Assembly: GCA_902786725.1 (NCBI GenBank)
Contig: CADADP010000019.1
Coordinates: 1 to 40,673 of the forward strand
From: an uncultured Bacteroidales bacterium
GTDB taxonomy: Bacteria > Bacteroidota > Bacteroidia > Bacteroidales > Muribaculaceae
DNA length: 40,673 bases
Reading direction: 5' to 3'
Shown piece after piece: positions 1 to 40,673 of this stretch; the stretch's first letter is position 1; every line of letters begins with the position of its first letter. Below the pieces are notes generated by a model, which saw only the letters and a program-made list of their open reading frames with translations, searched no databases and was not told the origin of the DNA. The translations under genes and the position numbers were made by a program.

Positions 1-1102
1 ACGAACTGCGACCGCTATTGTACGACGAACTGCTCCGCGAACTACTACTCGGTGAGCGATATGTACCGCTATAACCGCTACTGCTGCGGCCCGTCGAAAT
101 CGAGCCAGATGAACTGGGACGGCTATTATGTACACGACTTGTTGACATGCCACTGCTGCGGTTTATCGTTCCCACGTTGCCGATATTGCTGCGGCTATTG
201 CCTCTCGAGGTCATGCCGGTACCACGATTCACAGTAGTGCCTACGCCGGAACCTCTCGTACGACCTGATGCTATGCTGCCTCCACTACGATCAGGCCTCA
301 TACCGCCCGTACCGCTAACACCATGGCGACCGCCTCCAATGCTACTCATCGAACCACGACTACTGCCCATCGGCCTACTTGCCGTGTGCCCTATGTTGCC
401 ACTACGGCCCGGGCGACGATAGTTGGGCGTGCCACCATAGTAGCCACCATGACCTCTGTAACCTCCGGCAACCCAGCCACCGTGATGATGGTAACCGTGC
501 CCCCAGTAGCCGCCCCAGCCCCAGCGAGGACCATGTGCGTACCACCCCCATGAGTATCCCCACGGACGATGCCAGCCACCGTACCAACCATACCAACCCA
601 CTCTGTACCAGGGACGATAATACCAAGGATCATAGTACCACGGATCATAGACCGTTGACCAGCCCCAGCCCCATGTCGGGCCCCAAGTAGAACCCACAAT
701 CAGATTTATCGTTGGTGTGTCGTTATAATACAATCGCACCAACTCGGGGTCATTCGAGGTTATGATAATTGTAGGATTATCAAAGCGTTCTATCCTCTCC
801 GTGTTTGTAAACGCCGATTGCTCCGTGTAGGTGCTGTCATTCTCGTCGTAGTAGTATTTCTCATAACTTTCTCCACGGCGGTTATATTCGTCGATATCCC
901 TACCATTTTCCACGTTTGTCGTAATAGTTGTCACCTGATAAGCAGGCTGCACAGTTGTCTTCGTCGTCTTTATCACAGTCACATTTTGCTTCTTCTGTGA
1001 GGCCGACGTGTCATAATAAATGTCATCGTAGTCCTGTGCATAAGCCGAAATTCCAACGCCCAAGACCAACGTCCAAATCAGTGTCAATAATTTCGTGTTC
1101 AT
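1..1102 (-). CDS. Secreted aromatic/Gly/Ser-rich low-complexity protein (3' truncated by window edge)
   Basis: The frame is open from an ATG at 1102 to the left edge, at least 367 codons, so the C-terminus is missing. Residues 1-26 look like a signal peptide (MNTKLLTLIW start, ending near AYAQ). Residues about 27-130 are polar and Tyr/Asp/Thr-rich. Residues about 140-200 are densely aromatic, with repeated DPWYY, GWYGW and WGWG units and a short His cluster. From about residue 205 the chain becomes Ser/Gly/Arg-rich with recurring RSS, GSS and SSG units. No catalytic domain is recognisable. Similar Trp/Tyr/Gly-rich exported proteins of unknown role are known to me from Bacteroidales; a surface or outer-membrane-associated structural role is only a guess. 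The several open frames on the opposite strand here are a by-product of the repetitive codons. Confidence 0.75.
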   Translation of the reverse strand, partial: MNTKLLTLIWTLVLGVGISAYAQDYDDIYYDTSASQKKQNVTVIKTTKTTVQPAYQVTTITTNVENGRDIDEYNRRGESYEKYYYDENDSTYTEQSAFTNTERIERFDNPTIIITSNDPELVRLYYNDTPTINLIVGSTWGPTWGWGWSTVYDPWYYDPWYYRPWYRVGWYGWYGGWHRPWGYSWGWYAHGPRWGWGGYWGHGYHHHGGWVAGGYRGHGGYYGGTPNYRRPGRSGNIGHTASRPMGSSRGSMSSIGGGRHGVSGTGGMRPDRSGGSIASGRTRGSGVGTTVNRGTGMTSRGNSRSNIGNVGTINRSSGMSTSRVHNSRPSSSGSISTGRSSSGYSGTYRSPSSSSRSSSSYNSGRSS

Positions 1103-1497
1103 TGCTTTATTGGTTTTTAGTTTATTAATATCCTTATTCGTTTTCATTTAGACTCATAATTAGTCTAAAAGTTTAATCCCGGCACATGCGTTTCGATTCG
1201 GGGCAAAATTCGTGGCTAAGATACGATATTTTATTCGCATTTACATCATTCAGTCGCTCAATTCTATCGTCCTTAACCTTTTTTATGTAAAAACGCCACA
1301 TCCTCAGGCGGCAGTTCACCGATTCAATATGCTTCGTACTTGTTATGCGCCTGTCCTGATTATTACCTTGTCGCGCTTTGTACCCGGTTCTGCATAATTT
1401 GTAATTACCCGCTACTTCACACTTTGTCTTATTCACAATTGCGGCCCATCACTTCATCTGAAGCAAAGGGCCGGCAATCGTTATCTTATGACAGTGC
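1103..1497. other. Intergenic region without a supported gene
   Basis: This 395-base stretch separates the start of the aromatic-rich protein gene from the stop of the parvulin gene, both on the minus strand. It holds one perfect inverted repeat at 1147-1169. I see no clear TAnnTTTG promoter box, no terminator with a T-run and no RNA gene. An 87-codon minus-strand frame (1173-1436) has no recognisable features and I do not call it. Confidence 0.5.
1147..1169. promoter_or_regulatory. Perfect 8-bp inverted repeat upstream of the aromatic-rich protein gene
   Basis: TTTAGACT and AGTCTAAA are separated by seven bases and lie 45-67 bases before the start codon at 1102. No T-run follows on either strand, so a terminator is unlikely. 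It could be an operator for a dimeric regulator or a hairpin in the 5' leader. Confidence 0.35.
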
Positions 1498-3417
1498 TTA
1501 CTTAATCTTTTTGCGCACTTTTTTATCAATCACTACCGGATACTTGGTCTTCAACTCATCAACCCATTTCTTCTCCAGTTCATCTTGGTAGGCCGATGTC
1601 ACCTGCCCCAGCACATCTCCCACTACTTCAGGCTGCTCTTGCAGACCGCCTTCGAGTACCATCGCTGTGGAGTATTTCTTATCCACTTCGGCCGGTTTAG
1701 CGCCGCCAAACAGCAAGTAGTCAACCAAAGCATTCTCTCCTTTTGACACAAGCATACGCTCCATCTTAATGTTGCTGCGATACTTGTTGAACAACTTTGT
1801 TGTCAGTGAGTCAGCATCATTCCATGCCACAATGTCAGACTTCACCAGATTCATCACGCTGTCGTTCTTAGCCTTCAGAATTATACCCTTGAAGTGCGGA
1901 GCGTCCCACTTGAAGTCTGCTCGGTGCTGCTCAAAGTATTTAGCCAGTCCTTCAGTGTCCTTGCTCGCTCCTTCCCATACCTTCTTGTTACTTATATCAA
2001 ACAGTAACATACCATCGTGATATTCGTTAAGCAGATTCATGTAGTCGGGATTCTTAGAAATCAGCGAATTCTGGTAATAACGCATCATCTCCTCGCCACC
2101 GAATGCCTCAGCTTGCTTCATGATGTAATATTTAGCTAACACTGTGTCTGATTTCTCGCGAGTTGTCAGCCTTGTGGCAAAGCGCGAAATGGGCACTTTC
2201 ACATTGTCAAATGTGCAATATGTGGCCGTTGACTTGCCCAAAACGTCAACCACGTATGTCGAGTCATAACTCCCGTATGCTTTGAGCGTCTCGTTAATAT
2301 ACTTTTCAAAGCCTGGGTCTATTTTGTAGTTCAACTCCTTCTTCAACTGCTCCATCTTAGCTAAGCGGGGGCGCTCCGAACGCTCATCCATCATGATTCT
2401 TTGATGTATGCCTTCTTTAATCTCATCAAAAGTTGGATTGGGCTTGCTGTCTAGTTTCTTCACAATATGGTAACCATAAGGGGTCTCAAACGGCTCAGAA
2501 ATCTCTCCGTTCTGCAAGCCGAACGACACATCCTCAAACGACTTAACCATCCTCCCAAAACCAAACCATGGCAACTTGCCTCCGTCCTTGGCCGAACCTG
2601 GATCCTGAGACTCGGCTTTCGCTATTGTCTCGAAGTCTTCACCATTCTTCAGACGTGTGTAGATGTCGTCAATCTCTTTCTTGGCCACCAATTTCGCCGA
2701 ATCGCTCTTGTCCTTAAACAAGCGCAGGATGTGCTCCACCAGTACAGTTCCTTTTGTCTCCTTGTCCGAAAGGGTTTTCACAATGTGGTATCCATAGGGC
2801 GTTGCAAAAGGCTTTGATATCTCTCCAACAGGGGTCTTGAATGATGCCTCCTCAAATGTGATGGGGAAGCGGCCGGGCAAAACATAACCTTGTTTTCCCT
2901 TATTCCTTTGCACAGAGCGATCCACCGAGTACTTCAGCGCAGCCTCCTCAAAGTCTGCCCCATTCTTCAGAGCCGTGTACAGGCTATCCATGAACATCTG
3001 CTCTCTAATGCCGTCAAATATACCGTTACCCAACGGGCGCATTATGTGGCTCACTTCCACCGTGTGCAACGTGTTGGCGTAAGCCTCTTTCTCCATGCTA
3101 TCTATCACCGTGGTGTCGCGCAAGAATGGTGCCACCACATCTCTTCTGTAGCCATCAAGCTCTTTTTTAAAGCTCTCTAAGGTGTCCAGACCTGCCGCCT
3201 CGGCATCGGCCACTTTAAGCTTATACACTACAAATCGGTCGATGTACTCATCAAGCGTCTCTTTCTCTAACTGTTGTGCGTTGTTCTTGTGGTAAAGATA
3301 CTCAAATTCCGATAATTTCACATCCTTACCGTTTATTGTCATCAATACCGGGTCTTTTGCCGCAAACGCTACTACTGCCGACGCAGCCAACGTTAATAAC
3401 AATAATTTTTTCTTCAT
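1498..3417 (-). CDS. Periplasmic parvulin-type peptidyl-prolyl isomerase with two PpiC domains (SurA-like)
   Basis: The product is an exported foldase predicted to isomerise prolyl bonds and chaperone outer-membrane proteins in the periplasm. I start it at 3417 (MKKKLLLLTL), 12 codons inside the longest frame, because this puts a basic N-terminus, hydrophobic core and Ala-rich cleavage region directly at the start; length 639 aa. Two parvulin domains are visible. The first begins near VSHIMRPLGNG (about residue 125) and the second near VEHILRLFKD (about residue 228). Each ends with the family hallmark YGYHIVK. The remaining C-terminal ~300 residues resemble the helical chaperone part of SurA-like proteins without a named domain. 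It lies 117 bases downstream of recQ on the same strand and may be read through from it. No terminator was seen after its stop. Confidence 0.85.
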   Translation of the reverse strand: MKKKLLLLTLAASAVVAFAAKDPVLMTINGKDVKLSEFEYLYHKNNAQQLEKETLDEYIDRFVVYKLKVADAEAAGLDTLESFKKELDGYRRDVVAPFLRDTTVIDSMEKEAYANTLHTVEVSHIMRPLGNGIFDGIREQMFMDSLYTALKNGADFEEAALKYSVDRSVQRNKGKQGYVLPGRFPITFEEASFKTPVGEISKPFATPYGYHIVKTLSDKETKGTVLVEHILRLFKDKSDSAKLVAKKEIDDIYTRLKNGEDFETIAKAESQDPGSAKDGGKLPWFGFGRMVKSFEDVSFGLQNGEISEPFETPYGYHIVKKLDSKPNPTFDEIKEGIHQRIMMDERSERPRLAKMEQLKKELNYKIDPGFEKYINETLKAYGSYDSTYVVDVLGKSTATYCTFDNVKVPISRFATRLTTREKSDTVLAKYYIMKQAEAFGGEEMMRYYQNSLISKNPDYMNLLNEYHDGMLLFDISNKKVWEGASKDTEGLAKYFEQHRADFKWDAPHFKGIILKAKNDSVMNLVKSDIVAWNDADSLTTKLFNKYRSNIKMERMLVSKGENALVDYLLFGGAKPAEVDKKYSTAMVLEGGLQEQPEVVGDVLGQVTSAYQDELEKKWVDELKTKYPVVIDKKVRKKIK

Positions 3418-3534
3418 AATAATATTTGATCTTTTTTCCTTTTCTTGGTTCACTTATCTTCAATAACGAATATTATCCATTAAAATTACATCTTAAAGGA
3501 CTTTTTTAACTTTATTTCACCACATCGAGTTGCC

Positions 3535-5712
3535 TCAATTTCCCATCTCGCTCATAAATTTAATGCGTATTAGCCTTATCTCTTCTTCTTTATACTCGGG
3601 ACCAAGCACCTCGCGGGCAACGCTCATGCGGTCAGTGTCGCTATTTCTGAAGTAGTCCTCTATCTCTTCTTGGACATCCTCGTCCATCGTTTGGTCTATA
3701 TAGTACTGGATATTTATCTTCGTGCCGGAATATACTATGCTCTCTATCTCATTCAGAAGATCGTTCAGTTCCATGCCGTTACTCTCCGCTATCGCGTCAA
3801 GTGCCACCTGACGGTCAATACTCTGTATCAGCAACAACTTCAGTTTGCTTTTGTTCGGTATCGTGAACACACGCAAATCCTCCGGACGCTCTATCTCATT
3901 CTCTTCCACATGACGTTTTATCAGCTCCACGAAACGTTCGCCATATCGCTTGGCTTTACCCTCTCCCACTCCGGGAATGTTCTTCAACTCTTCCATCGTT
4001 ATTGGGTAGGTCGTTGCCATAGCCTCAAGCGACGGATCCTGGAATATTACGTATGGTGGCAAATTGTGCTCTCGGGCAATCTCTTTTCGCAGGTCTTTCA
4101 GTATCGAGAACAATTCGGTGTCCACCGCACTTGTGCCCTCACTCGGCGACGCCGTTCCTTCAGTGTCGCTGAAATCGTTATCCTCCACCATCAAGAATGG
4201 TTCTGGATTTTTAAGGTATGACTTACCCTTTTCAGTCACCTTTAGCAAACCGTAGTTCTCTATCTCCTTATCTATCAGCCCGGCTATAATACCCTGCTGA
4301 ATCAGAGCGTTGAGAAATTTTTCGTCCCGCTTCTCAGCTGAGCCAAACTCTTCCAGCTCGTTATGCTTATATGCTTGAATGTCCGGCGTATTCTTACCCA
4401 TCATCACATTTATCACATATTCCGACCTGAACTTTTCTTTTATCGCCAGTATCGTCTCCAATGCGGCACACATCTCATCCGACACCTCTATCTTCTTCTT
4501 CGGATGCAAGCAGTTGTCGCAATTGCCGCAATTATCCGCGTCATACTCTTCGCCAAAGTAGTGAAGCAGTGATTTCCGGCGGCATACACTCGACTCGGCG
4601 TAGTTAGCGGTTTCGCGCAGTAGTTGTTTCCCTATTTCCTGCTCGGCCACAGGCTTGCCTTGCATAAACTTACGCAACTTATCCAGGTCTTTCCGGCTGT
4701 AGAAAGTCACGCACTGACCTTCTCCCCCGTCGCGACCGGCGCGCCCAGTCTCTTGATAGTATCCCTCAAGGCTCTTCGGAATATCGTAATGTATCACAAA
4801 ACGCACATCGGGCTTGTCTATCCCCATACCGAACGCTATTGTTGCCACTATCACATCCACTTTCTCGTGCAGAAACGCATCCTGATTTTCCGAGCGGACA
4901 GCACTTTCCATCCCGGCATGATAAGCCAGCGCCTTAATGCCGTTCACCCGCAACGTCTCGGCCAGTTCCTCCACCTTCTTGCGGCTCAAGCAATAGATGA
5001 TCCCCGACTTGCCCTCCATCGACTTGACGTAGCGGATAATATCCTTATCCACATCTTTTGTCTTGGGACGAACGTCATAATACAAATTGGGCCGGTTAAA
5101 CGACGACTTGAAAACTTTGGCGTCCAGCATGCCCAGATTCTTCTGAATATCATGCTGCACCTTTGGCGTCGCGGTTGCCGTCAGCGCTATAATAGGACGT
5201 GGACCTATCTCGTTAATTATCGGACGTATCTTTCTGTATTCAGGCCTGAAGTCATGACCCCACTCCGATATACAGTGTGCTTCATCCACCGCGTAGAACG
5301 ATATTGGCACACTCTTCAGAAATTCAGTGTTCTCCAGCTTTGTCAGCGATTCGGGTGCCACATACAGAAGCTTCGTTATGCCGCTCACTATGTCGCTCTT
5401 CACCGCCTCTATTTCTTTCTTACCCAGCGATGAGTTCAAGAAATGAGCTATCCCGTTCTCCTCGCTATAGTTGCGCATCGCGTCCACCTGATTCTTCATC
5501 AGAGCTATCAGCGGAGATATCACTATCGCTGTACCTTCCATCAACAACGCCGGCAACTGATAACACAACGACTTTCCTCCTCCCGTCGGCATCAGCACAA
5601 ACGTGTCGTGCCCAGCGAGAAGATTCTCCATTATTTGTTCTTGGTTTCCTTTAAATGTGTCGAAACCAAAGTAATTTTTCAGTTCCTCTATCAGTATATT
5701 CTTATCAACCAT
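3535..5712 (-). CDS. recQ: ATP-dependent DNA helicase RecQ
   Basis: A 3'-5' superfamily 2 helicase for recombination and stalled-fork repair, 725 aa. Motif I (PTGGGKS) is at residues 42-48 and the DEAH box at 143-146, followed by the RecQ-typical ISEWGHDFRPEYR. Later motifs include GIDKPDVRFVIHYDIP and QETGRAGRDG. The RecQ zinc site is complete, with one Cys in SSVCRRKSLL and three in CGNCDNC. An RQC winged helix follows, then an HRDC domain (about residues 535-610, with IPGVGEGKAKRYGE). About 110 further residues extend the C-terminus, as is common in Bacteroidetes RecQ. It follows clpX by 90 bases, and that gap contains its own well-formed promoter (5759-5789), so it is probably only partly tied to clpPX transcription. 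Confidence 0.96.
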   Translation of the reverse strand: MVDKNILIEELKNYFGFDTFKGNQEQIMENLLAGHDTFVLMPTGGGKSLCYQLPALLMEGTAIVISPLIALMKNQVDAMRNYSEENGIAHFLNSSLGKKEIEAVKSDIVSGITKLLYVAPESLTKLENTEFLKSVPISFYAVDEAHCISEWGHDFRPEYRKIRPIINEIGPRPIIALTATATPKVQHDIQKNLGMLDAKVFKSSFNRPNLYYDVRPKTKDVDKDIIRYVKSMEGKSGIIYCLSRKKVEELAETLRVNGIKALAYHAGMESAVRSENQDAFLHEKVDVIVATIAFGMGIDKPDVRFVIHYDIPKSLEGYYQETGRAGRDGGEGQCVTFYSRKDLDKLRKFMQGKPVAEQEIGKQLLRETANYAESSVCRRKSLLHYFGEEYDADNCGNCDNCLHPKKKIEVSDEMCAALETILAIKEKFRSEYVINVMMGKNTPDIQAYKHNELEEFGSAEKRDEKFLNALIQQGIIAGLIDKEIENYGLLKVTEKGKSYLKNPEPFLMVEDNDFSDTEGTASPSEGTSAVDTELFSILKDLRKEIAREHNLPPYVIFQDPSLEAMATTYPITMEELKNIPGVGEGKAKRYGERFVELIKRHVEENEIERPEDLRVFTIPNKSKLKLLLIQSIDRQVALDAIAESNGMELNDLLNEIESIVYSGTKINIQYYIDQTMDEDVQEEIEDYFRNSDTDRMSVAREVLGPEYKEEEIRLIRIKFMSEMGN

Positions 5713-5758
5713 GATTCACAGCAACAAGTGGCGTTTATAATTGTGATTTTAGAATATA

Positions 5759-5789
5759 CAAATATAAGCAATTTTTCTGATTAGTCAAA
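5759..5789 (-). promoter_or_regulatory. Bacteroidetes-type promoter for recQ
   Basis: On the minus strand TTTG (5789-5786) is followed after exactly 19 bases by TATATTTG (5766-5759). This matches the Bacteroidetes primary sigma consensus TTTG-N19-TAnnTTTG. The leader to the recQ start would be about 40 bases. Confidence 0.75.
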
Positions 5790-5802
5790 AAATATTTTTG
5801 AT

Positions 5803-7047
5803 TTAATCGTTTCTCATCAACTCTAAATTCACTCTTTCAAGCTGTTTCTGAGCATATTCCTTGGTTAGTACAAATTTTTTCAACTTCTTGCTCGGAACAT
5901 CATACATCACATCTATCATTATCGCCTCAAATAACGAACGCAGGCCGCGAGCGCCAAGCTTGTATTCTATAGCCTTATCCACCACAAATTCCAGAGCGTC
6001 GTTGTTTATCTCCAGCACCGCGCCATCCATGGCCAGCAATTTCTGGTATTGCTTCACTATTGCGTTACGTGGCTCTGTTAGGATTCGCAACAAAGCAGGC
6101 TTATCCAGTGGCTCCAAACTCGTCAATATCGGCAAGCGGCCTATAATTTCCGGTATCAAACCGTAAGAACGCAAATCCTGTGGTGCCACATACCGGAGAA
6201 GCATTTCGCGCTCCACTTGCCGCAACTTGCTGTCTGTCCCATAGCCCACAACATGAGTGTTCATCCTCAGTGCAATCTTGCGCTCGATTCCCTCAAACGC
6301 TCCACCGCAGATAAACAGGATGTTCTTCGTGTCCACGGCTATCATCTTCTGCTCAGGGTGCTTGCGGCCTCCTTGGGGCGGCACGTTCACAATCGAGCCC
6401 TCAAGCAACTTAAGCAGACCCTGCTGGACTCCCTCGCCGCTCACATCGCGTGTTATCGACGGATTATCGCCCTTTCGCGCTATCTTGTCTATCTCATCTA
6501 TAAACACAATTCCGCGCTCAGCTTCCTTCACGTCATAGTCACATGCCTGAAGCAGTCGCACAAGCAGGCTCTCTATGTCTTCTCCCACATAACCGGCCTG
6601 AGTTAGCACAGTGGCATCCACTATCGCAAACGGGACCTTTAGCATCTTTGCTATCGTCTTTGCAAGTAGAGTCTTGCCGGTGCCGGTCGGGCCCACTATC
6701 AGAATGTTCGATTTCTCTATCTCCACATCGTCGGTGCGATCCTGCGATAGGCGTTTGTAATGGTTATATACCGCCACCGATAAGAACTTCTTCGCTTCAT
6801 CCTGACCTATAACATATCCGTCTAAATACTCCTTTATCTCCTCCGGAGTTGGCAGTGTGCCCAGGTCAGGCTTCTCCGCGTCGTTGCTACGCTTCTTCTC
6901 GCCAAAGTATTCCTGAACTATTTCATGCGCGCTCTCTGCGCAGTCGTTGCAGATAAATCCGTTTATACCCGGCATCAGCAGTGCCACTTCGTCACTGCCC
7001 CTGCCACAAAAGTTACAATAGTGCTGTTCGCGTCGTTGCTTTGCCAT
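5803..7047 (-). CDS. clpX: ATP-dependent Clp protease ATP-binding subunit ClpX
   Basis: A hexameric AAA+ unfoldase that feeds substrates to ClpP; 414 aa, normal length. The N-terminal zinc-binding domain has its four cysteines at C11, C14, C33 and C36. Walker A is GPTGTGKT (119-126), the pore loop GYVG is at 152-155, and Walker B FIDE at 182-185. Sensor regions and the C-terminal small domain ([14 protein letters not shown]) are present. Where the Proteobacterial protein carries the IGF tripeptide that docks on ClpP, this protein has VGY (267-269, in HVVGYG). I believe this is the usual Bacteroidetes form. It starts 25 bases after clpP and is almost certainly cotranscribed with it. Confidence 0.97.
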
Positions 7048-7072
7048 CAGTCTGCTTTATTCCTTATCTCGT

Positions 7073-7744
7073 TTATTTCGCCTTTTCCAGTATCTTGTCT
7101 ATCATGCCGTAGTCCAAAGCTTCCTTCGATGTCATCCAGTAATCACGGTCACTGTCGGCATACACTTTGTCATAACTCTGGCCCGAGTGCTCCGATATTA
7201 TAGTATATAATTCCTTCTTCAACTTCAATATCTCTCGCGATGTAATCTCGATATCCGAAGCCTGACCTTGAATACCGCCCATAGGCTGATGTATCATCAC
7301 GCGAGAATGCTTCAAGGCAAACCTCTTGTCTTTCTCGCCCGCCACCAGCAGCACTGCGGCCATACTCGCTGCCATACCTGTGCAAATGGTGGAAACATCA
7401 CTGCTGATATATTGCATCGTGTCATATATCCCAAGACCGGCATAGACCGAGCCTCCGGGCGAATTAATGTATATCGACACATCTTTTCCGGGCTCCGATG
7501 AGTCAAGGAACAATAGCTGAGCCTGAATCACGTTGGCCGTGTAATCGTCAATCTGTGTGCCCAAGAATATTATTCGGTCCATCATCAGACGCGAAAACAC
7601 ATCCATCTGCGCCACGTTCAGTTTGCGCTCCTCAATGATTGTCGGCGAAATGTAACTACTTGTTATGTCATTGGCATACTGGTCCAGGGCCAGACCGTTC
7701 ATGCCCAGATGATTCACTGCGAAATTTCTGAATTCGTTCTTCAT
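7073..7744 (-). CDS. clpP: ATP-dependent Clp protease proteolytic subunit ClpP
   Basis: The serine peptidase barrel of the Clp system, 223 aa. The predicted triad is S127 (in GMAASMAA), H152 (in VMIHQPMGG) and D201 (in DRDYWM). The family oxyanion segment NSPGGSV is at 94-100. The GMAASMAA serine motif differs slightly from the common GQAASMGA but keeps the nucleophile. The N-terminus carries about 30 residues before the conserved ISPTIIEERKL segment, likely a propeptide. It is followed by clpX with a 25-base gap. The 319-base upstream region holds a perfect sigma-54-type promoter (7810-7826) and a Bacteroidetes housekeeping-type promoter (7863-7893), suggesting dual control of clpPX. Confidence 0.97.
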   Translation of the reverse strand: MKNEFRNFAVNHLGMNGLALDQYANDITSSYISPTIIEERKLNVAQMDVFSRLMMDRIIFLGTQIDDYTANVIQAQLLFLDSSEPGKDVSIYINSPGGSVYAGLGIYDTMQYISSDVSTICTGMAASMAAVLLVAGEKDKRFALKHSRVMIHQPMGGIQGQASDIEITSREILKLKKELYTIISEHSGQSYDKVYADSDRDYWMTSKEALDYGMIDKILEKAK

Positions 7745-7809
7745 ATTACTTGCTTTTAAATAAATAATTTACAAAATTAATGTTTTTTGTCTTATCTCAC
7801 AATCACTAT

Positions 7810-7826
7810 TGCAATAATCGTGCCAA
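7810..7826 (-). promoter_or_regulatory. Sigma-54 (RpoN) -24/-12 promoter of clpP
   Basis: The minus strand reads TTGGCACGATTATTGCA. This matches the extended sigma-54 consensus TTGGCACG-N4-TTGCW at every fixed position, with the essential GG and GC dinucleotides 10 bases apart. The GC element lies about 66 bases before the clpP start codon and points towards it. Transcription would start about 12 bases downstream of the GC. Confidence 0.75.
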
Positions 7827-7862
7827 CTTTTCTGGCCGCGACTACTCATTTCGTAACCGCTG

Positions 7863-7893
7863 CAAAGATATATCTCTCGGCATCCATTGTCAA
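7863..7893 (-). promoter_or_regulatory. Housekeeping-type promoter upstream of clpP
   Basis: On the minus strand TTG (7893-7891) is followed after 20 bases by TATCTTTG (7870-7863), a full TAnnTTTG match. It lies upstream of the sigma-54-type site, so transcripts from it would run through that site into a leader of about 110 bases. Confidence 0.5.
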
Positions 7894-7990
7894 TGTCAAT
7901 TTCTGCAGTTCACTAATTCCTTCTATTCACGCACATTTCCACTCTGTTTGCCTGTTCAGCGAAGAACCTGTCGCCCCTCATATTCCACTC

Positions 7991-8031
7991 AAAAGCAACG
8001 ATGAGCCTCTTTCTCGGGAGACTCATCGTTG
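7991..8031 (-). terminator. Rho-independent terminator of tig
   Basis: CAACGATGAG (7996-8005) pairs perfectly with CTCATCGTTG (8022-8031). On the minus strand the stem is followed by CTTTTG. It sits 33 bases after the tig stop and separates tig from clpP. Confidence 0.85.
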
Positions 8032-8063
8032 TCAGAAATTATCATTCTTGAGACGAGTAACGA

Positions 8064-9416
8064 TTATTTCTCGAAGAGTTTGTTAAACTCTTCCACACTC
8101 ACCGTCTTCTCTTCTATTGTCACACTATCCTTGATAGCGGCATACACTTTGTCGTCCATTGCCTGATTGCTAATCTGTTCGCTATACTCGGGATTCTCAA
8201 GTAACTCATGAGCGTAGCGATCCAGAACATCGTCGGGCAGATTGCTCATGCCATACTGGGCAAACTGCTGAGCGGCCATATAACGTGCATACTTCACCTT
8301 GTCTTCTGCCTCCACCTTCACTTCCAGGTTACGGGCTATCTTCTCGCGAATCAGCTGCCATTGCAGCGCGTCCGAGGTTTTGTCATAGTCTTCTGCCACC
8401 TGCTCAGCGGTCTTGTCTTTACTACGTGTGGCAAGGAAGCGCTTCAGGAACTCATCGGGGAGTTCCAGTTTACCCACTTTCTTACGAAGTACGCGCTCGG
8501 CATCCACCGTGAAGCGGTAGTTACTGTCGGTCTTCAGCTGGTTGCCTATCATTTCTTTAAGTTTGGCGCGGTATTCCTCCTCTGTCTTAGCCACTCCTTT
8601 GCCCAAGACCTCATCATAGAAATCCTCGCCCATCTCGGCATCCTCATTCACCAGAATCTCACTTATAGTAAATTTAAAATCGCTCTTGATGTCTTTCGCT
8701 TGCGCCTTGTCAATGTTCAGCATCGATGCTATCTCGGCCTCACTCCCATCAGCAGCCTTTGCGGGATTTATCACGACTTCAGCACCCGTCTTGGCGCCTA
8801 TCAGTTTAGCACGCTCGCCTTCATCCTTGATATGGCGAGGTAAAAGCAACGTGCGCTCCACCTTCAGCCCACCTTCTTTCTCGCTTCCATCCTCGTTAAG
8901 CTCGGTCATCGAGCCTCGAACCAGCGAGTCCTCTGCGGCTTCTTCTCCGGGAACCTGCTTGCCGAAGCGCTTGCGATACGTCTTGTTCTGGTTTTCCACC
9001 ATCTCGTCGCTCACCTCAATGTCGTAGTAAGGTATCTTAACGCGCTTGTCCAGTTTGCACTCAAACTCCGGTGCCAAGCCCAAATCAAACTTGAACTCAA
9101 AGTCACGACCCTTCTCAAAGTCAATCTTCGACTCCACCGACATCATCGGCTCGCCAAGTAAATCCACCTTGTTGTTTACTATATAATCGGTCAGGGCTCG
9201 AGTCACCTTGTGATCCACCACATCTGCGCGTACACTCGGCCCGTAGAATTTCTCGAGCAACTGTGTAGGCACTTTCCCGGGGCGGAAACCCTTAAGCGGA
9301 CGGCGCTGTCCCATCTCTCTTAATCCCTTCTTGAATTCGTCCTTGTAGTCTTGTTCATTAATCGATATCGTCAGCACTGCTGTCACGTTACCGGTTTTGT
9401 CAAATGTTACGTCCAT
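8064..9416 (-). CDS. tig: Trigger factor, ribosome-associated chaperone
   Basis: The product is predicted to bind at the ribosome exit tunnel and protect nascent chains; 450 aa, the size expected for Bacteroidetes. The N-terminal ribosome-binding domain has the segment GFRPGKVP near residues 43-50, corresponding to the GFRxGKxP signature that contacts protein L23. The middle region is divergent compared with the Proteobacterial FKBP-like domain, as is usual in this phylum. The long helical C-terminal chaperone domain follows. It lies immediately before clpP and clpX, a conserved arrangement in the phylum. It has its own terminator, and upstream a sigma-54-like promoter (9524-9540) overlapping a housekeeping-type promoter (9498-9529). 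Confidence 0.93.
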   Translation of the reverse strand: MDVTFDKTGNVTAVLTISINEQDYKDEFKKGLREMGQRRPLKGFRPGKVPTQLLEKFYGPSVRADVVDHKVTRALTDYIVNNKVDLLGEPMMSVESKIDFEKGRDFEFKFDLGLAPEFECKLDKRVKIPYYDIEVSDEMVENQNKTYRKRFGKQVPGEEAAEDSLVRGSMTELNEDGSEKEGGLKVERTLLLPRHIKDEGERAKLIGAKTGAEVVINPAKAADGSEAEIASMLNIDKAQAKDIKSDFKFTISEILVNEDAEMGEDFYDEVLGKGVAKTEEEYRAKLKEMIGNQLKTDSNYRFTVDAERVLRKKVGKLELPDEFLKRFLATRSKDKTAEQVAEDYDKTSDALQWQLIREKIARNLEVKVEAEDKVKYARYMAAQQFAQYGMSNLPDDVLDRYAHELLENPEYSEQISNQAMDDKVYAAIKDSVTIEEKTVSVEEFNKLFEK

Positions 9417-9497
9417 TTTTACTATTTATACTATTATGTTTTAATAATTTACTCTTCATTATATTGCCCCGAAATCTTCTTCTGAGCAAATTTTTTG

Positions 9498-9529
9498 CAA
9501 AATTACATCACTTATTCTTCTCTAGCAAA
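9498..9529 (-). promoter_or_regulatory. Housekeeping-type promoter of tig
   Basis: On the minus strand TTTG (9529-9526) is followed after 20 bases by TAATTTTG (9505-9498), matching TTTG-N19/20-TAnnTTTG. The leader is about 75 bases. Its upstream box overlaps the GC element of the sigma-54-like site, so the two could compete. Confidence 0.6.
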
Positions 9530-9540
9530 TTTCATGCCCA
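9524..9540 (-). promoter_or_regulatory. Sigma-54-like -24/-12 promoter of tig
   Basis: The minus strand reads TGGGCATGAAATTTGCT. The GG and GC dinucleotides have the required 10-base spacing. It departs from TTGGCACG-N4-TTGCW at two positions (second T is G, C is T). The GC element is about 108 bases before the tig start, nearly the same distance as for dnaK. Confidence 0.5.
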
Positions 9541-9655
9541 CTTTTTACGCTCATGCCTTTTTTGAAGCCCTTTTCCGAAGCCCACAAATTCTGTGCCTTT
9601 CCCCCCCTCCCTTACATATCTGAGGCCGATATGGCACATAATCTCCTCATAAGCG

Positions 9656-9686
9656 CAAAAGAGCCCGCTGTCGCAGCCGGCTCTTT
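9656..9686 (-). terminator. Terminator of the ECF-type sigma factor gene
   Basis: AAAGAGCC (9658-9665) pairs with GGCTCTTT (9679-9686). On the minus strand the stem runs into TTTTG. It lies 47 bases after the sigma factor stop. Confidence 0.75.
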
Positions 9687-9732
9687 CCTGTAATTATGCT
9701 TTTGAAACGATTACTTGTTATTCTTGACATTC

Positions 9733-10323
9733 TCAGTACGATAGCACTATGTGGTTCTCTTCGGCAAGCCTGCGCATATTCAGAATTGCGTAGCGCATGC
9801 GACCAAGCGCTGTGTTTATGCTCACGTTGGTAATGTCCGCTATCTCCTTGAAACTCATATTGCGGTAATAGCGCATCACAAGCACCTCACGCTGATTGTC
9901 GGGTAATGCCTTTATTAGCCGGCGCACGTCTGTCTGAATCTGGCTCGTTATCAACTCGTCCTCCACGTTGGCCTCGCATAGCTCTTTCCTGTTGAGGATA
10001 TTAACCTCGTTCGAGTCGGTTGAACACTGGTTCTCGGCTTTCTCTTGGCGGAAAGAGTCTATTATCAGGTTGTGGGCTATACGTGTTATCCATGCGGCGA
10101 ACTTACCATTCTCCACATAGCGCCCCTGCTTTATGGTCATAATTGCTTTTACAAACGTCTCTTGAAAGATGTCGTTTGCAAGATCTTCATCTTTTACCGA
10201 ATGATAGATGTACGTGAAAATGCGATCCTTATGACGCTCTATTAGCGTGTCAAAAGCCTCATTACACCCATCGACATACGAAGCCACTAATTGCTCGTCG
10301 GTCAGTTTACTATGAATTTTCAT
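9733..10323 (-). CDS. RNA polymerase sigma-70 factor, ECF-like
   Basis: A 196-aa alternative sigma factor that would direct RNA polymerase to a special promoter set. Region 2 spans about residues 20-95 (AFDTLIERHKDRIFTYIYHSV, then DIFQETFVKAI and the AAWITRIAHNLIIDSFR segment). Region 4 spans about 130-190, with the helix-turn-helix MSFKEIADITNVSINTALGR. The long frame can be opened at a TTG two codons upstream, but ATG at 10323 (MKIHSKLTDE) is far more likely. No anti-sigma gene is adjacent, since the next gene on each side is unrelated. It is monocistronic, with a textbook promoter about 110 bases upstream and its own terminator. The regulon cannot be deduced from the sequence. Confidence 0.93.
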   Translation of the reverse strand: MKIHSKLTDEQLVASYVDGCNEAFDTLIERHKDRIFTYIYHSVKDEDLANDIFQETFVKAIMTIKQGRYVENGKFAAWITRIAHNLIIDSFRQEKAENQCSTDSNEVNILNRKELCEANVEDELITSQIQTDVRRLIKALPDNQREVLVMRYYRNMSFKEIADITNVSINTALGRMRYAILNMRRLAEENHIVLSY

Positions 10324-10431
10324 TACCAATTATTACTAAATGTTCTTATTGAGTAATGTTCACGTCGATAGGCAGTATGTTTTAATTAATAATTATAATT
10401 TTAATGTGATTTTTATTTGCGTAAATCGGTG

Positions 10432-10462
10432 CAAATTTATATACTTTTTTTATAACTCCAAA
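10432..10462 (-). promoter_or_regulatory. Bacteroidetes-type promoter of the sigma factor gene
   Basis: On the minus strand TTTG (10462-10459), 19 bases, then TAAATTTG (10439-10432): an exact fit to the phylum's primary promoter consensus. The leader of about 100 bases is long enough for post-transcriptional control, though I see no clear structure in it. Confidence 0.8.
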
Positions 10463-10581
10463 GTTTTTTTTCAAAAAAAGTATGTTTCACAACATAAAAA
10501 TTCACAAAATAGGACCTACTAACCCACCACTGACCATTGCTTATCACTGCTTGTACTCACACTAATTCGGCCTATTTACTC

Positions 10582-10618
10582 AAAAAAGGACGCAACGGTT
10601 TCAGGTCCGATGCGTCCT
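10582..10618 (-). terminator. Terminator of the C10 protease gene
   Basis: AGGACGCA (10587-10594) pairs perfectly with TGCGTCCT (10611-10618). On the minus strand the stem ends in a run of six T. It lies 28 bases after the stop. Confidence 0.9.
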
Positions 10619-10645
10619 CTATGAGTGTCTAATCGCATGTTCCGA

Positions 10646-13054
10646 CTAAGTGCCCATAACAATGTTTGCAAGGGCCACAACGTCCGACACATTCACATCT
10701 TCATCACCGTTCAGGTCTGCCGCTTCAAAATAGAACGTTTCTGGAATGTCACCCATCACATAATTCGCCAGGGCCACAGCATCCGTTACATTCACTTCTC
10801 CGTCCCCATTCACATCACCGGGGAGCAGCGTCACCGTCTCCTTACCGGTTAAGTGGAAATAGCCCCACACCGCGGCCGCTGCGTAGTCGCTCACTGAGTA
10901 GTATTCTACACTCACATAATAATCGCCCGCTGGAAGCTCTTTAAACTCGCATTCCACCGGTATCGAGCCGCCGGCGGCTATGCTCACTGGCTCTATCTTA
11001 ACCCCATACAAATTCCCATACTGAGAATTCTCTATTTTTCGAATAAGTCGTATGCGGATTTGGTCTCGATACTCCGAACTTCCGGTGTTGTTTATCCTAA
11101 CTTTCATGTGGAATATGTCACTATCCACTGTATATGTGTTCCGGTCCAAGTCGTCCAAACTTATAAAACTGGCTGTTAACGAGGCGCTCGCGGCATTATT
11201 CACGTTCACAACCATGCTTCCAAGCTCATTCTCGCAATCCTCGTCGGTGTAGAACTTCAGCGTATATGAGCCGGTCGCTGTCACCTTAAAGTGCAGATAC
11301 ACGTCATCGCTTTCCCCGGGCTTAACATTCGTCGCGGCCACTGTTGCGAGAGAACCGTTCACTGTCATATAGATGGTCCCGAAGTCCACGGTCCCATTAT
11401 TGGTTAGATTTAACATCACCTCAATGTTTTTGTTCGGATTTGCCTCCTCGGTCAGCGCGGTGTAGTTGAGCGTGTAATTTGTCTCAAGTGCGCCGCTGCT
11501 CGAGTCGGCCGATCCTTTTGGGGTAAGCGTCAATCCTTTACCGCCTTTGTCTGTTCGGCTCACTTGCTCAATTTTTGCTTCTATGTATGTCACGTCGCTC
11601 CCGTCAGCAGGGTACCATGGACCACTCTCGTCGCCATCGCTCACCACTGGCACTATTCGGTAGGTTCCAGGCCCTATTCCCGCACCAAAACTCAATGTCG
11701 CTGGATATGAACAACCATATAGGTAGCCCCAATCACTAATACCCCCGTAATCAAGCACCTGGAGCAACTCATCACCATCATAGAGTGCCCAGCCAAGCAC
11801 GCAATCGCTCTGACCTCCCATCAAATTATAGAAGCCACAGGACACCTGCACATCAGTGAAATTATCGGTAACTGACTGACGGATAAGTGACGGCGTCGTA
11901 ACAGACACACTGTTCACAACCACTCCATTCACCGCATTTGACTCAGTATTCGGTTCTATACCGATAAGCATATTCAGCGCTCTAACATAGCCGTCAGCGC
12001 CACTGATGCTTCCCGAGCCGCCTCCCTGTGGACACAGAACATGCAATTGGTAATAACCGTTATATGAGCCTCGCCAACCCCAATTGATATGGTATAAGCC
12101 TTCTCCGTCATAGCCGTCGCACACAAACTCATGTCCACCGCTCAATTTCGAGCCGGCGAGCAACACCGGGCGCTTTGCGCTCAGCTCACTGTATATTATC
12201 TTTTCCCACTCTTCATTTCCCACATAGTCATGCATCACATTTCTCGCCTTAGGTGAATATTTGAATATGTTCACAAATGCATTGGCAATGTACGCCGATG
12301 CGCCCGATGCATCCACTCCATAGCTCATTTTCACTGCTTGCCCGCAGCAACGCATCAGCGCTGCCACCGCATCAGCACTCGTGCCCTTTTCATCAGCTGT
12401 ATAGAAATCCTTCATCGCATCCCAGTTGAGGGTAGTCGCATTCCATGCTGGCACTTCAATGCCGCTAGTGTAACTTGGTAGTGCCGGCACGCTCTGTGGC
12501 CACTTGTGATAATACATTATCTGCGCCATCGCTGTCGCTACACAGCCGGTCAGACATGTGTCTTGGTTCACAGTTGGGCATAAGTTGTTGAATGGCGTGC
12601 CTTGGTCCCATTTCGATTTTAGCATTGGCCTAATTGCTCTCTTCGTGGCTACTCTCTTCGCTTTTGCCACGGCACTCCCCTCTCCGGCTTCTGCTATGGC
12701 GGCAATCTGCGTAGCATACATATTAAGCCACCACTGCACGTTGCTTGGCACGTTACTCGCGTCCCATGCCCCTTCATCACCGTATGCCAGTATCTGGTCA
12801 GCGCAATCATCTCCAGCCACCATCACCCATGCGTTTTTCTCAGTGGTGTTAAATACGTAGTAAGCCGCTTTCTCCGCTGTCGCACCTTGCATACGAGCCT
12901 TGTGAACCGCCTTCTTTGTCACAACATGCCCCAAGGCTCGCGAGGTAAAGAAACGCTCGGCTATTGCACTCGCCTCGGTTTCACTTATCGATTCGGCTTT
13001 TATTGCCTGTGTGCCTATCACCAGCAACAGCAACATAAGTAAAGTCTTTTTCAT
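10646..13054 (-). CDS. Secreted C10-family (streptopain-like) cysteine protease with dockerin-like tail
   Basis: An exported cysteine protease related to SpeB and interpain, 802 aa. I start at 13054 (MKKTLLMLLL) because a signal peptide begins there (cleavage near KAES, about residue 20). Residues 21-130 form the Spi-type prodomain. The catalytic Cys is C171 in TGCVATAMAQIMYYHKWP and the catalytic His is H308 in GGHEFVCDGY; the family NWGWRG segment follows. Residues about 380-740 appear to be beta-sandwich domains. The last ~58 residues hold two dockerin-type repeats (GDVNGDGEVNVTDAVAL and DLNGDEDVNVSDVVAL), likely Ca2+-binding. No T9SS tail was recognised. It has a strong terminator but no visible promoter of its own: the upstream operon's hairpin lies only 39-72 bases before its start. 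Confidence 0.93.
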   Translation of the reverse strand: MKKTLLMLLLLVIGTQAIKAESISETEASAIAERFFTSRALGHVVTKKAVHKARMQGATAEKAAYYVFNTTEKNAWVMVAGDDCADQILAYGDEGAWDASNVPSNVQWWLNMYATQIAAIAEAGEGSAVAKAKRVATKRAIRPMLKSKWDQGTPFNNLCPTVNQDTCLTGCVATAMAQIMYYHKWPQSVPALPSYTSGIEVPAWNATTLNWDAMKDFYTADEKGTSADAVAALMRCCGQAVKMSYGVDASGASAYIANAFVNIFKYSPKARNVMHDYVGNEEWEKIIYSELSAKRPVLLAGSKLSGGHEFVCDGYDGEGLYHINWGWRGSYNGYYQLHVLCPQGGGSGSISGADGYVRALNMLIGIEPNTESNAVNGVVVNSVSVTTPSLIRQSVTDNFTDVQVSCGFYNLMGGQSDCVLGWALYDGDELLQVLDYGGISDWGYLYGCSYPATLSFGAGIGPGTYRIVPVVSDGDESGPWYPADGSDVTYIEAKIEQVSRTDKGGKGLTLTPKGSADSSSGALETNYTLNYTALTEEANPNKNIEVMLNLTNNGTVDFGTIYMTVNGSLATVAATNVKPGESDDVYLHFKVTATGSYTLKFYTDEDCENELGSMVVNVNNAASASLTASFISLDDLDRNTYTVDSDIFHMKVRINNTGSSEYRDQIRIRLIRKIENSQYGNLYGVKIEPVSIAAGGSIPVECEFKELPAGDYYVSVEYYSVSDYAAAAVWGYFHLTGKETVTLLPGDVNGDGEVNVTDAVALANYVMGDIPETFYFEAADLNGDEDVNVSDVVALANIVMGT

Positions 13055-13092
13055 AATTCTTTCAGAGTTTTGAGGTCTTTTCGTAAACAATA

Positions 13093-13126
13093 AGCCCCTG
13101 CGCTGCTTCTTTAAGGCGTAGGGGCT
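13093..13126 (-). terminator. Hairpin after the YtxH/holin-like operon, before the C10 protease
   Basis: AGCCCCTGCGC (13093-13103) pairs with GCGTAGGGGCT (13116-13126) with one G-U. On the minus strand it is followed by TTATTGTTT, a weak U-tract, so readthrough into the protease gene is plausible. Confidence 0.65.
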
Positions 13127-13136
13127 CCTTATTTGG

Positions 13137-13412
13137 TTATTTGAATTTGCGCCAAATCTTCAATAACGTCCGTGTTGCCTGATAACTCAGTATCAAGTAG
13201 TCTGCGAACTTGAGCTTACTCACAAGGCTATTCTTGAATAGCAACCCTCGCATTCCGCCACTCTCCACCTTATTCTTGGTGTTGTCCAGCAGATTGGTCA
13301 TCTGGCTCTTGCCGGCTTCAAGTTTCACCGCCGACAACGCGCGTCTGTAGCGCAATTCGTCCAGTGTCAAGCCCTGCCATTTGGCCGGTTCCGGAGTCTC
13401 ACTTTGTCTCAT
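13137..13412 (-). CDS. Small conserved-looking protein of unknown function (91 aa)
   Basis: I do not recognise a family. It is a basic, helical protein without a clear membrane segment; the best hydrophobic stretch is FADYLILSYQATRTLL (about residues 69-84). It overlaps the end of the upstream Holin-X-like gene by 14 bases, which argues that it is translated and that it acts with that protein. It is the last gene of the four-gene operon. Confidence 0.7.
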   Translation of the reverse strand: MRQSETPEPAKWQGLTLDELRYRRALSAVKLEAGKSQMTNLLDNTKNKVESGGMRGLLFKNSLVSKLKFADYLILSYQATRTLLKIWRKFK

Positions 13413-13761
13413 TTTCTCTGTCGTCGGGGGTTAAAAACAATCTGGTTACAAATCTGGTCACAGGGTCGGTTATCCATTGCTTGCGCATATAGAACACAAT
13501 GGCCATTAGGCTCAATAGCATCATGGCTACCAGTAGTAGAGCTGTCCAATATGAGCCCAGAGCGTCGGCAAGCCACAAAACCAGCCCCAGGGCTATTATA
13601 AATATCACAAAGATGCAGATAACTAGCAACACTGCGAATAGCGCCACTGCCGACAATAGTACCGACAGTTTTTCCACTGCCGTCAACTTGCCGTAATCCA
13701 AATGAAGACTTAAGTACGACTTAGCCTCCTCCCATAACTTGCGGAAGTCTGTGTCTCCCAT
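13399..13761 (-). CDS. Holin-X / phage-holin-superfamily-III-like membrane protein
   Basis: A 120-aa protein with an amphipathic N-terminal region (residues 1-30) and two strong membrane segments (about 33-58 and 68-92), followed by a basic, charged tail ending in TPDDRENETK. This is the layout of the PF07332-type family, which in bacterial chromosomes is found beside YtxH genes and is not a lysis holin. It starts 5 bases after the second YtxH gene and overlaps the next gene by 14 bases. An envelope-stress role is inferred from context only. Confidence 0.8.
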   Translation of the reverse strand: MGDTDFRKLWEEAKSYLSLHLDYGKLTAVEKLSVLLSAVALFAVLLVICIFVIFIIALGLVLWLADALGSYWTALLLVAMMLLSLMAIVFYMRKQWITDPVTRFVTRLFLTPDDRENETK

Positions 13762-13766
13762 CGCTT

Positions 13767-13964
13767 TTACTGGTCTATTTGGGCACTAATCTGCTCCACC
13801 AGTTGCTCCACCTCATCATCAGTGAAGTCTATTCCTTTTTCTTTAAGGATATTCTTAATTCTGGCGCGCAAATCACTACCCTTTTCTGGCGCAAACAGCA
13901 ATGCTGCGGCACAGCCCACTATAGCTCCTCCCAGAAACGCGTATAAAACATTAAGTGCTCTCAT
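13767..13964 (-). CDS. YtxH domain protein (second copy)
   Basis: A 65-aa protein with one N-terminal membrane segment (about residues 5-26) running into the YtxH hallmark LLFAPEKGSDLR, then a charged helix. It is a clear paralogue of the next gene upstream, sharing GGAI, LLFAPEKG and a KEKGI segment. YtxH proteins are linked to general stress in Firmicutes; the biochemical role is unknown. The gap to the first copy is 23 bases. Confidence 0.85.
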   Translation of the reverse strand: MRALNVLYAFLGGAIVGCAAALLFAPEKGSDLRARIKNILKEKGIDFTDDEVEQLVEQISAQIDQ

Positions 13965-13987
13965 TTTTAGTCTTTTTTAAATGTTTA

Positions 13988-14203
13988 TTACTTTGCTTCA
14001 GCCTCTACTGACTTAATCTCACGGGTTATGTCATCTACCAGGTTATCCAACTTCTTGCCGGGTAGGTTTATGCCCTTCTTCTTAAGTGCTTCCATTATTC
14101 GGTTGCGTGTCTCATCTCCTTTTTCCGGTGCAAACAATAGGCCCACTGCGGCCCCTGCTATCGCACCACCTATCACTGCCAGTAAAATGTTTAGTGGTTT
14201 CAT
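13988..14203 (-). CDS. YtxH domain protein (first copy)
   Basis: A 71-aa protein: membrane segment at about residues 5-25 (LLAVIGGAIAGAAVGLLFAP), hallmark LLFAPEKGDETR, then a helical charged tail (LKKKGINLPGKKLDNL). It is the first gene of the operon YtxH-YtxH-holin-like-unknown, which diverges from uvrA across 212 bases. A housekeeping-like promoter and a weak sigma-54-like motif lie in that gap. Confidence 0.87.
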   Translation of the reverse strand: MKPLNILLAVIGGAIAGAAVGLLFAPEKGDETRNRIMEALKKKGINLPGKKLDNLVDDITREIKSVEAEAK

Positions 14204-14234
14204 AATCTATCGTTTTTTTGAATAATTACTATTG

Positions 14235-14266
14235 CAAATTAAATCACACTTTTTCAAATAAGCAAA
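14235..14266 (-). promoter_or_regulatory. Promoter of the YtxH operon
   Basis: On the minus strand TTTG (14266-14263), 20 bases, then TTAATTTG (14242-14235), one mismatch from TAnnTTTG. A weak sigma-54-like motif (GGCA-N6-TTTGCT, 14277-14261) overlaps its upstream box. Confidence 0.5.
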
Positions 14267-14379
14267 TTTTCTGCCGCTTTTCTGCCTTTTTATCTTTCAA
14301 TTTTTCCCTTGACTGCCATTTATAGTACATTATCGTCATTTTCGTGCTCTTCTCTCATCGCCATTAAACAGATTTTTAG

Positions 14380-14387
14380 TAAATTTG
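14380..14387 (+). promoter_or_regulatory. -7 element of the uvrA promoter
   Basis: TAAATTTG matches TAnnTTTG 29 bases before the uvrA start. No TTTG box is found at the usual distance upstream, so the promoter is incomplete by consensus. Confidence 0.5.
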
Positions 14388-14415
14388 CAATCTTGTTTTT
14401 ATCACTTCTGATTCT

Positions 14416-17214
14416 ATGGCAGACAATAAGGTTATCAGCATAAGAGGCGCAAGGGTTAACAACCTGAAAAACATCTCTATCGACATTCCAAGAAACAAAC
14501 TAATCGTAATCACGGGACTCTCGGGCTCCGGCAAGTCTTCTCTTGCTTTCGACACTCTCTATGCCGAGGGGCAGCGTCGCTATGTCGAAAGTCTGTCCTC
14601 TTATGCTCGCCAATTCATGGGGCGCATGGCCAAGCCGGAATGCGACTTTATAAAGGGGTTGCCGCCTGCTATTGCCATCGAGCAGAAAGTTAATACGCGC
14701 AATTCGCGCAGCACTGTGGGCACATCCACCGAAATCTACGATTACCTGCGACTGCTTTTTGCCAAGGTCGGACTCACTTATTCGCCCATCTCAGGCCAAC
14801 TCGTGAAGAAACATACCGGTGAAGATGTCATCAGCGCCATCAATTCATACCCGCAAGGCACCCGCATGGCCCTGCTCTCTCCCATTATCCTCACTTCCGG
14901 ACGCTCCTTTACCGACCAACTCGATGTTCTTCTCAAAGGGGGCTACTCTCGCTTGGAAATAAATGGAGACTTCGTGCAGATTGCCGATGTCGTTAGTGGC
15001 AACGTGCAGTGCGATGAACATTCCGCGCACCTGCTCATCGACCGCTTTGCCGCATCAGCCTCGCACGACGATGAACTGCGCATACTTGATTCGCTCGCCA
15101 CTGCTTTCTACGAAGGTCACGACGAGTGTATCCTTATGGTTTGGACCGATAGCGGCAAAACCGTGACACATACATTTTCCAAGCGATTTGAGGCCGACGG
15201 AATGACATTTATTGAGCCCAACGACTTGATGTTCAACTTCAACAATCCTATTGGCGCATGCCCCGAGTGTGAAGGTTTCGGTAAAATTATCGGCATCGAC
15301 GAGAACCTGGTCATCCCCGACAAGTCTCTCTCGGTTTACGATGATGCCGTCATGTGCTGGCGAGGGCCCGCTATGGGCGAATGGAAACGCCACTTCATCA
15401 AGTTGGCTTCTTCGTTCCACTTCCCCATCCACAAGCCTTATTTCGAACTGACACAAGAGCAAAAGGATTTGTTGTGGCATGGCTCTGGCGACGACTCGTG
15501 GGGGGGGATCGATGCCTTTTTCGACTATGTCAAACAAAAGTCATATAGCATTCAATACCGTGTTATGCTGGCTCGGTATCGAGGAAAAACCACTTGCCCG
15601 GTTTGCCACGGTTCAAGGCTGAAACCGGAGGCCTCCTACGTGAAGATATGCGGCAAGTCTATTGGTGAACTCGTGCAGATGCCAATCTCAGAACTGGCCA
15701 CGTGGTTCTCAAACATAAAATTAGATGTCAACCGCCGAGCTATCGCCAAGCGCCTGCTTGTCGAAATCAACAACCGCCTCTCGTTCCTCAACGACGTGGG
15801 ACTTGGATACCTCACGCTCGACCGTCTCTCGTCTTCACTTTCTGGCGGTGAAAGTCAGCGCATCAATTTAGCCACTTCGCTCGGCAGTTCTCTCGTTGGC
15901 TCCATCTATATTCTGGATGAACCCAGTATCGGTCTGCATCCGCGCGACACCCACAGGCTCATAAAGGTACTGCGAATGTTGCAGCAACTCGGTAATACGG
16001 TGGTAGTCGTCGAGCATGACGAAGACATCATCCGCACAGCCGACTATCTCATCGACATCGGACCACAAGCGGGGCGGCTTGGCGGTGAAGTGGTTTTTGC
16101 CGGCTCTCCGGCTGATTTGAACGATGATTCGCGTAGCTACACGCTTAAGTACCTCAATGGCTCTCTTGCTATTCCTCTTCCTTCGCATCGCCGCAAGTGG
16201 AATAGCTATATCCAGGTCAACGGCGCCGCTGAGAACAACCTCAAAAACATCACCGTACGCTTTCCTCTTGGAGTTATGACTGTGGTAACAGGGGTTAGCG
16301 GCTCTGGAAAGTCCACTCTCGTTAGCAACATACTTTATCGAGCTCTCGCACGCCACTTCGGCGACAACGTGGACGCTCCCGGTGTTCACTCCGGCATTAG
16401 TGGCGACTTGCAATTGCTCTCAGCCGTTGAGTTCGTTGACCAGAACCCCATCGGCAAATCCACGCGTAGCAATCCTGCCACATATCTCAAGGCTTTCGAC
16501 GAAATACGACAGCTTTTTGCCGACCAGCAACTTTCCAAACAAATGGGATACTCCCCGGGGTTCTTCTCGTTCAACTCTCAAGGTGGCCGATGTGAAGAGT
16601 GTAAAGGTGAGGGCGTCATAACAGTGGAAATGCAATTTATGGCCGATATTACCCTCACTTGCGAAGCCTGCCACGGAAAGCGGTTCTGTCGCAATGCCCT
16701 CGAAGTCACAGTTCGTGGTAAAAATATCTACGACATACTCGATATGACTGTCAATCAGGCTATTGAGTTCTTCTCCGCCTCCGCGTCCAACATCGAGAAA
16801 CGTATCGTACAGAAACTTAAGCCACTGCAAGACGTGGGTCTTGGATACATCAAACTTGGACAATCATCTTCCACTCTCTCAGGTGGTGAAAATCAGCGTG
16901 TCAAACTGGCTTATTATCTCAGTGGCGAGAAACGAGGTAAAACGTTCTTTATCTTCGACGAACCCACAACAGGGCTACACTTTCACGATATTAACACTCT
17001 GCTCCGCTCGTTCAATCAACTCATCTCGCAAGGTCACACCGTTGTTATCATTGAGCACAATCTCGACGTTATCAAGTGTGCCGACCACATCATCGACCTC
17101 GGGCCCGAAGGTGGCGAAAATGGGGGCTCGCTTGTGGCATGTGGAACACCCGAACAGATTGTTAAAACTCCCGAATCGTACACCGCACAATTCTTAGCGC
17201 CCAAACTCTCTTAG
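14416..17214 (+). CDS. uvrA: Excinuclease ABC subunit A (UvrA)
   Basis: The DNA damage sensor of nucleotide excision repair, 932 aa, with two ABC ATPase modules. Walker A motifs are GLSGSGKSS (about 34-42) and GVSGSGKST; signatures LSGGESQR and LSGGENQR are both present, as are the [10 protein letters not shown] and [10 protein letters not shown] switch regions. The second zinc module is complete (CEEC, 19 residues, CEAC). The first is not: the downstream pair CPEC is present in [13 protein letters not shown], but the position normally holding the upstream CxxC reads [11 protein letters not shown]. This looks like a Bacteroidetes UvrA subtype. It is monocistronic and convergent with the glycerate kinase gene (25-base gap, no obvious terminator). 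Confidence 0.96.
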
Positions 17215-17239
17215 CGTATGGGGGCTTAATCAATGCTCG

Positions 17240-18316
17240 TTAGGCCTTGTTATTGTTGTTTATAATACGTGCATAGATATCCTTAACCGTTGTCGCGACA
17301 TTGCGCATTGCCACATCCTTGCGCGTCGCTTCTTCCATGCTGACGCCCGGTGGATTTATGCAAGTCACAATGGCAAATCCCGCGGTTTGCAGGGTCTTTA
17401 TGTCCTCCACAGCGCCGGCAATAAGAGCCACCGGAATATTACCGGCTTCTCTAAGAACACCCATTGGCAATTTGCCCATTAGTGTCTGGCTGTCGGCGCG
17501 TCCCTCGCCTGTAATAATAAGCTCGGCGCCTGCTATAAGTTCCATGAATCTAATTGTCTTGAGCACCATAGCCACACCCTCTATTCTCTCGGCGTTCAGA
17601 TATTGCATAAATGCGTACCCCATACCACCTGCGGCACCCGCGCCATCTCTTCCCGAAAAGTCTCTCCCCATTTCTCTCGCCGAGGCTTCAGCAAATCTCC
17701 TGGCGCGTTCTTCTATTTGCTCCACCATTTCCGCTGTTGCTCCTTTTTGCGGCGAGAACACGCGTGCCGCACCATTTACGCCACAAAGCGGATTATTCAC
17801 ATCTGTGGCGATTATGAATCGCACTTTCTTTAGGACTTCACCCCTTCCGTTTTTCCATGTGGGAAAGGCATCGTTCAGAGCCTGCACAAGTCCTATCCCG
17901 GCATCACTGGTAGCGCTTCCCCCCAATCCCACAATCACTTCCTCGGCTCCTCTTCTTATTGCAGATGCCACCATCTCTCCGGTCCCGTAACTGGTTGCCA
18001 GTAGCGGATTCCTGTCTTCGGGATTCACACGCCACAACCCACTGGCTTGCGCCGACTCCACAATCGCCGTCTTGCCATCAATTAGGTATTGGGCTTTCAC
18101 TAAGCGCATCTGTGGGTCGTGGACCTCAACTTCCGCACGCTCCCACCCTTCTGCTCCCTGAATGGCGTCTATAAACCCCTCTCCGCCATCGCTTACTGCC
18201 ACTTGAACCACGTTGGCATTATGACACATGCTCTTCAACCCGCTGGCTGCCGCATGATTGGCCTCGCGCGATGTCATGCAACCTTTGAACGAGTCTATAG
18301 CTACTACTATCTTCAT
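17240..18316 (-). CDS. glxK: Glycerate kinase (GarK/GlxK family)
   Basis: Phosphorylates D-glycerate with ATP to a phosphoglycerate, linking glycerate or serine breakdown to glycolysis; 358 aa, usual for PF02595. Typical features are the N-terminal VVAIDSFKGCMTSREA, the SDGGEGF segment near residue 63, GLGGSATSDAG (about 150-160), the ATDVNNPLCG segment and ITGEGRADSQT near residue 273. It lies 55 bases downstream of nhaD on the same strand and is probably cotranscribed, though no metabolic link is evident. Confidence 0.93.
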   Translation of the reverse strand: MKIVVAIDSFKGCMTSREANHAAASGLKSMCHNANVVQVAVSDGGEGFIDAIQGAEGWERAEVEVHDPQMRLVKAQYLIDGKTAIVESAQASGLWRVNPEDRNPLLATSYGTGEMVASAIRRGAEEVIVGLGGSATSDAGIGLVQALNDAFPTWKNGRGEVLKKVRFIIATDVNNPLCGVNGAARVFSPQKGATAEMVEQIEERARRFAEASAREMGRDFSGRDGAGAAGGMGYAFMQYLNAERIEGVAMVLKTIRFMELIAGAELIITGEGRADSQTLMGKLPMGVLREAGNIPVALIAGAVEDIKTLQTAGFAIVTCINPPGVSMEEATRKDVAMRNVATTVKDIYARIINNNNKA

Positions 18317-18371
18317 CTTGCCCTATTTCTCCTGCCCTCCGTCATGTTTATGGCAGGCTCGCGCTCTTGCG

Positions 18372-19691
18372 CTATATGGTTATATATGGACAGATGTCCT
18401 CCAGCCAAATTAGCACAATTCCGGCCACATAGCCCAGCAGCGCCAGTAGCGTTATGCGCTTCACGTACCAGAAAAACGGTATCTTCTCTATTCCCATTGC
18501 CACCACTCCTGCGGCCGAGCCTATTATCAGCAGGCTACCACCCACACCTGCGCAGAACGTGAGCAGGTGCCAGAACAGACCATCCTCTACAAACAATGCC
18601 ATATATGCGGGATCCGGATCCACCATGCCGGTAAACATCTTTATACACGCCGATACCAACGGCACGTTATCCACTATCGACGACAACACGCCTATTATCG
18701 ATGTCATCAGATACGGCTCATGAATATTTCGATTCATCGCACCAGCCACATCGGCAAGCACTCCGGCTTGCTGCAGAGCCGATACGGCCATCAGAATACC
18801 GAGGAAAAACAATATCGATGGCATGTCAATGTGGCGCACAGCCTGTGTCACTCGGCCACCCAGCTTGGGATCGATGTGGTAGCGGCTTATAAGCACCTCT
18901 GTCACCAGCCAGATTGCTCCAAGCGATATCATCATGCCCATAAACGGAGGCAGTCCGGTCAGTGTCTTAAATAGCGGCACGAAAAGCAGACCCGACACTC
19001 CCAACCCAAGCATAATCTTGCTTATGTGTGGATGCGCCACCGCCATCTGAGCGTTTGTCCCGGTATTGCTCTTGCGCATCACCTCTCCTTCGCTCACCAT
19101 ACGGGTCGCTATCATCACAGGTATTATAACCGACACAAGGCTCGGCAATAGCAGATTTGCAATCAGGCTTCCCGTAGTCACCTTCTCACTCATCCACAGC
19201 ATTATTGTTGTCACATCACCTATCGGAGACCATGCTCCACCACTGTTGGCGGCTATCACTATTATTCCGGCAAATAGCCAGCGTTCCTTCTGCTCGGGAA
19301 TAAGCCTACGCAACATCATCACCATGATTATGGTCGTCGTCATATTGTCCAGCACTGCCGACATGAAAAATGTAACCAGCGACAGCACCCACATCAGTTT
19401 CTTCTTGTCTTTAGCGTTAATGCGCTCTGTTATAATTCCGAATCCTCCATAGTTGTCGATGTGCTCCACTATCGTCATAGCACCTATCAGAAACACCACT
19501 ATCTCGCAAGTGTCACCCAGTTGCATCACTATGTCGTGATGAACTGTGGGCGAATCGGCATGCAAAGCATACACGGTCCACAACACTCCGCTCATTATCA
19601 GCGCGAATGTGGCCTTATTCACTCGCAACGGATGTTCAAATGCTATCATCAGGTAGCCCAGAACAAATATTGAAATCATTAACGCTATCAT
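18372..19691 (-). CDS. nhaD: Na+/H+ antiporter NhaD
   Basis: A 439-aa integral membrane protein of the ion transporter superfamily with about 11-12 hydrophobic segments. The region SAVLDNMTTTIIMVMMLRRLIP and the segment NSGGAWSPIGDVTTIMLW are hallmarks of NhaD, as is SSIVDNVPLVSACIKMF. It would exchange cytoplasmic Na+ for H+ and complement the Na+-pumping decarboxylase encoded at 36119-40366. It sits between the DUF4293 gene (73 bases upstream) and glycerate kinase. Confidence 0.93.
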   Translation of the reverse strand: MIALMISIFVLGYLMIAFEHPLRVNKATFALIMSGVLWTVYALHADSPTVHHDIVMQLGDTCEIVVFLIGAMTIVEHIDNYGGFGIITERINAKDKKKLMWVLSLVTFFMSAVLDNMTTTIIMVMMLRRLIPEQKERWLFAGIIVIAANSGGAWSPIGDVTTIMLWMSEKVTTGSLIANLLLPSLVSVIIPVMIATRMVSEGEVMRKSNTGTNAQMAVAHPHISKIMLGLGVSGLLFVPLFKTLTGLPPFMGMMISLGAIWLVTEVLISRYHIDPKLGGRVTQAVRHIDMPSILFFLGILMAVSALQQAGVLADVAGAMNRNIHEPYLMTSIIGVLSSIVDNVPLVSACIKMFTGMVDPDPAYMALFVEDGLFWHLLTFCAGVGGSLLIIGSAAGVVAMGIEKIPFFWYVKRITLLALLGYVAGIVLIWLEDICPYITI

Positions 19692-19764
19692 GGCTCTCTC
19701 TTTGTGTCGTTTTCTGTTTTTGTTTTAGATTTCTTCGTCTCCCTTTGGCCTATCTGGTATCACA

Positions 19765-20187
19765 TCACCTTATTCTCATGCTATCGCTCAGTAGCTTCTT
19801 GTCATGCGACATGCCTTTGTGAGCCAACATCTCCATTATCAGCGCCACCGGCGGCAATGCGTTCCAGTAGCTCACCGCACATGATGCACCTCCGTTTGTC
19901 AAGTTCACGTAGTGTGCGCACACCACTGCCATTACTGTCACTGTCAGCAACATGCTTATCTTGCACAGTCTCATCTGCGCTTTTAAGTCCTTGAATCGGA
20001 ATATGGTGATTATCAGAACTAACACACTTAAGCAAATCAGCGTAAGCAGAGTATATTCTGGCTTTGACGCGCTTAGGGTCGTAGCTTCGGCTCCGACTCC
20101 TATATTCAAGGTCGGCATAAACGTGAAAATGCCCATTATTATCGCCGCTATCAGCAGATATAATGTCTGAATCCTTTGTATTACCAT
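19765..20187 (-). CDS. DUF4293 family membrane protein
   Basis: A 140-aa protein starting MVIQRIQTLYLLIAAI, the typical start of DUF4293, with four predicted membrane segments (about residues 8-28, 45-65, 77-95 and 105-120) and a basic C-terminus (HDKKLLSDSMRIR). Function unknown; the family is restricted to Bacteroidetes as far as I know. It is the first gene of a likely operon with nhaD and glycerate kinase. Confidence 0.88.
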   Translation of the reverse strand: MVIQRIQTLYLLIAAIIMGIFTFMPTLNIGVGAEATTLSASKPEYTLLTLICLSVLVLIITIFRFKDLKAQMRLCKISMLLTVTVMAVVCAHYVNLTNGGASCAVSYWNALPPVALIMEMLAHKGMSHDKKLLSDSMRIR

Positions 20188-20222
20188 ATCGTCTTTAAGT
20201 TTTCGTGGTTCTAATGTTACTG

Positions 20223-20251
20223 CAAATTTATATGTTTTATTCTGTTTTCAA
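20223..20251 (-). promoter_or_regulatory. Promoter of the DUF4293-nhaD-glycerate kinase operon
   Basis: On the minus strand TTG (20251-20249), 18 bases, then TAAATTTG (20230-20223). The -7 box is a full match and lies 36 bases before the start codon. Confidence 0.6.
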
Positions 20252-20397
20252 GCATTAATTAGTGAAAAATTTCTTTATTCAAGCAAAAAAAATTATTTTA
20301 GCACGATTTTTGCTGTACTCTAACATAATAGTGCTTGTTTATTTTAATCAATTTGTAAGAGCACGATTGTTATTAATTGAAAAACTCTATTTGATAT

Positions 20398-22605
20398 ATG
20401 AACAAAGACTTGGAATTACTACGCAAAGCATCCGATTTATTGCAAAAAGACCAGTTTGCTCAAGCGCTTTCTCGCACCGAAGATGTGGCAAGAAATGCCG
20501 CCAACTGGGATTTATCGCAACGTCTTGCCCAGATTAGGATGTCTTACGAACTTATGCTGTCCTACTTCTCGCAAGGCATCGATGATGAAGCGCGCTCACA
20601 AGTTCTCGTTGAACTTAAAATGTCACTACACGATATTATCGATAGCATTACTCTCCGCTATGGCCTCGCTGAGCAATCACGGTTATATTTCGTCGTTAAG
20701 AATTCGTTTGATGGTAAGTCCTTTGCTGATTATTTCGCTCAATTTTCCGGACTTAATAACAAACTCGTACTTCTTAATTCTGTCGATGTGGCAGAACGTA
20801 ACATGTCTGCCATAAAGTCACTTGAGAATGACATCACCGATACCGAAAATAATATCTTCCGCTATTTATGGACTGCGGGCAAATTGTCGCCAAACGAGGT
20901 GGAACTGATTTTGTCCGCGGCAAATGACTCGTCTTTCCCATCTCACGTGCTTTGCCTCATTACTTCAGCTCTGTTGATGGCACTGCTTGAGTTCTACGAT
21001 GAGCAAAAACTTATAACGATCTTCCGCATTTACTCCTCATCAGCCCCTCTGCAAGTAAGACTAAGGGCCATTGTAGGAATCGTTCTCGCAATGTTTGTCA
21101 ATGATAAGCGGGTGGCGATGTCTCGCAATATCCGTGAGCTTGTCGCGGAACTTGCCGACGACTCGGTCTTCTGTCGCGATGTTGAAACGGTATTCATACG
21201 CCTCGTAAATGCAAGAAACACACAGAATTTGGCCGAATTTCTTAACAATGACATCCTTCCTGGATTTAAATCTCTCGAAACTGATTTAAAAAACAACCTT
21301 CGTGGGGCTGACCCGGCCGATATCGCCGACCTCGCCGAGAACCCTATATGGCAAGAAAAACTGGAAGATAGTGGCTTAGCGAAGAAAATGGAAGAAATTA
21401 ACGAAATTCAGCAGCAAGGGGGTGATGTTCTCATATCCGCATTTTCGCGCTTGAAAATCTTCCCTTTCTTCAACACCATGTCTAATTGGTTCCTACCATT
21501 CCACCTATCTGCGTCTTGGGTCATAAGCGAGTCCGACCGACAGATATTCAACACTCTTGCATCTGTGCCCTATCTGTGCGACAGCGACAAGTTCTCCGCC
21601 TATTTCAGCATGAAAAACTCTGCCAACGACAAATATGCAGGGGTCATGAGGCAGGTTGCCGAAGAGGCCGATGAGATTGCCGAAGACAATCGCAACTCTC
21701 TTGATAATGAAGAAAAAACAATCGACTCCATCATCAATAAATACATACAAGACCTATACCGCTTCTTCACCCTCTATTCAAGGCGAAAAGAGTTCTATCC
21801 GCTTTTCGACACCAAATTTAATCTGCTCACCGTTCCTTTCATCGCGCAGATTCTCAACACCGAGCACACTCTTTCCATTATCGCTGAGTTCTATTTCCAT
21901 AATAAGTTCTACGACGACGCAATCTATTTCTTCAACCGCCTACTCGAGCACAAACCGCAAAACACGCCACTTATTTTGCAAAAGATTGGCTTCGCTTATC
22001 AGAACAAGGGCAACATGGAAAAAGCACTCTCATATTACTTGCGTTTCGAGTTGGCCATCGATAACGATTTCTGGAACACAAGGCACATAGCCTCGTGCTA
22101 CTCTTCAATGAAAGACCACAAGCACGCCCTCGAATATTACCGCAAGGCCGACTCCATTTCGCCCGATAATATCAGTGTTAATCTCAACATCGGTCATTGC
22201 TTGTTGGCTATGGGAAATGCCCAGGAAGCATTAAAGTATTACTTTAAAACAAGCTTCTTAAACGACCACAAACACAGGTCTTGGCGACCCATAGCGTGGT
22301 GCTCCTTCTTGACCGGAAACTACGAGCAGAGTTGCAATTATTATTCGCAAATCGTGACGCAAACATCACCCACGGCGCAGGATTTTCTAAATTACGGCCA
22401 TGTCTTGCTCGCTTCGGCTCAGCGCAAGCAAGCCATTGAGCAATACCGCTCGGCTATCACCTTTCTCAATGGCGACGTCACTCGGTTTGTGGATATGTTT
22501 CGTACCGACATGTCTCTTCTTAGAGACAAAGGTGTGACTCTCGACGACATCCACTTATCAATTGATTCGGCTATTATGCTTTATAATAACTCTTTAAAAC
22601 AATAA
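20398..22605 (+). CDS. Large cytoplasmic-looking TPR repeat protein of unknown function
   Basis: A 735-aa protein without signal peptide or membrane segment. The N-terminal ~480 residues are helical and match no family I know; they contain an acidic, Glu/Asn-rich segment near 425-450. Residues about 499-690 form consecutive tetratricopeptide repeats, recognisable from FYDDAIYFFNRLLEHKPQN, MEKALSYYLRFE, HKHALEYYRKADSISPDN and AQEALKYYFKTS. This implies a scaffold or protein-binding role. The M3 peptidase follows after 21 bases, so the two are cotranscribed and may be functionally linked. No convincing promoter consensus was found in the 210 bases upstream. Confidence 0.85.
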   Translation: MNKDLELLRKASDLLQKDQFAQALSRTEDVARNAANWDLSQRLAQIRMSYELMLSYFSQGIDDEARSQVLVELKMSLHDIIDSITLRYGLAEQSRLYFVVKNSFDGKSFADYFAQFSGLNNKLVLLNSVDVAERNMSAIKSLENDITDTENNIFRYLWTAGKLSPNEVELILSAANDSSFPSHVLCLITSALLMALLEFYDEQKLITIFRIYSSSAPLQVRLRAIVGIVLAMFVNDKRVAMSRNIRELVAELADDSVFCRDVETVFIRLVNARNTQNLAEFLNNDILPGFKSLETDLKNNLRGADPADIADLAENPIWQEKLEDSGLAKKMEEINEIQQQGGDVLISAFSRLKIFPFFNTMSNWFLPFHLSASWVISESDRQIFNTLASVPYLCDSDKFSAYFSMKNSANDKYAGVMRQVAEEADEIAEDNRNSLDNEEKTIDSIINKYIQDLYRFFTLYSRRKEFYPLFDTKFNLLTVPFIAQILNTEHTLSIIAEFYFHNKFYDDAIYFFNRLLEHKPQNTPLILQKIGFAYQNKGNMEKALSYYLRFELAIDNDFWNTRHIASCYSSMKDHKHALEYYRKADSISPDNISVNLNIGHCLLAMGNAQEALKYYFKTSFLNDHKHRSWRPIAWCSFLTGNYEQSCNYYSQIVTQTSPTAQDFLNYGHVLLASAQRKQAIEQYRSAITFLNGDVTRFVDMFRTDMSLLRDKGVTLDDIHLSIDSAIMLYNNSLKQ

Positions 22606-22626
22606 GCAAGACACTGATTTTATATT

Positions 22627-24672
22627 ATGATTAATAACACAAACCCACTGTTATCCGATTTTAAAACCGCTCATGGAGTGGTTCCTTTCGACAAAATCAC
22701 TGTCAATGATTTTGAACCGGCTATCTTGCAGGCTATCGACGAGCACGCTAAAGAGGTGCAGCACATTGTAGCCCAAACTGCTCTGCCCTCTTTTGAGAAC
22801 ACAATCGTTGCTCTGGAACGCTCAGGTAGTATGCTCGAACGTGTTCTCGGTGTCTTCTATCCTTTGCTTTCGGCTAACGCCGACGACTCGCTCTTGGCAC
22901 TCTCCAACAAACTCGCGCCCATAATATCCGAGCATAGCAATAGCATCACTCTCAATCAGCAACTCTGGCAGCGCATTAAGTTCGTTCACGAGCACTTCAA
23001 GCCTGCCCTCTTCGACGAAGAGGACTGTATGCTCATGCGCGAAACCTACAAGTCTTTTGTGCGTTGCGGGGCCGACCTTTCCGATGCCGACCGCGAAAAA
23101 TATCGACAAATCTCACTTCGGCTCACAGAACTCTCGCTCAAATTTGAGCAAAACGAGCTTAAGGAGAACTCAAATTATAAGTTATGGCTCACGGCCAATG
23201 ACCTCGACGGACTCCCGGAAAGCGCCATCGAAGCCGCGCAAATGGCCGCAAAAGAAAACGGACAAGATGGTGAATACCTAATCACTCTTCACGCTCCAAG
23301 CTACGGACCGTTTATGAAATACTCTTCGCGGCGCGACTTGCGCGAAAAACTCTATCGAATGTATAACGCGCAGTGCACGGCCGGTGAATATTCCAATTTA
23401 CAGATATTGCGAGAGATTGCGAACTCTCGCCTGCAACTTGCCAATCTTCTCGGATACAAATCCTATGCCGACTACCGGCTCGACGACACCATGGCCAAGA
23501 ACTGTCACACTGTCTATGAGATGCTCCGCGAGTTGCGTCAAGCTTATCTTCCCGTCCAGAGGAAAGACCTCGACAGGTTGCGGAATTTCGCGTCTCATCT
23601 CGAAGGACACCACATTACCATCATGCCTTGGGACTACTCCTACTATGCCAACAAGGAGAAAGAGCAACAGTATAGCATAAATGATGAGGCATTACGGCCT
23701 TACTTTGAGCTCTCGGCTGTGACAAAAGGTGTTTTCGGGCTTGCGACTAAGCTCTATGGACTCAAGTTCTCCGAAAATCTCAGCGCTCCTGTCTATCATC
23801 CCGAAGTCCGCGTTTTTAATGTATATGATTACGACGATTCTTTTTTAGGCGTACTATACACCGACTTCTTTCCGCGTGCAACCAAGCAGAGTGGCGCATG
23901 GATGACCAACTTCCGTGAACAATATGTGGATTCGTCCGGAAACGACGTGCGTCCTCTTGTCACGCTCACCATGAACTTCACTCGCCCCACACCCACCAAG
24001 CCGTCGCTGCTAACCTTCTCTGAGGTTGAGACGTTCGTGCACGAATTTGGACATGCGCTCCATAGCCTACTATCCAAGTGCAAGTACTCATCTCTTTCCG
24101 GCACTAATGTCCACCGCGACTTCGTGGAAATGCCGTCGCAGTTCTGCGAAAACTATATCTACGAACAAGAGTTCCTCGACAGTTTCGCTAAGCATTACAT
24201 CACAGGTGAATCCATACCGCAAGACCTCATTCAAAAGTTAATCAAGTCTTCTCAGTATGGTGCCGCTTACTCGTGCGTCCGTCAACTCGGTTTCGGCTTC
24301 ATTGATATGGCTTGGCACACAATTACCGAGCCATACCAAGGCGACATCTTCGATTTCGAGAACAAAGCTCTCAGCTCAGTAAAGGTTTTCGAGCCGGTAC
24401 ATGGGTGTATCATGTCGCCGCAGTTCGGACACATCTTCTCCGGCGGTTACGCCTCCGGTTACTATGGCTACAAATGGGCCGAGGTTCTCGATGCCGACAT
24501 CTTCTCTAAATTCAAAGAAGAAGGCATATTCAACCCCACAACTGCCCGATGCTTGCGCGACTCAATCCTTTCTCGTGGTGGCACACGCGATGCAATGGAA
24601 ATGTTTGTTAACTTCCGTGGCCGCAAACCACAAATCGATGCGCTCATGAAACGCGACGGAATCAAATCGTAA
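22627..24672 (+). CDS. dcp: M3 family metallopeptidase (peptidyl-dipeptidase Dcp-like)
   Basis: A zinc oligopeptidase, 681 aa, which in Dcp relatives removes C-terminal dipeptides from short peptides. The zinc site is HEFGH at residues 472-476 with the third ligand E501 in FVEMPSQ. The C-terminal substrate-binding segment GHIFSGGYASGYYGYKWAEVLDAD is characteristic. There is no signal peptide, so it probably acts on cytosolic peptides, perhaps the products of ClpXP and other proteases. It is second in an operon with the TPR protein and has a strong terminator 28 bases downstream. Confidence 0.94.
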   Translation: MINNTNPLLSDFKTAHGVVPFDKITVNDFEPAILQAIDEHAKEVQHIVAQTALPSFENTIVALERSGSMLERVLGVFYPLLSANADDSLLALSNKLAPIISEHSNSITLNQQLWQRIKFVHEHFKPALFDEEDCMLMRETYKSFVRCGADLSDADREKYRQISLRLTELSLKFEQNELKENSNYKLWLTANDLDGLPESAIEAAQMAAKENGQDGEYLITLHAPSYGPFMKYSSRRDLREKLYRMYNAQCTAGEYSNLQILREIANSRLQLANLLGYKSYADYRLDDTMAKNCHTVYEMLRELRQAYLPVQRKDLDRLRNFASHLEGHHITIMPWDYSYYANKEKEQQYSINDEALRPYFELSAVTKGVFGLATKLYGLKFSENLSAPVYHPEVRVFNVYDYDDSFLGVLYTDFFPRATKQSGAWMTNFREQYVDSSGNDVRPLVTLTMNFTRPTPTKPSLLTFSEVETFVHEFGHALHSLLSKCKYSSLSGTNVHRDFVEMPSQFCENYIYEQEFLDSFAKHYITGESIPQDLIQKLIKSSQYGAAYSCVRQLGFGFIDMAWHTITEPYQGDIFDFENKALSSVKVFEPVHGCIMSPQFGHIFSGGYASGYYGYKWAEVLDADIFSKFKEEGIFNPTTARCLRDSILSRGGTRDAMEMFVNFRGRKPQIDALMKRDGIKS

Positions 24673-24700
24673 CCACATCGTCAAAATTAATTTTGTATTA

Positions 24701-24734
24701 CAGCGATAAAAATTCTCTATTTATCGCTGTTTTT
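24701..24734 (+). terminator. Terminator of the TPR-M3 peptidase operon
   Basis: CAGCGATAAA (24701-24710) pairs perfectly with TTTATCGCTG (24720-24729), followed by TTTTT. Confidence 0.93.
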
Positions 24735-24748
24735 CATTTTAATTTCAT

Positions 24749-24756
24749 TAAATTTG
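24749..24756 (+). promoter_or_regulatory. -7 element of the dCMP deaminase operon promoter
   Basis: TAAATTTG matches TAnnTTTG 63 bases before the start at 24819. The leader contains a 6-bp hairpin, AAGGAC-ACAA-GTCCTT (24785-24800), 18 bases before the ATG. No TTTG box is seen at the standard distance, possibly because the preceding terminator occupies that place. Confidence 0.55.
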
Positions 24757-24818
24757 TACGAATTTTAAAAGTTTTTGATGTTTAAAGGACACAAGTCCTT
24801 ATTAAGTAGCTTTATTTC

Positions 24819-25253
24819 ATGCTTAATAACGCTGATAAGCAATTCAATCTCGATGTCCGGTATCTGCGCATGGCGCAAATATGGGCCGAAAATTCCTATT
24901 GTCATCGCCGGCGCGTTGGAGCGCTTTTGGTTAAGGACAAAATGATTATCTCCGACGGGTATAATGGAACTCCCGCCGGATTTCGCAATATCTGTGAGGA
25001 CGAAAACGATGTCACTTATCCTTACGTGCTACATGCCGAGGCTAACGCCATTACTAAAGTGGCAAAAAGTAACAATAGCAGCGACGGCGCCACGCTCTAT
25101 GTCACCACATCCCCGTGCATCGAATGTGCCAAGCTGATTATTCAGGCTGGTATTAAGCGAGTCGTCTTCGCACAAATCTATCGTTTCCACGATGGTATCG
25201 ACTTGCTCAAACTTGCCGGTATCGAATGTGTCCAAATACCCGATGCTATATGA
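24819..25253 (+). CDS. Deoxycytidylate (dCMP) deaminase family protein
   Basis: Deaminates dCMP to dUMP for dTTP synthesis; 144 aa. The zinc-dependent cytidine deaminase motif is complete: H72-A-E74 and C100-I-E-C103. The SDGYNGTPAGF segment (about 45-55) is the substrate-binding signature of the dCMP branch. It is the first gene of a five-gene operon; its TGA overlaps the start of the S41 protease gene (ATGA). Confidence 0.92.
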   Translation: MLNNADKQFNLDVRYLRMAQIWAENSYCHRRRVGALLVKDKMIISDGYNGTPAGFRNICEDENDVTYPYVLHAEANAITKVAKSNNSSDGATLYVTTSPCIECAKLIIQAGIKRVVFAQIYRFHDGIDLLKLAGIECVQIPDAI

Positions 25254-26878
25254 ACACTAATAACAAGCCTCATCACATCTGGACGCCTCTTGCCATCGCC
25301 TTCTCTGTGGTCATCGGCATTATTGTTGGTAATCAGTTCGCCAATCAGCGCACCACTTCAGTCTATGACCGTAAGCTGAACACAATTCTCAATATGGTCG
25401 CCGACAACTACGTGGACACTATAACCATCAACGACCTCATCGAGCGCTCTATACCCGAGATTCTCAGCAATCTCGACCCGCACACCACTTATTTCACTGC
25501 GAATGACCTTAAGCAGGCCAACGAAGAACTTAATGGCAGCTTTAGCGGTATCGGCATCTCTTTCCAGATTATTAACGACACCGTATCTGTCATTGAAGTT
25601 ATCCCTGGCGGTCCGGCCGAGAAAGTTGGCATTTTGGCTGGTGACCGCATTGTCTCGGTCAACGACACATCCTTTGTCAATACCAAAATATCTTCTAACC
25701 AGGTAAAGGAAAAGTTGCGCGGCGAAAAAGATTCCATCGTAAAATTAGGAGTCAAACGTGCCACATCGCACAAAACTCTATTCTTCAATGTCAAGCGTGG
25801 CGACATCCCCGTAAAGTCGGTTGATGCGGCCTACCTTATCGACGAGAAGACCAAGACCGGATACGTCAAGGTTAATCAGTTTGGACGAACCACCTACGAC
25901 GAGTTCATCACCGCCCTGTCGCAACTCAAGCAAAACGGAGCGGATAAATTCATTATCGACCTTCGTGGCAACGGCGGCGGCTACATGGAAATGGCTGTTC
26001 TTATGGTCAATGAATTCCTTCCTTCCGACCGACTTATCGTTTACACTCATGGACGTGAGAAACGCGACGACTCACAAATCTGGAGCGACGGCAATGGCAC
26101 TTTCATCAACAACGAAGTCGTGGTTCTTATCGACGAATTCTCCGCCAGCGCAAGCGAAATATTTGCCGGGGCTATTCAGGACAACGACCGTGGACTCATC
26201 ATCGGATGCCGATCCTTCGGCAAAGGTCTTGTTCAGCGACAGATGCTTCTGCCCGATAGCAGCGCCATTCGCATGACAATAGCCCGATATTACACACCTT
26301 CAGGACGTTGCATTCAGAAGGACTACACTAAAGGTGGCAAAGCCTACGAACAAGAGCTACTCGGACGATACAGCAACGGCGAACTTTTCAGCCGCGATAG
26401 CATTAAGGTGGATAACGACAAAATCTTCACCACTTCTCACGGACGACGGGTCTATGGCGGTGGTGGCATCATACCTGATATTTTTGTACCCAAGGACACT
26501 ACTGGCATCTCTTCTTATTATATCGCTGTCATTAATGCCGGCCTTATCCAGCAATTTGCCTTCAAGTACGTGGATATCAATCGCAAAGCCCTGGCTTCGC
26601 TCACCGACTACAAGCACTTCCTGCGACGCTTGCCGTCCGACGACAGCCTACTCAACGACTTCGTTAATTTTGCGGCAGATAAAGGCGTGCCGGCCAGATG
26701 GTACTACATCAACATCTCTCGTCACGTACTTCTTTCCGAAATCAAAGCGCTTATCGCGCGCGACATCTTCGGTATCGATGCCTACTACCCAATCCTTAAC
26801 AGGTACGACTCTACCGTTAATGAAGCGATCAAGGCAATTCGCAAGCACAAATCCGAATTCCCCATTACCGAACTGTGA
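25250..26878 (+). CDS. S41 family C-terminal processing peptidase
   Basis: A membrane-anchored serine protease of the CtpA/Prc group, 542 aa. I start at 25250 rather than 25226 because the ATG overlaps the upstream stop in ATGA and leads into an N-terminal anchor (about residues 10-30, PLAIAFSVVIGIIVGN). A PDZ domain spans about 95-185 (GSFSGIGISF, GGPAEKVGILAGDRI). The catalytic dyad is predicted as the Ser near 300 in SASASEIFAGA and K325 in RSFGKGLVQ. The chain continues about 210 residues beyond the dyad, a length common in Bacteroidetes. It probably trims C-termini of periplasmic or envelope proteins. The next gene starts inside its stop codon. Confidence 0.93.
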   Translation: MNTNNKPHHIWTPLAIAFSVVIGIIVGNQFANQRTTSVYDRKLNTILNMVADNYVDTITINDLIERSIPEILSNLDPHTTYFTANDLKQANEELNGSFSGIGISFQIINDTVSVIEVIPGGPAEKVGILAGDRIVSVNDTSFVNTKISSNQVKEKLRGEKDSIVKLGVKRATSHKTLFFNVKRGDIPVKSVDAAYLIDEKTKTGYVKVNQFGRTTYDEFITALSQLKQNGADKFIIDLRGNGGGYMEMAVLMVNEFLPSDRLIVYTHGREKRDDSQIWSDGNGTFINNEVVVLIDEFSASASEIFAGAIQDNDRGLIIGCRSFGKGLVQRQMLLPDSSAIRMTIARYYTPSGRCIQKDYTKGGKAYEQELLGRYSNGELFSRDSIKVDNDKIFTTSHGRRVYGGGGIIPDIFVPKDTTGISSYYIAVINAGLIQQFAFKYVDINRKALASLTDYKHFLRRLPSDDSLLNDFVNFAADKGVPARWYYINISRHVLLSEIKALIARDIFGIDAYYPILNRYDSTVNEAIKAIRKHKSEFPITEL

Positions 26879-27426
26879 ACAGCAAAGCTCAAATAAGGCA
26901 ACTTGTCAAGTTTCGCACTCAAAGTCTCTCTCTGACCGAAATTCATTCGCAGTCGGTAGCGGTGTTCAATCGTCTTTGTGTGGAACATTGGTTCCGAAAC
27001 GCTCGGAATATGCTTTTTTACTACTCAATGAACACAGAACTGCCCACCATTCCGTTTATTCACATGCTTGCCGGGCAAAAGCGCATCTTCTTGCCGCGCA
27101 TTTCCGGAGATTCGCTCGTGGTGGTCCCCTTCTCCGGACAGTTTCAGTGCCATCCGCGCTATCACATTCTTGAACCTGTCGGAGAGCCCACAACCGATTT
27201 GGCAATTATCGATGTGGCAATAATACCTGGACTGGCTTTTGACCAGCGCGGACACCGTTTGGGGCACGGCGGAGGATATTACGACCGGTTCCTTCCGCTA
27301 CTTCAAGCGCTCAAGGTGGGCATTGCTTTCGATTGCCAGCTCCTGCCCGATTTACCGGTATGCCCTCACGATGTTTCAATGAACTTTGTTGTCACGCCTT
27401 CCCATTTCTTTCATTGCGACTTTTAA
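26875..27426 (+). CDS. 5-formyltetrahydrofolate cyclo-ligase
   Basis: Converts 5-formyl-THF to 5,10-methenyl-THF with ATP, returning stored folate to the one-carbon pool; 183 aa. Family signature: PGLAFDQRGHRLGHGGGYYDRF near residues 118-140. The start is GTG at 26875, overlapping the TGA of the S41 gene in GTGA; no ATG nearby would retain the N-terminal KAQIRQLVKFR helix, so translational coupling is likely. The hemerythrin-like gene follows after 11 bases. Confidence 0.92.
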   Translation: MNSKAQIRQLVKFRTQSLSLTEIHSQSVAVFNRLCVEHWFRNARNMLFYYSMNTELPTIPFIHMLAGQKRIFLPRISGDSLVVVPFSGQFQCHPRYHILEPVGEPTTDLAIIDVAIIPGLAFDQRGHRLGHGGGYYDRFLPLLQALKVGIAFDCQLLPDLPVCPHDVSMNFVVTPSHFFHCDF

Positions 27427-27437
27427 TCTTAATTATC

Positions 27438-28121
27438 ATGACTCTTATAACCCCGGAATCAAAACTATCTCAAGTAATCCTGTCCAACGAACCGTCTATA
27501 GTCACCGTAATCAACCGGTTCGGCATCTCACTGGGCGTGGGCGACGCATCCATCGCCGAGATTTGCGCTCAGCGCAACATCGACAAGGACTTCTTCACCG
27601 CCATCCTCAACACCTACACCAACGAGGACTATTTCCCTCAGCGAATCCTCTCTTCGTCCAATATTCACACGCTCATTAATTACCTCTTCAGTACCAACGC
27701 CTATTACGAGCACTTCCTTCTTCCCAACGTGGAACGCCACTTCAATCTGCTCGTTAGCCGCGCTAAAGAACCTAATGGCAATATCGCGCTTATGCTGCAA
27801 TTCTTCAATGAGGTTCAGCAAGAAATCGCTTCTCGAATTCACAACGACCGGACATCTCTTTTCCCTGCCATTATGGCAGGAAATGCACATTGCGCAACAC
27901 CGCAGCAGTTGATGGATATCGATGCTAATATCGAGGACAAAATCAGCGACCTTGTAAATATGCTTGTTGTGCATTTCTCAGGTGATTACGACCAAAACCT
28001 CGGGCTCGCTGTCTATATAACTATTCATAATCTCAAAAAGGATATCAACAACGACAATCGCATTCGCAAGCGCATTCTTTATCCACTTTACCTCTCCAAC
28101 AACCGGACTACAGCCGAATGA
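27438..28121 (+). CDS. ScdA/RIC-like hemerythrin-domain protein with degraded ligands
   Basis: A 227-aa protein. I start it at ATG 27438, since the longer frame overlaps the upstream gene by about 90 bases. Residues about 8-70 (SKLSQVILSNEPSIVTVINRFGISLGVG) resemble the DUF542 domain of ScdA/YtfE iron-sulfur repair proteins but lack its Cys pair. Residues about 75-220 are a four-helix bundle with hemerythrin-like order (YYEHFLLPNVERHF, EIASRIHNDRTSLFPAI, LVVHFSGDYDQN, ITIHNLKKDINNDNRIRKRILYPLY). Several His remain, but the HxxxE and second HxxxD ligand sets look incomplete. A nitrosative/oxidative sensing role is inferred only. It overlaps the LuxR-type gene by four bases. Confidence 0.72.
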   Translation: MTLITPESKLSQVILSNEPSIVTVINRFGISLGVGDASIAEICAQRNIDKDFFTAILNTYTNEDYFPQRILSSSNIHTLINYLFSTNAYYEHFLLPNVERHFNLLVSRAKEPNGNIALMLQFFNEVQQEIASRIHNDRTSLFPAIMAGNAHCATPQQLMDIDANIEDKISDLVNMLVVHFSGDYDQNLGLAVYITIHNLKKDINNDNRIRKRILYPLYLSNNRTTAE

Positions 28122-28657
28122 AACCATCTGTCATCATAGTAGCATGCGATATGCTTTTGGCCACAGGTCTAAAGCGTCTCATCCAAGACGCTTTCTCTCT
28201 CTCTCCACGCATAATCGATGACATTTCAAAGCCCATGCTACTCGATGATTTCGACCACATTATCACTACCCCCGATGATTTCGTTGCAAACCTCTCGCTT
28301 CTTCTTCCGCGCAAAGCGCAGTGCATCATCTTCTCATACTCTCCATTAGGGGCCGACGGAATCCGTTTCATACCTCGCACCGCACCCGAATCTGTAATTA
28401 TCAATCAACTCCGCGATTACATTCTTACGCCCAAAAAGCCCCAAGCGCAAAAGAACGCCCTCTCTATGCGTGAAATCGATGTGCTTAGGCTCGTCGCTTC
28501 TGGTTTGACCAACAAGGAAATTGCCGATGCTCTTTGCATTAGCGTCAACACCGTGCTTACTCACCGCAAAAACATCTCTGCCAAACTGGGCATCAAAAGC
28601 GTTTCCGGCCTCAGCCTATATGCTATGATGAACGGCATAATCCACCCATACCACTAA
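28118..28657 (+). CDS. LuxR/NarL-type transcriptional regulator with degenerate receiver
   Basis: A 179-aa protein. The C-terminal helix-turn-helix is clear (about residues 108-170, LSMREIDVLRLVASGLTNKEIADALCISVNTVLTHRKNI), as in NarL/FixJ regulators. The N-terminal ~100 residues have the length and beta-alpha rhythm of a receiver domain, but I cannot find the acidic pair plus phospho-acceptor Asp and Lys pattern. It is therefore probably not controlled by phosphorylation. Its start overlaps the stop of the hemerythrin-like gene (ATGA), suggesting a sensor/regulator pair. It is the last gene of the operon. Confidence 0.88.
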   Translation: MKPSVIIVACDMLLATGLKRLIQDAFSLSPRIIDDISKPMLLDDFDHIITTPDDFVANLSLLLPRKAQCIIFSYSPLGADGIRFIPRTAPESVIINQLRDYILTPKKPQAQKNALSMREIDVLRLVASGLTNKEIADALCISVNTVLTHRKNISAKLGIKSVSGLSLYAMMNGIIHPYH

Positions 28658-28695
28658 CATCACTCGTCACATCTTTTCTTCGTGGCAACCCATAC

Positions 28696-28734
28696 AAAAA
28701 AATGACTCACTGCCACACATCGTGTAACAGTGAG
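28696..28734 (-). terminator. Terminator of the glycogen operon, possibly bidirectional
   Basis: CTCACTG (28706-28712) pairs with CAGTGAG (28728-28734), with an inner ACAC/GTGT stem. On the minus strand a run of seven T follows (28702-28696). The same hairpin lies 49 bases after the LuxR-type gene on the plus strand. Confidence 0.85.
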
Positions 28735-28758
28735 CCTTAATATCACGTCTCTGATAGG

Positions 28759-31314
28759 TTAAATCCATTTCATATAAGCGAAGTCCTGACGGTGCGGAAG
28801 CTGGTCGTTCCATGGATACACGCGGAATGCGTACCTGAACACACCGGCGTTCTTCATGCGCGTTGTCAAGTGGTAGGTCAGTACATTGCCGTCTTCAGCC
28901 ACTACGTTCAGCGGGAACTTGCTGTGGTACTTAACCTCGCCGTCTATCTCCTGGTATATCACCATTTCCACGCCCAGGCTCTTGCCCAATCCTGCGGTAT
29001 CCACCTTCACTGTCACGTCAAACGACTCGCCATAGTCTATCGTGTGATTCAGTGCCTCCGACACTTTCACGTCCAGACCCTTCACATCGTCCCAGTGCTT
29101 AACCACATTCTCTTTCCAGTCCACTATCTTCTTGGCCAAAGCGTAGTCGTTGGCACGCAGTTTCGCGCTTCTGGCAGCCTCGGGTGCATAGAACCTCTCT
29201 ATATAGTCGCGAAGCATACGCGACATCGTATAGTGCGGAGCGATGTGAGCAATCGAGTTCTTTATATACTGTATCCACTCGGGCGAGTACCCCTTTGAGT
29301 TCTTTGCGAAATACAGCGGAATAATCTCATTCTCCAGCATCGAGTAGATAGTGGCTGCGTCAAGCTTATCTTGCTGGCTCTGGTCAGTATAGGTGCGTTT
29401 AGCCGTAAGTGCCCAGCCTGCGCCCTCGCGATAGCCCTCATACCACCAGCCATCAAGCACCGAGAAGTTAAGCAGTCCGTTCATCTCGGCCTTCTCTCCA
29501 CTTGTGCCCGATGCCTCCAGCGGACGGGTCGGGGTGTTAAGCCAGATATCCACACCTGTTATCAAGCGCTTCGACACTGCCATGTCATAATTCTCCAGGA
29601 ATATAATCTTACCCAAGAACTCGGGCATCTTCGAAATCTCCACAATTCGCTTTATCAAGTCCTGACCGGCGCCGTCGGCCGGGTGTGCCTTACCTGCATA
29701 GATAAATTGTACCGGGAACTTCTCATTGTTCACTATCCGGGACAGGCGCTCCAAGTCTGTAAACAGCAGGTGTGCGCGCTTGTATGTCGCAAATCGGCGG
29801 GCGAAACCTATCAGAAGTGCGTTCGGGTTAATCTTATCCACTATCGACATTATGCGGGCGGGGTCTCCCTGATTCTTTAGCCATGTTTCACTGAAGTCGC
29901 GCTTCACAAACTTTATGAACTTGTTCTTCAGTGTCAGTCGCATCTTCCATATCTCAGCGTCATCCACCTTCAATATCGGAGCCCACACTTTCTCGTCTTC
30001 CTGATGATCCAAATAGTCCGGACCAAACAAGTTCTTATAGAACTCTTTCCATTCCGAAGCTGCCCACGTTGGCATGTGCACTCCATTTGTCACATAACCC
30101 ACGTGCGATTCCTCAGGCGCATAGCCTTTCCAGATGCCCTGGAACATCTTCTTCGACACCTCGCCGTGCAACCAGCTCACACCATTCGACTCTTGCGTGG
30201 TGTTCAGCGCAAACACGCTCATCGAGAAACGCTCATTGGTGTTGGGGTTCTCACGACCCATATTCATCAGATCATCCCACGAAATACCCAGCTTTGCGGG
30301 ATATTCATTCATATATTTACCGAACAGGTCTGCGTCAAAGTAGTCATGACCTGCCGGAACCGGAGTGTGAACAGTGTAGAGCGACGATGCGCGCACCACT
30401 TCCAGCGCCTGATTGAATGTCAACCCCTCCACTTGCACATAATACGCAAGGCGCTCCAGATTCAGCAGCGCGGCATGGCCCTCATTGCAGTGATATAACT
30501 CGGTGCGGATTCCAAGCTGGCGCAACATCAGTATGCCGCCTATTCCCAGCAGATACTCCTGTTTTATGCGGTTTTCCCAGTCGCCACCGTAGAGCTGATG
30601 CGTAATCGAGCGGTCGTAGTCGCTGTTCAGGTCCATGTCGGTGTCGAGCAGATACAGCTTCATGCGACCCACATTCACACGCCACACGTTTGCATAGATT
30701 ACACGGCCGGGATAGGGAACCTCCACCACCATCTGCTTGCCGTCCGGTTCCACCACCGGCTCTATTGGCAACTGGTTAAAGTTCTGCGGCTCATATTTGG
30801 CAATCTGCTGCCCGTCCATCGACAGCGTCTGAGTAAAGTACCCGTAGCGATACAGGAAACCCACTGCCGTCATGTTTATCCGGCGGTCACTCGCCTCCTT
30901 TATGTAGTCGCCGGCAAGTATGCCCAGACCGCCCGAATATATCTTTAGAGCATTACACAAGCCATATTCCATACTGAAGTACGACACCGACGGAATATCG
31001 CTTCGCATCGGCTCAGCCATATATTTCTTGAACGAGTCATACACGCTATCCACACGCTGCATCATCTTCTCATCGTTCAGTATCTCCTCCAGACGCGACG
31101 ACGATATCAGCTGAAGCAGCATCACCGGATTCTCGCCGGTCGAACGCCACAAGTCGCGGTCAAGGTCATGGAACAGGGTCTTTCCTTCGCTGTTCCAAAC
31201 CCACCACAGGTTCTTCGACAGCTCGTCTAGCTTCTTCAGGCGCTCGGGCAGAGCCGATTTCACCGTTACGTTATGCCAGTTGGGCACATTTGTGTTACTT
31301 ACTTGTATTTTCAT
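28759..31314 (-). CDS. glgP: Glycogen/alpha-glucan phosphorylase (GT35)
   Basis: Releases glucose 1-phosphate from glycogen by phosphorolysis with pyridoxal phosphate; 851 aa. The PLP-attachment segment is [14 protein letters not shown], placing the Schiff-base Lys at K608. Other family features are [25 protein letters not shown] (about residues 108-130), HCNEGHAA and [13 protein letters not shown]. It belongs to the shorter alpha-glucan phosphorylase branch with an N-terminal domain of ~100 residues, not the animal/GlgP-Eco form. It starts 18 bases after the glycogen synthase stop, so synthesis and breakdown enzymes share one transcript. Confidence 0.95.
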
Positions 31315-31332
31315 AACTTATCTTAATTGATT

Positions 31333-32979
31333 TTATTTTTCTGTTTTATTCGGTTTTCTCTTGTCCTTATTTATTATTGCCTCATTATATGCGTCATAGT
31401 AGTAGGTCATAAAGTTCTCCCACGACGCGATTTGAGCTGTCTCGCGCGCCTTGCCGTTAAGTTTGCGCTTCTCGGCACTACTCTTCATGGCTATCTCCCG
31501 CGTCAGCCTAGCTATCTCGCTCACGACGTCCGCGTAGTTTGAATCGTCCCTATGCACCACCTTCACGCCACACTCTGCGGCATTTCCGCCTTTTGAACTC
31601 AGAACCCACTGCCCAAATCCGGCCAAGTCGGTCGTTATCGTTGGCACACCAAACGCTATGCTCTCAAGTGGCGTGTATCCCCACGGTTCATAATACGAGG
31701 CGAATATCGTCAGGTCCAAGCCTGGCAACAGGTCATAGTACGATTTGTTCATTATGCCGTCGTTACCGTTGAGGTACGAAGGCACATATATCACGTTCAC
31801 TCGCTCATGTTCTTCATTATTGATGCCGCTTTGGCACAACTTACACAACACACTGTCGCTCTCGCCGTTATACAATTCATGAGTTATCACATCACTTGGC
31901 AACCTGTCTCTCTGTCCACTGGCCAAGTTTGTCTTCAGGTCTTCCCTTCCGCATTTCACCCAGGCCGGAACCAGTATCAGCGCCAATATCTCGCGATTCA
32001 AGTCATTCTCTCTCCGCAATGTGTTCATCGCATCCACAAACACATCTAAACCCTTATTCCTGAATTCGCAGCGCCCCGATGTGGCCACTATCAGCGTATC
32101 ATCGCCAAACGTCTTGCCTGTCAGTGACTCTGCCACACTCAGTATCGTTCTCCGAGCGCTGCGTCTCGCGTTGGTCAGAGCCACGCCACGTGGCACAAAT
32201 TCTTGCTCAAAGGCGTTGGGTGTCACTATCGGCCTGCGTTCCAGTAGCTGCTCGCATTCGCGCGCCGTCACTTCACTCACCGTCGTAAACGCGTCGGCAT
32301 TATGCGCGGCGGCCTTTTCAAGCGAGTGCTTCGATTCCATATTCAACTCGTGCGACATTTGGTCGCCATTATAGCCTTTCAAGTAGTCGTATAGTGGTTT
32401 GCCGTTGCCGCAAATGCTGCGTCCTATGCTCGTGGCATGGGTCGTGAACACCGTCGCTATCTCAGGACACATCCACTTCACGTAGAGCAAGCCCATGCCG
32501 GTTGTCCATTCGTCAAAGTGCGCCACAACGTTGCCGCTCACGCTCTTATTCCTGCTTAGGCTCTCAATTACCATGCCACTCGCCAGCCCAAACGCGCACG
32601 CCTCGTCATAGTCGCCGTAGGCATGTAGTGAATCCACTCCATACATCTCCCACATCCGGCCATACATCTCGTCTTTTACCTTATAAACTCCGGTAAAATC
32701 CACCAGTATTGCCACTGGCGTTCCGGGCACCTGCCAGCGACCTACACGCACAGTAATACCGCACGGTAACTGCGCCGACTCGCGCCAAGCCTTCAGCAGC
32801 GTCTTCGACTCCTTAAAAAACGGCGATTCATTTTCCCCTTTCCACAGGTCTGGCCCTATGAAAATCACGTTGTCTTTATATCTTTGTGTAAGGGTGTTGG
32901 CTTTTGTCGATAGCACAGCATAGATGCCGCCCACCTTATTACATACTTCCCAACTTACTTCAAACAAAAGGTCTTTCAT
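31333..32979 (-). CDS. Glycogen synthase, GT3 (eukaryote-like) family
   Basis: Transfers glucose from a nucleotide sugar to growing glycogen; 548 aa. The N-terminus (LFEVSWEVCNKVGGIYAVLSTKA) closely follows the GT3 family of fungal and animal glycogen synthases, unlike bacterial GlgA (GT5). The C-terminal half has FASYYEPWGYTPLESIAFGVPTITTDLAGFG, the GT-B nucleotide-sugar site with the catalytic Glu. It is the first gene of the operon with glgP and has a perfect Bacteroidetes promoter 50-80 bases upstream. The sugar donor cannot be read from the sequence. Confidence 0.9.
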   Translation of the reverse strand: MKDLLFEVSWEVCNKVGGIYAVLSTKANTLTQRYKDNVIFIGPDLWKGENESPFFKESKTLLKAWRESAQLPCGITVRVGRWQVPGTPVAILVDFTGVYKVKDEMYGRMWEMYGVDSLHAYGDYDEACAFGLASGMVIESLSRNKSVSGNVVAHFDEWTTGMGLLYVKWMCPEIATVFTTHATSIGRSICGNGKPLYDYLKGYNGDQMSHELNMESKHSLEKAAAHNADAFTTVSEVTARECEQLLERRPIVTPNAFEQEFVPRGVALTNARRSARRTILSVAESLTGKTFGDDTLIVATSGRCEFRNKGLDVFVDAMNTLRRENDLNREILALILVPAWVKCGREDLKTNLASGQRDRLPSDVITHELYNGESDSVLCKLCQSGINNEEHERVNVIYVPSYLNGNDGIMNKSYYDLLPGLDLTIFASYYEPWGYTPLESIAFGVPTITTDLAGFGQWVLSSKGGNAAECGVKVVHRDDSNYADVVSEIARLTREIAMKSSAEKRKLNGKARETAQIASWENFMTYYYDAYNEAIINKDKRKPNKTEK

Positions 32980-33028
32980 AACCTGTTATTAATCAATGTG
33001 TTCGTAGAAATACTGCTATTTCAAACTG

Positions 33029-33059
33029 CAAATTTACGAAAAAAATCACACACCACAAA
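33029..33059 (-). promoter_or_regulatory. Bacteroidetes-type promoter of the glycogen operon
   Basis: On the minus strand TTTG (33059-33056), exactly 19 bases, then TAAATTTG (33036-33029), a full consensus match. The leader is about 45 bases. Confidence 0.8.
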
Positions 33060-33159
33060 CCCCTCTTTCGCACCACATTAAATTAATACAATGCAATCGT
33101 TTACCCAAACCGGCATAAACTCCATTTGGAAGTCGCTATTGACCCTCCCCTACCCGCGC

Positions 33160-33193
33160 AAAAAGTCCCGTCAGCCACAAAGCCAACGGGACT
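33160..33193 (-). terminator. Terminator of dnaK
   Basis: AGTCCCGT (33164-33171) pairs perfectly with ACGGGACT (33186-33193). On the minus strand the stem ends in TTTTT. It lies 28 bases after the dnaK stop. Confidence 0.9.
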
Positions 33194-33220
33194 CTTTATC
33201 CATGCTTATCTCGTCTGCGA

Positions 33221-35137
33221 TTATTTCACTTCCTCATAGGGCACATCTTCGGCACTGTTGCCGCTGTTCTGCTGAGGTCCTTGCGCACCGCCTTGGAACC
33301 CCGACTCACTTCCGGGCTGAGGACCTTGCTGACCTCCGGCTTGGCCATACATCTCTTGTGATGCGGCGTGGAACACTGTCTCCAATTCCTTCATTGCCGC
33401 GTCTATAGCATTCACGTCCTGAGCCTTGTGAGCGTCCTTCAACTTGCCCAGTGCGGCCTCTATCGGTGCTTTCTTGTCGGCCGGCAACTTGTCGCCAAGC
33501 TCCTTCATGCTCTTCTCCGTCTGGAAAATCATAGCGTCGGCCTGATTTATCTTGTCGATGCGCTCCTTCTCCTTCGCGTCGGCGGCGGCATTGGCCTCGG
33601 CTTCATCCTTCATTCGCTTAATCTCCGCGTCGCTCAGACCGCTCGAAGCCTCTATCCTGATGCTCTGCTCCTTGCCTGTGGCTTTATCCTTAGCGCTCAC
33701 GTTCATTATTCCGTTTGCATCCACCTCAAAGGTTACCTCTATCTGTGGCACGCCACGCGGTGCGGGGGCTATTCCATCCAAGTGGAACTTGCCCAGCGTC
33801 TTGTCATCCTTCGCCATCGGGCGCTCGCCTTGCAACACGTGTATTTCCACCTCTTGTTGGTTGTCGGCAGCGGTCGAGAACACTTGGGCCTTACGAGTAG
33901 GTATGGTCGTGTTGGCGTCTATCAACTTTGTCATCACTCCACCTAGGGTCTCAATGCCCACACTCAGCGGAACCACGTCAAGCAGAAGCACGTCTTTCAC
34001 ATCACCACTCAGCACACCGCCCTGAATTGCGGCTCCCACGGCAACCACCTCGTCGGGGTTAACGCCCTTCGACGGGGCCTTGCCAAAGAACTTCTGAACC
34101 ACTTCCTGAACCGCCGGTATTCGGGTTGAGCCTCCCACAAGTATCACCTCATTAATATCGTTCGTCGTCAAGCCTGCATCTCTCAGTGCCTGCTCGCATG
34201 GCTTAATCGTGGATTGAATCAGGTCATCGCACAACTTCTCAAACTGTGCGCGGCTCAGTGTCTTCACCAAGTGCTTCGGTATTCCGTTCACCGGCATGAT
34301 ATACGGCAGGTTAATCTCAGTCGTTGTCGAACTCGACAATTCTATCTTAGCCTTCTCTGCCGCCTCTTTCAAGCGTTGCAGCGCCATCGGGTCCTGACGC
34401 AGGTCAATGCCTTCCTCCTTCTGGAACTCATCAGCCAGCCAGTTGATGATTCGCTGGTCAAAGTCATCACCGCCCAGGTGCGTGTCACCATTGGTCGATT
34501 TCACCTCAAACACACCGTCGCCCAAGTTCAGAATCGAAATATCAAATGTTCCTCCGCCCAGGTCAAACACAGCTATATTCTTATCCTCTGCGCCCTTGTC
34601 CAGACCGTAAGCCAATGCCGCTGCCGTAGGCTCGTTTACGATTCGCTGAACATTCAAGCCCGCAATCTCGCCGGCCTCTTTAGTGGCCTTACGCTGAGAG
34701 TCATTAAAGTATGCCGGAACAGTAATCACAGCATCAGTCACACTCTGACCCAGATAATCCTCAGCGGTCTTTTTCATCTTCTGCAGTATCATTGCCGAAA
34801 TCTCTTGCGGTGTGTACTCACGACCGTCAATCTCCACTCGTGGCTGATTGTTGCCGTTATTCACCACCTTGTAGGGAACTCGAGACACCTCATTCGTTAC
34901 CTGATCAAAGCTCTCGCCCATAAACCTCTTTATTGAATACACCGTGCGAGTCGGATTCGTGATCGCCTGACGCTTTGCAGGATCACCCACCTTACGCTCG
35001 CCGCCATCAATAAACGCTACTATCGAAGGGGTCGTGTTACGCCCTTCACTATTGGGAATCACCACAGGATTGTTGCCCTCCAGTACCGAAACGCACGAAT
35101 TCGTGGTTCCCAAATCAATTCCTATAATCTTTGCCAT
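33221..35137 (-). CDS. dnaK: Molecular chaperone DnaK (Hsp70)
   Basis: An ATP-dependent chaperone, 638 aa, full length. The start [18 protein letters not shown] is the phosphate-1 motif. Further Hsp70 signatures are [31 protein letters not shown] and [13 protein letters not shown]. The interdomain linker [11 protein letters not shown] and the substrate-binding domain are intact. The tail is Gly/Gln-rich and ends EDVPYEEVK, as in typical bacterial DnaK. It is monocistronic: no grpE or dnaJ is adjacent. No TAnnTTTG promoter is seen upstream; instead a perfect sigma-54-type promoter lies at 35251-35267. Confidence 0.98.
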
Positions 35138-35250
35138 AATATAAATGTTTTAAATTATTATTCGTTTATACTTTAGTTTCAATTGTCTCATCACTTGCGG
35201 TTCATCGGCCATTCCAACTCGCCCCACTCATCACGAGACACTAACTTATT

Positions 35251-35267
35251 TGCAAATTCCGTGCCAA
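35251..35267 (-). promoter_or_regulatory. Sigma-54 (RpoN) -24/-12 promoter of dnaK
   Basis: The minus strand reads TTGGCACGGAATTTGCA, matching TTGGCACG-N4-TTGCW at every fixed position with GG and GC 10 bases apart. It points to dnaK, with the GC element about 114 bases before the ATG, giving a leader of about 100 bases. No CAAAnnTA (reverse of TAnnTTTG) occurs between it and dnaK. Confidence 0.8.
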
Positions 35268-35283
35268 CCCTTTTTACCCCATT

Positions 35284-35327
35284 CTGTCACTGACATCCTG
35301 TCACCCCCCCCCCACATCACCTGTCAC
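35284..35327. promoter_or_regulatory. TGTCAC repeat cluster with C10 tract, candidate activator site for dnaK
   Basis: CTGTCAC occurs at 35284-35290, 35298-35304 and 35321-35327. The first copy forms the palindrome TGTCA-C-TGACA (35285-35295). A run of ten C spans 35304-35313. The cluster begins 17 bases upstream of the sigma-54-type -24 element, a possible site for an enhancer-binding protein, though closer than is usual. Confidence 0.35.
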
Positions 35328-35588
35328 CCACACAAGGCACGCGGAGCGGAAAATATTGTACATTATGATATATAAAAAGCACGCGGCTCCCAGTAGGGAA
35401 CCCCAGGCTGGGTAATGTCAACACCTCAATTTCAGTGGATGTCTAAAATCGCTTGTGCATCATTGAAAAGCCTGAATACTTCTAATTTCAGGACTTTGAC
35501 CCATTTTGATTAAACTGTTTTTCACATTTATCTGCAAATTTTTCACAAAGTTTTTACTTCTCACATCCTCAAAATGCCTAATTATTTG

Positions 35589-35596
35589 TAACTTTG
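35589..35596 (+). promoter_or_regulatory. -7 element of the methylmalonyl-CoA operon promoter
   Basis: TAACTTTG matches TAnnTTTG 64 bases before the mce start. No TTTG box is found 19-20 bases upstream. Confidence 0.55.
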
Positions 35597-35660
35597 TGCA
35601 TTATTTGACGCAAATAAATTTATTCAATACATTAAACGTTTAATTCATAATTAATTAGTT

Positions 35661-36080
35661 ATGCAAATTTCACACATCGAACACGTGGGTATAGCCGTCA
35701 CAAGTCTCGAAGAGGCTATCCCTTTCTACGAGAATCTACTCGGTTTCAAATGCTATGCTATCGAGGAAGTTGAAGACCAGCACGTAAAAACCGCCTTCTT
35801 CAAGGTCGGTGAAACCAAGATTGAACTTCTCGAGGCCACAAGCCCTGAAAGTGCTATCGCTAAGTTTATCGAGAAAAATGGCGGTCGTGGCGGCATTCAG
35901 CACATCGCTTTCTGCGTCGAAGACGGCGTTGCCGCCGCTCTCGCCGAAGTTCAGGAAAAAGGTGGACGTGTACTCGACCAGCAACCGCGTCGTGGCGCCG
36001 AAGGCCTCAATATCGCCTTCCTGCACCCCAAGACCTCTGCTGGTGCCCTGGTTGAACTCTGTGAGCACCCGCAGAAATAA
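35661..36080 (+). CDS. mce: Methylmalonyl-CoA epimerase
   Basis: Interconverts (R)- and (S)-methylmalonyl-CoA between methylmalonyl-CoA mutase and the decarboxylase or carboxylase; 139 aa, VOC/glyoxalase fold. Two beta-alpha-beta-beta-beta modules begin at [23 protein letters not shown] and [19 protein letters not shown]. Metal ligands of the family are seen as His in IEHVG, His in IQHIAF and Glu in LVELCEHP. It leads the decarboxylase operon and is 38 bases from mmdA. Confidence 0.94.
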
Positions 36081-36118
36081 TTGCCACATTTAATTTTTTT
36101 TACAAGATTTCTACACAA

Positions 36119-37732
36119 ATGAGTAAGCAATTAGCTAAAATACAAGAGCTCATCGACAAGAGAGCTAACGCTCGGCTCGGAGGTGGTGAAAAAGCCATCC
36201 AGAAACAGCACGAGAAAGGTAAATACACAGCTCGCGAGAGAATCAACATGCTACTCGACGAGGGCAGTTTTGAAGAACTCGACATGTTCGTGCAACACCG
36301 TTGCACCAACTTCGGGCAAGAAAAGAAAACATTCGACGGCGACGGAGTTGTAACTGGCTACGGAACTGTTGCCGGGCGTCTCGTTTATGTTTTTGCGCAA
36401 GATTCCACCGTCTTCGGCGGATCGCTTTCCGAGACTATGGCTCTCAAGATCTGCAAGGTTATGGACCTCGCCATGAAGCAGGGTGCACCGGTTGTTGGTC
36501 TTAACGACTCAGGCGGCGCACGCATCCAGGAAGGCATCAACGCTCTCGGCGGATATGCCGAGATTTTCCAGCGCAACATCAACGCATCCGGCGTGATTCC
36601 GCAAATCTCTGCTATCCTCGGACCTTGCGCCGGTGGCGCTGTGTACTCACCGGCACTCACCGACTTCACCATCATGGCCAAGGGCATATCGTTCATGTTC
36701 CTCACAGGCCCCAAAGTGGTTAAGACTGTCACCGGCGAAGACGTTTCGCAAGAGCAACTCGGTGGCGCCACAGTGCACGCATCCAAGTCTGGTGTCGCAC
36801 ATTTCGCCAGCGAGACCGAGGAAGAGGCCATCACCACCATCAAGCAGCTCCTCAGCTACATGCCTTCTAACAACATGGAAGAAGCTCCTCGATGCCAGTG
36901 TGATGACCCAATCGACCGTACCGAGGATATGCTCAACGAAATTATACCCGAAAGCGCCAACGACCCCTACGACATGTACAAGGTCATCGGTGCCGTCGTA
37001 GATAATGGCGAATTCCTCGAGGTACAGAAAGATTATGCTAAAAACATCATCGTGGGCTTCGCTCGCTTCAACGGACAAGCCGTGGGCGTCGTGGCTAACC
37101 AGCCTCAGTACATGGCCGGTGTGCTCGATTGCAACGCATCTCGCAAGGGCGGACGCTTCGTGCGCTTCTGCGACGCATTCAATATCCCACTGGTTACACT
37201 CGTTGATGTGCCTGGATTCCTCCCGGGTACCGGACAAGAGTACAACGCCGTTATCCTCAATGGTGCTAAACTACTCTACGCCTATGGCGAGGCTACCGTG
37301 CCCAAGGTCACCGTCACTTTGCGCAAGAGCTACGGCGGCAGCCACATCGTGATGAGCTGCAAGCAACTGAGGGGCGACATGAACTACGCTTGGCCATCAG
37401 CCGAAATCGCCGTGATGGGAGCAGCAGGAGCGGCCGAAATACTCTATGCCAAAGAAGCTAAAGCCGCTAAGACTGCTGCTGCCGAGGCCAAGGAAGCCGG
37501 CGACGAAGACAAAGCCAAGCAGATTATGGCAGACCACAAGAAATTCATCGAGGAAAAAGTTGAGGAATACAACAATCTCTTCTGCACCCCGTTCAACGCT
37601 GCCAAGTATGGCTACATCGACGACGTCATCGAGCCGCGCAACACTCGCTTCCGCATAATCCGCGCCCTCGAGCAACTGCGCACCAAGAAACTTACTAACC
37701 CTGCCAAGAAACATGGCAACATTCCTCTTTAA
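36119..37732 (+). CDS. mmdA: Methylmalonyl-CoA decarboxylase alpha subunit / acyl-CoA carboxyltransferase
   Basis: The 537-aa carboxyltransferase moves CO2 from (S)-methylmalonyl-CoA to biotin, yielding propionyl-CoA. Crotonase-like N- and C-domains are present: [40 protein letters not shown] and [18 protein letters not shown] in the N-half, and [13 protein letters not shown] plus [19 protein letters not shown] in the C-half. The same fold serves propionyl-CoA carboxylase, but the linked gamma, biotin carrier and membrane beta genes support the decarboxylase assignment. A Lys/Ala/Glu-rich helix occurs near residues 440-480. The next gene's start falls 14 bases after its stop. Confidence 0.93.
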
Positions 37733-37745
37733 CACTCGGCTCACG

Positions 37746-38741
37746 ATGAACAGAAAAGGAATAATAATCACAATTTTTGTCGCTGTCTTCACACTCTCTT
37801 CATTCGCTCAAGGACGCAAAGATTTGCGCTTCAACGAAGTCATGACTCAGAACGACAGCAATCTGGTTGACCAGTACGGACAGCACCAGCCATGGTTCGA
37901 GATTTTCAATCCCACCTATGGCACTGTCGGTATGGAGCAGATGTTCATTGCTAACCGACGTATCGACCTCTCAAACATCGGTGATCAGAAGCCGAAGGAC
38001 TTCCTTAACGACTTCGCTGTTAAGCACCCCGATGTCTGCTACGAGATACCACGCGGTGACAAGGATACAAAAGTAGCTCCCCGTTCACACGTGGTCTTCT
38101 TTGCCGACGGTAACACCGCCGCTGGCTCTTTGCACATCTCTTTCAAGTTGCAGGCCGGCAGAGAAGACTCTTTGTTCCTATATGATGTGAATGGTGATTT
38201 GGTCGATGTTCTCGCAGTTCCGGCCAACCTGCCGGCCAACTGCACCTACGCCCTTATCGAAGACGGTATCAGCTGCCTCTCTAACGGCAATTTCGCACCC
38301 AAATTCTGGACCGTGCGAAATGGTGCCAACGATGATTCGGCGATTACACCGGGCAAGTTCAATAAGCGAGTTGTCAACGAAAACATAGAAAAGTTCCACA
38401 AGCACGATAGCACCGGTGGCATTATCACCGTCACCGCAATGGGAATCGTATTCTCGGCTCTGCTATTGCTCTTCATTCTCTTCTATCTTTTCGGACTCGC
38501 TAACAAGGCAACCCAAAAAGAGACTAATGAGATGCCGGCCGCACTTGCCGACATACCTGCAACTGATGCCAAACCTGCCGGAGACCAACCCGACGAGGCT
38601 ATCGCGGCCATTTGCTTGGCTCTCTATCAGCACCTCAACGCCCACGACTCCGAGAGTGGAATACTCACGTTCAATCGCGACGACCAAACCGCTTGGAGCT
38701 CCAAGGCCAATCTCATGCGCCAGTTGCCGATAAGAAAATAA
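37746..38741 (+). CDS. oadG: Lamin-tail domain / OadG (decarboxylase gamma subunit) fusion
   Basis: The product is 331 aa. I start at ATG 37746 rather than 37713 because it places a signal peptide (MNRKGIIITIFVAVFTLSSFAQG) at the N-terminus and avoids overlap with mmdA. Residues about 25-210 look like a lamin-tail (LTD) beta-sandwich: LRFNEVMTQND, PWFEIFNP, RRIDLSNIGD and DSLFLYDVNGDLVDVL. A single membrane helix spans about 226-252. After it comes the OadG-like cytoplasmic tail, ending DDQTAWSSKANLMRQLP, which in gamma subunits helps assemble the complex. Ordinary gamma subunits are only about 80-120 aa, so the periplasmic LTD part is an extra module of unknown use. Confidence 0.85.
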   Translation: MNRKGIIITIFVAVFTLSSFAQGRKDLRFNEVMTQNDSNLVDQYGQHQPWFEIFNPTYGTVGMEQMFIANRRIDLSNIGDQKPKDFLNDFAVKHPDVCYEIPRGDKDTKVAPRSHVVFFADGNTAAGSLHISFKLQAGREDSLFLYDVNGDLVDVLAVPANLPANCTYALIEDGISCLSNGNFAPKFWTVRNGANDDSAITPGKFNKRVVNENIEKFHKHDSTGGIITVTAMGIVFSALLLLFILFYLFGLANKATQKETNEMPAALADIPATDAKPAGDQPDEAIAAICLALYQHLNAHDSESGILTFNRDDQTAWSSKANLMRQLPIRK

Positions 38742-38776
38742 CTATCGATTAAATCATTCATAATTAGTAACTCATC

Positions 38777-39205
38777 ATGAAAGAATACAAATATAAGATT
38801 AACGGCAACGACTACAATGTTGCCATTGGCGATATCAACGACAACATCGCGCACATTCAAGTTAATGGCGTTGACTACAACGTTGAACTCGAGCAACAAG
38901 TCAAGACCGAGCCGGTTGTCAAGCGTGTCGCCGTCTCTGAGTCGGCTCCCGCGCCCAAGCCGGCCGCCAAGCCCGCTGCTTCTGCCGCCGGAGGATTCGT
39001 CATCGCTTCACCTCTGCCAGGCGTCATTAAAGACATCTTCGTTAAGGAAGGTCAAGCTGTTAAGGCAAGCGATGTGGTCTGCATTCTCGAAGCAATGAAA
39101 ATGGGCAACGAGATTCACGCCGGTAAAGATGGTGTGGTTAAGTCTATCAACGTTTCAAGCGAAGAGTCGGTGCTCGAGGGCACCACTATTATGGTAATTG
39201 AATAA
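38777..39205 (+). CDS. mmdC: Biotin carboxyl carrier subunit of the decarboxylase
   Basis: The 142-aa carrier shuttles CO2 between the alpha and beta subunits. The biotinyl domain covers about residues 73-142, with the biotinylated lysine K108 in EAMKMGNE. A flexible Pro/Ala linker (about 55-72, APAPKPAAKPAASAAGG) precedes it. The N-terminal ~45 residues (YKYKINGNDYNVAIGDI, repeated in part as VNGVDYNVELE) are typical of this subunit in anaerobes. It is followed by the beta subunit gene after 6 bases. Confidence 0.95.
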   Translation: MKEYKYKINGNDYNVAIGDINDNIAHIQVNGVDYNVELEQQVKTEPVVKRVAVSESAPAPKPAAKPAASAAGGFVIASPLPGVIKDIFVKEGQAVKASDVVCILEAMKMGNEIHAGKDGVVKSINVSSEESVLEGTTIMVIE

Positions 39206-39211
39206 CGCGCT

Positions 39212-40366
39212 ATGGTACTACTCGAAAGCTTTCTGTCAAGCAACCTGATGCAATTCTGGAATTTCACCGGGTTCGCTAATTGTCAGTGGGGCAACATCAT
39301 CATGCTCTGCGTGGGACTGTTCTTCATTTACCTGGCAATCAAGCACGATTTTGAGCCAATGCTACTGGTGCCCATCGGATTCGGTATCCTTATCGGTAAC
39401 ATCCCGTTCCAGCCGGGTAACGAAATCGGCATCTATGAGGAAGGCTCCGTCCTTAATATCCTCTATCAGGGTGTAAGACAAGGATGGTATCCACCTCTGA
39501 TTTTTCTCGGAATTGGCGCCATGACCGACTTCTCTGCCCTTTTGGCTAATCCCAAGCTAATGCTCGTGGGGGCAGCCGCTCAGTTTGGTATCTTTGGCGC
39601 TTACATGCTGGCTCTGGCTCTCGGATTCATGCCCGACCAGGCCGGCGCCATCGCCATCATTGGTGGAGCCGATGGTCCCACGGCTATTTTCCTTTCCGGA
39701 AAATTAGCGCCTAACCTCATGGGGGCCATCGCAGTTTGCGCTTATTCCTATATGGCTCTGGTCCCCGTTATTCAGCCGCCGGTCATGCGATTGCTCACCA
39801 CTAAAAAGGAGCGTCTCATTCGCATGAAACCCGCACGCAAAGTTTCGCAGAACGAGAAAATTTTGTTCCCCATTTTCGGACTCATTCTCACATGCTTCTT
39901 TGTCCCGTCCGGACTTCCTCTGCTGGGCATGCTGTTCTTCGGAAACCTCCTGCGCGAGAGCGGCGTAACGACACGTTTGGCCAAGACTGCAAGTAACGCC
40001 ATGACCGATATCGTCACCATCATCCTCGGCATGACTGTGGGTGCTTCCACACAAGCATCGGAATTCCTCACTAAGGAGACTATCTTCATCTTCTTCCTCG
40101 GGTTCTGTGCGTTCGTGGTTGCCACCATGTCTGGCGTGCTATTCGTGAAATTGTTCAATCTCATCCTGCCGGCCGGCAAGAAACTCAACCCGCTCATCGG
40201 CAACGCCGGTGTATCGGCCGTGCCTATGGCTGCACGCATCAGCAACGACCAGGGTTTCAAGTACGACCCCAGCAACTATCTGCTTATGCACGCCATGGGA
40301 CCGAATGTGGCTGGTGTTATCGGCTCGGCTGTAGCCGCCGGTGTGCTACTGGGATTCCTCGGATAA
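39212..40366 (+). CDS. oadB: Na+-translocating decarboxylase beta subunit
   Basis: The 384-aa integral membrane subunit decarboxylates carboxybiotin and pumps Na+ outward. About 9-10 hydrophobic segments are visible. The catalytic/Na+-binding segment GGADGPTAIF has the conserved Asp at D154, and the second conserved region is GNAGVSAVPMAARISNDQG near the C-terminus. With the alpha, gamma and biotin subunits it forms the methylmalonyl-CoA decarboxylase pump (also called MmdB), coupling succinate-to-propionate fermentation to a Na+ gradient. A strong terminator follows 23 bases after the stop. Confidence 0.95.
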   Translation: MVLLESFLSSNLMQFWNFTGFANCQWGNIIMLCVGLFFIYLAIKHDFEPMLLVPIGFGILIGNIPFQPGNEIGIYEEGSVLNILYQGVRQGWYPPLIFLGIGAMTDFSALLANPKLMLVGAAAQFGIFGAYMLALALGFMPDQAGAIAIIGGADGPTAIFLSGKLAPNLMGAIAVCAYSYMALVPVIQPPVMRLLTTKKERLIRMKPARKVSQNEKILFPIFGLILTCFFVPSGLPLLGMLFFGNLLRESGVTTRLAKTASNAMTDIVTIILGMTVGASTQASEFLTKETIFIFFLGFCAFVVATMSGVLFVKLFNLILPAGKKLNPLIGNAGVSAVPMAARISNDQGFKYDPSNYLLMHAMGPNVAGVIGSAVAAGVLLGFLG

Positions 40367-40389
40367 TCGGGATTAAATCCAATATCTCT

Positions 40390-40427
40390 AAAAACTCGCC
40401 GATACACGTGTTATTGGCGAGTTTTTT
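40390..40427 (+). terminator. Terminator of the methylmalonyl-CoA decarboxylase operon
   Basis: AAAAACTCGCC (40390-40400) pairs with GGCGAGTTTTT (40416-40426). The stem can extend inward through a G-U and three A-T pairs, and six T follow the GC part. Confidence 0.95.
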
Positions 40428-40462
40428 CTTCTCAAAATGGAGGCGTTTTCAATTATAATGGC

Positions 40463-40470
40463 TAACTTTG
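40463..40470 (+). promoter_or_regulatory. -7 element before the alpha-amylase-family gene
   Basis: TAACTTTG matches TAnnTTTG 25 bases before the start at 40496, between the preceding terminator and the gene. Confidence 0.55.
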
Positions 40471-40495
40471 TAACATATTTCGATACCCCACTTCT

Positions 40496-40673
40496 ATGAA
40501 GCCTATAATTTATCAACTCTTCCCGCGATGGTTCGCCAATTCAGTCTCTAACCCTGTCCCTAACGGCACCATTGAGCAGAATGGCTGCGGCAAGTTGGAA
40601 TTCATTACCACCTCAGCCCTCAAGTCCATTAAGCGTCTCGGGGCCACTCACGTGTGGTACACAGGTGTGATTG
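40496..40673 (+). CDS. Alpha-amylase family (GH13) protein, 5' end only
   Basis: The first 59 codons are in the window. They read MKPIIYQLFPRWF at the start, then FITTSALKSIKRLGATHVWYTGVI. This is the first beta-strand and helix of a GH13 barrel (IYQLFPR, then L..IK.LGATHVWYTGV). There is no signal peptide, so a cytoplasmic enzyme acting on glycogen or maltodextrin is likely. The catalytic residues lie beyond the edge. Confidence 0.8.
   Translation, partial: MKPIIYQLFPRWFANSVSNPVPNGTIEQNGCGKLEFITTSALKSIKRLGATHVWYTGVI

Follow-up and report, generated by a model that had tools for sequence, protein, structure and literature searches.

A candidate sigma-54 proteostasis and envelope regulon in an uncultured Muribaculaceae bacterium, with a putative sensorless activator and a phased upstream palindrome

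Introduction

The regulators sigma-32 and HrcA act on the same target genes as those considered here and are themselves held or degraded by a chaperone or protease, with feedback by the chaperones being possible. The system described below shares these targets, but differs in having sigma-54 promoters and an AAA+ activator rather than a sigma-70-family factor or a repressor. A likeness is also found to PspF of E. coli, a sigma-54 activator which starts with its AAA+ domain, has no sensor domain of its own and serves a stress-linked regulon.

In the Bacteroidota, groESL, dnaK, grpE, lon, clpB and other genes have been placed under sigma-54 (PMC9723704; PMC12316311). The available text on Flavobacterium psychrophilum describes 5' ends mapped at the sigma-54 promoters of groES, lon, dnaK, grpE, htpG and clpB, one promoter (remFG-sprCDBF) tested by mutation, and three PF00158 proteins, with the activator left open (PMC9723704). 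The sigma-54 (SM4) promoter set of this species resembles the present one in its single rpoN, in its promoters before groES-groEL, lon, dnaK, grpE-dnaJ and clpB, in its quality-control and envelope-stress genes and in having a bEBP-lptE pair (THC0290_0733-0732) near groES-groEL (0729-0728). It differs in that the same text names no enhancer and clpPX lies outside its printed selection of genes. An in-silico survey found COGs of GroEL, GroES, DnaK, DnaJ, GrpE, IbpA, Hsp90 and ATP-dependent proteases to be sigma-54-enriched in Bacteroidota; it differs in that the text available assigns no activator to the regulon and gives no enhancer, and 'clp' does not appear in its main text (PMC12316311). 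The terms Bacteroid-, Flavobacter- and Porphyromonas do not occur in the accessible portion of PMC3162934, and no assignment of an activator or enhancer to the Bacteroidota sigma-54 regulon was found in the accessible texts of the open-licence PubMed Central literature. The regulon itself is already published; what is new here is the conservation of the activator and its linkage to groEL, the dnaK box, the palindrome, its helical spacing and the retention of these elements in a reduced genome.

Predicted sigma-54 promoters in the window

The window, that is the whole stretch of DNA analysed, comprises positions 1 to 40,673 of contig CADADP010000019.1 (assembly GCA_902786725.1) from an uncultured Bacteroidales bacterium (Muribaculaceae). 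With a probability of roughly 0.8, it carries four promoters of a sigma-54 proteostasis and envelope regulon which would be opened by a single sensorless enhancer-binding protein (bEBP) reading a 13-bp palindrome.

The dnaK (HSP70) gene (33221..35137, minus strand) is preceded by a predicted -24/-12 promoter, TGGCACGGAATTTGCA (35251..35266, minus strand), which matches TGGCACG-N4-TTGCW exactly and lies 114 bp 5' of the ATG. Upstream of it is the candidate dnaK enhancer (UAS), a perfect palindrome, TGACAGGATGTCA (35291..35303, minus strand, coordinates derived by hand from the printed upstream sequence), with 31 bp separating its centre from the -24 box. A further exact match, TGGCACGATTATTGCA (7810..7825, minus strand), was identified 66 bp 5' of the ATG of clpP (7073..7744, minus strand), which is adjoined on the same strand by clpX (5803..7047). 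No TGNC-N5-GNCA palindrome was found within 160 bp upstream of this clpPX promoter. Among 80 relatives just 12 have a sigma-54 box within 250 bp before clpP, two of these with a palindrome within 300 bp.

The site before tig (trigger factor; 8064..9416, minus strand), GGGCATGAAATTTGCT (9524..9539, minus strand), is degenerate and poorly conserved, with TGGCAY-N5-TTG exact in two and within one mismatch in 13 of 75 relatives (upstream regions of up to 250 bp; antisense control 2, reversed 4). The fourth site, TAGCACGATTTTTGCT (20299..20314, plus strand), was absent from the initial annotation. It has one mismatch in the -24 GG and is located 84 bp before a gene for a TPR-repeat protein of 735 aa (20398..22605, plus strand), which is followed after 21 bp by an M3 oligopeptidase gene of the oligopeptidase A / Dcp type (22627..24672, plus strand).

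The window and 20 shuffled windows were scored with a weight matrix built from 19 sites that lie elsewhere in this genome. The four sites scored 33.3 (clpP), 25.8 (20299), 21.4 (dnaK) and 18.6 bits (tig), compared with a top score of 16.7 bits across the shuffled windows. Of the sigma-54 promoters originally proposed, those of dnaK and clpPX are exact and stand, while that of tig exceeds the shuffles in a degenerate form. The motif proposed before the YtxH operon (14261, minus strand) reached 7.4 bits, where shuffled windows average five sites above 8, and it was rejected as a regulon member on this chance-level score. The bare consensus with up to two mismatches gave 11 sites in the window against 7.2 expected, a number reached by 11 of 100 shuffles, and is not clearly enriched.

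The proposed regulon in the genome

The genome was found to possess 12 exact sites, and 49 with at most one mismatch compared with 19 for the reversed pattern; TGGYAY-N5-TTGCW occurs 33 times against nine for the control. Boxes with a -24 GG and a -12 GC are present before genes above chance. Ten of the 12 exact and 15 of the 37 one-mismatch sites lie outside open frames of more than 200 codons, and the remaining 24 sites, mostly intragenic, are probably due to chance.

On other contigs, -24/-12 boxes precede groESL, grpE, lon, clpB, a second Hsp100 gene, hsp20, rsfS-ftsH, secA and lepB. Sites before dnaK, groESL, grpE, lon and clpB are all present, as in the published Bacteroidota heat-shock regulon, and the genome scan suggested by the initial annotation returned intergenic sites before many chaperone and protease operons, including groESL, clpB, grpE and lon. 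The grpE and rsfS sites fall within the longest open frame of each gene (223 and 141 codons, respectively) and are promoters only if a later ATG is the start. The idea that such sites occur only before protein quality-control genes was not confirmed, given the strong site at 20299 before the TPR gene and the many sites before envelope or unknown genes; many regulon members are non-proteostasis genes.

RpoN and its putative activator

One rpoN gene with all three Pfam domains was detected in the genome, which removes the objection that the genome might lack it. An AAA+ activator encoded elsewhere and sensing protein stress had been predicted. The location is in agreement, as the one true bEBP, with HTH_8 and a GAFTGA loop, is found on a different contig from the window; the sensing part is not reflected in the protein, since domain analysis of its 436 aa found an AAA+ domain from residue 18, a lid, a linker and a Fis-type helix-turn-helix and no sensor domain. 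At 88% completeness, the genome may lack the gene of a second activator. A third, weak PF00158 match (C12, 21 bits) lies in a 362-aa frame. The neighbours of the activator gene are an acyltransferase, lptE and an unmatched 258-aa protein.

The solved AAA+ domain of PspF is among the matches of the activator, and the PspF-type lack of an N-terminal regulatory domain is seen in all 30 orthologues examined, which are 404-438 aa long with no additional domain-sized N-terminus and with a near-invariant helix-turn-helix. Their loop reads GSFTGA in 19 and GAFTGA in 11. Judged from sequence, the protein appears to differ from PspF in its linker, which is longer and includes a conserved helix (ERE-LYK-LF), in having lptE rather than psp neighbours and in its presumed chaperone targets.

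A conserved RpoN activator was sought across the class: of 158 genomes, 155 have a strong match (E no higher than 2.2e-87) and 154 have rpoN. Among the matches listed (150 bEBP and 149 groEL places), 79 of 147 genomes have the bEBP 5' of groEL, in the same orientation and no more than 12 kb away, with a median gap of 2.6 kb; it was within 12 kb of dnaK in none of 30. Most class genomes have two or more bEBP matches, so that the activator can be assigned by elimination in just a few; G000, G024 and G109 have one match each, of the orphan type.

Conserved promoter and palindrome before dnaK and groES

Counts for dnaK are based on one genome per family for 62 of 64 families (L178 and L271/f51 were left out, and f15 is thereby missing). 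TGGCAY-N5-TTG was found 20-100 bp 5' of the dnaK start in 49 of the 62, and in none for either the antisense or the reversed control. It could be argued that these genes are read from ordinary TAnnTTTG housekeeping promoters, that the sigma-54-like boxes are decorative or act as weak additional promoters, and that control under stress takes another route. TAnnTTTG-like boxes are visible by eye at several genes, for example 3' of the clpP and tig boxes, and dual promoter control of the E. coli kind is common. However, the conservation of the dnaK box against empty controls and the 5' ends that map to sigma-54 promoters in the F. psychrophilum text available (PMC9723704) make this very unlikely.

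A second element was found upstream of these boxes. A de novo motif search in 29 dnaK upstream regions gave an upstream element with a score of 148 compared with 35-40 in shuffles. In 48 of the 62 families (reversed 2), the stretch 70-200 bp 5' of dnaK contains TGNC-N5-GNCA, with other spacings from 0 to 12 occurring in 0-14 families. The groES loci (25 of 30 used) replicate the dnaK pattern, with the palindrome at 14 (reversed 1) and the box at 15 (antisense 1, reversed 0). A second palindrome peak was observed at spacing 9 (14/62 dnaK, 13/25 groES).

The composite pattern occurs at 293 places in 158 genomes compared with 190 for its reversed form, so most of these places are chance or other genes. 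Among the matches listed there are 145 distinct places in 68 genomes, 37 before dnaK (dnaK positions being used for 65 of the 68) and three before groEL. A scan of four genomes gave five matches, three before dnaK and one before groES, and two for the reversed control.

In the Muribaculaceae genome itself the palindrome was found in only eight of 24 promoters (nine matches, where the density in the window predicts about 1.7; reversed 3/24, downstream 0). These include dnaK, grpE and one Hsp100 gene, the other five being non-chaperone genes, and it was not found at the clpPX, groESL, lon, hsp20, ClpB, secA or lepB promoters. Dyad analysis of these upstream regions gave nothing exceeding shuffles, and expectation maximization (EM) was marginal at width 16 (56.6 vs 45.1-50.7) and at shuffle level at width 18. 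An earlier guess at the enhancer, TGTCA-N6-TGACA, was absent from these promoters; TGTCA words (19 vs 7.6 in first-order Markov shuffles, 0/200 reaching 19; 6 downstream) were superseded by the N5 palindrome. Promoters L047 and L006 were left out of the dyad, EM, TGTCA-word, palindrome and weight-matrix analyses, L007 and L028 additionally out of the EM search and weight matrix, and L036 out of the weight matrix.

Helical phasing and a reduced genome

Distances from palindrome centre to box before dnaK in 46 families cluster at about 20, 30, 41, 50, 61, 72, 82 and 93 bp. The best period is 10.4 bp with R 0.83 (maximum of 5000 jittered sets 0.48), and is unchanged without the 79-85 cluster (n=32). 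Nine groES distances from eight loci are 21, 40, 72, 81, 82, 82, 82, 92 and 93. In the genome of the window, the distances at dnaK (31), grpE (83), NhaC (62) and L013 (91) match the class phase, and those at L042 (105), L005 (35) and L025 (11) match it less well.

In G024, a genome of 490 kb, there is a single rpoN and a single bEBP match, and its dnaK upstream region carries both elements, TGGCACAAGTATTGA and TGCCATTTAGTCA, at a distance of 54, which is off phase. Neither strict pattern was found at its groES. The strict box search in G024 gave no exact site and five one-mismatch sites, of which one is before dnaK and two, identical in sequence, presumably belong to 16S rRNA.

The palindrome might also be the operator of a separate regulator, such as a repressor, with the boxes being real and the orphan bEBP acting elsewhere. 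The many promoters of the genome's own set without a palindrome would fit this, as would the additional bEBP matches of most class genomes. However, whole-turn placement over 20-112 bp suits an activator that touches polymerase, a repressor having no such need, and the linkage of bEBP to groEL among the matches listed and the retention of both elements with one bEBP in 490 kb also argue against a separate regulator, which we consider improbable.

HrcA and CIRCE

Control by HrcA or sigma-32 is the usual bacterial arrangement, and could govern the chaperones here with sigma-54 being incidental. However, HrcA was found in only three of 158 genomes, all of family f39, and not in the genome of the window, and the closest approach to CIRCE before dnaK, across 62 families, has mismatches at 5 of 18 bases. 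The combination of an hrcA gene and a CIRCE before dnaK that an HrcA/CIRCE regulon would have was not seen; the HrcA form is contradicted, and we give this explanation as a whole almost no credence. The one f39 dnaK examined was without box and without palindrome.

Proposed circuit and its significance

In the sigma-54 circuit favoured here, RNA polymerase with RpoN would wait at the -24/-12 boxes until opened by one AAA+ activator devoted to this task. The activator would bind the 13-bp TGNC-N5-GNCA 5' of the core chaperone promoters, always on the same side of the double helix. The circuit would take the role of sigma-32 or HrcA. As a guess, the activator may be controlled from outside, with a chaperone or protease holding or degrading it in the unstressed cell.

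On sequence grounds, the switching of genes for the repair or destruction of damaged proteins by sigma-54 and its activator apparently extends over much of the class. We lean towards a wider view, in which Bacteroidia heat shock would be run by a sensorless activator encoded next to lptE and often groESL, a phased candidate enhancer and sigma-54, in the place of sigma-32 or HrcA. Chaperones, proteases or LPS transport status would set its activity externally, and the circuit would be kept even in a 490-kb genome. One activator gene and one candidate 13-bp enhancer with a spacing rule can now be named. If true, this would be a rare enhancer-driven sigma-54 system for a core housekeeping response, and one that can be read from sequence in dozens of families.

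Sigma-54 Sites in the Window and in the Genome

The exact box TGGCACG-N4-TTGCW was found twice on searching the window, at 7810-7825 upstream of clpP and at 35251-35266 upstream of dnaK. With a scoring matrix derived from 19 sites that lie elsewhere in this genome, all outside the window, clpP scored 33.3, dnaK 21.4 and tig 18.6, compared with a maximum of 16.7 over 20 shuffled windows. The sigma-54 promoters which the initial annotation had placed before dnaK, clpPX and tig are thus retained, tig being the weakest, while its tentative extension to YtxH is rejected, this site scoring 7.4 against the shuffled-window peak. Its view that such promoters are absent elsewhere in the window does not hold, as a strong overlooked site at 20299 (25.8) precedes a TPR gene followed by an M3 oligopeptidase gene. 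Scanning with the plain consensus at two mismatches gave no clear enrichment in the window.

A small tandem gene pair at 13765-14220 (minus strand) appears by eye to encode YtxH-like one-helix proteins sharing the N-terminal start AL/PLN-LLA...GGA..G.AA.LLFAPEKG. Positions 10646-13090 (minus strand) encode a streptopain-type cysteine peptidase (Peptidase_C10) with Spi inhibitor, CARDB and C-terminal dockerin type I domains, the dockerin on such a protein suggesting a cell-surface assembly.

The genome (2.38 Mb, 73 contigs, 88% complete), whose closest ClpP relatives are Bacteroidales MAGs from rumen and gut, has 12 exact sites and 49 with at most one mismatch (reversed pattern, 19). Ten of the 12 exact sites and 15 of the remaining 37 lie outside frames of >200 codons. 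Behind these 25 sites are the proteostasis genes dnaK, clpPX, ClpB, a second Hsp100 (ClpB or ClpC type by its matches), Hsp20, groES-groEL, lon and rsfS-ftsH. The genome scan proposed initially recovered groES-groEL, ClpB and lon, and also grpE, where the site is inside the longest frame of grpE itself. Other genes behind sites encode SecA, signal peptidase, a Bax1-I membrane protein, NfeD, TM2, DUF975, a holin-type membrane protein, an NhaC-type antiporter, a glycosyltransferase and unmatched proteins, and a few sites have no clear downstream gene. The proposed proteostasis regulon is partly borne out, by its chaperone and protease genes; envelope genes are also among the targets, so that the regulon comprises proteostasis and envelope functions.

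A perfect consensus site on contig C9 (52697-52712, minus strand; 1501-1516 of extracted locus L006) falls inside a frame of 633 codons and 406 bp upstream of a tubulin-like gene, and is either a chance match or an intragenic promoter. Good intergenic boxes at C8:28365 (L025) and C3:20403 (L013) have no downstream frame of at least 60 codons; small membrane protein or RNA genes possibly lie behind them.

A Single Orphan Candidate Activator

An activator encoded outside the window had been predicted, and the genome does possess one true bEBP (PF00158, 223 bits), the other three PF00158 matches being two in Hsp100 genes and one at 21 bits. The protein of 436 aa consists of an AAA+ domain (18-184), lid (190-264), linker and Fis-type HTH (394-434), with no domain N-terminal of the AAA+. 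Single-copy in this genome, rpoN was detected in 154 of 158 class genomes from 64 families (the class being taken as Bacteroidia on the strength of the ClpP relatives), the four without a match being assemblies in 170 to 460 contigs. The activator is likewise conserved, with a bEBP match of E 2.2e-87 or better in 155/158 and a weaker one, only about 1e-65, in three. The best 30 orthologues (404-438 aa) have a conserved linker helix, a near-invariant HTH and a sigma-54 contact loop reading GSFTGA (19) or GAFTGA (11). The genes 3' of bEBP orthologues are often lptE-like. Of 147 genomes, 79 have the bEBP upstream of groEL, both genes on one strand and no more than 12 kb apart (median gap 2.6 kb); a dnaK within 12 kb of the bEBP was seen in 0/30.

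Promoter Conservation and a Phased Candidate Enhancer

When each family was represented by a single dnaK (62 of the 64 families), 49 had TGGCAY-N5-TTG 20-100 bp upstream of the start, with no match in the antisense or reversed controls, and near variants are visible by eye in several of the families without an exact match. TGGCAY-N6-TG was present at 15/25 groES loci (antisense 1, reversed 0). The clpP box occurs in 12/80 relatives (controls 0), which makes clpPX a patchy regulon member; the tig box occurs in 2/75.

De novo motif search of 29 dnaK upstreams, close relatives included, gave a second element besides the promoter (score 148 vs 35-40). This palindrome, TGNC-N5-GNCA, lies 70-200 bp upstream of dnaK in 48/62 families, against 0 to 14 for other spacings (0 to 12) and 2 for the reversed pattern, and in 14/25 groES upstreams (reversed 1). 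TGNC-N9-GNCA was also raised (dnaK 14/62, groES 13/25). In 46 dnaK families, the distances from palindrome centre to -24 box cluster near 20, 30, 41, 50, 61, 72, 82 and 93 bp. A period scan of 4 to 16 bp was best at 10.4 bp (R 0.83; at most 0.48 in 5000 jittered sets), also with the largest cluster removed, and the groES distances (n=9) share this phase, the jittered null being that of the dnaK set. Distances thus shift only in whole helical turns, as expected of a DNA-bound activator, whose contact with polymerase would restrict enhancer spacing in this way.

The composite TGTCA-N45-75-TGGCAY-N5-TTG occurs at 293 places in the 158 genomes (reversed 190). Among the matches listed (145 distinct places, 68 genomes), dnaK follows within 200 bp at 37 and groEL within 900 bp at three; chance would place almost none at two 200-bp targets in several megabases.

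In the genome under study the palindrome was found at 8 of 24 promoters (nine matches, 1.7 expected from window density; reversed 3/24, downstream 0). Three of the eight belong to dnaK, grpE and the second Hsp100, and the other five are not chaperone sites. Among the 24 promoters the palindrome is absent at clpPX, groESL, lon, hsp20 and ClpB. This scarcity is the chief weakness of the enhancer reading: either this lineage has a less strict form of the palindrome, or the site is dispensable at some promoters. The distances at dnaK (31), grpE (83), NhaC (62) and L013 (91) are in the class phase, and others fit worse.

In the single-contig genome G024 (489,825 bases), rpoN is single and the orphan is the sole bEBP match. 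Its dnaK keeps both box and palindrome at a distance of 54, off phase; its groES has neither strict pattern and, by eye, a looser TGGCAT-N6-TG. HrcA was found in 3/158 genomes (G037, G075, G105), all of family f39, and the sole f39 dnaK examined (G037) has neither box nor palindrome, a possible exchange of one regulator for another.

Relation to Known Regulation

The sigma-54 proteostasis regulon itself is largely known, being documented in passages of a 5'-end mapping of F. psychrophilum (PMC9723704) and a 2025 survey (PMC12316311). Those passages name neither activator nor enhancer for the chaperone promoters, and no other paper naming either was found in the open-access literature, subscription journals being outside the scope. 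The activator, the enhancer and the phasing look new. The boxes, rpoN, the bEBP, the palindrome, its phasing and the groEL linkage are all read directly from sequence. It is probable that the orphan bEBP binds TGNC-N5-GNCA; regulon genes in this organism would be induced by stress, and the signal would reach the activator by a presumed route.
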